The translations under genes and the position numbers were made by a program. Of a stretch of DNA of 64,000 nt, positions 1 through 64,000 are shown piece by piece. Source of the DNA: Pseudomonadota bacterium. GTDB lineage: Bacteria; Pseudomonadota; Gammaproteobacteria; Burkholderiales; Methylophilaceae. The notes beneath the pieces are model-generated. The model saw nothing but the letters and a program-made list of their open reading frames with translations. It had not been told where the DNA came from and made no database searches. Within the stretch, counting starts at the first letter, position 1; every line of letters begins with the position of its first letter. The DNA lies in the NCBI GenBank assembly GCA_029556915.1, contig JAKQIT010000111.1:159105-223104 (forward strand), read 5' to 3'.

Positions 1-148
1 AAGCATCTTCTGCAAGTTGAATATTTGCGGGTGATTTAGCATCCACAACCACTACCGAATATCCTGCCTGACGCATTGCTACTGCCGCAGATAACCCCAC
101 TAAGCCTGCACCAATAATGGTTACATCTGTTTTAATTGTTTCGCTCAT
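1..148 (-). CDS. FAD-dependent ubiquinone hydroxylase, N-terminal part (UbiI/VisC-like), cut by window start
   Basis: Only the first 49 codons are in the window. They read into a classic N-terminal FAD-binding Rossmann fold: a short beta strand followed by the dinucleotide motif GAGLVGLSAAVAM and a second strand ending VVVVDA. This is the start of the flavoprotein monooxygenase family that hydroxylates the ubiquinone ring (UbiH/UbiI/UbiF). The ATG overlaps the stop of the upstream ubiH by ATGA, so the two are translationally coupled. The order pepP-ubiH-second hydroxylase matches the E. coli pepP-ubiH-ubiI (visC) operon, which is why I lean to a UbiI-type enzyme. The residues that would separate UbiI from UbiF or UbiM lie outside the window. 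Confidence 0.8.
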   Translation of the reverse strand, partial: MSETIKTDVTIIGAGLVGLSAAVAMRQAGYSVVVVDAKSPANIQLAEDA

Positions 149-1308
149 TTGCCAAAACTCATTTTACGCACCAAGTGCTTTTTAACTGGTTTAATTACAT
201 CAAATAAGCCTAAACCCACACTTCGAATCGCTGGTAAGCCGATAATGTCATTTGAAAATACATTGACTAAAAAGTCGGTAAATAACAGGCCATTTTTGGT
301 ATCCGTTTTGCGCTCCGCGCGATAATTAGCAAGCATCTCTGCGCTGCCCAATGGTGCGCTTGCTTCTGAGATATGCTTTGCCAGCACTTGTGCATCACGA
401 ATGCCCACATTAAACCCCTGCCCTGCTACTGGGTGCATGGTTTGCGCGGCATTGCCAATCACCACTAAATGTTGCATATCACTTTCCTGCAACTTAGATA
501 ATTTAAGCGGGAAGGTCATGCGTTTTTCTACGCTTAAAAAGCGCCCAACGCGATCGCCAAATTGCGCGTGAAATTGCGCTAAAAATTCGGCATCACTTAA
601 ATCTAACAACGGCGCAATGACTTCTTTTTTGCCCGTCCAGACCAACGAAAAGTCATGCGCACCATTGGGCAGCAACGCCATGGGGCCTTGCGGTGTAAAC
701 CGCTCATAGGCAATGTTGTTGTGTGACAACTCTGCGCGCACTTTGCTAATCAACGCATCGTGACCATATTCTTTGGTGTCGCGCTTGAGGCCAGCCACTT
801 CTTCTAAGCTTCGCCCACCATCGGCCAGCACCGCCAGTACACTGCTTAACTCAAATGACTCGCCTTGCCGCAAATAGCGCACCGTGGCTGCGAGTTCATT
901 ATGCGTAATGGCTTCCGCCTGCGCTTCATCAATCACCTTTATGCAGAAAAACTCAGACATGGCCGCATTTAGCGCGGTGCACAATGCGCCGTATGAAAGC
1001 ACATAGCCTAGTGCCTCTTGATTGTAATCTTGCGCTTTTAAAAGGCTGCGCCCAAAGCTACCTTTTTGCGACACGTGTATGGTGTTAATCGCTGTGGCTT
1101 GCGCGGCGACTGATTGCCAAATACCCAAGCCATCAAAAATACGTTTCGTGCCATAAGACAAGGCCAGCGCTCGCGTATCAAGGTTCGCCGCACCTTGTTT
1201 ACGCGCCTCAAGCACCGTGCTGGCAATGTTTTGTTTAGCCAGCAACAAGGCCAACACCATGCCAACAGGGCCACCACCAACAATCAAAATGTCTTCAGTT
1301 TTAGCCAT
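145..1308 (-). CDS. ubiH: Ubiquinone biosynthesis FAD-dependent monooxygenase UbiH
   Basis: A 387-residue flavoprotein monooxygenase expected to hydroxylate a carbon of the polyprenyl-phenol ring during aerobic ubiquinone synthesis. The FAD ADP-binding motif GGGPVGMVLALLLAKQ is at residues 11-26. The second FAD-contact motif GNAAQTMHPVAGQGFN lies in the C-terminal third, followed by GIRDAQVLAKHI. Length is typical of the family. The gene sits between pepP (1-bp TAATG overlap upstream) and a second hydroxylase (ATGA overlap downstream), the arrangement known from E. coli. Assignment as UbiH rather than another paralogue rests on this position. ubiE, ubiJ and ubiB of the same pathway lie about 55 kb away in this window. 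Confidence 0.85.
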   Translation of the reverse strand: MAKTEDILIVGGGPVGMVLALLLAKQNIASTVLEARKQGAANLDTRALALSYGTKRIFDGLGIWQSVAAQATAINTIHVSQKGSFGRSLLKAQDYNQEALGYVLSYGALCTALNAAMSEFFCIKVIDEAQAEAITHNELAATVRYLRQGESFELSSVLAVLADGGRSLEEVAGLKRDTKEYGHDALISKVRAELSHNNIAYERFTPQGPMALLPNGAHDFSLVWTGKKEVIAPLLDLSDAEFLAQFHAQFGDRVGRFLSVEKRMTFPLKLSKLQESDMQHLVVIGNAAQTMHPVAGQGFNVGIRDAQVLAKHISEASAPLGSAEMLANYRAERKTDTKNGLLFTDFLVNVFSNDIIGLPAIRSVGLGLFDVIKPVKKHLVRKMSFGK

Positions 1309-2630
1309 TACTGGGCCATGATACTTTCTATCTCTGCCACCGTTTTAGGTGCATCTTTGGTGATAATTTCACACCCATTTGCCGTCACCAACGCATCATC
1401 TTCAATGCGAATTCCAATATTCCAAAAGTGTTCCGGCACGTTGTCGGCGGGGCGAATATAGCAACCGGGCTCCACAGTCAGCATCATGCCAGCCTCTAAT
1501 TTGCGCCAATTCCCTTGGTTTTCTTTAGACCTAGTATCTTTGTATTCACCCGCATCATGCACATCTAGCCCTAGCCAATGGCCGGTGCGATGCATGTAAA
1601 ACTGTTTGTAATCGCCAGTTTCAAGCACGGCATCAAGGCTACCTTTGCAAAGTTTAAGATCTATAAACCCTTGCGCCAGCACATCCAGCGCGGCTTCGTG
1701 CGGTGCATTCCAGTGATTTTGCGAGCTGACCTGCGCAATCGCGGCTGCCTGCGCAGCTAACACTAATTCATACACGTCTTTTTGCGCAGCGCTAAATTTG
1801 CCGTTGACTGGGAAAGTGCGCGTAATATCGCTCGCATAGCCATCTAGCTCGCAGCCTGCATCTATCAACAATAAATCGCCATTTTTGAGCTCGCAATTAT
1901 TGGCATTGTAATGCAGTGTGCAGGCATTGGCGCCACCCGCCACAATGCTGGTGTACGCTGGCGCTTGCGCGCCTTTGCGATAAAACTCATGCAAGAATTC
2001 CGCTTCAATTTCATATTCCATTTTGCCAGCACGCACTTTTTGCATGGCGCGCAAATGAGCGGCGGCGGCAATGCTGGCGGAACGGCGCATCACATCAATT
2101 TCATAGGCCGATTTATAAAGCCGCATTTCATCTACTAACTTACGCACATTAACCATTTCATCTGGCGCGCTAATACCTGTTCTGGTTTGCGCTTTCACTT
2201 GGTTTAGCCAACCAGTCACGCGGGCATCCCAACCGGCATCCGCACCTAAGCTATAAAACAGTTTAGATTGATTGCCTAATAATTTAGGCAGCATTTCATC
2301 AAGTTGATTAAAACTATAAGCTTCGTCAAAGCCAAACTCCGCTTTTGCCGCCTCTGCACCATAGCGAAAACCGTCCCAAATTTCGCGCTCCATGTCTTTA
2401 TCGCGACAAAATAAGATGCTTCTATTTTCTTTACCTGCCAATAAAACTAGCAAGGCTTCAGGCTCTTTAAAACCTGTTAAATAGTAAAAATAACTATCAA
2501 ATCGGTAAGGATAATGCGAATCGCGGTTGCGAATTAGCTCGGGCGCAGTGGGGATAATGGCAATGCCTTCGCCCATATTGGCGAGTAATTTTGCTCTGCG
2601 TTGTTGAAATTCTTTTAATTGAAAACTCAT
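1308..2630 (-). CDS. pepP: Xaa-Pro aminopeptidase PepP
   Basis: A 440-residue metallopeptidase (M24B) that removes an N-terminal residue preceding proline. An N-terminal AMP_N-type domain (about residues 5-130) precedes the pita-bread catalytic domain. Metal ligands and active-site segments are visible: LLIDAGCELDGYASDITRTF (two aspartates), HRTGHWLGLDVHD (histidines), VEPGCYI (glutamate) and RIEDDALVT (glutamate). Length matches the E. coli enzyme. The start overlaps the murU stop (ATGA), and the stop overlaps the ubiH start by one base, so all are probably one transcript. Cytoplasmic. Confidence 0.95.
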   Translation of the reverse strand: MSFQLKEFQQRRAKLLANMGEGIAIIPTAPELIRNRDSHYPYRFDSYFYYLTGFKEPEALLVLLAGKENRSILFCRDKDMEREIWDGFRYGAEAAKAEFGFDEAYSFNQLDEMLPKLLGNQSKLFYSLGADAGWDARVTGWLNQVKAQTRTGISAPDEMVNVRKLVDEMRLYKSAYEIDVMRRSASIAAAAHLRAMQKVRAGKMEYEIEAEFLHEFYRKGAQAPAYTSIVAGGANACTLHYNANNCELKNGDLLLIDAGCELDGYASDITRTFPVNGKFSAAQKDVYELVLAAQAAAIAQVSSQNHWNAPHEAALDVLAQGFIDLKLCKGSLDAVLETGDYKQFYMHRTGHWLGLDVHDAGEYKDTRSKENQGNWRKLEAGMMLTVEPGCYIRPADNVPEHFWNIGIRIEDDALVTANGCEIITKDAPKTVAEIESIMAQ

Positions 2631-3328
2631 GATTGCTTGACCTGTAATGTTGCATCTAGTTCACGCAAACGTTCTGGCGTACCAATATCATGCCACACGC
2701 CTTGATGATGCTCCGCAGTCGCTTGATTTTCGGCAATTGCCTGCCTGAGTAATGGCGCGAGTTTTGCGGGCTCGCCACGTGTAATACCCGCAAATAAATC
2801 TGGATGATATACGCCCACGCCTGAAAAAGTGAGCATCTGGTCGCCAGCATTTCTAAGCATACCATCATGTATGGCAAAATCACCTTTTGGGTGCTGTGGC
2901 GGGTTATTCACCAGCACCAAATGCGCCCGAGGATTTTTGATGCCTCTGCAAGCCTCATGGTTACTGGCTTGCAGGGCAGTGCTTTGGAAGTTGATGTCGG
3001 TAAACACATCCCCATTCACTACTAAAAATGGTTCATCCCCCAATAAAGGCAGCGCATTGGCAATGCCACCAGCAGTTTCTAAAGCCACTTTTTCAGGGCT
3101 GTATTGAATGTGCACGCCCCATTGTTTGCCATCGCCCAGCGCGTCTTCAATTTGCTGGCCTAAGTGCGCATGGTTAATTACAAGTTCCGCAAACCCTGCT
3201 TGCACCAAACGTTCGATATGCCACACTATCAGCGGTTTGCCACCCACCTTTAATAAAGGTTTGGGCGTGTGGTCAGTTAAAGGGCGCATCCGTTCACCCC
3301 GCCCAGCGGCTAAAATCATGGCTTTCAT
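2627..3328 (-). CDS. murU: N-acetylmuramate alpha-1-phosphate uridylyltransferase MurU
   Basis: A 233-residue sugar-phosphate nucleotidyltransferase. The N-terminal signature MILAAGRGERMRPLT and the lysine-containing PKPLLKVGGKPL segment define the NTP-transferase family, and VVNGDVF is the metal-binding strand. MurU makes UDP-MurNAc from MurNAc-1-phosphate in the peptidoglycan recycling route of Pseudomonas and many beta/gammaproteobacteria, bypassing de novo synthesis. The kinase partner AmgK is encoded at 5382-6398, also on the minus strand and upstream. In most genomes amgK and murU are directly adjacent; here four small genes separate them. A generic glucose-1-phosphate thymidylyltransferase-like role is the alternative, but the amgK/lptD context favours MurU. 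Confidence 0.85.
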   Translation of the reverse strand: MKAMILAAGRGERMRPLTDHTPKPLLKVGGKPLIVWHIERLVQAGFAELVINHAHLGQQIEDALGDGKQWGVHIQYSPEKVALETAGGIANALPLLGDEPFLVVNGDVFTDINFQSTALQASNHEACRGIKNPRAHLVLVNNPPQHPKGDFAIHDGMLRNAGDQMLTFSGVGVYHPDLFAGITRGEPAKLAPLLRQAIAENQATAEHHQGVWHDIGTPERLRELDATLQVKQS

Positions 3329-3352
3329 ACTTTGAATGCTTTAAAAAATAAT

Positions 3353-3748
3353 TTAAGAATAGCCATGCAGTTTGAGCAGTTGCTCAAACCAATACCACAG
3401 GCCGCCTATGCTGGCCACGGCCAACACCAAGGCTAGCACAAAAAATGGCTTATCTATTGGCTCCATGTCTTTCCATGCATTTGCGCCCGTTGGCCTGCAA
3501 AATACATAATAAGTGCCTAGCACGATACAAAATGGCGCAATCATCATGGCTTTGTAAGAGTAATTAACCTTGTCCACGTGGTTAATCACATCAGCCGCAA
3601 CAAGATAAATAAAAAAGTAAGCCATAATCAATCCCAAAAACAAAATGCCAACCCCCATTAACAGCTTATTGGGTGGTTTTCTTGAATTTGCATTGTGGTA
3701 CATGTGTTGATTAATCAATACTGTATCTTCTTTTTCTTGTTGATTCAT
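3353..3748 (-). CDS. Unknown three-helix membrane protein
   Basis: A 131-residue protein of no family I recognise. A polar N-terminus of about 28 residues is followed by three hydrophobic segments at roughly 29-52, 67-83 and 101-121, so it should be an integral inner-membrane protein. It starts three bases after the stop of the zinc-ribbon protein upstream, so the two are almost certainly cotranscribed and perhaps function together. It lies in the small gene island between murU and amgK. Confidence 0.65.
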   Translation of the reverse strand: MNQQEKEDTVLINQHMYHNANSRKPPNKLLMGVGILFLGLIMAYFFIYLVAADVINHVDKVNYSYKAMMIAPFCIVLGTYYVFCRPTGANAWKDMEPIDKPFFVLALVLAVASIGGLWYWFEQLLKLHGYS

Positions 3749-3751
3749 TGC

Positions 3752-4483
3752 TTATTTCTCCACTTTAGAAACTTCAACTTTGTAATACAAGCCTTCAGCG
3801 CCATTGAGCCCAACCACACTAAACCCTAAATCGCCCAGCTTTGCTTTTTTCATCTCAAAAATCTCATCTTTTTTAATATTTTTATCGGCGGTAGCGCCCG
3901 CATTAGCCTGTGTGTCAGCCGTGATTTTGCGTAATCTATAAGCCTTTTTAGTCTCTTCCACCACTTCAAACCGCTCAACGCCTGGGCCTTTATCTTGGCC
4001 TTGATGAAAAGTCATGTACAGGTTTTCATAACGTATCTCAATTTTATTACCCACCTGCAACGCAATATCTTGCCTATTTTCTTCGGCTAACTTTCTGGCC
4101 GCATTGTGCGCTTTAATTTCATCTTTAAATACAACAGCGAGCACAACCAAAAGTATAACGGTCGCGGTAAAAAAAATCGAAAACTTACCAAACCACGTGA
4201 TGCGCCTATAGGTTTTTTCAAGCTTGGCTTCTTTGGCGGTTTTTAAATAAAACGTCTCAATGTCATCGGTCCAATCGGTGGCTTTAAGGTCAGCATGGCA
4301 CAACTCACATCGCACACTGCCTGTAGTAATCGCGGTTACGGCATAACTCACCCATACATGCTCAATGTGCTTTTGGTACACCGTTAACTGCAAGCCCCCT
4401 TTTTGATGGCACTTTGGGCAAGTGTAGCCGCAAGCCTGCTGGTGAACAGGTACATATCTATCTTTTACCGCAATCACAAACAC
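3752..4483 (-). CDS. Unknown zinc-ribbon single-pass membrane protein
   Basis: A 243-residue protein. Two cysteine pairs, CPKC at 22-25 and CELC at 59-62, look like the knuckles of a zinc ribbon in the N-terminal cytoplasmic part. One hydrophobic helix follows at about 97-119. The remaining 120 residues are soluble and charged, presumably periplasmic, and include a lysine/aspartate-rich stretch near 195-215. No recognised family. The layout (cytosolic metal ribbon, one helix, outer domain) resembles small sensor or assembly proteins, but no function can be claimed. The three-helix membrane protein follows after 3 bp. Confidence 0.65.
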   Translation of the reverse strand: MFVIAVKDRYVPVHQQACGYTCPKCHQKGGLQLTVYQKHIEHVWVSYAVTAITTGSVRCELCHADLKATDWTDDIETFYLKTAKEAKLEKTYRRITWFGKFSIFFTATVILLVVLAVVFKDEIKAHNAARKLAEENRQDIALQVGNKIEIRYENLYMTFHQGQDKGPGVERFEVVEETKKAYRLRKITADTQANAGATADKNIKKDEIFEMKKAKLGDLGFSVVGLNGAEGLYYKVEVSKVEK

Positions 4484-4540
4484 TGATACTCCCTTTTAAA
4501 ATCAACGCATACTTGCCGATTATACGTTTTTCCATTTTTC

Positions 4541-4777
4541 TTACTGTTTAGCAGGTGATTGCACCGCCCACGCTGTTAATCGCTGGGCAATGGGCGCCAC
4601 CAACGTAATGGTAGGAAAAGCCACCACAAAAGCAAACGCCCAAGCCTTAAGCCAAATAGTCACAATATTAGGTACAAATCCCACATTAAAAATACTAATA
4701 ATGCACGACATAATACAAGACATGATGAGCGCCATAAAAAAGGCAAACACTAATTTTTGGTATCGCACAGGTATCAT
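4541..4777 (-). CDS. DUF2798 family small membrane protein
   Basis: A 78-residue protein with two hydrophobic helices, beginning MIPVRYQKLVFAFFMALIMS and containing the conserved middle pattern FNVGFVPN..WLKAWAFAF. This matches my memory of DUF2798, a two-helix membrane family of unknown function. The reading frame is open a further 32 codons upstream, but that extension is basic and unlike the family. The internal ATG at 4777 has a GAAAGGG ribosome-binding site just before it, so I chose that start. Transcribed with, or just upstream of, the zinc-ribbon gene. Confidence 0.7.
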   Translation of the reverse strand: MIPVRYQKLVFAFFMALIMSCIMSCIISIFNVGFVPNIVTIWLKAWAFAFVVAFPTITLVAPIAQRLTAWAVQSPAKQ

Positions 4778-4881
4778 TTTTTGCCCTTTCTTGCGTGTGT
4801 TTTTTGATTGCCATTTTAGCGCATTTTTTCCGCTCAAAATTTGCTTAAAAAATAGGCAAAATAAGTTGCACATCTTTTAAT

Positions 4882-4940
4882 CAGCCTGTAAGCCAGTATC
4901 TACGCGGCTTCCAGAGGTGCTTTTCTCGCTAGGAGAAAAT
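4882..4940 (+). repeat. Dispersed intergenic palindrome, copy 1
   Basis: First of thirteen copies in the window. Arms CCTGTAAGCC and GGCTTCCAGAGG surround the 11-nt loop AGTATCTACGC. The tail is followed by a separate small hairpin, TTTTCTC and GAGAAAA around gctag. It lies upstream of the DUF2798 gene, inside the island between murU and amgK. Strand is given by the direction of the CTC-containing tail. Confidence 0.8.
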
Positions 4941-4993
4941 ATGGGCGGCAAATTAGGCATTTTAAAGCATCTTAAAATCAATGCTTAACGAGC

Positions 4994-5012
4994 GTATTCT
5001 GTATCAGAATAC
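4994..5012. other. Perfect 8-bp hairpin in intergenic DNA
   Basis: GTATTCTG and CAGAATAC form a perfect inverted repeat with a TAT loop. No run of T follows on either strand, so it is not a standard terminator. It lies downstream of the minus-strand gene at 5075-5359, where it could still protect or end a transcript. No gene is visible in 4941-5074. Confidence 0.45.
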
Positions 5013-5074
5013 TTTGCATCATTTTCGCTTAAATCATATAGAGTCCGACCCATTAATTTTCGAGGCTACGCTTA

Positions 5075-5359
5075 CTATGATTGTTTAAAGGGTTTCTTGC
5101 GAATTAACCGAATTACCTTCAGCAGCGTGAAAAATAAAATGATTGCGCATAGCGTATTAACCCACATCATTGTGAATTTGTGCCTAAGAGGGGGGGTCAC
5201 GTAGCTGCTGATATAAAAATCTATTTGGGGACCAAAATACATCAAAGGATAAACAACTGAAAGCCCTAACAAATCGACAAGAACACTGCTCCAACTATCC
5301 TCTCTTCCCTTTTCAGTCAGCCATTTGTCAAACTTACATAGATACTTTTTCCCCCTCAT
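5075..5359 (-). CDS. Unknown two-helix membrane protein
   Basis: A 94-residue basic protein with hydrophobic stretches at about 26-44 and 64-83 and a lysine/arginine-rich C-terminus, consistent with a small inner-membrane protein with both ends in the cytoplasm. No recognised family. It begins 22 bp after the end of amgK on the same strand, so it may ride on the amgK transcript. It is the first gene of the island separating amgK from murU. A real gene seems likely from length and hydrophobicity, but there is no homology support. Confidence 0.5.
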   Translation of the reverse strand: MRGKKYLCKFDKWLTEKGREDSWSSVLVDLLGLSVVYPLMYFGPQIDFYISSYVTPPLRHKFTMMWVNTLCAIILFFTLLKVIRLIRKKPFKQS

Positions 5360-5381
5360 TATTTGTTACCTTTTCCAAAAA

Positions 5382-6398
5382 TCACAGCTTCAACAACTTC
5401 TTATAATTCGCATCGGGGTGTTGATCTTGCCCACTTAAACTATCGAGCAAGCGCAACATCGGCCTTAACTCTGTGTAACGCTCGCAAGCTTTGCGTAAAT
5501 AGGTCATCACCAAGGGCATGTCTTTTAAGTAGCCGTCTTTGCCATCGCGATGATATAGCCGTGCAAAAATACCCAGCACTTTAATGTGGCGTTGCGCGCC
5601 CATATATTCAAAATCTTTGTAAAACTCACTAAAGTCTTCTGGCACGGCTAAGCCAGCTTTGCGCGCGTTTTGCCAGTAGCGCACTAGCCAGTCAATAATT
5701 TGGTCTTCTTCCCAGCTAATGTAGGCATCTTTGAGTAGCGAGACTAAATCGTAGGTAATCGCGCCGTACACCGCATCTTGAAAATCCAGCACACCCGGGT
5801 TATTTTCTTGTGTAATCATCAGGTTACGTGAGTGATAGTCGCGGTGCACATACACTTGTGTTTGCGCGAGAATATTTTTATTCAGCAAGTTAAAGGTGCT
5901 AGTGAGTACCGCTAGTTGCTTTTCATCTAGGGTAACGCCCAAATGTTTGGCAATATACCAATCAGGGAAAAGTTGCATTTCACGCGTGAGCAAGGCTTCA
6001 TCATAATTTGGCAGCACATTGGGCTGGCTGGCAAGTTGCAGTTTAATTAAGGCGTTGTTGGCATCTGTATAAAGTTTGGGCGCGCTGGCATTATCCAATT
6101 GCGACAAATACGTGTCGTTGCCCAAATCATTGAGCAGCAAAAAACCCCTGTCTAAATCTTGCGCGATGACTTTGGGCACATTTAAGCCAGCTTCACCAAA
6201 CAGTTTGGCAATACGCACAAATGGCTCGCAATTTTCTTGTGGCGGTGGAGCATCCATCGCAATTAGAGTTTGATAGCTTGTGTGGACTCTAAAATATCGC
6301 CTGAAGCTCGCATCAGCCGAGGCGGTGGTGAGGGAGAAGTCGGTTTGTGGTAGGGCTGCTTTTAACCAAAGTTGAAGTTCTTGCTGTCTATTATCCAC
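5382..6398 (-). CDS. amgK: N-acetylmuramate/N-acetylglucosamine kinase AmgK
   Basis: An aminoglycoside-phosphotransferase-fold kinase that phosphorylates the anomeric carbon of MurNAc (and GlcNAc) in cell-wall recycling. Visible motifs: the catalytic loop VYVHRDYHSRNLMI and the metal-binding GVLDFQDAVYGAITYDL, with the N-terminal ASFRRYFRV segment. The open frame extends to an ATG at 6488, but that ATG lacks a Shine-Dalgarno sequence and adds 30 unconserved residues. The GTG at 6398 has AGAAAG upstream and gives 338 residues, the usual family length, so I prefer it. Divergent from lptD, the common proteobacterial arrangement; its partner murU is displaced to 2627-3328. Confidence 0.85.
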   Translation of the reverse strand: MDNRQQELQLWLKAALPQTDFSLTTASADASFRRYFRVHTSYQTLIAMDAPPPQENCEPFVRIAKLFGEAGLNVPKVIAQDLDRGFLLLNDLGNDTYLSQLDNASAPKLYTDANNALIKLQLASQPNVLPNYDEALLTREMQLFPDWYIAKHLGVTLDEKQLAVLTSTFNLLNKNILAQTQVYVHRDYHSRNLMITQENNPGVLDFQDAVYGAITYDLVSLLKDAYISWEEDQIIDWLVRYWQNARKAGLAVPEDFSEFYKDFEYMGAQRHIKVLGIFARLYHRDGKDGYLKDMPLVMTYLRKACERYTELRPMLRLLDSLSGQDQHPDANYKKLLKL

Positions 6399-6530
6399 GA
6401 CTGTCTTTCTAATGTTATATAATGCGATTTTATCACTAACGATTGTATCCATCATACTAAACTGTTTGGCTAAATTACTCGTGTTCATTCATTCTGATAT
6501 GCATTATTTAGCCGTTTTTCTACTGACTTC

Positions 6531-8966
6531 ATGCTAAAAATTCGTTTTTACATCTCTGTTTTGATTGCCTTGCTTATGACGAGCATCAGCACCTATGCTG
6601 CAGATGATATTGTAAAAATTGCCGACAACAGCTACCCATCATTAAGTAATGATGTATCAACAGAAACATTGCAAGACGCCAAGGCAGCTACCGAAACTGC
6701 TGAAAACACTCAAGATGCGGTAATCATTGATGGCGATAAAGTTGATTTTTATTTAGACCGTAAAATTCGCGCTACGGGCAATGCATCTATCCGACAAAAT
6801 GACAAAACTATTTCGGGTGATAGTATCAACTATGATGTGCAAAACGATCAACTAGATGTTAAAGGCAATGCGCAAATCAATGTTGGCAACGCCAAAATCA
6901 CGGGCCCCGCCCTGCAAATGCAGTTGTCGGACGAAACTGGCGAAATGACTGATGCCTCTATCAATTTATACAAGTCCGTCCCAAATGAAAATCAAGGCGT
7001 GCGCATCAGTTCTGAGGCCTTTGCTAAAAGTTTAGGCAGCTTACAAAGTCAGCAAATTGGCGGCGTGAGTTCTTACTCTATTGGCACAAACACAAACCAA
7101 ACACTTGATACTGAAGCTAAACCTTATTCTAGTGAGCCGCATGCTACATCCGCCCGAGGTGATGCAAAAGCAATTTTATTTGAAGGCCAAGACTCAAAAC
7201 GCCTCACAGAAGCGCGCTATACCACTTGCGCAGCAGGTGTAGAAGACTGGTATATTAAAGCCAAAGATTTAGAAATTAATGACTACACTGAATCAGGTGT
7301 AGCAAGAAACGCTTATATTGAATTTAAAGGCGTGCCCATTTTATATTCACCTTGGGTGAGTTTTTCTTTTAATAATCAGCGTAAAACGGGCTTACTTGCG
7401 CCATCATTTGACACCTCGACCAAAACTGGTTTTGGTATCACTATTCCATTTTACTGGAACATTTCTCCCAATATGGATGCAACGTTTGCCACCCGTGCGT
7501 TAAGTAAGCGCGGTGTGCAACTACAAGGGGAATTTAGATACTTACAAGAAAACTTTTCTGGTATAGACAATGTGGAGTTTTTACCTACTGACAACCAAAC
7601 TGGCGAAAACCGCTACTACGCCAATTTAAAGCATCAGCACAACTTGGGGCGCGGCTGGTCTGCTGGCTACAGCCTTGAGAAAGTCTCTGATGACCAATAT
7701 TTTTCTGATCTTTCAACGCGTATCGTCACCACTAGTCGTATTAACTTACCGCAACAATTTAATGTGGACTACGCAGATGAACATTGGCGATTTAACGCTT
7801 TGGCACAAAAGTTTCAAACGCTTGATCTTTCATCGTACCCGTATGAACGATTGCCACAGCTTACCTTAAACGGAAGCCACAACTTCGGTGATTTCAACAC
7901 CAATCTTTATACGCAATTAGTGGCGTTTGACACTAACAACCAAGCTCCTGTCACGGTAACGGGGACGCGCTTTACTGTGTTTCCAAGTATTAGCATGCCT
8001 ATCAATCGCGCTTATGGATTTGTTATCCCTAAAATTGGCATTCACCACACCAACTACAGTTTAAATGACGACCCATACCAACAAAATTCTGCCAGTCGCA
8101 CATTGCCAATTTTTAGTTTAGATGGCGGCCTGTATTTTGATCGCGATTTTAAAATAGCTAGGCGTGGTTACTCTCAAACACTTGAGCCTAGAGTTTTTTA
8201 CACGTACATTCCTTACTCAAATCAAAGCAAATTGCCTGTATTTGACACCAGCGAGTCAGACTTGAACTTCAGTTCTTTATTTAGCGAAAACCAATACTCC
8301 GGTAATGACCGTATCAATAATGCTAACCAAGTTAGCCTGTCGTTAACCACCCGCTTAATTGAATCAAGTACGGGCACCCAGCGTTTGTCAGCATCAATTG
8401 GGCAGCGCTACTACTTTGCTGACCAAAAAGTGGGCTTACCTGGTGCAACTTTACGCGACAACAACAGTTCTGACATTATTGCAGGCCTAACCACCAACCT
8501 TAAAACCAGCTGGAATTTAGATGCTTTTTGGCAATACAATACCGACGATTCAAAATCAATGCGCACCACCGTGATGAGTCGCTATAACCCAGAGCCCGGC
8601 AAAGCACTCAATTTAAGCTATAGTTATAGACGTGACTCTATTGACCAATTTGATGTTTCAGCGCAATGGCCACTCAAAAATGGCTGGTATGGTGTTGGCC
8701 GTATCAACTATTCACTCCGCGAAAAACAACTGATTGAAAGCATTGCTGGGCTAGAATACAATGCGGGCTGTTGGCAGGCACGCGCCGTATTGCAACGAAT
8801 AGAAACCGCGACTGCTGATGCCAACTATAACTTCTTATTTCAGTTAGAGTTAGGCGGGCTGGCTTCAATCGGTAATAACCCGCTTGCTGTGATTAAGCGT
8901 AGCGTTCCTGGATATGTCAGCACTGGGCTGATTCCTGACACTTATCAACAACCTTATTACGAGTAA
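6531..8966 (+). CDS. lptD: LPS-assembly outer-membrane protein LptD
   Basis: An 811-residue protein with a signal peptide (cleavage near STYA-ADD), an N-terminal OstA/LptA-like beta-jellyroll (about 60-170) and a large C-terminal barrel domain. It inserts LPS into the outer leaflet together with LptE (encoded at 16128). Only two cysteines remain after the signal peptide, C233 in YTTCAAGVEDW and C747 in GCWQAR. They match the positions of the essential inter-domain disulfide in E. coli, so this protein can form one such bond instead of two. First gene of lptD-surA-pdxA-ksgA, the standard order. A TATAAT lies at 6418-6423, but no good -35 box accompanies it. Confidence 0.95.
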   Translation: MLKIRFYISVLIALLMTSISTYAADDIVKIADNSYPSLSNDVSTETLQDAKAATETAENTQDAVIIDGDKVDFYLDRKIRATGNASIRQNDKTISGDSINYDVQNDQLDVKGNAQINVGNAKITGPALQMQLSDETGEMTDASINLYKSVPNENQGVRISSEAFAKSLGSLQSQQIGGVSSYSIGTNTNQTLDTEAKPYSSEPHATSARGDAKAILFEGQDSKRLTEARYTTCAAGVEDWYIKAKDLEINDYTESGVARNAYIEFKGVPILYSPWVSFSFNNQRKTGLLAPSFDTSTKTGFGITIPFYWNISPNMDATFATRALSKRGVQLQGEFRYLQENFSGIDNVEFLPTDNQTGENRYYANLKHQHNLGRGWSAGYSLEKVSDDQYFSDLSTRIVTTSRINLPQQFNVDYADEHWRFNALAQKFQTLDLSSYPYERLPQLTLNGSHNFGDFNTNLYTQLVAFDTNNQAPVTVTGTRFTVFPSISMPINRAYGFVIPKIGIHHTNYSLNDDPYQQNSASRTLPIFSLDGGLYFDRDFKIARRGYSQTLEPRVFYTYIPYSNQSKLPVFDTSESDLNFSSLFSENQYSGNDRINNANQVSLSLTTRLIESSTGTQRLSASIGQRYYFADQKVGLPGATLRDNNSSDIIAGLTTNLKTSWNLDAFWQYNTDDSKSMRTTVMSRYNPEPGKALNLSYSYRRDSIDQFDVSAQWPLKNGWYGVGRINYSLREKQLIESIAGLEYNAGCWQARAVLQRIETATADANYNFLFQLELGGLASIGNNPLAVIKRSVPGYVSTGLIPDTYQQPYYE

Positions 8967-8968
8967 TT

Positions 8969-10291
8969 ATGTTGCTAATTTTTTTACACCAAATCAAAAA
9001 ATATCTCACCTCACTAACTTTGATGATACTGATGGCGTGCACTCTTAATGCGCGCGCAGCAGATGTGCACAAAATGGATCGTATTGTTGCTGTCGTTGAT
9101 CAAACTGTGATTACTGAGCGCGAGCTTGAAGGCCGTATCGCAACCGTATCCGCACAAATTAAAAAGCAAGGCACAGAAATGCCTGAAGAAAGCATTTTGC
9201 GTAAACAAATTTTAGAGCGTTTAATTTCTGATACTTTGCAAATTCAATACGCAGCACAAACTGGCTTGCGTGTTGATGATGCACAATTAGATAAAACCAT
9301 CGAGCGTATTGCTGAGCAAAATCAGCTCACCCTGACTGAGTTTAGTGAAGCTTTGGCCAGAGATGGTATTAGCATGCGCAAATTTAGATCTGACATTCGT
9401 AGCGAAATCACCATTGCCCGCTTACGCGAACGTGAGGTGGACGGTCGTGTCAATGTAACAGAGTCAGAAGTTGATAATTACTTGACTACCCAAGCCGCTG
9501 CAGGCACCAGTCAAGATGAGTTTGAAATTTCGCACATTCTCATCCGCACACCCCAAGATGGTACGCCAGAAGACATACAAAAGGCCCAAGCTAAAGTGGA
9601 TGATGCAATGAAGGCGCTTAATTCTGGCGCAAGTTTTGCCAAAGTTTCTGCAAGCTATTCTGATGCGCCCAACGCACTAGAAGGTGGTAATTTAGGCTGG
9701 AAACAAGGTGCTCAAATGCCTAATATATTTTTAGAGACGCTAAACAGCATGCAAATTGGTGGATTCTCAGAACCTATTCGCAGCCCTAACGGCTTTCATA
9801 TCCTTAAGCTCACAAACAAGCGTGGCGGCAATTCGCCTTTGGTGGTGCAGCAAACACACGCAAGACATATTTTAATTAAGATTACTGAAATTATGTCTGA
9901 AAAAGATGCAAAAACAAAAATGGATCATTTGAAAGATCGATTAGATAATGGGGAGAAATTTGAAGCGTTAGCGCGCCAATTCTCTGAAGATGGTAGCGCT
10001 TCAAATGGTGGCGATTTAAATTGGGTCAACCCTGGGGATACTGTGCCACAGTTTGAAAAAGCCATGAATGAACTGAAAGAAAATGAAATCAGTGCACCTA
10101 TACGCACGCAATTTGGCTGGCATATTATCCAAGTGATTGAGCGTCGCGGACAAGATATGACCAAAGAAGCCGCCCGCGTTAAGGCGCGCCAAGAAATCCG
10201 CGCCCGTAAAGCCGACGAAGCCTACCAAGATTGGATTAGAGAATTACGTGACCGCGCTTATGTGGAATTAAGACTCGAAGATCAGTTTTGA
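8969..10291 (+). CDS. surA: Periplasmic chaperone/peptidyl-prolyl isomerase SurA
   Basis: A 440-residue exported chaperone that escorts unfolded outer-membrane proteins, including LptD, to the BAM complex. The signal peptide ends around NARA-ADV. The SurA N-terminal chaperone domain (about 35-165, DRIVAVVDQTVITERELEGR) is followed by two parvulin domains. Each parvulin starts with a histidine-containing strand (EISHILIRT near 190 and ARHILIKI near 300) and holds the GG(N/D)L(G/N)W motif. Length and domain order are standard. It begins 2 bp after the lptD stop, so expression is coupled to its main client. Confidence 0.95.
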   Translation: MLLIFLHQIKKYLTSLTLMILMACTLNARAADVHKMDRIVAVVDQTVITERELEGRIATVSAQIKKQGTEMPEESILRKQILERLISDTLQIQYAAQTGLRVDDAQLDKTIERIAEQNQLTLTEFSEALARDGISMRKFRSDIRSEITIARLREREVDGRVNVTESEVDNYLTTQAAAGTSQDEFEISHILIRTPQDGTPEDIQKAQAKVDDAMKALNSGASFAKVSASYSDAPNALEGGNLGWKQGAQMPNIFLETLNSMQIGGFSEPIRSPNGFHILKLTNKRGGNSPLVVQQTHARHILIKITEIMSEKDAKTKMDHLKDRLDNGEKFEALARQFSEDGSASNGGDLNWVNPGDTVPQFEKAMNELKENEISAPIRTQFGWHIIQVIERRGQDMTKEAARVKARQEIRARKADEAYQDWIRELRDRAYVELRLEDQF

Positions 10292-10302
10292 TTATTTAAC
10301 TT

Positions 10303-11283
10303 GTGAATGCCACATTACCTAAAATAGCGATTACCGCTGGCGAGCCCGCAGGCATCGGGCTAGATTTATGCGTGATGTTGGCGCAACATCCGATTGCCGC
10401 CAAAATCACTGTGATTGGCGACCAGTATGCGCTGCAAAATCGCGCGCAAGCAATCAAATTACCACTCAATATTTGTGCAGATGAAGTACCTCATCTTGGC
10501 AATGGTGGCCTGCAAGTGATGCACCAACCACTTGCTGAACCTACACTTGCTGGCACGCTCAACGCAAACAACAGCCAATATGTACTCAACACACTCATCA
10601 CCGCAACAAAAGGCTGCCAAAACGGCACATTTGATGCGATGGTCACAGCACCCGTGCATAAAGGCATTATTAATGATGCAAGCATCGCATTTACTGGTCA
10701 CACTGAATTTTTAGCTGAGCTCACCAACACGCCACAAGTGGTAATGATGTTAGTCGGCGGCGGCATGCGCGTTGCGCTGGCGACCACACACTTAGCTTTA
10801 AAAGACGTCCCCGCCGCGATTACGCCAGCCAACCTAGAAACCACCCTGCGCATTTTGCACACCGATTTAGTGCAAAAGTTTGGCATTGCGCAACCTAAAA
10901 TTTTTGTGGCTGGCCTCAACCCGCACGCTGGTGAAGGTGGCTATCTGGGTATGGAAGAAGTTGAAACTATCAACCCCGTGCTAGATAAATTGCGCGCTGA
11001 GGGCTTGAATTTAACCGGCGCACTTCCAGCCGATACGATGTTCTCCGCCAAAAACTTAGCGCAAGCAGATGCTTTTTTATGCATGTATCATGACCAAGGC
11101 TTGCCTGTACTGAAACACGCCAGCTTTGGCGAAGGCGTGAACGTCACCCTAGGTTTGCCAATTATTCGCACCTCGGTTGACCACGGCACAGCATTGGATT
11201 TAGCAGGGTCGGGCAAAGCCGAAATTGGCAGCTTATTAGCCGCCATTCAACTAGCGATTGAATTAGCGAAAACAAAAAAATAA
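10303..11283 (+). CDS. pdxA: 4-hydroxythreonine-4-phosphate dehydrogenase PdxA
   Basis: A 326-residue NAD-dependent metal enzyme that oxidises 4-phosphohydroxy-threonine in the DXP-dependent vitamin B6 pathway. Conserved stretches: AGEPAGIGLDL at the N-terminus, TAPVHKGIINDA and FTGHTEFLAE (metal/substrate), CMYHDQGLPVLK, and the C-terminal TSVDHGTALDLAGSGKA. The initiation codon is GTG at 10303, 11 bp after the surA stop; no in-frame ATG lies near it. The surA-pdxA-ksgA order is widespread in proteobacteria. Confidence 0.95.
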   Translation: MNATLPKIAITAGEPAGIGLDLCVMLAQHPIAAKITVIGDQYALQNRAQAIKLPLNICADEVPHLGNGGLQVMHQPLAEPTLAGTLNANNSQYVLNTLITATKGCQNGTFDAMVTAPVHKGIINDASIAFTGHTEFLAELTNTPQVVMMLVGGGMRVALATTHLALKDVPAAITPANLETTLRILHTDLVQKFGIAQPKIFVAGLNPHAGEGGYLGMEEVETINPVLDKLRAEGLNLTGALPADTMFSAKNLAQADAFLCMYHDQGLPVLKHASFGEGVNVTLGLPIIRTSVDHGTALDLAGSGKAEIGSLLAAIQLAIELAKTKK

Positions 11284-11286
11284 ACG

Positions 11287-12183
11287 ATGAAACACGCCGC
11301 TAAAAAGAGATTTGGCCAAAACTTTCTCACCGACCAAGCGATTATCCAATCGCTGGTGGATGCAATTAACCCGCAACCCGCTGATTTAATGGTAGAAATT
11401 GGCCCAGGCTTAGGTGCTTTAACCAAGCCCTTACTGCAAAAACTTAATCACCTGCATGCGGTGGAAATTGACCGCGACATTATTGAATGGATGCAAAAAG
11501 CTTATCCTACACAAAAAATCACCATTCACAATTCAGACGTGCTGAAATTTGATTTTTCCACCTTAGCTAAAATTTCTTCATCTTTGGTGATGGATGCTAG
11601 GCAGCAAGGCGGAGGTGAGGAGATAGTACACAAAGTACAGCGAAGAGGCGACAACGAAGCTAACAACGCAGACGCGCCAAAGATGGGGAAATTACGTGTT
11701 GTAGGAAACCTTCCCTACAACATTTCTTCGCCCATTCTGTTTCATTTGTTAGAAAATACGACTCAAATTATCGACATGCACTTTATGCTGCAAAAAGAAG
11801 TCGTTGAACGCATGGTGGCCGCACCCTCCACGCCAGACTATGGCCGCCTTTCAGTGATGTTGCAATATAAATTGCAAATGGATTATTTAATTACCGTGCC
11901 GCCAGAAGCCTTTGACCCGGCGCCAAAAGTGGAGTCTGCCTTTGTGCGCTGCGTGCCATACGCAATTTTGCCTTTTGTGGCTAAAGATGAAGTGCTTTTT
12001 GCCAAAGTGGTGCAAGCAGCTTTTGGGCAACGTCGCAAAACCTTGCGCAACACCTTAAAAGGCATGTTGGATGACGATGGTTTTGCACAATTAGCGATTG
12101 ATTCACAACTGCGCGCCGAAAATTTAAGCGTACAAAATTTTGTACAAATTGCTAATTTTTTAATCGCTAAAAACAGTCATTAA
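11287..12183 (+). CDS. ksgA: 16S rRNA dimethyladenosine transferase KsgA (RsmA) with in-frame insertion
   Basis: A 298-residue methyltransferase that dimethylates two adjacent adenines in the 3'-terminal helix of 16S rRNA, a late quality step in 30S assembly. The N-terminal KKRFGQNFLTD, the SAM-binding VEIGPGLGALTKPLL and the catalytic VVGNLPYNISSPILFHL are all intact. It is about 25 residues longer than usual. The extra is a charged, low-hydrophobicity stretch at roughly residues 98-133, between the strand VLKFDFS and the NLPYN motif, encoded by DNA with terminal inverted repeats (see 11579-11685). The gene reads through without stop or frameshift and all catalytic motifs are present, so the enzyme is probably functional. 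Confidence 0.95.
   Translation: MKHAAKKRFGQNFLTDQAIIQSLVDAINPQPADLMVEIGPGLGALTKPLLQKLNHLHAVEIDRDIIEWMQKAYPTQKITIHNSDVLKFDFSTLAKISSSLVMDARQQGGGEEIVHKVQRRGDNEANNADAPKMGKLRVVGNLPYNISSPILFHLLENTTQIIDMHFMLQKEVVERMVAAPSTPDYGRLSVMLQYKLQMDYLITVPPEAFDPAPKVESAFVRCVPYAILPFVAKDEVLFAKVVQAAFGQRRKTLRNTLKGMLDDDGFAQLAIDSQLRAENLSVQNFVQIANFLIAKNSH
11579..11685. repeat. Palindrome-ended insertion element inside ksgA
   Basis: About 107 bp bounded by CATCTTTGG at the left and its exact reverse complement CCAAAGATG at the right. The next base mismatches and then the match resumes, CATCTTTGGtG against CATCTTTGGcG. Near the centre GTAC-ACAAA-GTAC gives a small hairpin. It coincides exactly with the residues that make this KsgA longer than its family. 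It keeps the frame and has no stop codon. This resembles in principle the in-frame palindromic elements known from Rickettsia genes, but the sequence is unrelated as far as I can tell. No second copy was seen in this window. Confidence 0.7.
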
Positions 12184-12208
12184 ATAAATACTTAAATTGC
12201 ACTAACAT

Positions 12209-12280
12209 TGCCCGTGAAAAAATAATCGGCCTGCAAGCCAGTATCCATGCGGCTTCCAGAGCATCAAAAAGAAGATATGT
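12209..12280 (-). repeat. Dispersed intergenic palindrome, copy 2
   Basis: Core GGCCTGCAAGCC, loop AGTATCCATGC, GGCTTCCAGAGC, between ksgA and adk, which are on the same strand. The CTCGGG-type tail (here degraded, GCCCGTGA) lies on the left, and the core is inverted relative to that tail compared with most copies. The rest of 12184-12399 holds the adk promoter. Confidence 0.8.
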
Positions 12281-12356
12281 TAAAAATGTGCATTTTTAAC
12301 ATAAAAATATAGCCCCAAACGGGTACCATTTTTGAAAAATTTGCGTCTGCAACTTC

Positions 12357-12365
12357 TGCTATAAT
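12357..12365 (+). promoter_or_regulatory. Extended -10 promoter of adk
   Basis: TGCTATAAT fits the extended -10 pattern TGnTATAAT. No strong -35 box is present at the right distance, which is normal for extended -10 promoters. It would start transcription about 28 bp before the adk ATG, leaving room for the AAGGAAAT ribosome-binding site. Confidence 0.55.
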
Positions 12366-12390
12366 TATTGCCAACAAACTTCAAACTTAA

Positions 12391-13053
<663 letters not shown>

Positions 13054-13063
13054 TTTATAAAAA

Positions 13064-13552
13064 GTGGCCGAGTATCTTACGAAGTTAATGGATTTTTTAG
13101 ATAGCCTAAGTTGGTATCACTACCTCGGGCTTTTCGTCATATTTGCGTTTATATTTGGCAAAAAGAAAGTTATTGATTTTGAAGCAAAATTATTTGCTGA
13201 AGACTCCAATGAAATATCAGGCGAGCTTGAAATCGAAAAATTTGAAAATGAAAGCTTAAAAGCCAAACTGAAACTTGATTCCATTAAGAAAATATACGAT
13301 AACAAGATTGAAATAATTATTCATAATCAACGTGTTAGTGCCTTTATTATTGCAGAAAATGGCACAAGAGTGGAAATCAGCTATCCAACTTTACCTACGG
13401 GCAAGTCCAGCCAATATAGACCCGACAATGCACGCAAATGGAATCGTGTGGAATTACCATTACCAGATGACTTAAAAGTTGAAAATAATCAGCGCATTGA
13501 AATAAAAGTTGATGGCAAAGTATTCGCGCATGGCATTTTATTAAAAGATTGA
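13064..13552 (+). CDS. Unknown single-pass membrane protein
   Basis: A protein of up to 162 residues, from a GTG at 13064; an ATG at 13088 is the alternative. It has one hydrophobic helix near residues 17-33, followed by a lysine- and glutamate-rich stretch with coiled-coil character and a beta-rich C-terminal part. No recognised family. It starts 10 bp after adk and ends 67 bp before leuS, so it may be the tail of the adk transcript. The adk-leuS neighbourhood gives no hint of a role. Confidence 0.55.
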   Translation: MAEYLTKLMDFLDSLSWYHYLGLFVIFAFIFGKKKVIDFEAKLFAEDSNEISGELEIEKFENESLKAKLKLDSIKKIYDNKIEIIIHNQRVSAFIIAENGTRVEISYPTLPTGKSSQYRPDNARKWNRVELPLPDDLKVENNQRIEIKVDGKVFAHGILLKD

Positions 13553-13553
13553 T

Positions 13554-13581
13554 TTAACGCGCGCAATCCTACAAGGTATAA

Positions 13582-13582
<1 letters not shown>
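13554..13582 (+). promoter_or_regulatory. Likely leuS promoter
   Basis: TTAACG at 13554-13559 and TATAAT at 13577-13582 are separated by 17 bp, a good sigma-70 spacing with a perfect -10. The predicted start site is about 13589, giving a leader of only about 30 nt before the leuS ATG. Confidence 0.55.
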
Positions 13583-16061
<2,479 letters not shown>

Positions 16062-16127
16062 TTTATAAATTAGTTAGGCTATCAATTGGTTGGGTTAAGT
16101 AAGCACGCTCACATTAGGATAAACAAC

Positions 16128-16628
16128 ATGAAAAAATTTGCACGTTTTAATTTTGTTAGCATTTTTTTGCTTTGCACCACGCTTGCAGCTTGCGGCTTTC
16201 AACTGCGCGGTGTGGCTAATTTATCGTTTAAAACCATTTTTGTGCAAGGTAATACGCTGAGCATTTCAAGAGAGCTAAATCAATCATTTAAAACCAATGG
16301 CATTCAGGTAGTCAATAAGGTTGAAGATGCTGAATTATTATTAGAACTGCTTGATGAAGCCAATGAAAAGCGCATTTTGTCACTCAGTGGCGGTGGTGTG
16401 GTGCGTGAATACGAACTCAATTACCGCATCAGCTACAGAACGCGTGACCCTGCCAGCGAAACTTGGAGCACACCGCAACTTGTGCAAAGTCGCCGTGATT
16501 TTTCATATAACGATAACGCCTTGCTTGGCAAGTTAGACGAAGAAAACAAGCTGAATACCGATATGCGCAATGATGCCATTCGCGAAATCATGCGCAGGCT
16601 ATCAGCCATCAAAGTCACACCTAAATAG
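16128..16628 (+). CDS. lptE: LPS-assembly lipoprotein LptE
   Basis: A 166-residue outer-membrane lipoprotein that plugs the LptD barrel and helps insert LPS. The signal peptide ends in the lipobox LAAC, followed by GFQLRG, the hallmark start of mature LptE. The frame is open upstream to 16086, but the ATG at 16128 has AGGA at the right distance and gives a clean lipoprotein signal. It sits between leuS and holA, the standard position. Its partner LptD is encoded 7 kb upstream. Confidence 0.9.
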   Translation: MKKFARFNFVSIFLLCTTLAACGFQLRGVANLSFKTIFVQGNTLSISRELNQSFKTNGIQVVNKVEDAELLLELLDEANEKRILSLSGGGVVREYELNYRISYRTRDPASETWSTPQLVQSRRDFSYNDNALLGKLDEENKLNTDMRNDAIREIMRRLSAIKVTPK

Positions 16629-16631
16629 GCC

Positions 16632-17669
16632 ATGCAGCTAGCGCAGGCGCAACTTGAAAAACATTTAAGTCAAGGCTTAAAGCCACTGTACGTGCTGGTG
16701 GGCGATGAGCCGCTAGCCCAGCGTGAATGCTTAGATGCCATCCGCGCCGCAGCCCGCACGCAAGGCCTCGCCTCTAGCGGCGGGCAAATAGTAGTTGAGC
16801 GTAACAGCTTAACCGTTGAGCGTAATTTTAATTGGCAGCAAATCGAAGCTTACGGTCAATCCATCTCGCTTTTTGCCAGTTTGCGTTTACTTGAAATTAA
16901 CATCCCCAATGGCAAACCGGGTGTGGATGGTGGCAAAGCGCTGCAAGCCCTAACCAGCAAACCACTCCCCGACACCACTACGATTATTATTTTGCCTAAG
17001 CTAGAGCGCGAAGCCAAAAACAGTGCATGGTTTAGCGCGCTTGAGCAACATGCTATTGTGATAGCTAATGATGAAGTGAGCGCAGCTAATTTACCTAAAT
17101 GGATTGCAAACAGGCTCGCCCAGCAAGGCCAACAAGCCAGCCCACAAACGCTTGATTTTTTAGCTAACCAAGTGGAAGGTAACTTGCTTGCCGCTAACCA
17201 AGAAGTGCAAAAACTCGGCCTACTTTACCCGCAAAGCGAGCTCACCGACGAGGCCGTGCGCGAAGCGGTGCTCAATGTATCGCGCTTTGATGCTTTTCAA
17301 CTGGGCGAAGCTGTACTTTTGGGCGATGCTGCCCGCACCGCCCGCATTTTGCAAGGCCTGCAAGATGAAGGCGAAAACCCAGTAGCAGTAATGAGCCCGC
17401 TCATGTGGGTGCTGCGGCCTTTAGTGCGCGTAAAACAAGCCGAAGCGCGCGGTGAGAACATACAAACTGCCATGACCAACGCCCGCATTTTTGGCGACAA
17501 ACAAGCCCTCACCAAACGCGCCTTGGCAAGGTTAAGCCTGCGTCAACTTGAGGCCGCTTTACAAAAACTCGCCGATATTGATAAAACCGCCAAAGGCGTG
17601 ATGCTGGGCGACGCTTGGCTGGAAATTTCGCGACTTTGTTTTGGGCTAGCGAAGGTGCGCAGACCATAA
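16632..17669 (+). CDS. holA: DNA polymerase III delta subunit HolA
   Basis: A 345-residue subunit of the clamp loader, the arm that opens the beta sliding clamp. The N-terminal KPLYVLVGDEPLAQRE is the family's AAA+-like start, with LLEINIPNGKPG and the C-terminal collar helices (FDAFQLGEAVLLGDAART, VMSPLMWVLRPLVRVKQ) typical of HolA. It lacks a working Walker A motif, as normal for delta. It begins 3 bp after lptE and is the last gene before a dispersed repeat. Confidence 0.93.
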   Translation: MQLAQAQLEKHLSQGLKPLYVLVGDEPLAQRECLDAIRAAARTQGLASSGGQIVVERNSLTVERNFNWQQIEAYGQSISLFASLRLLEINIPNGKPGVDGGKALQALTSKPLPDTTTIIILPKLEREAKNSAWFSALEQHAIVIANDEVSAANLPKWIANRLAQQGQQASPQTLDFLANQVEGNLLAANQEVQKLGLLYPQSELTDEAVREAVLNVSRFDAFQLGEAVLLGDAARTARILQGLQDEGENPVAVMSPLMWVLRPLVRVKQAEARGENIQTAMTNARIFGDKQALTKRALARLSLRQLEAALQKLADIDKTAKGVMLGDAWLEISRLCFGLAKVRRP

Positions 17670-17714
17670 TTTTACAAATAGAAATTGTTAAAATTTTAAG
17701 CAAATTTCCCACCT

Positions 17715-17790
17715 AATCATTTCACCACCCCGCCAAGCCAGTCTGGATGCGGATTCCAGAGGCATAAAAATCTCTCGGGGGATTTTTTGC
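17715..17790 (+). repeat. Dispersed intergenic palindrome, copy 3
   Basis: ATCATTTCACCACCCCGCCAAGCC-type left part, loop AGTCTGGATGC, right arm GGATTCCAGAGG, then the tail CTCTCGGGGGAT. First of five copies (3-7) sharing the left flank TCATTTCACC. It separates the holA operon from the ccdAB operon. Confidence 0.85.
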
Positions 17791-17900
17791 GCTATTTAGC
17801 GATTAAATTGCAATAAATAACGGCCACTAAATGTGCTGTTACACCTCCTCTAAAAATTCGAGCGTTGTGCATATTTTTCTAAATCCTCAATAGCATTGAC

Positions 17901-17943
17901 GCGCACTTTCAATGCGCATACAATTTGCGCATCGCTCTATAAT
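17901..17943 (+). promoter_or_regulatory. ccdAB promoter with three 13-bp direct repeats
   Basis: GCGCA recurs at 17901, 17914 and 17927, an exact 13-bp period, each followed by similar AT-rich bases. The middle copy sits in the palindrome ATGCGCAT. A perfect TATAAT follows at 17938-17943, and AAAAGGAA precedes the ccdA ATG at 17961. Toxin-antitoxin operons of this type are repressed by the antitoxin-toxin complex binding repeated sites at the promoter, so this is the probable operator. Confidence 0.5.
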
Positions 17944-17960
17944 TGAGAAAAGGAATAATA

Positions 17961-18206
17961 ATGCAAGTTATTTATGAAACCCAAGCGCCCAAACGCGCCA
18001 CTAATTTAAGCGTGAATAGCGATTTACTCAATAAAGCACGTGCGCTTAATATCAATTTATCGGCTACTTTAGAAGAGAGTCTTATCGCTGTTATAAAGAC
18101 CAAGCAACAAGAAGCTTGGCTTGCGCAAAACAAGCAAGCGATAGAAGCCTATAACCAGCTAGTGGATGAACAAGGTACGTTTTCTGATACCTTACGTGTG
18201 TTTTAA
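17961..18206 (+). CDS. ccdA: CcdA-type antitoxin
   Basis: An 81-residue antitoxin. The N-terminal half (KRATNLSVNSDLLNKARALNINLSATLEESL) has the ribbon-helix-helix pattern used for DNA binding. The C-terminal part ending YNQLVDEQGTFSDTLRVF resembles the toxin-binding tail of CcdA. The frame opens at a TTG at 17943, but the ATG at 17961 has a strong AAAAGGAA site. The ccdB toxin starts 11 bp later. It would both neutralise CcdB and repress its own promoter. Confidence 0.85.
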   Translation: MQVIYETQAPKRATNLSVNSDLLNKARALNINLSATLEESLIAVIKTKQQEAWLAQNKQAIEAYNQLVDEQGTFSDTLRVF

Positions 18207-18217
18207 GAACCCTTTAA

Positions 18218-18535
18218 ATGTCACAATTTAGCGTTTATCAAAACAAAAATAAGGCCACGCAAACGGCTTATCCATTGTTGCTCAACATTCAAAATGATTT
18301 GCTGGCTTCTATGCAAACCTGTGTTGTTGTGCCGCTTACATCGGTAAAAACGATGATGCACCAGCCCATGAATAAGCTCACCCCAATTTTAACTGTGCAA
18401 GGACAAGATTACTGCATGATGACGCCGCAACTAGCGGGGATTAACAAGCGTGAATTGGGTGCAGAAATTGAGGTTTTAACGGCTTACCAAAATGACATTA
18501 TTGCTGCCGTTGATTTTTTACTAAGCGGCGTTTGA
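18218..18535 (+). CDS. ccdB: CcdB-type toxin
   Basis: A 105-residue toxin of the CcdB/MazF fold that traps DNA gyrase. Family features: N-terminal QFSVYQNKNKATQTAYPLLLNIQNDLL, CVVVPL strand, and the C-terminal MMTPQLAGINKRELGAEI followed by a hydrophobic-glycine end (FLLSGV). It is chromosomal and complete. In many betaproteobacteria holA is next to proA; here ccdAB sits between them beside a dispersed repeat, suggesting acquisition. Confidence 0.85.
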   Translation: MSQFSVYQNKNKATQTAYPLLLNIQNDLLASMQTCVVVPLTSVKTMMHQPMNKLTPILTVQGQDYCMMTPQLAGINKRELGAEIEVLTAYQNDIIAAVDFLLSGV

Positions 18536-18608
18536 TACACGTATTACGATGCTGATTTGTTTTAATTCTGCACACAAAAACGTATAATCAAGCATGGACA
18601 AAAACACG

Positions 18609-19865
18609 ATGAACATTCAAACCTATATGCAAAATATTGGCATTGAAGCGCGCAAGGCTTCACGCTTTATGGCGAGTGCCGATACGATTCAAAAAAACAA
18701 CGCGTTGAACGCGATAGCCAAGGCGATTTTGCGTGAAAAAGACGCGCTGCTGACGGCTAATAAGCTCGATTTAGACGCTGCGCGAGCAAATGGCCTTGAG
18801 CCAGCAATGCTAGACCGTTTAGCGATTAGCGAAAAAACGATTGCGAGCATGGCCGAAGGTTTACAACAAATTGCCACCCTACCTGACCCCATTGGCGAAA
18901 TGAGCAATTTTAAATATCGCCCAAGCGGCATCCAAATTGGCCAAATGCGCGTGCCTTTAGGCGTGATTGGCATTATTTACGAAGCCCGTCCAAACGTGAC
19001 GGTAGATGCGGCTGGCTTGTGCATTAAGTCTGGCAATGCGGCGATTTTGCGCGGCGGTAGCGAGGCGATTCATTGCAACCAAGCGTTAGCTAAACTCGTG
19101 CATGAGGGTTTGCAAGCGGCTGGCTTGCCAAAAACTGCCGTGCAAGTGGTGGAAACCACTGACCGCGCAGCGGTAGGCGAGCTGATTACCATGAAGCAAT
19201 ATGTAGATGTGATTGTGCCACGCGGCGGAAAAGGTTTGATAGAGCGTATTAGTAATGATGCGCGCATTCCTGTCATCAAGCATTTAGATGGTAATTGCCA
19301 TGTGTATGTGGATGATGACGCGGATTTTGATAAAGCTTTGCGCATTTTGGAGAACAGCAAAACGCAGCGCTTGGGCACCTGCAACACAGCAGAATCACTT
19401 TTGATTGCCCGCTCAGTTGCCAAAGAAATGTTACCAAAATTGGCGGATATGCTGACAGGACACGGCATTGAAATTCGCGGTTGTGCGGAAACCTGTGCGC
19501 TTGTGAAACAAGCCAAACCAGCCACGGATGAAGACTATTACACCGAATATTTGGCGGCGATTATTTCATGCAAAGTGGTGAGCGGTTTGGATGAAGCGAT
19601 TGCGCACATCAACCAGCACTCTAGCCAACACACCGAGGCGATTGTGACGGAAAATTACACCAAAGCACGCCGCTTTTTGCGCGAGGTAGATTCTAGCTCG
19701 GTGATGGTGAACGCATCAACACGCTTTGCTGATGGCTTTGAATATGGTTTGGGAGCTGAAATTGGCATCTCAACCGACAAGCTGCACGCACGCGGCCCTG
19801 TGGGTTTAGAAGGGCTAACTTCGCTCAAATATGTGGTGCTGGGCGATGGGCATGTACGCGCATAA
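18609..19865 (+). CDS. proA: Glutamate-5-semialdehyde dehydrogenase (gamma-glutamyl phosphate reductase) ProA
   Basis: An NADPH enzyme of proline synthesis reducing gamma-glutamyl phosphate to the semialdehyde. The aldehyde dehydrogenase fold is evident: [20 protein letters not shown], the catalytic cysteine C258 in [10 protein letters not shown], and the C-terminal [24 protein letters not shown] at 18583-18588 predicts a start near 18595, past the first possible ATG (18594), so I take the ATG at 18609; the ATG at 18627 is also possible by alignment to E. coli. Adjacent to nadD as in many betaproteobacteria. Confidence 0.95.
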
Positions 19866-19886
19866 ATATTAGCCTTTGCCATTTGT

Positions 19887-20531
19887 ATGCATACTATTGG
19901 CATCCTCGGTGGTACGTTTAACCCCATCCATTTTGGGCATTTGCGCATGGCGCAAGAACTGGCTGAATCACTCAGCTTAAACGAAGTGCGTTTTATCCCC
20001 TCTGCCAACCCACCACACAAGCCAGCACCACAAGTTTCTGCCGATCATCGTGCCGCCATGGTGCAGTTAGCCATTGCTAATAATCCACTTTTTAGCTTGG
20101 ATAACCGTGAGCTTTTGCGCGTAGGAAATTCGTACACTTATGACACTTTACGCAGTCTGCGCGATGAGCTTGGCATGCAGACCAGTATCACGTTAATGAT
20201 GGGTAATGACGCTTTTACAAAACTTAACACATGGCACCGCTGGGATGAACTTTTATCGCTATGCCATATTTGCTTGGTTGCGCGGCCTCAACTACCCAAT
20301 CAACCAAAAATAGGCTTACCTAAAACACTTGAAAGCTATTTGCAAGCGCATTACACTGAGCTTGGTGATGATTTAGCAAAGAACGCGTTTGGGCTGATTA
20401 CAATGCAGCATATTACCGCGCTAGACATTTCATCTACGGCGATACGAGAGGCGGTGAAAAATCAGCACTCCGTACGCTATTTGTTACCTGATGATGTGCT
20501 GAGTTATATGCAAGCGCACCAACTTTATTAA
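19887..20531 (+). CDS. nadD: Nicotinate-nucleotide adenylyltransferase NadD
   Basis: A 214-residue enzyme adenylating nicotinate mononucleotide on the way to NAD. The nucleotidyl-transferase signature GILGGTFNPIHFGHLRMA is at residues 4-21 and the C-terminal ISSTAIREAVK completes the ATP site. It follows proA by 21 bp. In many betaproteobacteria the next genes are rsfS and rlmH; they are absent here and a protease gene follows instead. Confidence 0.95.
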   Translation: MHTIGILGGTFNPIHFGHLRMAQELAESLSLNEVRFIPSANPPHKPAPQVSADHRAAMVQLAIANNPLFSLDNRELLRVGNSYTYDTLRSLRDELGMQTSITLMMGNDAFTKLNTWHRWDELLSLCHICLVARPQLPNQPKIGLPKTLESYLQAHYTELGDDLAKNAFGLITMQHITALDISSTAIREAVKNQHSVRYLLPDDVLSYMQAHQLY

Positions 20532-20551
20532 ACCATTATTTGAGGTTTTTG

Positions 20552-22129
20552 ATGATGCTAACACAAACTATTTCAAGAAAGTTTTCTGTTCTTTTAATCG
20601 CCTCACTCGCGCTAATCACCACGGCATGCGGCACAAACCCTGTCACCAAGAAAAAAGAAATTCAGTTTGTTTCACAAAACCAAGAAATTGAAATTGGTAA
20701 ACAAAATTACTCACCCGCGCGGCAATCGCAAGGTGGCGATTATATTATTGACCCCGAACTTACCGAATACGTGCAAGGCATTGGCAAACGCTTAGGCGCG
20801 GTGTCTGACCGCCCAGATTTACCTTATGAATTTGTTGTTTTAAATGACTCTGTGCCCAATGCTTGGGCCATGCCGGGCGGCAAAATAGCGTTTAACCGCG
20901 GCTTACTTTATGAGTTAAACAGTGAAGCCGAATTAGCAGCGGTGATGGGGCATGAAATTGTGCACGCGGCCGCACGCCATGGCGCAAAAAGCATGGAGCG
21001 CGGCGTATTTATGCAAGGTGCGATGATTGCCGTGGGTATTGGTGCGCAAAATAGCAACTATGGTAATTTAATTGTAGGCGGCGCGCAGCTTGGGGCAGCG
21101 CTCACCATGAGCAAATATGGGCGCGATGCCGAAAGTGAATCTGACCTTTATGGCATGCAATACATGAAAAAAGCAGGGTATGACCCAGCGGCGGCAGTGA
21201 CCTTGCAAGAAACTTTTGTGCGCTTAAGTGCAGACCGTAAAAGTAACTTTATTGATGGCTTATTTGCCAGCCACCCGCCCTCACAAGCCCGCGTAGATGC
21301 TAATAAAGTGACGCTAGCAAAAGTAGGCGCTGGTGGCGAATGGGGTAAAGAAGTCTATGCGCAAAAAACCGCTAAGTTAAGAAGCACCCAAGCCGCTTAT
21401 AAAGCTTATGACGATGGGGTTAAAGCACTGGTTGCAAAAGATACCGCAAAAGCCACCGCGCTTGCCAACCAAGCCATTAAAGGTGAGCCGCGCGAGGCGC
21501 GCTTTCAAGAGTTATTAGGCGATATTGCCTTAACCGAGAAAAAAACCGATGCAGCGCTCGCCTATTATGACAAAGCCATCAAACTACAGCCTGACTACTT
21601 TAAACCGCACGTGCAAAGCGGCATTGCTTTATATAATGCGGGCAAAAAAGCAGAAGCCGAGCCGTTTTTGAAACGCGCTAATGAATTGCTACCCACTGCG
21701 CCTGGCCACGCTTTGCTCGGCGCTATTGCTGAAGACCGAGGTGATATTGACGGCGCGCTAAAACATTATTCTGTGGCGGCAGGCTCAGATTCAGAATACG
21801 GCAAAGAAGCCAATGCCCGTGGCGTGCGTATTGATTTACCGCGCAACCCAAGCAAATACATACAATCTGGCGCAGTGGCAGATAACGCTGGCAATTTATT
21901 TGCTGTAGTGCAAAATAACACCAGCGTGCCTGTGGGTCGCGTGCAAGTGCGTGTGGTGAAATACGATGGCAAAACTGGCCGCGCCATTGCCCAAAGTGCA
22001 CCAATGACAATTTCAGGCGGCGTGGCACCGGGCAAACGCAACCAAATTGCCATTGGCGAAAAAGTAGCTACACCGCAAGAAGCACAACTTTACAAAGTGG
22101 TGGTAGAAGCGGCGGAAGTGGCGAAGTAA
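20552..22129 (+). CDS. M48 family metalloprotease lipoprotein with TPR repeats
   Basis: A 525-residue predicted lipoprotein: the hydrophobic signal ends in ITTAC, then GTNPVTKKKEIQFVS. The M48 peptidase domain has the zinc motif HEIVH (H134, E135, H138), preceded by NAWAMPGGKIAFNRGLL and followed by the third-ligand region RDAESESDLYGMQYM. The middle-to-C-terminal part (about 285-410) has tetratricopeptide-like repeats, for example ALAYYDKAIKLQPDYFKPHV. This resembles BepA/LoiP-type envelope proteases acting on misassembled outer-membrane proteins. The in-frame TTG at 20540 precedes TGAGG, which serves the ATG at 20552. Exact orthology to BepA is not claimed. Confidence 0.85.
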   Translation: MMLTQTISRKFSVLLIASLALITTACGTNPVTKKKEIQFVSQNQEIEIGKQNYSPARQSQGGDYIIDPELTEYVQGIGKRLGAVSDRPDLPYEFVVLNDSVPNAWAMPGGKIAFNRGLLYELNSEAELAAVMGHEIVHAAARHGAKSMERGVFMQGAMIAVGIGAQNSNYGNLIVGGAQLGAALTMSKYGRDAESESDLYGMQYMKKAGYDPAAAVTLQETFVRLSADRKSNFIDGLFASHPPSQARVDANKVTLAKVGAGGEWGKEVYAQKTAKLRSTQAAYKAYDDGVKALVAKDTAKATALANQAIKGEPREARFQELLGDIALTEKKTDAALAYYDKAIKLQPDYFKPHVQSGIALYNAGKKAEAEPFLKRANELLPTAPGHALLGAIAEDRGDIDGALKHYSVAAGSDSEYGKEANARGVRIDLPRNPSKYIQSGAVADNAGNLFAVVQNNTSVPVGRVQVRVVKYDGKTGRAIAQSAPMTISGGVAPGKRNQIAIGEKVATPQEAQLYKVVVEAAEVAK

Positions 22130-22150
22130 GCGGTGATAACAAATTGAATA

Positions 22151-22483
22151 ATGAAAAAGCAGATACGACCTGAAGATTACGAAGTTCGCCCATTTTTTAA
22201 AGTGATTGCTATTTTGCTGTTACTTTTTTTAGCCTACGTTTTTGTCATACAAAGCATCCCCTTATTTAATGCTACATCTATTCAGTCAGAAGTTTGCAAG
22301 TCGAGAAAAGGTAGGATTTTTTGTGAGCTTGGTAACTCCATAATTCAAGTTACTCCACCAAGTATTCAAGGTCCCCTTTTAGGAGTTTCTTACATTGTTT
22401 TTGCCACCTTTCTTGCTGGAATTGCAATTTTGACCATCAAATCAATCATTATTAAGCCTGCAAGTCCGCGTAAGGCGGATTAG
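22151..22483 (+). CDS. Unknown two-helix membrane protein ending inside a repeat
   Basis: A 110-residue protein with hydrophobic segments at about 15-35 and 77-97. The loop between them contains two cysteines (49 and 58) that could pair if it faces the periplasm. No recognised family. Its last codons and stop (A-D-stop) are made by the left arm of a hairpin repeat starting at 22474, so the C-terminus KPASPRKAD has probably been rewritten by the repeat. It follows the protease gene by 21 bp. Confidence 0.6.
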   Translation: MKKQIRPEDYEVRPFFKVIAILLLLFLAYVFVIQSIPLFNATSIQSEVCKSRKGRIFCELGNSIIQVTPPSIQGPLLGVSYIVFATFLAGIAILTIKSIIIKPASPRKAD

Positions 22484-22543
22484 CTTTCGTAATCCGCCGT
22501 ATAAAAATTTTACCTTCGGCGTATTACGTTGCACTAATACGCC
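22474..22543. repeat. Tandem pair of 9-bp hairpins
   Basis: GGCGGATTA / TAATCCGCC with a 7-nt loop (22474-22498), followed by GGCGTATTA / TAATACGCC with an 8-nt loop (22518-22543). The two stems differ by one compensated base pair. I recall GGCGGATTA...TAATCCGCC hairpins as common intergenic repeats in several proteobacteria. They could stabilise or terminate the upstream transcript, although no T-run follows immediately. Confidence 0.7.
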
Positions 22544-22605
22544 CTACATACTGAGCCAATTTTTTACATATATTTAATTGCTTTTTTAGCTCAAATTTAA
22601 CACAA

Positions 22606-22680
22606 CATCATTTCACCTTCTCGCTAAGCCTTATTCTATGCGGCTTGCAGAGGCATGAAATTCTCTCGGGCGATTTTTGT
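22606..22680 (+). repeat. Dispersed intergenic palindrome, copy 4
   Basis: Left part TCATTTCACCTTCTCGCTAA, loop TTATTCTATGC, right arm GGCTTGCAGAGG, tail TTCTCTCGGGCGAT. The loop is identical to that of copy 10, 24 kb away. It lies just upstream of the glycosidase gene, with copy 5 just downstream of it in the same orientation. Confidence 0.85.
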
Positions 22681-22765
22681 TGATTTCTAAACGTTTATCA
22701 AATTGCCAAATGTGCTGTACTATTGGTTAATTCTGCCGCTTTTTTTAACATTTGTGAGGTGCGCG

Positions 22766-23968
22766 ATGACCCTATTTAAAAGTTGTTTTATTAGCATTTT
22801 TATTTTATGTCAGCTTTTGCTTGGCAGTGCTTTTGCCGCCCCGTTGATTGGCGTGCATACAGAAAATATCAGCGCCATCAAAAACCTAAGCAGTAACGAA
22901 AGCGCATTGCGCCAGCTTGGGGCGCAGGTGATTCGCCTACCCGTGACTTGGCATTTGATGGAAGAGTCTCAAAAAGGCACGGTGCCTGAATGGTTTTGGC
23001 AAGAGTTGGATGCCGAGGTGGCCGCAAGCCGCGCCTTGAACGCCAAACTGATTATTACTTTTTCGCAAACGCCGTGCTGGGCTTCTTCTGACCCTAAAAA
23101 AAATTGCGAGAATCAAGACTGGAATGTGCTTTACCCACCTAAAAATATGCAAGATTATGCCGATGCGATTGGCTTGATGGCAAAGCGTTATCAAGGCCGC
23201 GTGTTGGCGTATGAGATTTGGAATGAGCCTAATCTGATTTATTTTTGGCATGGCCTGCCACCACGCACCACCAGAAACGATGAGTACGGCTCGTTTGTTA
23301 GCCTGAACGGCGCGGTGGAATATGCCAAAATGGTGGTAGCGGCTTACCGTGCGGTTAAATCTAACGACCCGCAAGCGGTTGTGTTGGCTGGCAGCATTGC
23401 CGGTGGTGATACGGATTTTTTAAGCGTGCTGTATCAAAATCCGCAATTTAAATATTCGTTTGATGCGATTTCAATGCATCCGTACACTTCTGAATACCCT
23501 GGCGACAACCCAAAAGGCACGCGCTTTGGGCCTAATGAATGCCCGCAGGGTGCTTTTTCTTATTGGTGCTCTTCGGTGAGCGTGCAAAGAATCCGCAAAA
23601 TATTGGATGCGAAAGGTCAGGCGAGCAAAAAAATCTGGTTTACCGAATTTGGCTTTAGCAGTAGCCGCAACTGGAACGGCTCAGAAAGCATCACGCCCGG
23701 CAAATATTCATCTGAACAAGGCCAAGCACTTTACCTGAAGCAAATGGCCGCGCTAATTAAAAAGTGGGGCTTTGTTCCGGTTGCCTGTTGGTATAACTTG
23801 CTGGATAGTGAGTTTCCTGAAACAACACCGTTGGATGAAAATAATCCGGATGCGTACTCGCATAGTCGAGAAGCGTTTTACGGGCTTTTTTATGCTGATC
23901 GCACCACGCTCAAGCCATCCGGCTACGCTTTTAAAAATGTTATTAAAGAGAATTCAAGAATACGATAA
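22766..23968 (+). CDS. Secreted clan-A glycoside hydrolase (GH39/GH5-like)
   Basis: A 400-residue exported enzyme. The signal peptide MTLFKSCFISIFILCQLLLG ends near AFA-APL. The TIM-barrel clan-A arrangement is visible: an acid/base glutamate E154 in YEIWNEPN and a nucleophile glutamate E294 in KKIWFTEFGFS. ISMHPYTSEYPG and the aromatic ACWYNLLDSE are typical substrate-cleft segments. The best resemblance from memory is to PslG-like/GH39 enzymes that trim exopolysaccharide, but substrate cannot be told. The frame runs upstream to 22703; the ATG at 22766 follows GTGAGG and gives a clean signal peptide. A single-gene unit bracketed by repeat copies 4 and 5. Confidence 0.8.
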   Translation: MTLFKSCFISIFILCQLLLGSAFAAPLIGVHTENISAIKNLSSNESALRQLGAQVIRLPVTWHLMEESQKGTVPEWFWQELDAEVAASRALNAKLIITFSQTPCWASSDPKKNCENQDWNVLYPPKNMQDYADAIGLMAKRYQGRVLAYEIWNEPNLIYFWHGLPPRTTRNDEYGSFVSLNGAVEYAKMVVAAYRAVKSNDPQAVVLAGSIAGGDTDFLSVLYQNPQFKYSFDAISMHPYTSEYPGDNPKGTRFGPNECPQGAFSYWCSSVSVQRIRKILDAKGQASKKIWFTEFGFSSSRNWNGSESITPGKYSSEQGQALYLKQMAALIKKWGFVPVACWYNLLDSEFPETTPLDENNPDAYSHSREAFYGLFYADRTTLKPSGYAFKNVIKENSRIR

Positions 23969-24022
23969 TTTAATCGCATTTTCTCATCAAATCTTTTGAC
24001 CTCTCCTTTACCAGTGCTTGGC

Positions 24023-24110
24023 ATCACCATTCTCGCTAAGTGCTAAAGCACTAAGTCGAATGCGAAACCCAGTCTCAGAGGAATAAAATTCTCTCGGGCG
24101 ATTGTTTGGC
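24023..24110 (+). repeat. Dispersed intergenic palindrome, copy 5 (divergent core)
   Basis: Outer parts match copies 3, 4, 6 and 7 (ATCACCATTCTCGCTAAG on the left, CAGAGGAATAAAATTCTCTC then GGGCGATTG on the right). The usual arms and loop are replaced by different sequence containing its own palindrome AGTGCT-AA-AGCACT at 24039-24052. It lies between the convergent glycosidase and bioD genes. Confidence 0.75.
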
Positions 24111-24126
24111 TTTTTTTGATGTTTTT

Positions 24127-24777
24127 TTAAAGGTTAAATTTGGCAGGTTTTTGCCACTTCACCACACTTAAACAAGGTGCTGAAATACGTTGTTTTAAGC
24201 TATCTAAATTTTCTGCAAACATCGGCATGTCAGGCTCAATCTGGTTGGCAACCCAACCTGCTAAAGTTAAACCGCGCGCTTGAATAGCATCCACCGTGAG
24301 TAGCGCATGGTTAATGCACCCCAGCCTGATACCGACCACCAAAATAACGGGTAACTGCAATTGCACCGCTAAATCTGCCAGTCTTTGGGTATCATTAAGC
24401 GGCACTAAAAATCCGCCTGCGCCTTCTACAATCACTACTTCAGCTAATTGGCTAAGTTGTTGATATGCCTCTTTAATCACATTTAACTGAATATTCACCC
24501 CCGCTTGCTGTGCCGCAATATGGGGCGCAATGGCTGGCGCAAAAGCATACGGGTTAATGAGGTTATGCACAGTTTGCACGTTGCTTGCCGCTTTGAGTGC
24601 TTGCACGTCATCATTGATTTGTTGCCCGTGCGCATCGGTATAACAGCCAGAGGCAATCGGCTTCATACCAATTGTTTTAAAGCCTGCCGCTACAAAGTGC
24701 CGAATCAACGCGCTGGCAATATAGGTTTTGCCTACATGGGTATCGGTGCCGATGATGAAATAGGATTGCGGTTTCAC
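24127..24777 (-). CDS. bioD: Dethiobiotin synthetase BioD
   Basis: A 216-residue ATP-dependent carboxylase closing the ureido ring of dethiobiotin. The P-loop is the N-terminal FIIGTDTHVGKTYIASAL; MKPIASGC is the diaminopelargonate/ATP segment and VIVEGAGGFLVPL is the third family motif. Last gene of the bioB-F-H-C-D operon, one base after bioC. The convergent end is marked by repeat copy 5. Confidence 0.95.
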   Translation of the reverse strand: MKPQSYFIIGTDTHVGKTYIASALIRHFVAAGFKTIGMKPIASGCYTDAHGQQINDDVQALKAASNVQTVHNLINPYAFAPAIAPHIAAQQAGVNIQLNVIKEAYQQLSQLAEVVIVEGAGGFLVPLNDTQRLADLAVQLQLPVILVVGIRLGCINHALLTVDAIQARGLTLAGWVANQIEPDMPMFAENLDSLKQRISAPCLSVVKWQKPAKFNL

Positions 24778-24778
24778 T

Positions 24779-25684
24779 TTACCTGTTTCTTGGCTTAAAA
24801 GTCACCGTTGACACGCCATCTTCAAGACCAGAATTATTTTTGGGCTTATCTTTGCCGCGCCACGCATGGCCATACACCACTTCAAAAGTGGCGGGCAGCT
24901 TGCCATCTCGCCTAAATCGCTCGTAATTTTCTTCAATTTTTTGCAAAAAACCGCGCCCTTGCAAGCCACGCGCACGGCCATCTGTGGCATTATGCGCGCC
25001 TATGCTTTTCAGGTCACGCATCACCCTTTTCACATCATCATAAGTCAGGGTAAAACGTTCCACATCCAACACAGGTGCGCTAAAACCAGCACGCACTAGC
25101 GCATCGCCAATATCGTGCATATCAATAAACCGGCTAATGCTGGTGGTGTTTTGTTGCGCGGTGGCCACGCGCAGCTCTTTGAGTGTATCTGGGCCAAAAG
25201 TGCTAAACATCAGCAAGCCTTCTGGCTGCAACACGCGATGAAACTCTTGCAAGGCTGCGTCTAAATCGTTACACCACTGAATAGCTAAGTTTGACCATAC
25301 CAGATTTACGCTAGCAGTAGCCAGTGGTAGCGCTTCAATATCCGCACAAATTAAGCCTTGCTTTTCACCGGAAAATAAGTTTTTAACCTGATTAACAAAA
25401 CCCATACTGGCACATACTTTACGCGTCTTTTGCAACATGGGCAGGGCAAAATCAAGCGAGACAACTTGCGCTTTTGGGTACTTTTTTTGCAGTGCTAAAC
25501 TCGCCATGCCCGTACCACAGCCTGCATCCAACACCACTTGCGGCTCAAGCTTCACCAAGTCTAAACGGCCAAGCATTTCATCGCGCACTTGCTTTTGCAA
25601 AATAGCGGCCGCATCGTAACTATCTGCCGCACGCCCGAAAGAAGCGCGCGCACGGGCTTTATCAATGTGGTAAATATCGTTCAT
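24779..25684 (-). CDS. bioC: Malonyl-ACP O-methyltransferase BioC
   Basis: A 301-residue SAM methyltransferase that caps malonyl-ACP so that fatty-acid synthesis can build the pimelate moiety. The N-terminal IDKARARASFGRAADSYDAA is the BioC signature, VVLDAGCGTGMASLALQ is the SAM site, and LVWSNLAIQWCNDLDAALQE is the conserved post-site. It lies with bioH, whose esterase removes the methyl cap, so the complete BioC-BioH pimelate route is encoded here. Confidence 0.93.
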   Translation of the reverse strand: MNDIYHIDKARARASFGRAADSYDAAAILQKQVRDEMLGRLDLVKLEPQVVLDAGCGTGMASLALQKKYPKAQVVSLDFALPMLQKTRKVCASMGFVNQVKNLFSGEKQGLICADIEALPLATASVNLVWSNLAIQWCNDLDAALQEFHRVLQPEGLLMFSTFGPDTLKELRVATAQQNTTSISRFIDMHDIGDALVRAGFSAPVLDVERFTLTYDDVKRVMRDLKSIGAHNATDGRARGLQGRGFLQKIEENYERFRRDGKLPATFEVVYGHAWRGKDKPKNNSGLEDGVSTVTFKPRNR

Positions 25685-25695
25685 TAAATGCGAAG

Positions 25696-26460
25696 TTAGG
25701 GTTCTAAAAACTGAACAATCGCCTCAACAAACTGCTCTTGATGCGATAAAAATGGCGCATGCGCTGAACCAGCCATAACGCGCAAAAAGCCTGCTGGTAA
25801 ATTCTGCATCATCCAATGTGCAGCTTGCACGGGGGCAAGGTTATCGCGGTCACCATGCACTAGCAGTGTAGGTTTGCGCAAATTGGGAATTTCTTCACGC
25901 AAATCCGTGTCGAGTAACACTTGCAAACTATGGCGAACCGCTTGCGTATTGGCTGCTGGGCGTTCTGCAAATTTGTCGCGCAAAACTTTTATGGTTTTGC
26001 GGGCATCTTTGGCGTTCATGCATTGCAGTGTGAGGTTTTGCTGCATGGTTTTTTTGTAATCGAGATTAAGACTAGTCGCAAAATCATCAAACACGCGTGG
26101 CTCTGTGCCGATTTGCCAATCTGGCTTATTCACAAAGCAAGGTGTTGCCGCCACCAGCACCATTCTACGCACCATATCGGGTTTATCGAGCGCTAGACGC
26201 ATCGCCACCTGCCCGCCGAGCGACCAGCCAAGTACATCGGCATGGGCTGGCAAAATCTCGGCCACTTCATCGGCCATTGCATACAGGTGATAAGGTTCTA
26301 TCGGGCGGCTGTTGCCATGTCCGGGTAAATCCACCAAGTGCAGCGTAAACAGCTTACTCAGCGGCTTAACTAAAGTTTGAAAAACGCCACCATGTGATCC
26401 CCAACCATGCAACATCACTAACGGCTGGCCTTGACCAATCACTTCAACATGTAAGCTCAC
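25696..26460 (-). CDS. bioH: Pimeloyl-ACP methyl ester esterase BioH
   Basis: A 254-residue alpha/beta hydrolase. MLHGWGSHGGVF provides the oxyanion region, the nucleophile serine is in VLGWSLGGQVAM, the acid is in LLVHGDRDNLAPV and the histidine is in GSAHAPFLSH. BioH cleaves the methyl ester of pimeloyl-ACP, ending chain elongation. It overlaps the bioF stop by ATGA-type coupling (26457-26460) and precedes bioC by 11 bp. Confidence 0.93.
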   Translation of the reverse strand: MSLHVEVIGQGQPLVMLHGWGSHGGVFQTLVKPLSKLFTLHLVDLPGHGNSRPIEPYHLYAMADEVAEILPAHADVLGWSLGGQVAMRLALDKPDMVRRMVLVAATPCFVNKPDWQIGTEPRVFDDFATSLNLDYKKTMQQNLTLQCMNAKDARKTIKVLRDKFAERPAANTQAVRHSLQVLLDTDLREEIPNLRKPTLLVHGDRDNLAPVQAAHWMMQNLPAGFLRVMAGSAHAPFLSHQEQFVEAIVQFLEP

Positions 26461-27617
26461 GTTAGCTCCTTTTCTGCTTCTTGCAACGCTGAAATTAGTC
26501 GCAAAACATCCTCTTTGCTGTGCGCAGCGGAGAGTGAAATGCGCAAACGCGCGGTATTCACCGGCACGGTGGGTGGACGAATGGCGGGCACTAATATGCC
26601 GACTGCCTGTAAATATTTGCTCACCGCGACTGCTTTAAAATTATCGCCAATAATTAGCGGCTGCACTGAGGTGGTGGATGGCATAAGCTGCCATTTATTA
26701 AGCTTAAGCTCGGCTTTGAGTAACGCAATTAAGTCGTACAAATGCGCGCGTAAGTCATCACCCGATTCTATCAACTTAACCGAAGCTGACAAGGTGGCTG
26801 ACAATGCTGGCGGTGCCGGGGTTGAATATACATAGCTTTTAGCAGTTTGAATTAGGTAGTCAATCACCACTTGCTCACCCGCCACAAAAGCACCGGCCAC
26901 ACCTGCCGCCTTGCCCAAAGTAGCCATCATGATAATCCGTGGCGATTTTAAGTTAAAGTGGCCCAATGTGCCTGCACCATGCTTACCCAGCACACCAAAC
27001 CCATGCGCATCGTCGATATAAAGATACGCGTCATATTGCTCACAAAGTGCTAAATATTCTGGAATCGGCGCAATATCGCCATCCATACTAAATACCGCAT
27101 CTACCGCGATGATTTTGTGCTTGGCGGTGCTGGCTTTGAGCAATTTTTCTAAAGCTTGCACATCGTTATGGGCAAAGCGCTTAAACTCCGCCAGCGAATA
27201 ATAACCGCCATCGTTCAAGCAAGCATGATTGAGCTTATCCGCAAAAATGGCATCACCACGCCCAACCAGCGCGCCTAGCACACCAATGTTAGCCATGTAG
27301 CCAGTTGAAAATAGTAGTGCGGCTGGCAAATTTACAAACTTGGCGAGTTGTTTTTCTAATTCATCATGGTAACGATGGTGCCCAGTCACCAAGCCAGAAG
27401 CACCACTACCCACGCCAGAATCGCCCGCTGCTTGCTGCATAGCAGCAACGAGTTTAGGGTGATTTGCTAAGCCTAAATAATCATTGCTGCAAAACGATAA
27501 ATAGGGCTGAGCATCGGCCACAATGTGCTCGGCTTGCGGTGAATCCAGCAAGCGCCGTTGGCGCAGCAAACCATCTTGCGCGCGCTGATTTAACGCTTTT
27601 TGAAGTGACACCAGCAT
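26457..27617 (-). CDS. bioF: 8-amino-7-oxononanoate synthase BioF
   Basis: A 386-residue PLP enzyme condensing pimeloyl-ACP and alanine. The substrate segment FCSNDYLGLANHPKL and GSGASGLVTGHHRYH are at the N-terminal end, DDAHGFGVLGKHGAGT holds the PLP-ring aspartate, and the lysine that binds PLP is in MATLGKAAGVAGAFV. Length is normal. It starts one base from the bioB stop. bioA, the next pathway step, is not in this window. Confidence 0.95.
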   Translation of the reverse strand: MLVSLQKALNQRAQDGLLRQRRLLDSPQAEHIVADAQPYLSFCSNDYLGLANHPKLVAAMQQAAGDSGVGSGASGLVTGHHRYHDELEKQLAKFVNLPAALLFSTGYMANIGVLGALVGRGDAIFADKLNHACLNDGGYYSLAEFKRFAHNDVQALEKLLKASTAKHKIIAVDAVFSMDGDIAPIPEYLALCEQYDAYLYIDDAHGFGVLGKHGAGTLGHFNLKSPRIIMMATLGKAAGVAGAFVAGEQVVIDYLIQTAKSYVYSTPAPPALSATLSASVKLIESGDDLRAHLYDLIALLKAELKLNKWQLMPSTTSVQPLIIGDNFKAVAVSKYLQAVGILVPAIRPPTVPVNTARLRISLSAAHSKEDVLRLISALQEAEKELT

Positions 27618-27618
27618 G

Positions 27619-28635
27619 TTAAATAGCGTGTAAGCCTAATTTTGCAAATAATTTTTTATCGGTTTCAGCTTCTGGGTTACCTGTGGTGAGTAGCTTTTCA
27701 CCATAAAAAATACTATTTGCGCCCGCTAAAAAGCATAAGGCTTGAATGCCTTCATGCATGCTTTGGCGACCTGCGGAAAGGCGCACAAAACTTTTTGGCA
27801 TGGTAATGCGGGCCACCGCAATGGTGCGCACAAATTCAAACGGGTCTAACTCTTCTGTGCCGTGCAAAGGTGTGCCCTCTACTTGCGTGAGCAAGTTAAT
27901 GGGCACGCTTTCTGGTGGGCGCTCCATATTGGCGAGTTGCGCGATTAAACCCGCACGTTGATTGCGCGATTCACCCATACCAATAATACCGCCGCAGCAC
28001 ACATTAATATCCGCTTCACGTACGCTATCTAGCGTATCTAAACGGTCTTGATACGTGCGCGTGGTAATCACATCGCCATAAAATTCTGGGGCGGTGTCTA
28101 AATTGTGATTGTAATAATCTAGGCCGGCCTCTTTAAGCTGTGCAGCTTGGCCATCTTTTAACATGCCCAAGGTTGCACAAGTTTCTAAACCCATCGCTTT
28201 CACTTCGGCAATCATTTTAAGTACAGGCTCTAAATCACGCTGTTTTGGGCTACGCCATGCGGCACCCATGCAAAAACGGCTTGCGCCATTGTCTTTTGCC
28301 TCACGTGCAGCCGCTAACACCTCATCAATCGGCATCATCGGCTCGTTTTCAACATCGGTGTGGTAACGCGCTGCTTGTGGGCAATAGCCGCAATCTTCAC
28401 TGCAGCCGCCTGTTTTAATAGATAAAAGCGTACTCACTTGTACACCATTAGCGTCAAAATTTTCACGGTGAACAGTCGTCGCTTGATGCATCAAATCGTT
28501 AAAAGGTAATTCATACAACGCGACAATATCTTCCACACGCCAGCGATTGACTCCAGAATCTGCTGAAGTTGAACATTGTTTGCTATGATGTTTTAAACTG
28601 TCGGTGTTGATGACTGTTTGTGTTGACGTTTGCAT
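27619..28635 (-). CDS. bioB: Biotin synthase BioB
   Basis: A 338-residue radical-SAM enzyme inserting sulfur into dethiobiotin. The [4Fe-4S] triad is CSEDCGYC in [29 protein letters not shown] and the C-terminal [17 protein letters not shown] are family-specific. The frame is open to 28827, but those 64 extra residues overlap comF on the other strand and are not BioB-like. The ATG at 28635 is preceded by AAAGG and is chosen. A minus-strand TATAAT lies at 28673-28678. First gene of the five-gene biotin operon. Confidence 0.95.
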
Positions 28636-28672
28636 CGAATAAACCTTTAAATATAAACAAGTTAATGACGAC

Positions 28673-28678
28673 ATTATA
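28673..28678 (-). promoter_or_regulatory. -10 box of the biotin operon
   Basis: TATAAT on the minus strand, about 38 bp before the bioB ATG. The 52-bp gap between bioB and comF must hold both divergent promoters. No clear BirA operator (paired TTGTAAACC-type half-sites) was recognised here. Confidence 0.4.
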
Positions 28679-28687
28679 AGCTGTAAA

Positions 28688-29395
28688 GTGAAAATCAAAC
28701 AAATTATTAACAACTGTGCAAAATTTAACCATTGGTTATTTTCAAGCCAATGCTTGCTATGTGCCGCTAGTACAAATACAGGTAAAGATGTATGCCAAGA
28801 TTGTTTTGATGCACTGCCGTGGCACACCGCGCCACATTGCCAACAATGCGGTTTACTTTCAAACCACCCTATTTGCGGCCACTGCCTAAAAGAGCCACTA
28901 GATTTTGACGCAACATTTGCCGCTTTGCGCTATGAATTTCCATTGGATGCGCTGATGCAGCAATATAAATACGGCAGCGCATTACAGACTGCGCGTTTAT
29001 TTGCGCAGCTAATGATTACGCATCACACCTTGCATAACATTGATGTGATGATTCCAATGCCGTTGCATCCACAACGCCTGCAAGAACGCGGCTTTAACCA
29101 ATCTCTGGAAATTGCCAAGCTACTTGCAAAGCAATCCAATATTCCCCTTGATTACACCAGTTGTACGCGCACCAAATATACGCCACCACAAGCCAGCCTG
29201 CCGCTTAAAGAACGCGCAAAAAATATTAAAGGGGTATTTGCATGCAGTGCAAATTTAGCAGGCAAACGCATTGCGATTGTGGATGACGTGATGACCACCG
29301 GTGCGAGCTTAAACGAGTTGTCCAAAACGCTCAAAAAAGCTGGTGCCGCGCATGTGGAATGCTGGGTAGTGGCACGCACTTTGCAAAAATACTAA
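28688..29395 (+). CDS. comF: ComF family phosphoribosyltransferase-like protein
   Basis: A 235-residue protein starting with GTG. The N-terminal zinc-binding part has cysteine pairs CLLC, CQDC, CQQC and CGHC between residues 22 and 65. The C-terminal phosphoribosyltransferase fold has the PRPP loop [17 protein letters not shown] and the conserved [12 protein letters not shown]. ComF-type proteins are needed for uptake or processing of single-stranded transforming DNA in naturally competent bacteria. The adjacent position to bio genes is common in proteobacteria (gntX/comF beside bioH). The role in this organism is inferred. Confidence 0.9.
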
Positions 29396-29469
29396 CGGAC
29401 TAAGTTTCTGCAAAATTCACCGCACAATACACACAAAAAATTGCTTAAAATTTAAGCAATTTAATACCA

Positions 29470-29540
29470 AATCATTTCACCTCCCCGCTAAGCCAGTCTG
29501 CATGCGGCTTGCAGAGGCATAAAAATCTCTCGGGCGAAAA
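29470..29540 (+). repeat. Dispersed intergenic palindrome, copy 6
   Basis: Left part ATCATTTCACCTCCCCGCTA, loop AGTCTGCATGC, right arm GGCTTGCAGAGGCA, tail TCTCTCGGGCGA. Over about 64 bp it differs from copy 7 by a single base. It sits between the convergent ends of comF and the PepSY gene. Confidence 0.9.
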
Positions 29541-29553
29541 TATTGCGAAAAAA

Positions 29554-30666
29554 TCAGGCGTTAGACCGTTTATGTCGCCAACGCATAATGCCCGTGACAA
29601 ACAAAATTAGTGGTACAAATCCACTAAAAAAAATCAACCAGCGACCAAACAAACCAAAGGCTTCACCATTATGCAAAGGGTGCAACCATGCAACTACGGT
29701 GTCACCAAAAAAATCCTGCCTCGCATCCCGAACGGCCAGTATTTCCCCTGTGTATTGCTCAATCCACACCATCGTTTTAGGAAAACGCCGCCCGACTTCA
29801 CCCGCCTGATACAGTCTCACTTGATAAACGCCTTGCGCGTTATCTGGCGTGTAAATCCAGCGCACCTCAGCTTGCGGAAATCGTTGCTTTGCCATTTCGA
29901 CAGCTTTATCCAAGCTAATAGCAGGCTGGCCATTGGCTTGTGATACCGCATTTTTGGGCTCAAATAATGGCGCTGGCATGGCAAGGGTAGATTCAAACCA
30001 GTGCGGCTTTTCCAGCATTACGCCGGTCACACTAAGCACTAGCAAAAACACACAGCCAAGCAAGCCTGCGGTTTTATGCCAGTCATACACGCGCCGTTTA
30101 ATATGGGCGTTTTTTCGCCAAGCAAAAGCAGATTTAAAATGACCACTGCGCGGCCACCACAAATACAAACCAGAACCCACCGAGACTAGTAACAATAAGC
30201 CGATGATTGCCAAAACTGTTTTACCAGTCTCTTCCAGCAACAAAGTATAGTGTAAGTCATACAACCATGTGACGGCAAAATCCCCCCAAAAGCGCGATGA
30301 GGTGACAGCCAAGGATTGTGGGTCTATGGTGACTACCAGCGGCGCAAAATGTTTGCCAGCTTTTTCTTCAGCTTTCATGTAGCGCGCCATGATTGGCCTA
30401 GACGCATTTAAGGGCATTTCAATGCGCCAGCCTAATGTACGCTCAGGAAATTGCGCACGAAGTTGATTAAGCACGGCTTGCGACGACACTGGCGCGCCAA
30501 TATTTGTGCTAGTCGCAATATGCGGATTAAGGGCTTGGTCAATCTCTGGATAAAACACCAACAAACTACCAGTCAGCCCCAGCAGCACGGCAAAGCCGCC
30601 AAGCAACAAGCCCAGATAAAGATGCGCCGCCAGCCAATAACGGCGCATTTTATTTCTTTGCGTCAT
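29554..30666 (-). CDS. PepSY-associated transmembrane protein (iron-uptake type)
   Basis: A 370-residue inner-membrane protein with four main helices: near 10-37 (LAAHLYLGLLLGGFAVLLGLT), 145-170, 195-218 and 335-360. The extracytoplasmic part has PepSY-like stretches, for example DKAVEMAKQRFPQAEVRWIY. Proteins of this kind (PiuB/FoxB-like) accompany TonB-dependent receptors and are thought to help reduce or release ferric complexes. The start overlaps the TonB receptor stop by one base (TAATG), so the two form one operon. The ligand is unknown. Confidence 0.85.
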   Translation of the reverse strand: MTQRNKMRRYWLAAHLYLGLLLGGFAVLLGLTGSLLVFYPEIDQALNPHIATSTNIGAPVSSQAVLNQLRAQFPERTLGWRIEMPLNASRPIMARYMKAEEKAGKHFAPLVVTIDPQSLAVTSSRFWGDFAVTWLYDLHYTLLLEETGKTVLAIIGLLLLVSVGSGLYLWWPRSGHFKSAFAWRKNAHIKRRVYDWHKTAGLLGCVFLLVLSVTGVMLEKPHWFESTLAMPAPLFEPKNAVSQANGQPAISLDKAVEMAKQRFPQAEVRWIYTPDNAQGVYQVRLYQAGEVGRRFPKTMVWIEQYTGEILAVRDARQDFFGDTVVAWLHPLHNGEAFGLFGRWLIFFSGFVPLILFVTGIMRWRHKRSNA

Positions 30667-32711
30667 TACATTTTAAAGTTAACTGACAAATACACAGCGC
30701 GACCATCGTTGGGCGCATGCATACTGATGTCCGGGTTTGGTGTGGTGTTCCACCAAACGTACTCATAATAGCGGTCTGTAAGATTTTTCACTTGTAAATC
30801 TAGGCTGATATTGTCGCTCCATTGATAATTGGCATAAGCATCATACACGGTAAATTTTCCAAACTTGCCCACTGTATTATCCCGCTCAATATAAGCCGCA
30901 CTCTGCCCGCGCAAGCTTAGCCCAAAGCGCCATTGTGGCGTGGCTTGAAAATCTACCCCGCCAGAATACAAATGATGTGGCACGTGGTCAATCTCGTTAC
31001 CTTGCGTTGAAAGTGAAGCCGCATCTGCTTTCAATATTTTAGAATCTTGCCAAGAATATGAAAGCCACACGTTAGTGTTATCAGTGGGGCGGGCATTTAA
31101 CTGCAAATCCACGCCGTCACGTTTGGTTTTGCCTATGTTTTCCGAATCATTATTCGCATCACCCAATTTACGGCGCGCTTCATTTTTTGCGCGTTGCTCC
31201 CACACGGCAACACGACCATCCAACCAATTGACCGGCTTAAATTTCAAACCTGCCTCCCAGCCCTCGTTAATCGAGGCTTCAAGGTCGCTGGTTTGGTTGA
31301 CTTTATACGAAGCCGTGCCTACCCCCACTTGAAATGTTCGTCCCCAGTTGCCATATAAACTATAGCCTTCAATCGGCGTCCAAACCGCACTGAATTTTGG
31401 TTGGTCTATATCGCCGTAATCATTAATTTTATAGGTGCGGCCATTAAGATAATTGGTGTAATCGCCATCAATTCTATCTACACGATACGCCGGAATCAGT
31501 TTAAGAGATTCAATCGGCTGAATAATCGCCTGAACGTATGCGCCTTTAGTGTCAAAATCAAATTGCTGATCCCGCGTCTTTGCCGTGCGCACGCGTTTGT
31601 TTGTGCTGTAACGCTCGCTCTCATTATCTTGCCACTCTTGGTCAAAACCGCCCTCGAGCGCAAAACGATGCAAGAAACTCACCTCTGGCCGCCAGGTCAG
31701 TGTTGTTAAATAGCCGGTATGGCGCTCTTTGGTGACACGTTCTTGCTGGCCCTGAAAAGACGAAAAAGTCACCCAGCGGGTCGCATCTATCTTATTAAGG
31801 TAAGTCTTGGCAGAAAAAGATAAGGTATCAGAAATCGCCCAATCCAGATGACCACTTAAATGGTCCATGTCACGGTCTTCTCCATCTGTCGCATTATGCG
31901 CCATGGATTGCTCATCATCATCGTGCGCTTGCGCTTTGGTTAAATAACCTGGCTCATCTGCTTCGTGATTATAGGTTCTGGCAATCAAGCCAATTTTAAA
32001 CTTTTGGCTATCCGGCGTAAAAAACCACTTGCCCGCTAAGCTGTATTTATCTGAATCCGAATGATCGCGATAACCTTCATAACCTTGCACTGCGGCAAAA
32101 TAGTTTTGTGAAAAGCCATTTTTTTCAATACCTGCGGCAAACTGGCCTTCCATCGTATTAAAGCTGCCATAAGTAGCGCGCGCCTGCACGTAGTCGCCAC
32201 CTTGCTTGGTAATCATATTGATATTGCCCGCAATATTATGCAGGCCATAACGCGGGTCGTTAGTGCCGCGCACCACTTCAATTGCTTCTAGCTCAAGCGG
32301 AAACACCATATCCATATAGCGCATATTGCCATCGTTGGTGTTGCTCGGAATACCATCAATAAGCAACTTCACCGCATTGATTTCGCCCTCGCCGTTAAAC
32401 GCTCTAAAAGATGGTTTGCCTGATTCCGCACCTTGTTTAAATTCAGTCAGTTGCACACCAGGCATTTGCCCTAGCAACTGCCAGCTATTGGCCACATTTT
32501 GGTTTTCAATTTTGTCTGCACCTAATACATCCACAGAACTCAGTACGCTACGCGTGAGTAAAGGCCCGGTTTTTGAGGCAGTAACCTTCACCTCACCCAG
32601 CACTAAAGTTGAATCGCCATCTTCAACTGGCTCGTTTACCTCAAAATGTTCTGCTTTAGCGGCCTGAGCAAATAGTGCCAAAATGGCAAACACAATATAC
32701 TTTTTCTGCAT
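30666..32711 (-). CDS. TonB-dependent outer-membrane receptor
   Basis: A 681-residue receptor with a signal peptide ending near KA-EHF. The plug domain (about 45-160) contains VTASKTGPLL, a likely TonB-box neighbour, and VEVVRGTNDPRYGLHNIAGNIN. The rest is a 22-strand barrel ending in the aromatic RAVYLSVNFKM. The linked PepSY protein suggests a ferric siderophore or other iron chelate; the barrel does not reveal which. The operon is bracketed by repeat copies 6 and 7, which are almost identical. Confidence 0.9.
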   Translation of the reverse strand: MQKKYIVFAILALFAQAAKAEHFEVNEPVEDGDSTLVLGEVKVTASKTGPLLTRSVLSSVDVLGADKIENQNVANSWQLLGQMPGVQLTEFKQGAESGKPSFRAFNGEGEINAVKLLIDGIPSNTNDGNMRYMDMVFPLELEAIEVVRGTNDPRYGLHNIAGNINMITKQGGDYVQARATYGSFNTMEGQFAAGIEKNGFSQNYFAAVQGYEGYRDHSDSDKYSLAGKWFFTPDSQKFKIGLIARTYNHEADEPGYLTKAQAHDDDEQSMAHNATDGEDRDMDHLSGHLDWAISDTLSFSAKTYLNKIDATRWVTFSSFQGQQERVTKERHTGYLTTLTWRPEVSFLHRFALEGGFDQEWQDNESERYSTNKRVRTAKTRDQQFDFDTKGAYVQAIIQPIESLKLIPAYRVDRIDGDYTNYLNGRTYKINDYGDIDQPKFSAVWTPIEGYSLYGNWGRTFQVGVGTASYKVNQTSDLEASINEGWEAGLKFKPVNWLDGRVAVWEQRAKNEARRKLGDANNDSENIGKTKRDGVDLQLNARPTDNTNVWLSYSWQDSKILKADAASLSTQGNEIDHVPHHLYSGGVDFQATPQWRFGLSLRGQSAAYIERDNTVGKFGKFTVYDAYANYQWSDNISLDLQVKNLTDRYYEYVWWNTTPNPDISMHAPNDGRAVYLSVNFKM

Positions 32712-32795
32712 CCAAAAACTCCCTCGATATTTTATATAGCTTTATTTTTTGATAACTCATGAGAGTTTACTTGGTTTAAGTCACCTTGATAATGT

Positions 32796-32806
32796 GACAA
32801 ATTGTC
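32796..32806. promoter_or_regulatory. Small palindrome upstream of the TonB receptor gene
   Basis: GACAA-A-TTGTC, 85 bp before the receptor start, with GATAAT just beside it. It might be a repressor or activator site for the iron-uptake operon. A full Fur box (three GATAAT-like hexamers) is not present. Confidence 0.3.
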
Positions 32807-32868
32807 GCAGGCCGCTAGTAAATATGTAGTATAAAAATTAATGCAAAATTCAGATATTTTTAGCACAT

Positions 32869-32940
32869 ATCATTTCACCTCCCCGCTAAGCCAGTCTGCA
32901 TGCGGCTTGCAGAGGCACAAAAATCTCTCGGGCTAAATTT
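32869..32940 (+). repeat. Dispersed intergenic palindrome, copy 7
   Basis: Near-identical to copy 6 and in the same orientation, 3.4 kb away. It lies in the divergent region between the TonB receptor (-) and trmL (+), where a terminator would serve no obvious purpose. Confidence 0.9.
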
Positions 32941-32975
32941 CACGCCTAAAAAGGCTTGTTCAGTTACAATAGCGC

Positions 32976-33440
32976 ATGTTTCATATCGTCCTTTTTGAGC
33001 CGGAAATCCCCCCAAATACCGGCAACATTATTCGTTTGTGTGCCAATACGGGCGCGGCTTTACACTTGGTAAAACCGTTGGGTTTTACGCTAGAAGATAA
33101 GCAACTTAAACGCGCGGGGTTGGATTATCACGAATATTCCACGCTACAAGTGCATGAAAACTGGCAGGATTGCAAACTAGCACTTGCGGGAAAACGCCTA
33201 TTTGCCATCACCACTAAAGGCAGTAGCAACTACGCAAATACGCAGTTTAAAGATGAAGATGTGTTTGTATTTGGCCCGGAAACGCGCGGCTTACCTGAAA
33301 GTATTCGCAATGAATTTTTGCCTGCACATCGTTTACGCTTGCCGATGTTACCCGATAGCCGCAGTTTAAATTTATCTAACAGTGCAGCCGTGTTGCTTTA
33401 TGAAGCATGGCGGCAAGTGGGTTTTGATGGTGGTGTTTAA
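32976..33440 (+). CDS. trmL: tRNA (cytidine/uridine-34-2'-O)-methyltransferase TrmL
   Basis: A 154-residue SPOUT methyltransferase that 2'-O-methylates the wobble base of leucine tRNAs. The start FHIVLFEPEIPPNTGNIIRL and the C-terminal knot LRLPMLPDSRSLNLSNSAAV with FGPETRGLPESI are the family hallmarks. Often near gpsA and secB in betaproteobacteria, as here. The upstream spacing is short (36 bp from repeat copy 7). Confidence 0.95.
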   Translation: MFHIVLFEPEIPPNTGNIIRLCANTGAALHLVKPLGFTLEDKQLKRAGLDYHEYSTLQVHENWQDCKLALAGKRLFAITTKGSSNYANTQFKDEDVFVFGPETRGLPESIRNEFLPAHRLRLPMLPDSRSLNLSNSAAVLLYEAWRQVGFDGGV

Positions 33441-33443
33441 TTG

Positions 33444-33959
33444 CTAACGGCGCATGCCACGAAGTGTAAACAGCAAAATAATAGATGGCAGCCACACCCA
33501 TAAAAATTCAGATTTCAACACCGCCCAGCCACGCGCGGTAAAAAAGTTGGCTATACCGATAGGCGAAACCGTAATTGGCCTAAAGTCAAAAAACACGCGC
33601 TCGTTAGAATAAGGCCAATACAGCGCGACGCCCAAGCCGCCACTGGTGGCCATATCCAGCAATGGGTGTGACACCACTGCGATAAATGACAACACAAAAA
33701 CCACCCAAGCGCGACTTTTTAATGGGCGCGCAAAGCACATAGCCAGCAGTGCCACAAGCAGCGCAAAGGCAATGGAGTGGGTAAACCCGCGATGCCCCCA
33801 TTGCGAGGCATAGGGAATGCCAAACTTAAAAGCAAGCGTATCAAAGTCTGGCAGAATGGCGCAAAACGCTGAAAACACTAGCAAGCGACGGCTAACCAGA
33901 TTACCGATGCCTAAGCTGGTTGCAATAGGAACTACCGCATGTGAAAAAATGGTGGGCAT
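33444..33959 (-). CDS. YdjM-like inner-membrane metal-dependent hydrolase family protein
   Basis: A 171-residue membrane protein from the ATG at 33959 (MPTIFSHAVVPIA, the usual family start); the frame is open 24 codons further. Several hydrophobic helices alternate with the conserved histidine/aspartate motifs HAVVP, LPDFDTLAF, WGHRGFTHS and VSHPLLDMA, placed at the membrane surface. This is the YdjM/DUF457 family, annotated as metal-dependent hydrolases from these motifs; no substrate is known to me. It converges on trmL with a 3-bp gap. Confidence 0.8.
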   Translation of the reverse strand: MPTIFSHAVVPIATSLGIGNLVSRRLLVFSAFCAILPDFDTLAFKFGIPYASQWGHRGFTHSIAFALLVALLAMCFARPLKSRAWVVFVLSFIAVVSHPLLDMATSGGLGVALYWPYSNERVFFDFRPITVSPIGIANFFTARGWAVLKSEFLWVWLPSIILLFTLRGMRR

Positions 33960-34054
33960 AAAAATAAACTTAAATATGACGAAAGCGCAGAATATAGCGC
34001 TTATGTGAACTGAGTGTGAAGTTTGCGGCAATAACCGAAAAGGCGAACGATGGT

Positions 34055-35059
34055 CTAAATGCCTTCAGGCTTTTGCTCGCGACCAAGCAGGTCTGTTACC
34101 GCGTCTTTTGCGCTTTTGCCGTTGCTTAAGGCTTGATTCACTTCATAAGTGATGGGCATATCGACACCAATAACTTCAGCGCGGCGCATGACTTCCCGCG
34201 CGGTGTTCACCCCTTCGGCTACGTGGCCTAAGCCTTGCAAAATGTCATTTAATGTTTTTCCGCTGGCTAATTGCAAACCTACTTCGCGGTTGCGAGAATA
34301 TTGGCCGGTACAGGTTAAAATTAAATCACCCACGCCCGCTAAGCCCATAAAGGTTTCAGGCGTAGCGCCTAAAGCCACGCCAAAGCGGGTGATTTCCGCT
34401 AAACCGCGCGTAATTAAAGCCGCGCGCGCATTATTGCCAAAGCCCATGCCATCACTAATGCCAGCGGCAATCGCCATGACGTTTTTAAGCGCCCCACCCA
34501 CGGAAACGCCAATCACATCTGTACTGTGATAGACGCGCAAGTTAGCCCCATGTATAAGCAAAGCGGCTTGGTTGGAAAAAGCTTCATCGGTGGCCGCCAA
34601 GGTGACCGCCGTAGGTAGATTACGCACCAGTTCAGCGGCAAAACTTGGGCCAGACAATGCACCCCAATGTTGACCAGTGATTTTAGGGTCGCCCAACTCT
34701 TCCAGCGCCACTTCATACGGCAGCTTGGCTGATTGCGGCTCCAAACCTTTATGCGCCCAAATAATCGGTAACTTGCAGTCTAACGCTTTAATATCTTTAA
34801 TAATATTTCTAAAGCCAGCGGTAGGAACAACCGAGAGAATTAAATCAGCATCCTCAAGCGCCGTTTGCAAGCTGTCTTCCACTTGCAGTTGGTCATTAAA
34901 TTTAAAATCCCCTAAATACATGGGGTTAGCGCGCGCCTTGCGCATGCCAGAGACATGCCCAGCATTTCGAGCCCAAAGTGAAACTTGGTGGCGCTGGCTG
35001 ATATTCATCGCAAGCGCAGTACCCCACGCGCCTGCACCCAACACGGCAATTTTAGCCAT
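34055..35059 (-). CDS. gpsA: Glycerol-3-phosphate dehydrogenase [NAD(P)+] GpsA
   Basis: A 334-residue enzyme reducing dihydroxyacetone phosphate to glycerol-3-phosphate for phospholipid synthesis. The N-terminal Rossmann motif AVLGAGAWGTALAMN, the catalytic-lysine segment GGALKNVMAIAAGISDG and GNNARAALITRGLAEI are intact. Follows secB and an SH3-domain gene, consistent with the common secB-gpsA linkage. Confidence 0.96.
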   Translation of the reverse strand: MAKIAVLGAGAWGTALAMNISQRHQVSLWARNAGHVSGMRKARANPMYLGDFKFNDQLQVEDSLQTALEDADLILSVVPTAGFRNIIKDIKALDCKLPIIWAHKGLEPQSAKLPYEVALEELGDPKITGQHWGALSGPSFAAELVRNLPTAVTLAATDEAFSNQAALLIHGANLRVYHSTDVIGVSVGGALKNVMAIAAGISDGMGFGNNARAALITRGLAEITRFGVALGATPETFMGLAGVGDLILTCTGQYSRNREVGLQLASGKTLNDILQGLGHVAEGVNTAREVMRRAEVIGVDMPITYEVNQALSNGKSAKDAVTDLLGREQKPEGI

Positions 35060-35509
35060 TTAGTCAGTACCCCAAGTGGATGAAATCAGCAAATAGCCAA
35101 CCACACCATCACGGTGCTTAACTTTTACCCAACCGCTGTTTGGCTTAGCATCCAGCACTTCAAGCACAACTTCTTTTTCGACGGTGGCTAGCATTTTGGA
35201 TGTTGCATCGGCAGCCTGCCTAACTTCAGCATTATTGCTACGAATAAGCACTGTACGTTTATTAGATAACTGCTTGGCTTCCACCCAGTTTAAACCGCCT
35301 TCGGCATCGCGCACCTTGAGCCAGTCACCCAAATTTACCACCACTTCTACTGGATAACTTTGGCTCAAAAGCAGCACCTTTTTTGCCGCATTAGAAGGCG
35401 CATCGTAGAGCGTTGCTTTAGTCACCGCCACTGAGCGAAAATCTAGTGCGGATGCCGTAAGGGGCACCAACACTAGCATGCAACACAAAATAACTACGCG
35501 GCGCAACAT
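35060..35509 (-). CDS. Exported bacterial SH3-domain protein
   Basis: A 149-residue protein with an N-terminal signal sequence (LCCMLVLVPLTASALDFRS). It has two SH3-like modules of about 60 residues: AVTKATLYDAPSNAAKKVLL...GDWLKVRDAEGGLNWVEA, and LIRSNNAEVRQAADATSKML...SGWVKVKHRDGVVGYL. Such domains usually bind peptidoglycan or metal in the envelope. It lies between secB (6 bp) and gpsA (no gap), so it is in the same operon. Specific role unknown. Confidence 0.85.
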   Translation of the reverse strand: MLRRVVILCCMLVLVPLTASALDFRSVAVTKATLYDAPSNAAKKVLLLSQSYPVEVVVNLGDWLKVRDAEGGLNWVEAKQLSNKRTVLIRSNNAEVRQAADATSKMLATVEKEVVLEVLDAKPNSGWVKVKHRDGVVGYLLISSTWGTD

Positions 35510-35515
35510 ACTTAA

Positions 35516-35986
35516 TTAATGTTTAGCCGCAGCAGCTTCAGCTTGCTCTTTTTGTTGTGCGTAAAGCGCTTCAAAGTTGATTGGATTGAGCAATACTGGC
35601 ATAAAACCACCACGCACCACTAAATCAGAAACACTTTCACGCGCATAAGGGAACAATATATTGGGGCAAGTAATGCCAATAATCATGTCCAAATTTTCAT
35701 CTGGCACATTGCGAATCTGGAAAATGCCCGCTTGTTCTACTTCTACCAAAAATAGCGTTTTATCGGCAATTTTTGATGTTACCGTGACTTTAATGGCCAC
35801 TTCAAAAAAACCACTTTCAAGCTCTTGCGCACGATTAGCCAACTCAATATTGACTTGCGGTTGCGTGCGGTCGGTAAAAATTTGCGGGGCGTTTGGAATC
35901 TCCAATGAAGCATCTTTAACGTAAATTTTTTCGATGCTAAATGCAGGTTGTGTTGTTTGTTCTGGTGCTGCGTTATTTTCTGCCAT
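35516..35986 (-). CDS. secB: Protein-export chaperone SecB
   Basis: A 156-residue cytosolic chaperone that holds precursor proteins unfolded and delivers them to SecA. Recognisable stretches: FSIEKIYVKDASLEIPNAPQ, VEQAGIFQIRNVPDENLD, CPNILFPYARESVSDLVVRG and FMPVLLNPINFEALYAQQ. The grxC-secB-gpsA neighbourhood is conserved in proteobacteria. 78 bp separate it from grxC, where no clear promoter was seen. Confidence 0.96.
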   Translation of the reverse strand: MAENNAAPEQTTQPAFSIEKIYVKDASLEIPNAPQIFTDRTQPQVNIELANRAQELESGFFEVAIKVTVTSKIADKTLFLVEVEQAGIFQIRNVPDENLDMIIGITCPNILFPYARESVSDLVVRGGFMPVLLNPINFEALYAQQKEQAEAAAAKH

Positions 35987-36064
35987 GATATATTCTTTAA
36001 AAAAAGTTAATAAAAATTGTTGCCATTAAAATGGGTTATTTTATCAGAGATTAGTTGATAACCC

Positions 36065-36322
36065 TTATTTTGCCAACAATGGGTCTAAGCCGCCTGCTAA
36101 ATCTAGCGCACGCAAGTCATCAAACCCACCTACGTGAACATCATCAATATAGATTTGTGGCACCGTGCGGCGGCCGGTTTTTTGCATCATTTCATCGCGT
36201 TTTTCAGGCTGCAAGTCAATGCGAATCTTGTTAATTTGACTCACGCCCTTACTGGTTAATAAACGTTCAGCGTTGATGCAATAAGGACAAACAGCGGTGC
36301 TATACATCGTAATATTGGCCAT
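36065..36322 (-). CDS. grxC: Glutaredoxin 3 (GrxC)
   Basis: An 85-residue dithiol glutaredoxin. CPYC at 13-16 is the active site, TVPQIYIDDVHVGGFDDL supplies the cis-proline and glutathione-binding part. Reduces disulfides with glutathione, for example in ribonucleotide reductase. Starts directly at the end of the rhodanese gene. Confidence 0.95.
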   Translation of the reverse strand: MANITMYSTAVCPYCINAERLLTSKGVSQINKIRIDLQPEKRDEMMQKTGRRTVPQIYIDDVHVGGFDDLRALDLAGGLDPLLAK

Positions 36323-36742
36323 TTATTTAGCTCCTTTTACAACGGGCAATTTGGCTTCTTGCCAAGCAATCATTCCACCTTGCAGATTATGCACCTGCGT
36401 AAACTCGGCCTCACGCAACAATTTACACGCTTGCGCTGAACGCGCACCGCGCTGACAATTGACCAAAATTGGTTTGTTTTGGTATTTTTTAATCTCATTA
36501 ATACGCGTTGCCATTTGCGCTAGCGGAATATGCGTAGCATTCGCAATATGCCCCGCAGCAAATTCTGCATCTTCGCGCACATCAAGCACGAACGCGTTTG
36601 AGCGGTTTATTAGCGTAACCGCTTCGGCAGGGTTTAAGTTAGGCACACCACTGGCCGATTTTTTACCAGAGGGCATTAACAGCATAAATGCAGACCCGAT
36701 GGCTAAGCCAATTAATAGCGCATTATCTTTTAAAAATTCCAC
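36323..36742 (-). CDS. Membrane-anchored rhodanese-like protein
   Basis: About 139 residues: an N-terminal hydrophobic helix (NALLIGLAIGSAFMLLM) and one rhodanese domain with FVLDVREDAEFAAGHIANAT and the active-site cysteine in LVNCQRGARSA. Single-domain membrane rhodaneses (YibN-like) carry sulfane sulfur; the target is unknown. The frame extends to 36793, but the GTG at 36742 is preceded by AAGGAAG and fits the family start. Heads the grxC-secB-SH3-gpsA operon and is divergent from gpmI. Confidence 0.85.
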   Translation of the reverse strand: MEFLKDNALLIGLAIGSAFMLLMPSGKKSASGVPNLNPAEAVTLINRSNAFVLDVREDAEFAAGHIANATHIPLAQMATRINEIKKYQNKPILVNCQRGARSAQACKLLREAEFTQVHNLQGGMIAWQEAKLPVVKGAK

Positions 36743-36803
36743 GAACTTCCTTTCAAGGGTTGATGTACATAATGGTGGTGACGCAACTAACAAATTTCAA
36801 CAT

Positions 36804-36826
36804 GTAAAATTCAATACGAATTTTAC
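36804..36826. promoter_or_regulatory. Perfect 9-bp inverted repeat between rhodanese gene and gpmI
   Basis: GTAAAATTC and GAATTTTAC around a 5-nt spacer, in the 138-bp divergent region. Symmetry and position suggest a protein-binding site serving one or both promoters. Identity of the regulator is unknown. Confidence 0.4.
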
Positions 36827-36880
36827 GTGCAAATGCGCTAAAATAGGCACATTATTCATACATTTTTTTGAGGCAAACTC

Positions 36881-38431
36881 ATGTCCGCCCCGCAAAACGT
36901 TACGCCAGTTTGTTTACTCATTTTAGATGGCTTTGGCTATCGTGAAGATAAAAAAGACAACGCCATCGCCCAAGCAAAAAAACCCAATTGGGATGCCCTT
37001 TGGCAGCAATTTCCACACACCCTTATCAACGCCTCTGAGCATTATGTTGGCCTGCCAGACGGGCAAATGGGAAACTCCGAAGTCGGGCATCTTAACATTG
37101 GCGCTGGGCGTGTAGTCTTTCAAGATTTTGAGCGCATTAACAATAGCATTAGCAGTGGTGAGTTTTTTGAGCATGCTAAATTAAAACCGGCGCTACTTGA
37201 AGTTAAAAATAATCACAAAGCTTTGCATATTTTTGGCTTGCTTTCTGATGGTGGCGTACATAGTCACCAAGACCATATCCACGCCATGGTGACCATGGCA
37301 GCCAAACTAGGCTTAAGCAAAGTGTATGTACACGCCTTTTTAGATGGTCGCGATACGCCACCTATTAGTGCAGCACCCTTTATTGACGCACTTGAAACGC
37401 ATTGCAAAACACTAGGCGTTGGTAAAATCGCTTCTATCAGCGGGCGTTTTTATGGCATGGATAGAGATAAACGCTGGCCGCGTGTTGAATCTGCATACAC
37501 CTTATTTACCGAAGGCGTGGGGGAGTTTACCGCCGATACTGCCGCTGCTGGGTTACAAGACGCTTATGCACGCGGTGAAAATGATGAGTTTGTTAAAACC
37601 ACCGCCATACGCCGCGCTGGTGAAGCGCCCGTTCACTTAGAAGATGGTGACTGCGTGGTATTTATGAACTTTAGAAGTGACCGCGCTAGACAACTTACGC
37701 ACGCCCTTTTGGCAGAAGATTTTGACGGTTTTCATCGTCGCCACCAGCCAAAATTGGCGCACTATTTTACGCTGACCATGTACGATAAAAAAGAAACCAA
37801 AGCGCAGGTGATTTTTCCACCGCAAGAAGTACGCAACACCTTTGGTGAATATTTATCCAGCCGTGGTTTAACGCAATTGCGCATTGCTGAAACCGAAAAA
37901 TATCCGCACGTTACATTCTTTTTTAACGGTGGCGAAGAAAAAATATTTGCTGGCGAAGACCGCATTTTAGTGCCATCCCCAAAAGTAGAAACCTACGATA
38001 TGCAGCCAGAAATGAGCGCTTTTGAAGTGACGGAAAAACTAGAAGAAGCCATTTTAAGCAAACAATATAACGCCATTATTTGCAACTTTGCTAATTGCGA
38101 TATGGTGGGTCACTCTGGCAATTTAAACGCCGCCATTATGGCCGTAGAAACCCTAGATACTTGTATTGGCCGTGTAGTAAACGCCATGCAAAGCATCGGT
38201 GGTGAAGTGCTGATCACGGCTGACCACGGCAATGCTGAGCTGATGTTTGACGCAGAAAATAATCAACCACATACACAACATACCACCAATTTAGTGCCGC
38301 TCATTTACATCGGCCGAAACGCAAGCCTTAAAGACGGCGGTGCGCTTTCTGATTTAGCCCCGACGCTATTAAAAATGATGGGGCTAGCCCAACCTGGCGA
38401 AATGACAGGCAAAAGCCTTGTTCAGTTTTAA
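36881..38431 (+). CDS. gpmI: 2,3-bisphosphoglycerate-independent phosphoglycerate mutase GpmI
   Basis: A 516-residue manganese enzyme of glycolysis/gluconeogenesis. The N-terminal LLILDGFGYRED holds a metal aspartate. The nucleophile serine is in DGQMGNSEVGHLNIGAGRVV, and FNFRSDRARQ, CNFANCDMVGHSGN and TADHGNAELM complete the two-metal site. Length is standard. The gpmI-envC pair is common in proteobacteria. Confidence 0.97.
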   Translation: MSAPQNVTPVCLLILDGFGYREDKKDNAIAQAKKPNWDALWQQFPHTLINASEHYVGLPDGQMGNSEVGHLNIGAGRVVFQDFERINNSISSGEFFEHAKLKPALLEVKNNHKALHIFGLLSDGGVHSHQDHIHAMVTMAAKLGLSKVYVHAFLDGRDTPPISAAPFIDALETHCKTLGVGKIASISGRFYGMDRDKRWPRVESAYTLFTEGVGEFTADTAAAGLQDAYARGENDEFVKTTAIRRAGEAPVHLEDGDCVVFMNFRSDRARQLTHALLAEDFDGFHRRHQPKLAHYFTLTMYDKKETKAQVIFPPQEVRNTFGEYLSSRGLTQLRIAETEKYPHVTFFFNGGEEKIFAGEDRILVPSPKVETYDMQPEMSAFEVTEKLEEAILSKQYNAIICNFANCDMVGHSGNLNAAIMAVETLDTCIGRVVNAMQSIGGEVLITADHGNAELMFDAENNQPHTQHTTNLVPLIYIGRNASLKDGGALSDLAPTLLKMMGLAQPGEMTGKSLVQF

Positions 38432-38458
38432 TAACATTTAAGCTGTAAAGTTTTTTGA

Positions 38459-39748
38459 ATGCCATTATTTAGCCGCTACTTTATCTCTTTGCTAATGTTG
38501 TTGGTGTTTGTGCCTACTGCGCTTGCCAACAAAAAAATGGAAGAGTCTAAGCAAGATTTAAACGAGGTGAAAGAAAAAATAGAGTCACTCAAAAAAGAAT
38601 TAGACAATGCGCAATCTGCGCATAAAGATGCCGCCGACGCACTCAAAGAAAGCGAAACGGCCATTAGTGTTGCCAATAGAAAACTTTTTGAAATCAACAA
38701 CAAACAGCAACAAAACAAGAAAAAACTCAGCAAGTTAGAGTCCGAATCTCTCAGCACTAGCCTAGCGCTGTCAGCGCAACAGCAGCTATTAAGTAAGCAG
38801 TTGTATCAGCAATATACACAAGGGCAGCAAAATTATGCGCAGATGATTTTACAAAATGAAAAGCCCAGTGCTATTGCGCAAGATGTGCAGTATTTTTCTT
38901 ATGTGGCAAAAGCCCGTGCGCAGCTGATTAGCGATATGCAAAATAATTTAAATAAAATCAGTGCATTAAATACAGAAACCGCCTCTGCCCTTAAAGAAGT
39001 AGCAGCGCTTAAGCAAAAACAATTAGAAGAAAAACAAGCCTTAGAAAGCCAGAAAAAAGCTAAATCAAAAGTGGTTGTTTCACTTTCGCAGCAAATTTCA
39101 GCGCAACGAAATGAGATTGAAAAGCTCAAGCGTGACGAGCAAAACTTATCTAATTTAGTGGAACGGCTCGCCAAAATCATCCCGCCAAAAAAAGTGACAA
39201 AAAAACGTGTTAAACCTAAAACCACGCCGATTGAACCAAATAAAACCACGCAGCCCAGTGATGTAAAACCCAGCGATGTAAAACCGACTGAAGACGTGAT
39301 TGAAAACGATGAAGAACCCAGTGCAGATGAAACGCCTTTTGCAGGAGAAAATTTTGCTGCGCTCAAAGGTAAACTGCGCCTGCCGGTGCGTGGTGAAGTG
39401 GTCAACCGCTTTGGCTCTACCCGCGCTGATAGTGGCATTTCATGGAAAGGCCTATTTATTCGCGCCAGCGAAGGGGCTGAGGTGAAATCCATCGCCAGCG
39501 GTCAAGTGGTGTTTGCAGATTGGTTGCGCGGTTTTGGCAACCTGATTATTTTAGACCACGGCAACGGCTACATGAGTTTATACGGCAACAACCAAGCGGT
39601 GCTTAAACAAGTGGGCGATACCGTTAATACGGGCGATACTATTGCGTCAGTTGGCAATAGCGGCGGCAACGAAACCAATGGTTTATATTATGAATTACGC
39701 CGCAAAAGCAAGCCGTTTGACCCCATGAGTTGGAGCCGACTTAACTAA
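38459..39748 (+). CDS. envC: Murein hydrolase activator EnvC
   Basis: A 429-residue exported protein: signal peptide ending near ALA-NKK, then a long coiled coil (about 25-240, lysine/glutamate/glutamine-rich), a proline-threonine linker with a doubled SDVKP unit, and a C-terminal LytM (M23) domain. The LytM domain lacks the zinc ligands of active endopeptidases: the usual HxH position reads LYGNN and the last strand reads LYYELRR. This degeneracy is expected of EnvC, which activates amidases at the division site instead of cutting murein itself. ctpA, often next, is absent; a dispersed repeat follows. Confidence 0.9.
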   Translation: MPLFSRYFISLLMLLVFVPTALANKKMEESKQDLNEVKEKIESLKKELDNAQSAHKDAADALKESETAISVANRKLFEINNKQQQNKKKLSKLESESLSTSLALSAQQQLLSKQLYQQYTQGQQNYAQMILQNEKPSAIAQDVQYFSYVAKARAQLISDMQNNLNKISALNTETASALKEVAALKQKQLEEKQALESQKKAKSKVVVSLSQQISAQRNEIEKLKRDEQNLSNLVERLAKIIPPKKVTKKRVKPKTTPIEPNKTTQPSDVKPSDVKPTEDVIENDEEPSADETPFAGENFAALKGKLRLPVRGEVVNRFGSTRADSGISWKGLFIRASEGAEVKSIASGQVVFADWLRGFGNLIILDHGNGYMSLYGNNQAVLKQVGDTVNTGDTIASVGNSGGNETNGLYYELRRKSKPFDPMSWSRLN

Positions 39749-39778
39749 GGTAAAAAAGTATTTTAAAAGTGCCATTTT

Positions 39779-39855
39779 ACGCCAGAGCGAATTTTATGCC
39801 TCTGGAAGCCGCATGGATACTGGCTTGCAGAGCATCGCGAATGATGTAATGAAAA
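39779..39855 (-). repeat. Dispersed intergenic palindrome, copy 8
   Basis: Forward reading: CGCCAGAGCG tail at left, arm CCTCTGGAAGCC, loop GCATGGATACT, arm GGCTTGCAGAGC, then ATCGCGAATGATG. Sits between envC and the copper-storage gene, both on the plus strand. Confidence 0.85.
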
Positions 39856-39949
39856 TATAAGCTTAAACTTGCTGTATTAAATTGCTGATAAACTGGGTGA
39901 AAAACCAACGTTTAGCACCCTACAGATTAACTTTTTTGAGGAACTTATC

Positions 39950-40384
39950 ATGAATAGAAGAGAAGTATTATTTGGTGGTTTAGCAGTTGCGAGTGCTGTA
40001 GCGATGGGGCGTGCGCAGGCAGCCGAAATGCAACACCATCACCACAATATGTCTGCAAATGCTGGCTTGGTAGCAGCAGCGGCTGATTGCGTTCAAAAAG
40101 GCCAAGCTTGCTTAAGCCACTGCTTGCATTTGTTAGGCCAAGGCGATACTGAAATGGCAGCTTGCGCTAAAAGTGTGAACCAAATGCTGGCCTTATGTGG
40201 CGCTTTGCAATCACTGGCTAACCAAGAATCTGCTTATTTGCCAAAGCTTGCCGCCATTGCCCAACAAGCTTGCAACGATTGTGAAGAAGAATGTAAAAAA
40301 CATGCTGACAAACATGAAGCCTGCAAAGCTTGTGGTGAAAGCTGTAAAGCCTGCGCGAAAGAATGTAAAAAAATTGCAGCTTAA
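39950..40384 (+). CDS. Csp1-type copper-storage protein, Tat-exported
   Basis: A 144-residue protein with a twin-arginine-like signal (NRREVLFGGLAVASAVA, cleavage near AQA-AEM), a short histidine run, then a helical domain. The mature domain has 13 cysteines, mostly spaced for the inside of a four-helix bundle (CKACGESCKACAKEC at the C-terminal end). Csp1 of the methanotroph Methylosinus trichosporium also has 13 cysteines per monomer and stores many Cu(I) ions in its core. Length, export signal and cysteine count all agree. No copper transporter gene is adjacent. A good AGGAA site precedes the ATG. Confidence 0.9.
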   Translation: MNRREVLFGGLAVASAVAMGRAQAAEMQHHHHNMSANAGLVAAAADCVQKGQACLSHCLHLLGQGDTEMAACAKSVNQMLALCGALQSLANQESAYLPKLAAIAQQACNDCEEECKKHADKHEACKACGESCKACAKECKKIAA

Positions 40385-40438
40385 TTGCGTAATTTCACGC
40401 CAATGCTGAGCTTAAACCAAGGTACTTGAACCAAGGCG

Positions 40439-40939
40439 CTAAGCACCTGTAAATGTGCCTTGGTCAGCATCCCCAAACAACTTAAGTAAATCAACACTGT
40501 TGAGAGAAAGCGCATAACCCAGCACGCCGCTGCCTATCACCACAGTTGTATAGTCTTTTACGCTATTATCCACCAAAATTTTCACTGCCTCTGGTAGTGC
40601 AATCGGTGGCACTGCGCCTACTACATAGCCCGTGGCAGCCTGCACCTCATCAAACTCTGCCATCCGGCACTTACGCTCATTTAAATGTTGGCGCAACACT
40701 GCCCAATCCGCGCGGCCACCGCCTGCCACTGCTAAAAGCACGTATTGATCTGAAGCGGTTTTAAATAATACGCTTCTCACCACCGATTGCGGATTGATGC
40801 CTTGTTTGGTCAGCAACTCTTCCAAATTGCGCACGGGCTTTTTATCTTCAGTAAGCGGAATTTCTATCACGCTGTAAGCGATATTTTGTTGTTGTAATAA
40901 TTCCGTGACGGGTGAAGTAATCGAAATACTCATCTTCAA
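40439..40939 (-). CDS. YbaK/EbsC-type aminoacyl-tRNA deacylase
   Basis: A 166-residue protein of the prolyl-tRNA editing (YbaK/ProX/EbsC) fold. Visible: VVRSVLFKTASDQYVLLAV with the conserved lysine, and the glycine-rich VVGAVPPIALPE loop, followed by VVIGSGVLGYALSL. Members hydrolyse mischarged tRNAs in trans. Which amino acid is cleared cannot be told from this sequence. Converges with the copper-storage gene; no terminator hairpin was seen in the 54-bp gap. Confidence 0.85.
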   Translation of the reverse strand: MKMSISITSPVTELLQQQNIAYSVIEIPLTEDKKPVRNLEELLTKQGINPQSVVRSVLFKTASDQYVLLAVAGGGRADWAVLRQHLNERKCRMAEFDEVQAATGYVVGAVPPIALPEAVKILVDNSVKDYTTVVIGSGVLGYALSLNSVDLLKLFGDADQGTFTGA

Positions 40940-40954
40940 TGCCTTTAAATTGCG

Positions 40955-42325
40955 TTAATAATGTTCATCGTAAGTATAAGTATCTACTTTTTTACCGATA
41001 AGTTTGCTAATTTTTTGCATATTTTGTGTAAATTTTTCTACGCTAGTAACACTGCCAAATTGAACCATTTGATTCTGATAGGCTAATTCCAAGCCATTGC
41101 GGCCTTCACTGCCTCTAAAATTTTGTACGGCTAGGTTCAGATGTTCAATTTCATCTGCATTAAAAATGAGCGCAAATTGTGCCGAGCAAAATCCAACTAG
41201 CCCTTGTGATTTATCGTACCAAATCGCTGAAGGATGCGCTTGTGTAAGCAGCGGCTCAAAGCATACTGGCGTGTAAATCGCATTGCTCACTTCACGATAG
41301 TTAGCATTTAAATTGATGCCCACATCTAGTAATTGATATTCAACATCATGGCTTAGCATCAAATTGCGCTGATAATCATTGCTGTAAAAAGGCGCCAAAT
41401 TAGGTGAAAAATGGATTCTTAACCATGCAATATTATCCCAGCCATCGGGCATTTCGCGATAAAAACAGTAGAGTTCTACCCGCACTGCGCCAGTTTGCCA
41501 GTTGGCACGCCAAGTGTCTTTTTTAGCATAATCTATCGGCGCGCTCACAGTTTCGCGCTGAAAAAATGCATCTAAATGCGTTTTAATCGCAGCAAAACTT
41601 TTTTGCCTATTTGCGCCTAATGAAATTTCAGACGCATACTCAATCACGGGCAAATGTAATTGAAGTACATTTTGCGAGGCGTCACTTGCAGTATAAAGGC
41701 TGGTGAGTTTGAGCCCATTAAAAATAGTGGGCTGATGCAGCACATATTCTTGCGCTTTAAAAGATGGATTGGGAAAAGTTTTGCGCCTCTGCTTAATGGC
41801 GGGATGACGCGCTAAATCTTCATACGTGCTCCAAGGCAAAAATTGCGCCAAATTTTCAATCCACAAGCCTTGTTGCAACTGGCTGAGCGCATCTGTATGC
41901 GCCTGCACATTGAGCGGTGTAATAGCAAAATCAGCTTGATGGGTTTTTTGCCAAAGTACGGTTTCTTTCACCTCAATATTAACCGCTCTAATTTTTGCGT
42001 ATTGCTGCACATCAAAATTGTCCCACTGCATGATGATTTTTTCTAACGCAGCAAAATTACCTGCCAAGGTACTCACGCCTACGGCTTGCTTAGTATAAGA
42101 CCGCAAATTCACCCAACAGCGTTCATGCGTTTCCATATCTTCAAAACGATAAATCGTGATGTAATCTACTTCTGCCAGTGCAATACGCGCATCATCGCCA
42201 TTGTTGCACTTTAGAAAAACGTCATCGGCATTTATTACTAATCGCGCACCGTAAAATGGATGCATAGCAGGTGCATTTTTTGCTGCATTTGAAGCGCTAA
42301 ATAGTTGTTTGATGCGTGAAAACAT
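40955..42325 (-). CDS. Unknown 456-residue cytoplasmic protein
   Basis: I do not recognise a family. There is no signal peptide or membrane helix. The N-terminal 110 residues (GARLVINADDVFLKCNNGDD...VDYITIYRFED...WVNLRSYT...ALEKIIMQWDNFD) have the beta pattern and closing helix of a PH-like domain. The remainder is mixed alpha/beta and aromatic-rich (for example CFYREMPDGWDNIAWLRIHF). It ends 15 bp upstream of the YbaK-type gene and probably shares its transcript. Upstream lies repeat copy 9. Confidence 0.75.
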   Translation of the reverse strand: MFSRIKQLFSASNAAKNAPAMHPFYGARLVINADDVFLKCNNGDDARIALAEVDYITIYRFEDMETHERCWVNLRSYTKQAVGVSTLAGNFAALEKIIMQWDNFDVQQYAKIRAVNIEVKETVLWQKTHQADFAITPLNVQAHTDALSQLQQGLWIENLAQFLPWSTYEDLARHPAIKQRRKTFPNPSFKAQEYVLHQPTIFNGLKLTSLYTASDASQNVLQLHLPVIEYASEISLGANRQKSFAAIKTHLDAFFQRETVSAPIDYAKKDTWRANWQTGAVRVELYCFYREMPDGWDNIAWLRIHFSPNLAPFYSNDYQRNLMLSHDVEYQLLDVGINLNANYREVSNAIYTPVCFEPLLTQAHPSAIWYDKSQGLVGFCSAQFALIFNADEIEHLNLAVQNFRGSEGRNGLELAYQNQMVQFGSVTSVEKFTQNMQKISKLIGKKVDTYTYDEHY

Positions 42326-42404
42326 AAGCTAAAAGTGAGCGAACCCAGTGCGTAAAAGTGTGTTTTTAAAAAAGTAAAACCAAACTCAATATTTGCTGAA
42401 ATCA

Positions 42405-42475
42405 ATCCCGAGAAAATTTAGCACCTCTGGAAGCCGCATCCAGACTGGCTTGCAGAGGTGCTAAAATGATGTGCC
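42405..42475 (-). repeat. Dispersed intergenic palindrome, copy 9 (longest stem)
   Basis: Arms at 42417-42435 and 42447-42465 pair over 18 of 19 positions around the loop GCATCCAGACT; the only mismatch is the G:G at the family's invariant unpaired position. CCCGAGAAAA forms the tail at left. It separates two unknown minus-strand genes. Confidence 0.9.
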
Positions 42476-42509
42476 TCTAAAACGCACGTTGAAATGAATA
42501 AAAAACCGC

Positions 42510-43097
42510 TTAATAAAAGCTGGCTTTTGGCTCTTCTTGCCCACCAATCATTCCGCAAGGCAATTTGTGTTCAGCATCTGGATGTTCGGATAATTTAGCC
42601 ACCGATAATTTCGTTAATAAATCTTGCATAGCGCGTTGGTAAGCACGTTGAATATAAGTTTTTGTGGCATTATCGACGCCTGTTAAGCCCAACTGTTGCG
42701 CCTCGCCCACATAAGTGCCTAACAGCTGGCCGTCACCAGAATAGGCCGTAGCAACTAACTTGCTGTGATAAACACCCATTTGCGGGTTATAAAACAAATT
42801 GGGCTTAATGCGAATAATCGTATTTGCCGTTTCATTGGCTTTGCATAGGCTAATTTCTGGCGTGTCTTTTTGCAAAGCTTTGAGTGCAACGGGTTCTAAC
42901 AATGGCCCTTGTGCAAACCAGAAATTATAATATGGATGCAGCAAATGCACGCTATAACTGTAATCGTTCGGACTGATAAATAGCAGCGTGTCTGCATGCG
43001 ATTTTGCGACAGGCGCATCTTCTGCGATGGCTGAAGAACTTGCTAAACTCAATGCCAATAGCGCCAGGACGCTAATGCGATTTATGTATAGTTTCAT
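42510..43097 (-). CDS. Unknown exported protein
   Basis: A 195-residue protein with a signal peptide (ALLALSLASSSAIA-EDA) and no membrane helix. Two cysteines in the mature part (in SLCKANE and LPCGMIGG) may pair in the periplasm. The body includes ANTIIRIKPNLFYNPQMGVYH and a C-terminal helix TYIQRAYQRAMQDLLTKL. No recognised family. The frame opens at 43109, but that ATG provides the GAGG site for the ATG at 43097. Placed 68 bp downstream of cysS on the same strand. Confidence 0.7.
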   Translation of the reverse strand: MKLYINRISVLALLALSLASSSAIAEDAPVAKSHADTLLFISPNDYSYSVHLLHPYYNFWFAQGPLLEPVALKALQKDTPEISLCKANETANTIIRIKPNLFYNPQMGVYHSKLVATAYSGDGQLLGTYVGEAQQLGLTGVDNATKTYIQRAYQRAMQDLLTKLSVAKLSEHPDAEHKLPCGMIGGQEEPKASFY

Positions 43098-43165
43098 TTT
43101 TAACCTCATTGACGATTCCGTAAAGCTTAGGCATTAAGCACTAAGATTGGTTCGCATACGCCTTT

Positions 43166-44554
43166 TTACATACGACGCCATGTGGTACCTTGCGCGGAGT
43201 CTTCTAGCACAATGCCAGCATCGGCAAGTTGCTTTCTAATCGCATCGGCCTGCGCAAAATCTTTAGCTTTTTTAGCGGCAATCCGCGCTTGAATTAAGCC
43301 TTCAACATCCATTTCTTGGGTGGTCTCACCTTGCAAAAATGCTTCTGGCTTGCGTTGCAGTAAACCTAAAATACTCGCTAAACCTTTTAATAGTTGTGCT
43401 GATTCAGCTGATTTTGTTCTATTTAATTCGCTGGCCAAATCAAACAACACGGCCATCGCTTCTGGCGTATTAAAGTCATCATCCATCGCTTCTTTAAAAC
43501 GTGCAGCTTGCGGATGTTGCCAATCAACTTTAACATCAGCCACCTCTTGGCCTCGCAACGCGGTATACAAGCGTGTCAGTGCCAGCTTAGCATCATCTAA
43601 ATGTTGGTCTGAATAATTGAGCGGGCTGCGATAGTGCGCACGTAAAATAAAAAAGCGCACCACTTCGGCATCGTATTTTTCCAGTACGGTGCGAATGGTG
43701 AAAAAATTACCAAGTGACTTGGACATTTTTTCATCGTCAACACGCACAAAACCATTATGCATCCAATAATTCACCATCTGGCATGGTTGACCGTTATGGC
43801 TGTGCGCAGCTTCTGATTGTGCAATTTCGTTTTCATGGTGCGGAAACTGCAAATCTTGTCCACCGCCATGAATATCAAAATGCGTGCCTAATAAATGCGA
43901 ACTCATGACAGAGCATTCAATATGCCAGCCTGGGCGACCTTTACCTTGATTAGGCCCACCGAAAGGTGAATCCCAGCTTGGTTCATTAGGTTTAGCCGCT
44001 TTCCATAACACAAAATCCATCGGGTCTTTTTTAAATCCATCCACTTCTACACGTTCACCCGCACGTAAATCTTCGAGCGATTTACCTGACAATTTGCCAT
44101 AGCCCGCAAAGTTATTGACTGAATAAAACACATCGCCATTTGCCGCAGTATAAGCAAAACCCTTATCTATCAAGGTGTTAATCATGTTAATCATACCGTT
44201 AACATACTCTGTGGCTTTAGGCTCTACATTTGGCCGCAGCACCCCCAATTTGGCAGAGTCTTCATCCATCGCATCAATAAAGCGCTGGGTGAGTTGTGTA
44301 ATCGTTTCATTATTTTCATTGGCACGCTTAATGATTTTATCGTCAATATCGGTAATATTGCGCACATACGTGACCTTATAACCTGAAGCCCGTAGCCAAC
44401 GGCTCACCATATCAAACACCACCATCACACGTGCATGACCTAAATGACAGAAATCATAAACGGTCATTCCGCATACATACATGCTCACTTTTCCGGCAAC
44501 GATAGGCGTAAATAGCTGTTTTTCACGGGCGAGGGTGTTATAAATTTTAAGCAT
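43166..44554 (-). CDS. cysS: Cysteinyl-tRNA synthetase
   Basis: A 462-residue class I synthetase. The HIGH motif reads HLGH in [18 protein letters not shown], with the zinc cysteine just before. WHIECS and [17 protein letters not shown] form the cysteine pocket, and KMSKS is in [12 protein letters not shown]. Length is typical. Divergent from the cyclophilin genes, an arrangement seen in other proteobacteria. Confidence 0.97.
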
Positions 44555-44702
44555 GACGTTGAGGAATCTTTAATAAAGTAGATTGATAATATCTAGGTAA
44601 AACAAATATGTTCACCAATTTTAAAGTAAAATGTCGCCTGCTGGAAATTTTCTGCGTTTTATGCGGTCAATTTCTGACATTTTATTTAGATTAAGGATAT
44701 TT

Positions 44703-45281
44703 ATGCGTCGTCTTTTTACCCTATTTTTGTTGATGTGTTTAAGCCATGGTGCGTTTGCGGCAGATACGAAGGCTAACAAAAACCCGCAAGTTACCATCGA
44801 AACCACGCAAGGTAATATTGTGTTGGAACTTTACCCACAAAAGGCACCAAAAACGGTGGCCAACTTTTTACAATATGCCGAATCTGGCTTTTATAAAGAT
44901 ACGATTTTTCACCGCGTTATTAACGGCTTTATGATACAAGGCGGCGGTATGACAGCCGATATGCAAGAAAAACCGACCAAAGACCCGATTAAAAATGAAG
45001 CTGCTAACGGCCTCAACAACGACACGGGCACCATTGCTATGGCGCGCACCATGGACCCTGATTCAGCCACCGCACAGTTTTTTATCAATTTGGTTAACAA
45101 CCACGGCCTGAATTATCGTGGAGATACGCCTGAAGCGATTGGCTACTGCGTATTTGGCCGTGTATTGACCGGTATGGATGTGGTGCGGGAAATCGCCGTT
45201 GTGGAATCAGGCAATGTCGGCCCACACGCTAACGTGCCCAAAACGCCCATCATTATTAAACAAGTTAAAATCAACCAATAG
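44703..45281 (+). CDS. ppiA: Periplasmic peptidyl-prolyl cis-trans isomerase (cyclophilin A type)
   Basis: A 192-residue cyclophilin with a signal peptide (RLFTLFLLMCLSHGAFA-ADT). The catalytic region FHRVINGFMIQGGGM and the substrate face FFINLVNNHGLNY are conserved. The frame is open to 44631, but AAGGATAT precedes the ATG at 44703, which gives a clean signal. Twelve bases upstream of a second, cytosolic cyclophilin; the pair looks like an old tandem duplication that split by compartment. Confidence 0.93.
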   Translation: MRRLFTLFLLMCLSHGAFAADTKANKNPQVTIETTQGNIVLELYPQKAPKTVANFLQYAESGFYKDTIFHRVINGFMIQGGGMTADMQEKPTKDPIKNEAANGLNNDTGTIAMARTMDPDSATAQFFINLVNNHGLNYRGDTPEAIGYCVFGRVLTGMDVVREIAVVESGNVGPHANVPKTPIIIKQVKINQ

Positions 45282-45293
45282 GAAAAATTCAAT

Positions 45294-45785
45294 ATGGTAA
45301 AACTACAAACAAATTTTGGTGACATCACTATAGAACTCAACGCTGAAAAAGCGCCCATTACTGTGGCTAATTTTCTGCAATATGTGGATAGTGGTTTTTT
45401 TGATGGGACGATTTTTCACCGTGTGATTGATAATTTTATGATTCAAGGCGGCGGTTTTGATGAAAAAATGCAACAAAAAGCCACGCAAGCACAAATTCAA
45501 AACGAAGCAAATAATGGTCTAAGTAATGACCAATACACCATCGCCATGGCGCGCACCAACGTGCCGCACTCTGCTAGCAGCCAGTTTTTTATCAATGTGA
45601 ATAACAATGACTTCTTAAATCACACCGCGCCTACCCCTAACGGCTGGGGCTATTGTGTATTTGGTAAAGTAACCGCCGGCATGGATGTTGTGGACAAGAT
45701 TAAAAAAGTAGCTACCACTAGCAAACATGGCCACCAAGACGTGCCTGCTGAAAATGTGGTGATTCAGAAAGCCAGCCGCGCTTAA
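45294..45785 (+). CDS. ppiB: Cytoplasmic peptidyl-prolyl cis-trans isomerase PpiB
   Basis: A 163-residue cyclophilin without signal peptide: [50 protein letters not shown] and [19 protein letters not shown]. The ppiB-lpxH pair, with cysS divergent, is a conserved neighbourhood. It ends 6 bp before lpxH. Confidence 0.95.
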
Positions 45786-45791
45786 TAGCAG

Positions 45792-46541
45792 ATGAAAAAT
45801 CTCAGGGAGAACGCAGAAAAGCATAGCCTGTTTATCTCTGACTTGCACTTGTGCGAAAGCCGCCCACACATTACGGCGGCTTTTTTTCAGTTTTTAAATA
45901 CTACCGCCATTAAAGCGGATGCACTGTATATTTTGGGCGATTTATTTGAATACTGGGCAGGTGACGACGACATTGAAGACCCTTACCTCCGCCCGATTAT
46001 TGCAGCCTTTAAGGCACTCGCAACTGCAGGCGTAAAAGTATATTTTATGCATGGCAACCGCGATTTTTTAATTTCAACTAGTTTTTGCCAAGCGGCGCAT
46101 ATCAGTTTGCTACAAGACCCCGCTTTAATCTTGCTTGATGGCAAAAAAGTGCTGTTAAGCCACGGTGATGCACTTTGTACTGACGATGTTGCCTACCTTA
46201 CTTTTCGGGCGCAAGTGCGCAGTCCACAATGGCAAACTGAATTTTTAAGCCAACCCCTGCCCGCCAGAAAAAGTATAATTGAATCCATTCGCAGCCGCAG
46301 TGAGCATGAAAAAACGCAAAAATCAGCGCAAATTATGGATGTCAACGCGAATGCGGTGGCGGATGTATTGAGAGCATTTGACTACCCGCCGCTGTTTATT
46401 CATGGGCATACGCATCGCCCGCATAAGCACACGCTCAATGTTGATGGGCACACCATTACGCGCTGGGTGTTAGGCGATTGGTATGAGCAAGGCAGCTATT
46501 TAAAGTATGATAAAAATGGCTGTGTAAGCGTGAAAATTTAG
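45792..46541 (+). CDS. lpxH: UDP-2,3-diacylglucosamine diphosphatase LpxH
   Basis: A 249-residue calcineurin-type phosphoesterase of lipid A synthesis, cleaving UDP-diacylglucosamine to lipid X. Metal motifs in order: FISDLHLCE, LGDLFEYWAGDD, MHGNRDFL, LLSHGDALCTDD and IHGHTHRPHKH. Last gene of the cyclophilin transcript; its end is marked by repeat copy 10 between convergent genes. Confidence 0.95.
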   Translation: MKNLRENAEKHSLFISDLHLCESRPHITAAFFQFLNTTAIKADALYILGDLFEYWAGDDDIEDPYLRPIIAAFKALATAGVKVYFMHGNRDFLISTSFCQAAHISLLQDPALILLDGKKVLLSHGDALCTDDVAYLTFRAQVRSPQWQTEFLSQPLPARKSIIESIRSRSEHEKTQKSAQIMDVNANAVADVLRAFDYPPLFIHGHTHRPHKHTLNVDGHTITRWVLGDWYEQGSYLKYDKNGCVSVKI

Positions 46542-46572
46542 CTGCTTAAAACAAGCTGAAAATCATTTCATT

Positions 46573-46644
46573 TCGCCCGAGAGAAAATCATCGCCCTGCA
46601 AGCCGCATAGAATAAGGCTTCCAGAGCATCAATTATGAAGATGT
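46573..46644 (-). repeat. Dispersed intergenic palindrome, copy 10
   Basis: Tail CGCCCGAGAGAAAATCATCG on the left, arm CCCTGCAAGCC, loop GCATAGAATAA, arm GGCTTCCAGAGC, then ATCAATTATGAAGATG. The loop is the reverse complement of that in copy 4. Lies between convergent lpxH and the HD-GYP gene. Confidence 0.85.
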
Positions 46645-46658
46645 GTAATAATTAACGG

Positions 46659-48308
46659 TTAAACTTGTGAAATATCGGGTTGATAACCCGTTATTTTGGT
46701 GTGATCTACGTCGTCAATTTGTTCAGGCTCTAAAAACACGTTTGCGTATTTGAGATAGATTTTTTCGCGCACAAATATGTCAAATAAATCAGGGTCGATG
46801 TGATTATCGAGCTTCATTTTACCCAAAATATTGAGTGACTCTGTGAGCGTTTTTGGCTTTTTATACGGCCTATCGGCAGAAGTGAGCGCTTCAAAAATAT
46901 CTGCAATCGCCATCACACGTGCCGGCACAGACATTTCATCGCCTGTTAACCCTCTCGGATACCCCTTGCCATCCATGCGCTCGTGGTGGCCACCAGCATA
47001 TTCTGGCACACGCTGAAAATCTTTTGGGTAAGGCAGCGATTCGAGCATATCAATCGAAACACTGATGTGATTATTGATAATTGCACGCTCTTCTTTTGTG
47101 AGCGTGCCACGGTGAATTTGCAGATTATAGGCTTCGTCTTCAGTCAAGAAGGCAACTGTTTGACCTTTTTCATTCACGTATTGCATGGCAGCAATATCTT
47201 GCACACGCTGCTTATCTTCTGCCGCCATGGCCTCAACGCCAAAATTAACGCGTCGTAAAAACGCCAAATCAACATCACATTGTTGATAAAAATCAATCAG
47301 TTCTGAGGTCATTTTTGACACATCAATCGCTGCACCGCTTTGCAAAGCCGCAATTTGCTTTTTCTGAAAATCGCATTCCGCTTGCTTTTTCACTAACGCA
47401 TAACGTTGCGCAATCAACTCAATGCGGTCGTAAATGGCAGACAGCTTTGTCGCTTTATCCATCACCGATTCAGGGGTGGTAATTTTGCCGCAATCATGCA
47501 ACCAACCTGCGATAGTGAGCTCATAAAACTCTTTGTCAGAAAGAGTGAAGTCTTTTAAGGGGCCAATTTTTGTGTCAATCGCAGCTTGCGCCAGCATTAA
47601 AGTGAGTTCGGGTACGCGTCTGCAATGCCCGCCAGTGTGCGGAGACTTTTCATCAATCGCATTAGCAATCAGCTTAACAAACGCCTCTAAAAGGCGTTTT
47701 AAGCCTTCAATTAGGCTATGGTTGGTCATGGCAACCGCAGCTTGTGAAGCTAAAGATTCAACCAATCGCTGATTGGCGTCTGAAAATGGAATGATTTTTT
47801 GGGTGTTAATATCTATTGCATTGATGAGTTGTAAGACGCCAATAATTTCGTCTTCGTGGTTTTTCATCGGAATCGTTAAAAAAGATTCAGAGTGATAACC
47901 AACAATTTCATCGTATTTGCGCGTACCAGAAAAATCAAAGTCTTTTTCTTCATACGCGTTTTTGATATTAACGGCACGACTTTCTAGCGTGGCATAAGCG
48001 GCTACCGTTGTTAAATTTGGACTGCCATCTGCCAAATAAAGCGGAATAGGTAATAGCGGAATTTCTTGGCCTGTTGTGCCACCTAGCTGCACATCAAGCG
48101 TAGAGTTGCTCAAAATTTCAAACTTCAAGTGCTTTTTGTCGTCCGTGAGCAAATACAGCGTGCCACTATCTGCATTTGTGATTTCTTTTGCGCCAAACAA
48201 AATCATTTCTAAAAGCCGCTTATTGTCGCGCTCAGCCGATAACGCGACACCAATGGCGTTCAATCGCTCTAGACGATTTAACAGATAATCACGTGAACTC
48301 ACTTGCAT
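46659..48308 (-). CDS. GAF/HD-GYP domain protein, likely cyclic-di-GMP phosphodiesterase
   Basis: A 549-residue cytosolic protein. A GAF domain spans about 10-195 (DSGTLYLLTDDKKHLKFEIL, ESFLTIPMKNHEDEIIGVLQ). The HD-GYP domain follows: HTGGHCRRVPELT, the HD pair in AGWLHDCGKITTPESVMDKA, an unusually long insert of about 130 residues, HHERMDGKGYPRGL with the GYP signature, and VMAIADIFEALTSADRPYKK. All metal ligands seem present, so activity on cyclic di-GMP is likely. It is 32 bp downstream of the FHA gene on the same strand. Confidence 0.88.
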   Translation of the reverse strand: MQVSSRDYLLNRLERLNAIGVALSAERDNKRLLEMILFGAKEITNADSGTLYLLTDDKKHLKFEILSNSTLDVQLGGTTGQEIPLLPIPLYLADGSPNLTTVAAYATLESRAVNIKNAYEEKDFDFSGTRKYDEIVGYHSESFLTIPMKNHEDEIIGVLQLINAIDINTQKIIPFSDANQRLVESLASQAAVAMTNHSLIEGLKRLLEAFVKLIANAIDEKSPHTGGHCRRVPELTLMLAQAAIDTKIGPLKDFTLSDKEFYELTIAGWLHDCGKITTPESVMDKATKLSAIYDRIELIAQRYALVKKQAECDFQKKQIAALQSGAAIDVSKMTSELIDFYQQCDVDLAFLRRVNFGVEAMAAEDKQRVQDIAAMQYVNEKGQTVAFLTEDEAYNLQIHRGTLTKEERAIINNHISVSIDMLESLPYPKDFQRVPEYAGGHHERMDGKGYPRGLTGDEMSVPARVMAIADIFEALTSADRPYKKPKTLTESLNILGKMKLDNHIDPDLFDIFVREKIYLKYANVFLEPEQIDDVDHTKITGYQPDISQV

Positions 48309-48340
48309 TTATTATTATTTTTCAAAGTAAATCTAACTAA

Positions 48341-49087
48341 TTAAGATAAAAATTCCATTTTGACGCCCGCAATTTCAATCACGTCATGATTGTGCAGCAG
48401 GTGCGCTTGAGCACCCACTGATTGATTATTCACCACAGGAAAAACCTTACCTTCAACGTGCGTTACATAAAAGCCATTCGCGCGCTTAGTAATAACGGCC
48501 ACTTGCAAGCCTGTTTTGCCAAGTGTTGTCATGGCTTTATTTAGCGGTAACTCACGCCCGACGCTAGCGCCATTCAGTACTTGTATTTTTGCTAAGGCTG
48601 GCTCTTTTACAACAGGCGCTTCAATTTGTGTTTCAACTTGGCTTGCCACAACTTGTTGAGGTTCTGCAACTGCGGCTTCTTCAGCTAAAGTAGGCGTTTG
48701 CTCAGAAGCTGCGGCTTTTTGCACTTGCGGTTTTAGTATAACGGTTTTCTCAAAGCCAGCATCTTCCGCTTTTTGCTCAGTACCCAAATGACTTAACACC
48801 GCTTCAACAATAAATTTAAGCTGATGTTTACCCAGCTCAATCACATCGCCATGTTGCAATAAATGCTTTTGAATCTCATCGCCATTCACAGTAGTACCAT
48901 TGGTGCTGCCTACATCTTCAATGTAGTAATCTTGACCCATTTTGACTATCGCTGCATGTTCACCGCTCACAGCTAAGTTATCAATATGAATATCGTTATT
49001 AGGTCTGCGCCCAATATGGGTGGTCATTTTTTCTAATGGATACTCTGCTAATAGTGTGTTTTCTAAAAAAAGTAAAATTTTTGCCAT
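48341..49087 (-). CDS. Two-FHA-domain phosphopeptide-binding protein
   Basis: A 248-residue protein with a complete N-terminal FHA domain (THIGRRPNNDIHIDNLAVSGEH...YYIEDVGSTNGTTVNGDEI), having the conserved GR, SGEH and NGT residues that read phosphothreonine. An alanine/glutamate-rich linker (about 100-165) is followed by a weaker second FHA-like module lacking the clear motif residues. It should be the reader of a threonine phosphorylation switch, with the PP2C enzyme 12 bp upstream as the eraser. No serine/threonine kinase gene is in the window. Confidence 0.88.
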   Translation of the reverse strand: MAKILLFLENTLLAEYPLEKMTTHIGRRPNNDIHIDNLAVSGEHAAIVKMGQDYYIEDVGSTNGTTVNGDEIQKHLLQHGDVIELGKHQLKFIVEAVLSHLGTEQKAEDAGFEKTVILKPQVQKAAASEQTPTLAEEAAVAEPQQVVASQVETQIEAPVVKEPALAKIQVLNGASVGRELPLNKAMTTLGKTGLQVAVITKRANGFYVTHVEGKVFPVVNNQSVGAQAHLLHNHDVIEIAGVKMEFLS

Positions 49088-49099
49088 TGTGTTTACCTA

Positions 49100-49978
49100 C
49101 TATTTTAACCATCCAAAAAATCCATCGCCCAAGCCTCGCAACCAAAACTGATTGCCTCCTGTCTGCTTGCGCTCAAATGACTGCTTAATGCGCACCAGTA
49201 TGACAGAAATATTATCTAACCCGCCATTTTGATTTGCAAGGTGCACCAACCCGTGCGCCGCTTTATCTAAGTTTTCCGCAGAAGCATTCATAGTAGCTTC
49301 TATATTTTCGTTGTCCACCATATCTGTTAAACCATCTGAACATAGCAGGTAAATATCCCCTACAGCAACATCATGTGCTTGCAAGGCCAACTCTACGTAA
49401 GACTCTACGCCCAAAGCGCGTGTCACTAAATTTTTATTGGCAGAAAATTTTGCCTGCTCAACAGTAATTAAGCCCGCATTAATTTGCTCTTGCAATAAGG
49501 AATGATCTTCGGTGAGCTGCGTCAACTTTTGATTGCGTAATCGATACAAACGCGAATCGCCAATATGGCCTACCAACAATTGATTGTCCGCAAAAATACC
49601 CAGTACCAAAGTTGTACCCATGCCTTCACATTCGGGTACAGATTGCGAAACCTCAAAGATACGTGCGTTCGCATTATTCACCGCATTTAATAGCACCTGC
49701 GCTTCAGCTTGCATCTCACCAAAATAAGCTGCATTTGAAGTAATGTCTTCGTCTTGTTGGTGACTATCCAGTGCTTCGATAATTTCTGCAGTGATGCTCA
49801 ACACTGCCATCTCACTTGCCACTTCACCCGCTTTGTAGCCGCCCATGCCATCAGCAAGCACCACTACACCATACGCATCATCACTGGCAACGGTATCTTC
49901 GTTTAATTCACGCATTAGCCCTACGTCGGTGACACGTACGATTTCTAGTGCATCTGCCAAACTAGACTCTATTTGCAC
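49100..49978 (-). CDS. PP2C-type serine/threonine protein phosphatase
   Basis: A 292-residue PPM/PP2C phosphatase. Metal-binding aspartates are in RELNEDTVASDD, VVLADGMGGYKAGEVAS, LLCSDGLTDMVDNENI and GGLDNISVILVRI, with GHIGDSRLYRLRNQKL in the core; length is typical for stand-alone bacterial (Stp-like) enzymes. It probably reverses phosphorylation of the linked FHA protein or of its partners. Leads the PP2C-FHA-HD-GYP operon, 21 bp after nusB. Confidence 0.93.
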   Translation of the reverse strand: MQIESSLADALEIVRVTDVGLMRELNEDTVASDDAYGVVVLADGMGGYKAGEVASEMAVLSITAEIIEALDSHQQDEDITSNAAYFGEMQAEAQVLLNAVNNANARIFEVSQSVPECEGMGTTLVLGIFADNQLLVGHIGDSRLYRLRNQKLTQLTEDHSLLQEQINAGLITVEQAKFSANKNLVTRALGVESYVELALQAHDVAVGDIYLLCSDGLTDMVDNENIEATMNASAENLDKAAHGLVHLANQNGGLDNISVILVRIKQSFERKQTGGNQFWLRGLGDGFFGWLK

Positions 49979-49999
49979 AACTTTCCTTTTTTGCTTAAT

Positions 50000-50518
50000 T
50001 TAAGCTCTAAACTGCTCAACCTCTGCTGTTCGTACATCTGCCGCCATTTTATCAAGCACACCGTTAATGTATTTATGGCCATCTAAGCCTCCATAAATTT
50101 TGGCTAACTCTACACCCTCGTTAATCACCACGCGATAAGGAATGGACGCATCAAACATCAATTCGCAGCCAGATATACGCAAAATTGCGTGTTCTACAGG
50201 GCTAAGTTCTGTGATTTTTCGATCTATAAATTGTGCCATCTTATCGTCTAGCGCACTCGCATGGCTAATCACGGAATTGAGTAAATGCTTAAAATAGACC
50301 TCATCAGCCTTATTGTAGTCTGGGTCTTCGGTCATATCGCGCAATACTGCACTGACTTCAGAGGCATTGAGCATACCGCGATATATCGCCTTCATCGCGA
50401 GCTCACGTGATTTGCGACGATTTTGCCCCGATTTTTTCTTAGCTACTGTTTTTTTTGTAGTGTCTTTATCTACCACTAAACTGGTCACCGTTTTTGCTGC
50501 TGAAGGTTTTACCATCAT
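50000..50518 (-). CDS. nusB: Transcription antitermination factor NusB
   Basis: A 172-residue helical RNA-binding protein that joins NusE (S10) on boxA of rRNA operons. The core is recognisable by [34 protein letters not shown] and [18 protein letters not shown]. The first 30 residues are a lysine-rich extension absent from E. coli NusB, with no alternative good start. It overlaps the ribH stop, and ribH-nusB is a widely conserved pair. Confidence 0.95.
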
Positions 50519-50964
50519 AATGCTCGTATCAAATTAGCCATTTCTACAGCCACTTGTGCAGCTTCAGCGCCTTTTACGTGCATGCGAGCAATGGCTTGGT
50601 CATCATCCTCGGTTGTTAGCACCGCGTTAGCCACAGGAATACCAGCATTAAACTGCACTTCAGAAATCCCGCGTGCAGACTCATTTGAAACCACTTCAAA
50701 GTGGTAAGTCTCACCGCGAATAATAGCACCAAGCGCTACTAAGGCATCGTATTCGCCACTCATTGCCATGTGTTGTAACACTAAAGGAGACTCTAGTGCG
50801 CCAGGCACAGTGGCAACCGTAATTGCATCTGTACTTACCCCCAACTTGAGCAATTCACTCTTGCACGCGCTTAACAAGCCATCACCAATATTACTGTTAA
50901 ATCGCGATAGTACCACGCCTATTTTCAAACCTGCGCCATCTAAATTTGGTTTAATTTCTCTCAC
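50515..50964 (-). CDS. ribH: 6,7-dimethyl-8-ribityllumazine synthase RibH
   Basis: A 149-residue subunit of the lumazine synthase shell, the penultimate step of riboflavin synthesis. Conserved: [43 protein letters not shown] with the catalytic histidine, and [16 protein letters not shown]. Normal length. Other rib genes are not in the window. ATGA-type overlap with nusB. Confidence 0.96.
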
Positions 50965-51065
50965 GTTTTATCCTTATCACTGCATACTTAAGTTAAAACG
51001 CTATTTTACCGTATATCGCGCTCAACCTTATGATTTGTTTAAACTAATAATTGAGATAAATAACA

Positions 51066-52733
51066 CTAACTAAATAAACCCCACGCTTTTTGCACGGTCA
51101 CCCATACACCATAGCTAATTGGCACAAGCACTAATGCCCAAGCAATCACCGCCAACACTGGGCTAGCGGTGCCAGCATTGTTGCTACCGCCATTGTCATT
51201 GCTTGCGGCTGACTTTTCATGTGCTTGTTGATGCGCAAGCGCCAGCTCAGCATCTGTCATATAGTATTTATCTGCCACCGGTTTTACTAGCCAGTTGGCA
51301 ATAAATCCTATCACCAGCATAGCAGCTAATACCAAGAAAATTGGGGCGTAAATTTTATCAAAAGGCACCCCTGCTTCTAAGCGCGTATCGTGCAAATAAT
51401 TCACAATCACTGGCCCTAAAATACCAGCTGTTGACCATGCAGTCAGTAAGCGGCCATGTATCGCCCCCACAAATTGCGTACCAAACATATCTGCCAAATA
51501 AGCTGGAATCGTGGCAAAGCCACCGCCATACATGGAGGCAATCACACAAAATGCCCCAACAAATAAGGCCAATGATTTAAAGCCAGCAACGTAAGTGGCT
51601 GCACAGTACATCAAGGCTCCCAACACAAAGAAAATATAATAAGTATTTTTACGCCCTAATTTATCTGAAGATGTTGCCCATGCAAATCGTCCAAAAATAT
51701 TGAGCAAAGAAATGAGGCCAACAAAGCCAGCGCCTACCGCTGCAGCGGCCTTGGTCAGTGCCTCATCTTTTTTTACTTCTGCAAAACCCAAGTCCGCTTG
51801 TCCAACCAGCGCTCCGCCAAAAGTCTCTTGCAACATGGGCGCGGCGGCACCAATAATGCCAATCCCAGCGGAAACGTTCATACACAACACCAACCATAGT
51901 AGCCAAAATTGTGGTGTTTTATGCGCATTTTTTAAATGTACATGTTTGTTTGAAATCATGGCGTTAGCTTTTGCTGGTGGCGGTGTCCAGCCTGCTGGTT
52001 TCCAGCCTGTAGGCGGCACGCGATAACTGAGTGAGCCCCAAAGCATGAACACAAAATAAATGGCCGCAAGCGCCACAAAAGTTTGCCAAACACCTACTTC
52101 TGTAGGCGTTGCAAAGTAACCCATCAACTTAGTGGCCAGTGGCGAGCCTATCATCGCACCGCCACCAAAACCCATAATCGCCATGCCAGTAGCCATACCG
52201 CGACGGTCTGGAAACCATTTTATAAGCGTTGAAACGGGTGAAATATAACCTAACCCTAAGCCCACGCCGCCAATCACGCCACTGCCCAGCCACATCATCC
52301 ATAATTGGTGGGTATATACGCCATAAGCCGAAATTAACAAGCCACCGCACCAACATAACATCGAAACCAAGCCTGCTTTTCGTGGCCCTTCACGCTCTAA
52401 CCAACCACCCCACAAGGCAGCCGAACAGCCAAGTAACACAAAAAACAAAGTGTACATCCAACCCAAATCAAACTGCGTCCAATTGCAATCGGTAGCGGTT
52501 AATGCCCGCAATGTGCCAGATAATTTATCACCAAACGTTGTTGCATGCGCAGCACAAGATTCTAAAGGTTTGCCGTCAGCCCCCATCAACGCATTGCCTA
52601 GTGGTTTCCAAAACACGCTAAAGCCATACGCCATGCCGATGGACAAATGAACCGCGAGCGCTGCTGGCGGCACTAGCCAGCGGTTAAACCCCGCATCTGC
52701 AATTGTATTTTCTTTAGATAAAAAACTCGCCAT
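51066..52733 (-). CDS. OFA-family major facilitator transporter
   Basis: A 555-residue membrane protein with about 12-13 hydrophobic helices. The start LAVHLSIGMAYGFSVFWKPL and the internal WFPDRRGMATGMAIMGFGGG are typical of the oxalate:formate antiporter (OFA) subfamily of the MFS. A C-terminal tail carries a charged linker and one further helix (AVIAWALVLVPISYGVWVTV), a feature of several proteobacterial members. For a methylotroph a one-carbon acid is a tempting substrate, but this is guesswork. The ATG at 52733 has AGGGG upstream and is preferred to the GTG two codons earlier. Confidence 0.85.
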   Translation of the reverse strand: MASFLSKENTIADAGFNRWLVPPAALAVHLSIGMAYGFSVFWKPLGNALMGADGKPLESCAAHATTFGDKLSGTLRALTATDCNWTQFDLGWMYTLFFVLLGCSAALWGGWLEREGPRKAGLVSMLCWCGGLLISAYGVYTHQLWMMWLGSGVIGGVGLGLGYISPVSTLIKWFPDRRGMATGMAIMGFGGGAMIGSPLATKLMGYFATPTEVGVWQTFVALAAIYFVFMLWGSLSYRVPPTGWKPAGWTPPPAKANAMISNKHVHLKNAHKTPQFWLLWLVLCMNVSAGIGIIGAAAPMLQETFGGALVGQADLGFAEVKKDEALTKAAAAVGAGFVGLISLLNIFGRFAWATSSDKLGRKNTYYIFFVLGALMYCAATYVAGFKSLALFVGAFCVIASMYGGGFATIPAYLADMFGTQFVGAIHGRLLTAWSTAGILGPVIVNYLHDTRLEAGVPFDKIYAPIFLVLAAMLVIGFIANWLVKPVADKYYMTDAELALAHQQAHEKSAASNDNGGSNNAGTASPVLAVIAWALVLVPISYGVWVTVQKAWGLFS

Positions 52734-52739
52734 ATTCAC

Positions 52740-53017
52740 CCCTAGAATTGATGCGTTACTGCCACGCTAATAAACTATGGCGTATATTGTAACAATTTGT
52801 GAAAAATGGCAATGAATTACGAAGTGGGCGGTGCAGAATCACGGTAGATTTTTGCGTTATTTTGGCTGTGAAAAAGTCTAAAAATCAGCACAAATCGCCA
52901 TCAAATCATTTTCGATGCTCTGGAAGCCGCATGGATACTGGCTTGCAGAGGCGTTAAAATTTCTCGGGGGATTTCAATGCTTTTTAAAGCTTTTTTAATC
53001 GTGCAATTTCCAGCTAT
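52740..53017. other. Gene-free stretch between transporter and dynamin genes
   Basis: The only gap above 300 bases in the window (52734-53062 in total). It holds the presumed transporter promoter region, repeat copy 11 and the terminator at 53018-53045. No open frame with coding character was seen. Confidence 0.5.
52904..52975 (+). repeat. Dispersed intergenic palindrome, copy 11 (inverted core)
   Basis: Arm CTCTGGAAGCC, loop GCATGGATACT, arm GGCTTGCAGAGG, tail AATTTCTCGGGGGATTT on the right. Relative to the tail, the core is the reverse complement of that in copies 8 and 12. Lies between two minus-strand genes. Confidence 0.85.
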
Positions 53018-53045
53018 AAAAAAGGCTGCAATTGCAGCCTTTTTT
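53018..53045. terminator. Bidirectional intrinsic terminator
   Basis: A perfect 28-bp palindrome: AAAAAAGGCTGCAA followed by TTGCAGCCTTTTTT. The GC-rich stem with a T-run on both strands is a textbook rho-independent terminator. It lies 18 bp after the stop of the minus-strand dynamin gene. Confidence 0.9.
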
Positions 53046-53062
53046 ACATGAATAATTTAACC

Positions 53063-55021
53063 TTATGCTGCTTGTGCTTCTACTTCTGGCTCAAACTGCA
53101 ACGCATTATTCATGTGCGTGCGCAGAATTTGCAAGTCATCCAATTGCGCTTGAATGCTCTTCTCTATCGTTTCCAATTCCGCAATACGGTCTTCCAAAGT
53201 ATCAGTGGCTTTATAAATACGTTTGATACTTTCTAAGCGGCGGCGCAATTGCAGTTGATGCTCACGCACTTGTGACTCCATTGGCGCAATCACGGCTTTT
53301 AACCAGTTTTCAATATCGCGGTTAGCCACTTCAAACACGTGAATCACGCGGCTGGCAAGCGTTTCAAAAAACTTGCTGGTCAGCGTCATTTTTTCGTTAG
53401 AAATCATATTGAGCGTGGTGTTAAATTGCTCTTTATAGGCGCGCTCTAATTTAGCCAGCTCTTTTTGGTAACGCAAGGTTGAAAACGCGGGCGGCTCTGT
53501 TTTACGCAATCCATGGTCTTTGGAAAACTTCTCGTACATCACGTCCATCATTTTTTTGATTTCATCAATTTGGCCATCAGATGTCACCAAACGCGTTTTT
53601 AACTCGGTGAAGAAATTATCCATCGAACCACGAATTGTTTTGGTAAAGTTGGCTGCCACCATTGCCTCACGCGTTGAATGCACGTGCACTTTAAGTGCTT
53701 CCATGCCCAAAATAGTGAACAATCGGTTAGTATGTTGTGAAAAAATACTGCGTAAGGCTTGAAAGCGTTGCAGCCCTTTTTCAAAGTTCTCTTTATCCAC
53801 TTTCACCTTGTTCATCATGTGCTCAACCACGTCTTCATTCTTGCCGCGCAAGCCACGAAGCTCAGAGAGCTGCTCTAAAATACCGTTCATGCGAGCATCT
53901 ACCAGCATGTGCGAGTTAGTTAGCAAATCCTCTACCTCATTGTGTGTGTTGTCACGCACAATGTCTTTTTTAGAGGGAATAAGTTCTTCAGAAAGCGCTT
54001 TTTCTAACTCTAAAATACGGCTTTTTTCAAGCAATTTGGTGTCATTATGAATTTTGGCCAATAAACCACGTTGGGCAGACACAGGGAATATTTGTGAGGT
54101 TTCAAGACCTAATAATTCAGCACTGGTTTTAATTTGCTTAGTGAGTTCTTTTTCAATGTCAGCTTCATTTTTAAGCTCATCCCAAAGGCCATCAATTTTG
54201 TTCAACACCGCTAAACGACCTTTTTGTTTCCAGCGTGTACCACTAATATATTGACGCCATACGTCAATTTCAGATTTCGTTACGCCAGTGTCGGCACCCA
54301 AAATAAACAACACTGCATGCGCATTTGGCAACATATTAAGCGTTAACTCTGGCTCTGTACCAATCGCGTTCAAACCTGGGGTATCTAAAATCACCAAGCC
54401 TTGCTCTAGCAATGGGTGCGGAAAGTTAATAATGGCATAACGCCAGCACGGCACATCAATCGTGCCGTCTTTATTGATATTCAGCGCATCATCGGCACTA
54501 TTTGGGTCAAATAGGCCATATTTTTCAGCCTCTTCAAGTGAAACCGCTTTGGTATTACTCACCTCTTTAAAGGCAGTGACCATGCTGTCATGGTTGTCCA
54601 CATCAAATTTCGCGGTAATCCACTCTTCTGGGTAACGTTTGTACTCGGTAGTGGTAGCGTCTGACAAGCGCGTTTCAATCGGCAACATCATGATAGAGCT
54701 TGGTTTTGATTTATCGTACAACAGCTCAGTTGGGCACATGGTTGTACGGCCGGCGCTAGATGGTAGCAAGCGCTTACCATAGCCAGCAAAAAATATCGCG
54801 TTAATCAGCTCAGATTTACCGCGCGAGAATTCTGCAACAAAAGCAACATTCAGTTTATCTTCGCGCAATCTTTCAAGTAATTGCGAAATGCGCTGATCGC
54901 TTTGTTGGTCATTCAACTCTTGCTCATTAAGCCAACTGCGGTAGTCACAAATGGTATCTACCAGAGACTTGCGCCACTCTGAATAGACTTCAAATTGCTG
55001 CGCTAATTTATTATCAGACAT
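53063..55021 (-). CDS. Bacterial dynamin-like GTPase
   Basis: A 652-residue large GTPase. The G-motifs are in order: P-loop AEFSRGKSELINAIF (G1), TTMCPTELL (G2), LVILDTPGLNAIG (G3) and AVLNKIDGLWDEL (G4). The rest is long helical stalk with coiled-coil segments (about 330-650). Dynamin-like proteins remodel or protect membranes; many bacteria have them in pairs, but this gene is single and closed by its own terminator. No transmembrane paddle is obvious. The ATG at 55021 has GAGG five bases upstream and is chosen over the GTG two codons earlier. Role in this organism unknown. Confidence 0.85.
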   Translation of the reverse strand: MSDNKLAQQFEVYSEWRKSLVDTICDYRSWLNEQELNDQQSDQRISQLLERLREDKLNVAFVAEFSRGKSELINAIFFAGYGKRLLPSSAGRTTMCPTELLYDKSKPSSIMMLPIETRLSDATTTEYKRYPEEWITAKFDVDNHDSMVTAFKEVSNTKAVSLEEAEKYGLFDPNSADDALNINKDGTIDVPCWRYAIINFPHPLLEQGLVILDTPGLNAIGTEPELTLNMLPNAHAVLFILGADTGVTKSEIDVWRQYISGTRWKQKGRLAVLNKIDGLWDELKNEADIEKELTKQIKTSAELLGLETSQIFPVSAQRGLLAKIHNDTKLLEKSRILELEKALSEELIPSKKDIVRDNTHNEVEDLLTNSHMLVDARMNGILEQLSELRGLRGKNEDVVEHMMNKVKVDKENFEKGLQRFQALRSIFSQHTNRLFTILGMEALKVHVHSTREAMVAANFTKTIRGSMDNFFTELKTRLVTSDGQIDEIKKMMDVMYEKFSKDHGLRKTEPPAFSTLRYQKELAKLERAYKEQFNTTLNMISNEKMTLTSKFFETLASRVIHVFEVANRDIENWLKAVIAPMESQVREHQLQLRRRLESIKRIYKATDTLEDRIAELETIEKSIQAQLDDLQILRTHMNNALQFEPEVEAQAA

Positions 55022-55270
55022 GTTCACCTCTAAAAACCGTACGATGTTTTACTCTTACTACAGATAATATAACTTTATCAGCATTTTACTAAATATCAAG
55101 TAAATCAAACAATTATTGCGGACATTTCAAATATAAATCAGATAAGTGGTTCATTTTTATTGATAAGTGGTTTTTTTGCTAAAAAATTTCTATTACAGCC
55201 TATGTTCATTTTCAGTAGCAAGGCGCATTCTGCTATTATCTTACTTTTAAAATGCTTCACTTTTTAAATC

Positions 55271-55648
55271 ATGAGCGGCCTTACTCCTAACTCACCTCGC
55301 CCTATTGACATTCGCTTGCATCAGGCATCACGTCTGCTGGAAATTCACTTCGATAACAACACCGAGTGCCAGTTGTCGTGCGAATTTTTACGCGTATATT
55401 CCCCCTCAGCAGAAGTGCGCGGTCATGGCCACGGGCAAGAGGTGCTACAAACCGGCAAAGAAGAGGTGAATATCAGCGCAATTGAACCCGTTGGTAATTA
55501 CGCCATCAAAATTACCTTTACAGATGGGCACAATACTGGCTTGTATTCATGGGATTACTTATACGAGTTAGCCAATAATTATGAGGCACTCTGGCTAGAA
55601 TATTTAGGCAAACTCAGTGCAGCAGGCATTCACAGGAAATCAACATGA
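55271..55648 (+). CDS. DUF971 family protein
   Basis: A 125-residue protein: [57 protein letters not shown] and [12 protein letters not shown]. This is DUF971, the fold of the N-terminal domain of gamma-butyrobetaine hydroxylase. Stand-alone copies commonly sit before ubiE in betaproteobacteria and have been suggested to be iron-sulfur or ubiquinone related; I treat that as unproven. The stop overlaps the ubiE start (ATGA). Confidence 0.88.
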
Positions 55649-56397
55649 CTACTGAGCAAAAATCAGAACAAAACACCCATTTTGGTTTTAAAACCGTTGC
55701 CGAACATGAAAAAGTCAAAAAAGTTGGCGAAGTCTTTCACTCTGTGGCGAGCAAGTATGACCTCATGAACGATGTTATGTCTGCCGGAATGCACCGGGGC
55801 TGGAAGCGTTTTGCTGTAGAAATTAGTGGCGTAAAAGCTGGCGATAAAGTGCTGGATATTGCCGGTGGCAGTGGCGATTTATCTAAATTGTTTGCCAAAA
55901 AAGTAGGTGCCGAAGGCCAAGTAATTTTAACCGACATCAACGCCTCTATGCTTGCCGTAGGGCGCGACCGCATGATAGATGCAGGTTTAAATGTGCCTGC
56001 TGCGCAGTGTGACGCAGAAAAGTTGCCTTTTCCAGACAACCATTTTGATTGTGTGATTGTGGCTTTTGGCCTACGTAATATGACGCATAAAGACAAAGCC
56101 TTAGCCGAAATGCAACGCGTGTTAAAAATAGGCGGGCGTTTATTGGTGCTGGAATTTTCAAAAGTATGGCAACCGTTATCAAAAGTTTATGATGCCTACT
56201 CGTTTAAATTACTACCACTCATGGGCAAAATTTTAGCCAAAGATGCCGAAAGCTACCAATACTTAGCAGAAAGCATCCGCATGCACCCAGACCAAGAAAC
56301 ACTCAAGCAAATGATGGTAGATGCAGGTTTAAGAAAAGTAGATTACTACAACTTAAGTGCTGGCGTCGTGGCTTTGCATAAAGGTTACAAGTTATAA
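55645..56397 (+). CDS. ubiE: Ubiquinone/menaquinone C-methyltransferase UbiE
   Basis: A 250-residue SAM methyltransferase acting on the quinone ring. [21 protein letters not shown] is family-specific, [18 protein letters not shown] binds SAM, and [21 protein letters not shown] and [17 protein letters not shown] follow. Together with ubiJ and ubiB downstream it forms the ubiE-ubiJ-ubiB operon typical of proteobacteria, here with one extra small gene inserted. Confidence 0.96.
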
Positions 56398-56401
56398 AAA
56401 T

Positions 56402-56713
56402 ATGCCTGAAATTCGATGCAAAAAAGTATTATTCTATTCATCTGGTGACGAGGAAATCTTTTTCAACTGGGCAAAGTCAATTCCAGCGATTAAAGATGTT
56501 TTTGGTGAGTCTGATGAAATTATATTATCGGTAAAATCAGCTGCGCTTGATGATGACTCCTTGCGTGAGCTCATAGCACTTTTGCATCGTTACAAATTAC
56601 CTCTACATCAACTTGCTAAATTCAAAAACGAGAAAAACCAAGATTGGTTTAGTAATGAAAAAAAATTTTGGTATAACGCGGTTTTTATCAATAAGGACGT
56701 CACCGTCCATTAA
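56402..56713 (+). CDS. Unknown small protein inside the ubiEJB operon
   Basis: A 103-residue soluble protein I do not recognise. It starts MPEIRCKKVLFYSSGDEEIF and is rich in charged residues, with a predicted alpha/beta mix (EIILSVKSAAL, DDSLRELIALLHRYKL). The frame is open to 56357, overlapping ubiE; the ATG at 56402, four bases after the ubiE stop, is more natural. It lies 17 bp before ubiJ. Its AT-richer composition suggests a newcomer to the operon. Confidence 0.65.
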   Translation: MPEIRCKKVLFYSSGDEEIFFNWAKSIPAIKDVFGESDEIILSVKSAALDDDSLRELIALLHRYKLPLHQLAKFKNEKNQDWFSNEKKFWYNAVFINKDVTVH

Positions 56714-56730
56714 CATAGTCTAAAGCCCGA

Positions 56731-57312
56731 ATGCTTAAACCACTCATCACCCATTTTCTTCAACACCTTATTCGCCAAAACATCTGGGCAAAAGCACATT
56801 TAGTGCCTTTTGCTGGCAACACCATTGCGTTTGATTTTGCAGTTATTAAGACCAATTTAATTATTCTCGAAGATGGCTCTTTAGCGCTCGGGGGCGAAAC
56901 AGCACCGCCAGAAGCCAGTATCTATGCGCCTCCCAGCCTGATGCTCAGGATGTTAGCAAAAGATGAAGCCGCAAAAATGGATTTTAAAGTGACGGGCGAC
57001 ACGCATTTAGCGACCGAAGTCAGCAAAATTTTGCAAAACATCCGCTGGGATGTTGAAGACGATTTAAGCAAAATCGTTGGTGATATTCCTGCCACAAAAC
57101 TTGCTGATTTTAGTAAAAAGGCAACGCAAACGGTAAAAGAAACCGGCACCAATTTAGCGCAAATGCTGACTGAATACCTGCAAGAAGAGCAACCTATGCT
57201 CGCCAAAAAACGCCATGTAGAACAATTTAATGCGGATGTGGATGCGCTACGCGATGATGTGGCGCGCTTTGAAAAAAGATTGGCTAAATTAACGAAAGCA
57301 ATGCAGCTTTAA
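56731..57312 (+). CDS. ubiJ: Ubiquinone biosynthesis accessory factor UbiJ (SCP2 domain)
   Basis: A 193-residue protein with an N-terminal SCP2-type lipid-binding domain (about 20-110, including TIAFDFAVIKTNLIILEDGS) and a C-terminal coiled coil (AKKRHVEQFNADVDALRDDV). UbiJ holds quinone intermediates in the soluble Ubi complex with UbiK and partners. Position between ubiE and ubiB is the standard one. Four bases separate it from ubiB. Confidence 0.9.
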   Translation: MLKPLITHFLQHLIRQNIWAKAHLVPFAGNTIAFDFAVIKTNLIILEDGSLALGGETAPPEASIYAPPSLMLRMLAKDEAAKMDFKVTGDTHLATEVSKILQNIRWDVEDDLSKIVGDIPATKLADFSKKATQTVKETGTNLAQMLTEYLQEEQPMLAKKRHVEQFNADVDALRDDVARFEKRLAKLTKAMQL

Positions 57313-57316
57313 AATT

Positions 57317-58894
57317 ATGCGATTTTTCCGACTCATTTACATCATTTTTATTGCGCTACGCTTTAGCTTAGATGATTTAATTCTTTCGCACACCAAACTC
57401 AAACCTTTACAGTTTGTCATCAATGGCTTGTTATTTTGGCGCAATAAAAAACGCCCACGGGGTGAACGTTTGCGTTTGGCACTTGAGGCACTTGGCCCAA
57501 TTTTTGTCAAATTTGGACAAATTCTTTCCACGCGGCGAGATTTAATACCGCTTGATATTGCTGACGAACTTGCCAAACTGCAAGATCAAGTACCACCCGT
57601 AGCATTCAGCGAAGTAGAAAGCACCATTAACGCTGCTTATGCGCTGCCTTTGCCTGACGTATTTTTAAGTTTTGATGAAACTGCCGTGGCAAGCGCTTCT
57701 GTGGCACAAGTGCATTTTGCGCATTTGTTGGATGGCACGCCTGTTGCAGTAAAGGTATTGCGGCCAAATATTGATAAAGTCATCGGGCGCGATTTGGTCT
57801 TGCTCGACACGGCGGCTTGGCTACTCCAAGCCCTTTCTGCCGAAGGTAAACGCCTCAAGCCGCGTGAAGTGGTAGCAGAATTTGCCGAACATACGCAAAG
57901 TGAACTAGATTTAACTTTAGAAGCCGCCAATTGCACACGTTTGTCAGGTAACTTTAAAGATAAACGCCTGTTGGTTCCTGACGTGTATTGGGATTGGTGC
58001 CGCAAAGAAGTGATGGTGATGCAACGCATGAACGGCACGCCGATTAGCAAAATTGATGTGCTGCGTGCAAAAGGCATCAACATTGAAAAACTCGCCCACG
58101 ATGGTGTAGAAATCTTTTTTACCCAAGTGTTTAGAGATGGTTTTTTTCATGCCGATATGCACCCTGGCAATATTCAGGTGGCCGATGACGGCCCTGATAA
58201 AGGTAAGTATATTGCGCTGGATTTTGGCATTATGGGCACACTCACCGATAACGATAAATATTACCTCGCGCGCAATTTTTTAGCCTTTTTTAACCGTGAT
58301 TACCGCGACGTAGCTGTGGCGCATATTGAATCTGGCTGGGTACCTAAAGACACCAACGTGGAAGCACTCGAAGCCGCTGTGCGGGCTATTTGCGAGCCCA
58401 TTTTCAACAAGCCACTGAAAGATATTTCGTTTGGCCGCACTTTGTTGAGTCTATTTCAAATGTCGCGTAAATTTGGCGTGATTATTCAGCCGCAATTGGT
58501 GATGTTACAAAAAACCTTGCTGAATATTGAAGGCTTAGGCCGTGATTTAGACCCCAACATTGACCTTTGGCAAACAGCCAAACCATTTTTAAAACGCTGG
58601 ATGAGTGAGCAACTGGGTTGGCGGAGCGTATTAAAGAATTTCAAAAAAGAATTACCGCATATTGCTAAAGACTTGCCGCAAATGCCACGCTTGGTGCATC
58701 ACTTTTTAACCCAACAAACCAATGCGGAGCAACAAGTGCCGTTACGTGAAATCATTGAGACCCTAATTAAAACGCAAGAAAAGCAAGCACATTGGCAAAA
58801 ATGGCTGACTTTAGCGGTGTTGGTGCTAATTGCTTTACAACTTTTTGTTTTAGTTAAACCTTGGCTTTGGGAAATGTTTTCTACTGCAAACTAA
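57317..58894 (+). CDS. ubiB: Ubiquinone biosynthesis kinase-like protein UbiB
   Basis: A 525-residue ABC1/ADCK atypical kinase. The family's KxGQ segment is in FVKFGQILSTRRDLIP, the alanine-rich loop is ASASVAQVHFA, the catalytic HADMHPGNI and metal DFGIMG motifs are intact, and two C-terminal helices anchor it (WLTLAVLVLIALQLFVLVK). Thought to use ATPase activity to extract quinone precursors from the membrane. Confidence 0.95.
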   Translation: MRFFRLIYIIFIALRFSLDDLILSHTKLKPLQFVINGLLFWRNKKRPRGERLRLALEALGPIFVKFGQILSTRRDLIPLDIADELAKLQDQVPPVAFSEVESTINAAYALPLPDVFLSFDETAVASASVAQVHFAHLLDGTPVAVKVLRPNIDKVIGRDLVLLDTAAWLLQALSAEGKRLKPREVVAEFAEHTQSELDLTLEAANCTRLSGNFKDKRLLVPDVYWDWCRKEVMVMQRMNGTPISKIDVLRAKGINIEKLAHDGVEIFFTQVFRDGFFHADMHPGNIQVADDGPDKGKYIALDFGIMGTLTDNDKYYLARNFLAFFNRDYRDVAVAHIESGWVPKDTNVEALEAAVRAICEPIFNKPLKDISFGRTLLSLFQMSRKFGVIIQPQLVMLQKTLLNIEGLGRDLDPNIDLWQTAKPFLKRWMSEQLGWRSVLKNFKKELPHIAKDLPQMPRLVHHFLTQQTNAEQQVPLREIIETLIKTQEKQAHWQKWLTLAVLVLIALQLFVLVKPWLWEMFSTAN

Positions 58895-58908
58895 TTGAGT
58901 TAAGAGAT

Positions 58909-59748
58909 ATGAGAAACCATTTATCTAAAATTATTGCAATCTTGTCTTTTAGCTTTAGCTTAAACGCCAGCGCAACTGAGATTTTAGTTCCTGCTTATTT
59001 TTATCCGTCTAGCGATCCCAACCTTAGTTTTTGGGATGAAATGACGGCCGCTGCCAGCCAAGGCGTTGCTATTACGGCGATTATGAACCCCAATAGCGGG
59101 CCCAGTAACGTAATCAATAGTGACTACACAGCCGCTGTTGATACTTTTCGAGCCGCTGGTGGCAAAGTGATTGGCTACGTCAGCACGCAATATGGCGCGC
59201 GTGATGCCAGTGCGGTGCTCGCGGATGTGAATGCTTACAAAAATTTCTACCAAATTGATGGCATTTTTTTAGATGAGATGCACAATATTCCTGCAACATT
59301 AAATTATTACCAAACGTTGCGAAACGATATTTCTACCATCGACACCAATTATAAAGTGTTTGGCAATGCTGGCACCAACACGCTTGAGGCTTACATTGGC
59401 GCGGCGGATGTGCTGATTACCTTTGAAAATCAAACAGGTTTTAATAGCTATACACCTGACGCTTGGACGGCCAATTACTCCGCCAGCCATTTTGCCAACT
59501 TGCTTTACAACGTGAGTTCTGCAGCAGAAATGCAATCAGCCATTAGTCTTGCGGCTAGCCGCAATGTGGGCTATGTTTACGTCACTAATGACAATGGCGC
59601 GAACCCTTGGGATACCTTGCCAAGCTACTGGAATGCAGAAGTCGCGGCAGTCTCCGCCGTGCCAGAACCGAATAACACTGCCTTATTATTGGTGGGCTTG
59701 AGCTTATTAGGTCTGCAAGTTAAGCGTCGCAAAATTAGGGCTGAATAA
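58909..59748 (+). CDS. PEP-CTERM-sorted Spherulin-4 family protein (possible glycosidase)
   Basis: A 279-residue exported protein with a signal peptide (SFSLNASA-TEI). The body matches the Spherulin-4 family: LVPAYFYPSSDPNLSFWDE, ITAIMNPNSGP, KVIGYVSTQYGARDASAVL and IDGIFLDEMHNIPAT, a TIM-barrel-like pattern with likely catalytic acidic residues. Fungal Sph3 of this family is a glycosidase of galactosaminogalactan (GH135). The C-terminus has the full sorting signal: VPEPNN, hydrophobic helix, then RRKIR, which exosortase systems recognise in EPS-producing bacteria. The ATG at 58909 is preceded by AAGAG; it follows ubiB by 14 bp. Confidence 0.85.
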   Translation: MRNHLSKIIAILSFSFSLNASATEILVPAYFYPSSDPNLSFWDEMTAAASQGVAITAIMNPNSGPSNVINSDYTAAVDTFRAAGGKVIGYVSTQYGARDASAVLADVNAYKNFYQIDGIFLDEMHNIPATLNYYQTLRNDISTIDTNYKVFGNAGTNTLEAYIGAADVLITFENQTGFNSYTPDAWTANYSASHFANLLYNVSSAAEMQSAISLAASRNVGYVYVTNDNGANPWDTLPSYWNAEVAAVSAVPEPNNTALLLVGLSLLGLQVKRRKIRAE

Positions 59749-59770
59749 TCTCTTTAATCGGCTAAAAATT

Positions 59771-59844
59771 CCCCCGAGAGAAATTAACACCTCTGTAAGC
59801 CGCATGGATACTGGCTTGCAGAGCATGCCGAATGAAGATGCATG
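59771..59844 (-). repeat. Dispersed intergenic palindrome, copy 12
   Basis: Tail CCCCCGAGAGAAATTAACA at left, arm CCTCTGTAAGCC, loop GCATGGATACT, arm GGCTTGCAGAGC, then ATGCCGAATGAAGATG. Lies between the convergent Spherulin-4 and mutM genes. Confidence 0.88.
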
Positions 59845-59847
59845 TTT

Positions 59848-60669
59848 TTAACGCTTTTGGCAATGCGCACAAAAAAACGTTGAACGTTGCCCTAACCGAA
59901 TATTTTTAATCGCTTTTCCACACACTTTGCACGGCTCGCCCGTGCGCCCATATACAAAATACTCTTGCTGAAAATAGCCTGGGTTGCCATCGGTGCCAAA
60001 AAAATCGCGCAAGCTGCTGCCGCCCGCATCAAGCGCATCTTGCAAGGTGTTTTTAATTTCGGCAACCAATCGTTCGCATTGCTTTAAGTTTAGCTTTTTG
60101 GCGGAGGTTTCAGGGTGTATGCGCGCCCGAAATAGCGATTCACTCGCATAAATATTACCTACTCCCACCACTACATACGCATCCATAATTGCGTTTTTGA
60201 TAGCGAGCGTTTTATTACCTAAGGCAGTATGTAAATAATCTGCATCAAAGGCTTCTTCTAGCGGCTCAGGGCCTAAACTATCGAGCAATGCGTGGTTTTT
60301 ATTTTCCAACCACAGCACCGCGCCAAAGCGACGTGGGTCGCGCAAACGCAGCACACTACCATCGGTAAAGGCAACATCAAAATGGTCATGTTTTTCAGGC
60401 GGATAAGCTCTATCTAACACTTGCATACGGCCTGACATGCCAAGATGCAAAAGCAAAAACCCATGTGTTGTGGGGTTGCCAAATTCGCACAAAATATACT
60501 TAGCGCGCCGCGTTAGGGCTTTTAAATTGAGCTCAGGTAGCGTTTCAATTAAATGCTGTGGAATGGGCCAGCGCAAGGTCGGGTGACGAATGCTGACGGA
60601 TTTAACCGTTTTGCCCACCATCGGCAGCATGCCACGGCGCGTGGTTTCAACCTCTGGGAGTTCGGGCAT
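59848..60669 (-). CDS. mutM: Formamidopyrimidine-DNA glycosylase MutM (Fpg)
   Basis: A 273-residue base-excision enzyme removing 8-oxoguanine. PELPEVETTRRG supplies the catalytic proline (after Met removal) and glutamate. The middle has the helix-two-turn-helix AIMDAYVVVGVGNIYASESL. The C-terminal zinc finger is CKVC...CAHC with the RLGQRSTFF tip. Length is standard. It is followed by repeat copy 12 and preceded by the DUF4340 gene 7 bp away. Confidence 0.96.
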   Translation of the reverse strand: MPELPEVETTRRGMLPMVGKTVKSVSIRHPTLRWPIPQHLIETLPELNLKALTRRAKYILCEFGNPTTHGFLLLHLGMSGRMQVLDRAYPPEKHDHFDVAFTDGSVLRLRDPRRFGAVLWLENKNHALLDSLGPEPLEEAFDADYLHTALGNKTLAIKNAIMDAYVVVGVGNIYASESLFRARIHPETSAKKLNLKQCERLVAEIKNTLQDALDAGGSSLRDFFGTDGNPGYFQQEYFVYGRTGEPCKVCGKAIKNIRLGQRSTFFCAHCQKR

Positions 60670-60676
60670 ATTTAAA

Positions 60677-61588
60677 CTACTTGCTTGGCAAGTTTATCGG
60701 CGGGTTCAGCATGGTAAACCCAACATCAGGCGGATAATTATAAATTAAGCCTTCATCTGGGCGACCCAATAGTAAGTTTGGCGACTCTTGAATTTTATCG
60801 AAATGTACTTTGGTACCATCCGCCATTTTTACTTCAAATGATGGATAGGTTTCGCGGTTAGACGCAGGATAAAAATCAACTGAACTAGCAGGATTTTTAA
60901 GCCATGAAAATTCTAACCATTCATTGAGTTCGTTTTGCTGCGGTTTTGCTGCTGCAATTGACGCTTTCCATTGCCCTGACACTAAATCGATATTGAGTTT
61001 GCTTTCAGCCCATTGTTCAAGTTTACTAAAATCAAATCCGGCGACTTTTTCGGTGGGTTTAAGTGGATTTTTATCAATTAATTCAATTGCTTGCGTATTA
61101 GCAATTTCCTCATAAACGCTGGCGATTAAATATACTGCATTGTCGTGCAGCACATATTGCTCATCGGTCACAGGGTTATGCGCACCAAAATCAAACTGCG
61201 CAACACTGGCATCAGGGCGTATCAGTTTGAGTTTAAGCCGTGGATTATTTAAGCCAAACTTTTCTAAGTCCGCACTACTTGCCCCAGTAATAGCCAGTTT
61301 TTCTTTAGACTTTGCCGCAATAATCGAAATAATACGTGCCGCAGAATCTTTATCTGCACGCGTTTTGTAAGGCGCGGTTAGCCGCCAAAATCCATCCACC
61401 TTGGCTAGCGTCACCGCCGCTTTGGTGGGGTGCTCTATGCTGATAGCGCTGAAGTCGGCCAATTTAAAAGCTGTAAGTTCTATGGCATTTTCTTGCGTGA
61501 CTTCAGTTTTAGGGCGCAAGTATAAAAAAGCCACCAACCCTGCCACCAAACCTAGCAAAATAAAATTGATTATCCAACGATTTTTCAT
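60677..61588 (-). CDS. DUF4340 domain protein, partner of GldG-type ABC system
   Basis: A 303-residue protein with one N-terminal helix (WIINFILLGLVAGLVAFLYL) and an exported beta-rich body, matching DUF4340 (FWRLTAPYKTRADKDSAARI, KFGLNNPRLKLKL, QYVLHDNAVYLI). Such genes are nearly always next to the GldG/GldF-like ABC genes, as here, although repeat copy 13 now lies between it and the GldG gene. It may be a periplasmic accessory of that transporter. Confidence 0.85.
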   Translation of the reverse strand: MKNRWIINFILLGLVAGLVAFLYLRPKTEVTQENAIELTAFKLADFSAISIEHPTKAAVTLAKVDGFWRLTAPYKTRADKDSAARIISIIAAKSKEKLAITGASSADLEKFGLNNPRLKLKLIRPDASVAQFDFGAHNPVTDEQYVLHDNAVYLIASVYEEIANTQAIELIDKNPLKPTEKVAGFDFSKLEQWAESKLNIDLVSGQWKASIAAAKPQQNELNEWLEFSWLKNPASSVDFYPASNRETYPSFEVKMADGTKVHFDKIQESPNLLLGRPDEGLIYNYPPDVGFTMLNPPINLPSK

Positions 61589-61642
61589 GTGTAACTTTCT
61601 AAAATTTTATCTGCATAAAATTAATGTTTTTTATGCAAAAAG

Positions 61643-61710
61643 CCCTCGAGAAAAAATAAATGCTCTGCAAGCCAGTATCCATGCGGCTTTCAGAGCATCA
61701 AAATGATTTG
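61643..61710 (-). repeat. Dispersed intergenic palindrome, copy 13 (inverted core)
   Basis: Tail CCCTCGAGAAAAAATAAA at left, arm GCTCTGCAAGCC, loop AGTATCCATGC, arm GGCTTTCAGAGC, then ATCAAAATGATTTGC. Core inverted relative to its tail, as in copies 2 and 11. It lies within what is elsewhere a continuous gldG-DUF4340 unit. Confidence 0.88.
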
Positions 61711-61755
61711 CACCTAAATTAACCTTGAAATTATGGTTAATTTTGCATGCGTTAT

Positions 61756-63141
61756 TTAGGCTTTTCTGCGCTTCCACCAGAAAATAAAACCTGCAATCAT
61801 CATGCCCAGCGGAATAAAATATTGGAACGCATGAAACACTGTCCATGCCACCGCAACGCTAGTTTTAGTATCAGGAATCGTCACGTTAATATCTTTGAGC
61901 GGCATAGGCTGAATGGTAATAAGATTATCATCACCCGCGAGCCAGTTGACAATATTGATGCCTAAATCTAAGTTACCGCCGTTGGTAATAAAGGTGTTGG
62001 ATAAAAAGTTAGCGTTGCCCATCACCACCACGCGCTGACCTTTTTTACCATAAATACGCTCTAAAGCTACGCCTATGTTAATCGGGCCACGCGTGTCTTT
62101 GCCTTCGGTAAAGGTCGGTTTTGCGTCTTTGGCAATTTTTTCAGCTAACAGCCAGCCATTCGGGGCAACTTCTACTAAGTTGCTGACTTTCCAGCCATTT
62201 TCGTCAGTACCTTTTGCCGTTACCTGATGCGCTTCAGGAAAAAGCGTGCGCAACATAAAGTTTTTAGTAATGGCGTGCTCGCCATACAAACTCGCAAACG
62301 AAACGCGACTATCCGCGCCATACTGAGCAGAAGCGGTATCCATCACCATGCCTGCAGATACGTTGAGCCCTAAGTAATCCGCCACTTCTTTTAAACCACG
62401 ATAGTTATCGTCATCTAACAACCACAACAAATTGCCGCCATTTTCTAGGTGTGCTTTAATTTTTTTGGCTTCAATGTCGGTAATATCTACTTGCGGACTC
62501 GCAACCACCAGCATTGCGCCATTGCTAGGCACGGCTTGGGCAATGGTTAAATCTGGGTTGGCAAATTTAAAGCCTTTTTTCTCTAACTGCTTACCAAACT
62601 CGCCAAGGTCATGGTTACGCACACCCAACAAATTGCGCTCACCGTGACCATCCAAATACATGATGGCTTGCTGGTTAGTACGCGATAAACGCACTAATAA
62701 ATTAGTCATTTCTTGTTCAGCAATGGGCGGAATAATATGTTCCACGCGCTTGTTATATTCCACCACCACTTCGCCGTCTTCTTTCACACCTGCTTCAAGC
62801 GCTAACTTTGGCTCAATCGATGGGTTAATAAATTTTAAGTTAACATCTTTTTTCTCACGTTGATAGCGTGCCACAAAGTCCATCATACCTTTGCGAAAGT
62901 TATCCCCACTTGAGGCATCATCTTTGGTGGCAAACACGGTGATATTAATGGGCGCTTTCATTTGCTTAAGCACATTGACACTGCCTTGCGTGAGGATATT
63001 GCGGTTAGCCTGCGTAATATCTTTTGCCACGTGATATTGACTTGCCAAATAGCCTAATAACACCACCAGCAATAAAAATAACACCACAAAAAAGCCATTT
63101 TGTACTAGCAGTTGAAAACGTAGCTTACGGTTGATAATCAT
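61756..63141 (-). CDS. GldG-like ABC transporter auxiliary protein
   Basis: A 461-residue protein with a helix at each end (FFVVLFLLLVVLLGYLASQY and FIPLGMMIAGFIFWWKRRKA) and a large extracytoplasmic domain of the ABC-type uncharacterised (GldG) family: NINMITVFATK-type start INITVFATKDDASSGD, IMYLDGHGERNLLG and LLWLLDDDNY. In Bacteroidetes GldF/GldG support gliding; in proteobacteria the role is unknown. The frame begins at a TTG at 63162, but the ATG at 63141 is the better start. Confidence 0.85.
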   Translation of the reverse strand: MIINRKLRFQLLVQNGFFVVLFLLLVVLLGYLASQYHVAKDITQANRNILTQGSVNVLKQMKAPINITVFATKDDASSGDNFRKGMMDFVARYQREKKDVNLKFINPSIEPKLALEAGVKEDGEVVVEYNKRVEHIIPPIAEQEMTNLLVRLSRTNQQAIMYLDGHGERNLLGVRNHDLGEFGKQLEKKGFKFANPDLTIAQAVPSNGAMLVVASPQVDITDIEAKKIKAHLENGGNLLWLLDDDNYRGLKEVADYLGLNVSAGMVMDTASAQYGADSRVSFASLYGEHAITKNFMLRTLFPEAHQVTAKGTDENGWKVSNLVEVAPNGWLLAEKIAKDAKPTFTEGKDTRGPINIGVALERIYGKKGQRVVVMGNANFLSNTFITNGGNLDLGINIVNWLAGDDNLITIQPMPLKDINVTIPDTKTSVAVAWTVFHAFQYFIPLGMMIAGFIFWWKRRKA

Positions 63142-63181
63142 GCGATTGAAGTTCCTGTCCAAAAAATCCAGAGAATTACGA

Positions 63182-63928
63182 CTAGCCGCGCAAACGGTCT
63201 GCGTCTAAGCGACGCACAGTGAGTGTTAAAAAAGTAGCAATAAACAGCAAGAAATACGCGATATCTGCGGTATCAATCAGGCCACTGGCAAATGATTGAA
63301 AGTGACGTGTAAGCGATAAACTTGCCAATGTGTTGCTTGGGTCACCTGCAAAAAAACGGTCTAAAAACATGAGAGCGAATAGCGCGATAAAGGTCAAAAT
63401 AGCTGCCACAACAGGTTGTTGCGTCATGCTGGAGAAATAAAGCCCTAGCGCCGAAAAGCTCGCCACCATCAGCAACAGGCCAATAGAGTTGGCTATAATG
63501 TAGCCAAAATCAATGTCTGCCCAAATGTTCAGCGTTGATAGCATGGCACCGATATACACCACAATAATGCCCAAAAAGATAACGAGGCCAAAAAACTTAC
63601 CCAACACAATTTCTGTGAGTGAAATTGGCGCACTGAATAAAAATGGTAAGGTTTGGCTACGGCGCTCTTCTGAAATCAAGCGCATAGAAAGCAAAGGCAC
63701 GGCAAACAACACCATAAATGACGCAAAACCATAAACAATTTGCCCCACAAACTGGGTAACGCCAGTGCGCTCTGCTGGGCGCATTGCGCCTGACATGACG
63801 GCAAAGTAATCATTCACACCGTTGAGGTAATAAGTACCAAAAGCAAACATCAATAATGACAAAATCACCCAGCCCATAGGGGATGAAAACATACTTTTAA
63901 GTTCTTTTCTTGCGACTTGAAAAATCAT
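63182..63928 (-). CDS. ABC-2 type permease (GldF-like)
   Basis: A 248-residue inner-membrane protein with six hydrophobic helices. It starts IFQVARKELKSMFSSPMGWV, the usual start of GldF-like permeases, and contains EERRSQTLPFLFSAPISLTEIVLGKF, the conserved cytoplasmic loop. AAGGAAT precedes the ATG. Between the GldG-like gene (downstream) and the ATPase gene (upstream, partial). Confidence 0.9.
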   Translation of the reverse strand: MIFQVARKELKSMFSSPMGWVILSLLMFAFGTYYLNGVNDYFAVMSGAMRPAERTGVTQFVGQIVYGFASFMVLFAVPLLSMRLISEERRSQTLPFLFSAPISLTEIVLGKFFGLVIFLGIIVVYIGAMLSTLNIWADIDFGYIIANSIGLLLMVASFSALGLYFSSMTQQPVVAAILTFIALFALMFLDRFFAGDPSNTLASLSLTRHFQSFASGLIDTADIAYFLLFIATFLTLTVRRLDADRLRG

Positions 63929-63938
63929 TTTTTATTCC

Positions 63939-64000
63939 TTAAGCAGCTTGATCTTGGTAGGTGAGTTGCACAAACACATCTTCTAGGCTGGTTTGATCTG
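63939..64000 (-). CDS. ABC transporter ATP-binding protein, C-terminal end (cut by window end)
   Basis: The last 19 codons read DQTSLEDVFVQLTYQDQAA. The SLEDVFVQLT ending is characteristic of ATPases that pair with ABC-2 permeases. The nucleotide-binding part lies beyond the window. It precedes the permease by 10 bp, completing an ATPase-permease-GldG-DUF4340 cluster. Confidence 0.8.
   Translation of the reverse strand, partial: DQTSLEDVFVQLTYQDQAA

Follow-up and report, generated by a model that had tools for sequence, protein, structure and literature searches.

The window, by which we mean the whole 64-kb stretch of DNA analysed here, comes from a free-living host bacterium that belongs to the Methylotenera group. 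The window carries a family of short palindromic elements, thirteen of which had been listed in a sequence-only reading. All thirteen positions hold the described hairpin, twelve as full copies and one, at 24023, split by a second repeat, but a fourteenth copy at 2918-2994 had been overlooked. A profile search of the window at E<=1e-4 returned 13 elements, namely twelve of those listed and the new one, and from the split copy the right part alone scored (E=1.8e-4). Four of the listed copies lie between convergent genes by the window ORFs, as had been claimed: that at 24023..24110 on the forward strand, interrupted by a CATTCGACTTAGTGC-type second repeat and with approximate ends; 29459..29541, also forward (listed at 29470; 70.8 bits); and, on the reverse strand, 46570..46650 (listed at 46573; 62.8 bits) and 59765..59843 (listed at 59771; 70.6 bits). 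The other forward copies are found at 4863..4943 (43.6 bits), 17704..17788 (67.3 bits), 22595..22679 (70.6 bits), 32857..32940 (68.1 bits, in a divergent gap) and 52898..52975 (63.2 bits), and the other reverse copies at 12204..12284 (45.0 bits), 39774..39856 (64.4 bits), 42400..42481 (70.7 bits) and 61636..61719 (50.7 bits). The copy missed by the earlier reading (2918..2994, reverse strand, 54.8 bits with nhmmer) lies in frame inside murU (2627..3328, reverse strand), which encodes N-acetylmuramate-1-phosphate uridylyltransferase (NCBIfam NF045761, 348.4 bits, cut-off 250), where it would encode the peptide INFQSTALQASNHEACRGIKNPRAHL.

In each unit a short spacer separates a left box, around ATC(A/T)TT, from an imperfect hairpin (CCTCTG-n-AAGCC, an 11-nt loop and GGCTT-n-CAGAGG); about 10 bp further on lies a right box CTCTCGGG, and the box-to-hairpin spacing is constant across copies. 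In the representative copy at 29459..29541, all on the forward strand, the conserved T and C positions place the left box AATCATTT at 29470..29477, the hairpin pattern search places the core AAGCC-N11-GGCTT at 29490..29510, and the box analysis places the right box at 29527..29534. Among 94 forward-loop copies, 96% have T at -18 and 97% have C at -17, both within the left box. The arms, the 11-nt loop and the one-sided tail of the first description, which is the right box, were thus borne out, but the shared unit is not of some 70 bp; it measures about 75-85 bp because the conserved left box is also part of it. A search of the window for the bare hairpin AAGCC-N11-GGCTT, one mismatch being allowed, gave 16 matches versus 3.3 expected; none of 100 shuffles gave as many, although these 16 include three chance-like matches and miss the split copy. 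Pairing within the hairpin is conserved, in 76.6% of cells versus 24-48% when the arms are slid (55 of the 120 copies aligned), and the strongest hairpin of the 13 window copies folded is that at 42400..42481 (-17.4 kcal/mol as DNA, z -4.95). An AT-rich second hairpin around the right box was considered and rejected, since arm pairing was 2.82 within copies versus 2.96 between copies (103 boxed copies). The curated models of Rfam gave no match at gathering score in the window, and two sub-threshold matches within 29400-32960 had E above 1.

The elements are dispersed through the host genome, where the exact core occurs 212 times and a mirrored control 0 times. A profile scan of 720,855 bp of host DNA found 120 copies, of which 53 lie in tandem gaps, 44 in convergent gaps, 10 in divergent gaps and 13 in genes. 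A composite subfamily, in which the second repeat sits in the right arm of the hairpin, is found at 8 places including tyrA and the window copy at 24023. Copies prefer gene 3′ ends, at a median distance of 33 bp behind stop codons, in keeping with the operon ends named in the sequence-only reading. That reading had also stated that none lies in a coding region, which the murU copy contradicts, as do the 13 of 120 copies that are genic by midpoint. It had named frequent copies within genes as grounds for its refutation; the genic copies make up 11%, much less than the coding fraction of 88-89%, and so a preference for extragenic sites is real, but exclusivity is not. In the same DNA, gaps of at least 100 bp are occupied in 37 of 44 cases when convergent, 53 of 172 when tandem and 10 of 56 when divergent (convergent versus tandem, p=1.8e-10). 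This occupancy and the closeness to stop codons would suit functional 3′-end signals, either terminators or protectors of mRNA 3′ ends, kept and spread by selection. However, a U-run after the hairpin is generally lacking, and by a simple test only 14 of 234 directions resemble an intrinsic terminator, which we rejected as an identity for the element. Terminator-like rates are also similar in gaps with and without an element (convergent, 0.31 versus 0.27; tandem, 0.19 versus 0.18), the sequence is conserved as well as the structure, and copies occur inside genes too, so that we regard a 3′-end signal as an unlikely explanation.

Presence of the element differs between species. Orthologous gaps were compared with those of a relative (G160), whose gene ends were extrapolated from tblastn: ten held the element in the host only, three in the relative only, two in both and 88 in neither. 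In nine of the ten host-only cases the host gap is 69-220 bp longer. Within the window, the convergent gap with the copy at 46570..46650 is 117 bp versus about 19 bp in the relative, and the gap with the copy at 61636..61719 is 167 bp versus about 83 bp; at 12204..12284 the orthologous gap also holds an element match. Because orthologous gaps in the relative are often without the element, it is, or was, mobile. Together with the dispersal of so short a family, this upholds the earlier suggestion of a non-autonomous, mobile palindrome.

Copies also reside in frame in proteins. Of the 13 genic copies in the 720,855 bp, nine are in frame, internal and inside open housekeeping genes, among them those for MutL, PolA, PabB, TyrA, MurU and GluQ-RS, and eight of these nine use one same frame. 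Further in-frame copies were found in relatives; MutL carries the element in two genera, and PriA is also among the element-bearing proteins. From the open reading frames, these element-coded stretches are predicted to sit within functional housekeeping proteins. In TyrA, a 34-residue stretch is missing from 29 aligned orthologues, whereas in MurU and PabB native residues have given way to the element peptide and the net length of the protein is nearly or wholly unchanged. A pre-existing similarity of the target sites was rejected for tyrA, gluQ-RS and pabB, where the site in element-free orthologues is on average no closer to the element than the rest of the gene (fractions of 0.375, 0.429 and 0.369, respectively). 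In mutL it is closer, for which old copies would account.

These results suggest that the repeats are probably non-autonomous mobile elements of one family, each about 75-85 bp long and built around a hairpin, which were moved in trans by an enzyme now lost or unrecognised. Such an enzyme would recognise the folded hairpin together with the two boxes and would copy or move the unit. Direct repeats at the element ends are not in excess, and a target duplication was rejected; without terminal inverted repeats or a clear target duplication, the elements are more readily explained by single-strand transposition (HUH, IS200/IS605-like) than as DDE-type MITEs. Selection would then remove insertions that disrupt a gene, operon or promoter, and because of this the survivors would gather downstream of stop codons, most of all where genes converge. 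They would also gather in parts of proteins able to accommodate additional residues, the element having one frame that is open from end to end. Several observations count against this explanation. No mobilising enzyme was found for the element, in the 55 copies aligned, compensatory changes in the hairpin do not clearly exceed those in shuffles, and of the 13 window copies folded as DNA two are no better than shuffles and only five have z below -2. One of the ten host-only gaps is shorter than its counterpart in the relative, and simple insertion does not explain the replacements in PabB and MurU. There was no excess of direct or inverted repeats right at the element ends, but a wider flank window gave 5.19 direct repeats versus 4.94 in shuffled sequence, a value reached by 2 of 200 shuffles.

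The core palindrome could instead derive from the subterminal region of an insertion sequence, the elements being solo derivatives moved by its transposase. In a genome from another family of the order (G306), nine copies of the same core are located roughly 50 bp inward from the end of a repeat present in multiple copies, and similar ends are found in a further genome (G314) and on a Nitrobacter plasmid; from its GG-starting ends we take this repeat to be ISL3-like. However, the clear similarity spans about 30 bp only, no such terminus is present in the 720,855 bp of host DNA, no transposase of the repeat was found at the 20 contig starts examined, and the elements themselves lack inverted repeats and clear target duplications. 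This origin is accordingly quite unlikely. Plasmids and phages gave only short matches to an 80-nt consensus (E 0.6-0.7), and the exact core was absent from viral contigs.

The sequence-only reading had suggested a REP/RAYT-like palindrome, and the hairpin and its placement are indeed REP-like, but the elements lack GTAG and CGTC tags and an association with a RAYT was not supported. The RAYT search that it had proposed found a single RAYT in the host genome. An element copy overlaps the 3′ end of this gene, with a different C-terminus there among the homologues listed, but a GTAG REP of its own, GTAGGGCGCAATAGCTTGCGTATTGCGCC, lies upstream of the RAYT and is unrelated in sequence to the element. 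Near the hairpin feet of 117 copies we found GTAG in 2, CTAC in 1, CGTC in 0 and GACG in 3. Of the 117 copies, 18 have CCAC close to the hairpin, although on the wrong side for a 5′ head, and none has GTGG, its reverse and a REP head variant according to PMC2817692. Of at least 585 RAYT loci, the best 80, all named, include none with an element-like hairpin and 29 in which a hairpin of the GGCGCAAT type lies at some point of the locus, and 472,619 bp of RAYT loci from other genera gave one match to the element loop and none with the stem. No Y1 transposase matched in seven element-rich genomes (G038, G068, G089, G101, G111, G121 and G139; G089, G101, G111 and G121 are 75-87% complete). A match to the host RAYT was present in one of nine relatives with at least 10 element matches versus 38 of 140 others (p=0.45), the element counts being lower bounds from a genome search with an RNA model (R1, mainly a sequence model, with 3 base pairs; at most 30 candidates scored per genome, stricter filters). 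Elements thus have no positive association with present-day RAYTs; the host RAYT does not appear to be the enzyme that spread the element, and a classical REP mobilised by it is improbable. That copies spread not by transposition but by microhomology-driven patch conversion is more improbable still. In its favour, element-like sequence is present in MurU and PabB with no net insertion, and in pabB the best single element-free orthologue beats every background window; against it, the average orthologue shows no such excess at tyrA, gluQ-RS or pabB, and the copy in tyrA, like most of those between genes, is an insertion.

Returning to the mobile hairpin family, its best reading, by analogy, is an element of the Methylophilaceae whose mode of working would resemble that of REPs and of the Rickettsia palindromic elements (RPE), the subject of papers by Ogata and Claverie. 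Perhaps, and we put this forward only tentatively, it represents a protein-coding palindromic system outside the Rickettsiales, an untagged and RAYT-independent mobile hairpin found in most larger convergent gaps and in housekeeping proteins, with an undiscovered mobiliser possibly tied to the IS-like repeat. Titles and abstracts of open-licence literature gave no description of such repeats. High copy number, clear presence/absence differences among species and the composite subfamily make searches for a mobiliser and tests of retention practical.

Like MITEs, the elements are short, non-autonomous and palindromic, but neither terminal inverted repeats nor a clear target duplication was found. 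With REP/RAYT systems they share the imperfect hairpin, high copy number, location at gene 3′ ends and in convergent gaps, and very uneven abundance between species, and as a short, imperfect, dispersed palindrome above 100 copies they resemble GTAG REPs; however, they carry two flanking boxes instead of a GTAG tag, no cognate RAYT was found, and we do not count them as REPs. CGTC REPs and RPE also place palindromes in frame within functional genes, including replication and repair genes, with no dedicated transposase known, and how CGTC REPs spread without one is an open question according to PMC3733652, in whose main text Methylotenera does not appear. The present element differs in lacking the CGTC tag (0 of 117), in its 11-nt rather than 4-5-nt loop, in sequence and, from RPE, in its free-living Methylophilaceae host, and it adds free-living cases of palindromes coding parts of housekeeping proteins; MutL, of mismatch repair, is one of these in two genera.

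All 13 copies of the element that the sequence-only reading had listed in the window were present, one of them split (24023). The window, which is part of contig C16 (positions 159105-223104), has 16 occurrences of the bare hairpin (AAGCC-N11-GGCTT) when at most one mismatch is allowed, where 3.3 would be expected; none of 100 shuffles reached 16. Using a profile trained on copies from host contigs C14 and C16 (threshold E<=1e-4), we found 120 elements in 720,855 bp of the host genome, about one per 6 kb. The exact core is present 212 times in the whole genome (3,275,171 bases, 165 contigs; completeness 99.99, contamination 5.65) and its mirrored control 0 times. Because 68 of these cores fall in the 720,855 bp holding the 120 elements, the genome total may, by rough extrapolation, be about 370 copies, a figure possibly inflated by contamination. 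Two GluQ-RS genes, 67% identical, were seen in contigs C161 and C14, consistent with the stated assembly contamination.

A simple in-house caller predicted 673 genes, and the fraction of sequence that is coding was 0.888 and 0.880. By midpoint, 53 of the 120 copies are in tandem gaps, 44 in convergent gaps, 10 in divergent gaps and 13 in genes. Of the bases in gaps 60 bp or longer, 15% belong to convergent gaps, which contain 44 of the 107 intergenic copies (p=2.6e-11). For gaps of 100 bp or more, element occupancy is 37 of 44 when convergent, 53 of 172 when tandem and 10 of 56 when divergent. The median distance from stop codon to element is 33 bp, and in tandem gaps the orientation of the flanks relative to transcription is even (24 same, 29 opposite). 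Elsewhere in the window are a CcdB-family protein (PF01845, 18218-18535) preceded by a small ORF (17961-18206), perhaps a toxin-antitoxin pair, and a bacterial dynamin-like protein (PF00350, 53063-55027).

The earlier statement that all copies lie outside genes has to be withdrawn, since nine of the 13 genic copies are internal and in frame. Their hosts are MutL, PabB, GluQ-RS, TyrA, PolA, MurU, a ZupT-like transporter, a formylmethanofuran-dehydrogenase-B-like (FmdB-like) protein and an MsbA-like ABC protein, the last three named below NCBIfam cut-offs. Eight of the nine share one hairpin reading frame (LQAS..AASSG type); GluQ-RS uses another. Three further copies are at gene 3' ends, namely those of the RAYT, of one AfpA-like gene and of one without a name (C14:399712-400650), and the copy in C14:472201-473271, possibly mtnA, is a weak 25-bit match that we regard as untrustworthy; codon-shuffled genes scored at most 10.7 bits. 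The TyrA segment counts 73 residues, compared with 39 in 28 of the 29 orthologues and 45 in the other, and includes a 34-residue stretch with no counterpart in any of the 29. GluQ-RS has 72 residues against 59-60 in most of 21 orthologues (one has 64, and one extraction was unusable). PolA exceeds the NCBIfam profile span by 38 residues, but PolA of the relative G160 is likewise long and element-like at the same place. PabB and MurU carry element-like sequence with net length little changed. In-frame copies were also found in proteins of relatives: in MutL of G137 (g1) and G139 (g19), in PriA and a PD-(D/E)XK protein of G038 (g22), in HrcA of G160, and in histidine kinases of G137 and G160, where the element peptide and its context are nearly identical.

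G160 (leuS 80% identical) shares 103 adjacent gene pairs with the host; 88 have the element in neither genome, 10 in the host only, three in G160 only and two in both. In nine of the ten host-only cases the host gap is the longer one, with 69-220 bp extra; in the tenth it is the shorter. For G027, G090 and G102, 100 kb of each genome was searched with the profile, and no element was found at E<=1e-3; two, three and two host-only gaps, respectively, could be compared with these relatives. Some sites may be old, because at the gap C16:40356 both G027 and G090 hold related degenerate hairpins, as judged by eye.

The arms and loop are conserved, as are a left box surrounding T-18 C-17 and a CTCGG that spans +39 to +43. 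The hairpin is flipped against its flanks in about a fifth of copies: the loop is oriented one way relative to the tail in 94, the opposite way in 23, and unclearly in three. In 74 of 117 copies the pair adjoining AAGCC/GGCTT is a mismatch. Across 55 aligned copies, hairpin partners pair in 76.6% of cells and slid partners in 24-48%, and covariation measures at best marginally exceed shuffles. Folded as single-stranded DNA, the 13 window copies gave z from +0.28 to -4.95, with z < -2 in five. At eight places in C14 and C16 a second palindromic repeat (CATTCGACTTAGTGC...GCACTTAGCGAGAATG) lies within the hairpin right arm, and a search of 720,855 bp met it exclusively within elements. Since it occupies the identical point each time, this suggests that the unit spread as a whole. 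One composite copy is in tyrA, in frame, and another, window 24023-24110, was assigned by eye, its own arm being degenerate; a ninth pattern match was attributed to chance.

The suggested association with a RAYT was left without support, both by RAYT loci and by RAYT presence in element-rich relatives. The host has one Y1 transposase, the RAYT P0001; further matches to it in the genome are element copies encoding its last residues, and its homologues, among the matches listed, have a different C-terminus. Among the best 80 of at least 585 named RAYT loci, none has an element-like hairpin and 29 have a GGCGCAAT-type hairpin somewhere in the locus; GTAGGGCGCAATAGCTTGCGTATTGCGCC was found upstream of the host RAYT. 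An RNA model of the element, mainly a sequence model whose counts are lower bounds, matched 25 of 150 family genomes, the host included. Nine genomes besides the host have at least ten matches, and of these only G134 has a P0001 match, a partial one, and only G134 and G137 a Y1 match of some kind. Directly before an element copy, at window 22518-22547, is a GTAG-tagged REP-like hairpin of the RAYT's own type (GTAGGGCGTATTAGTGCAACGTAATACGCC, minus strand).

The core was also sought across the order in 399 genomes, and with the host and 12 others of its family set aside, exact or one-mismatch cores were found in 10 of 386. A lone copy flanked by convergent ORFs was seen in G278. In G306 nine copies of the identical core (L423-L431, at contig ends) mark one end of a repeat that is itself multicopy, each lying about 50 bp inside its terminus GGCTCATCAGGAAATCGAGTGGGTAA. 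This repeat looks like an IS; as a partner of the element it is a lead, short of demonstration.

The element family is ordinary in kind, being REP-like and having in-gene copies with known parallels. It is unusual in being untagged and, on present evidence, without a RAYT link, and in its regularity at convergent gene ends and in housekeeping proteins.
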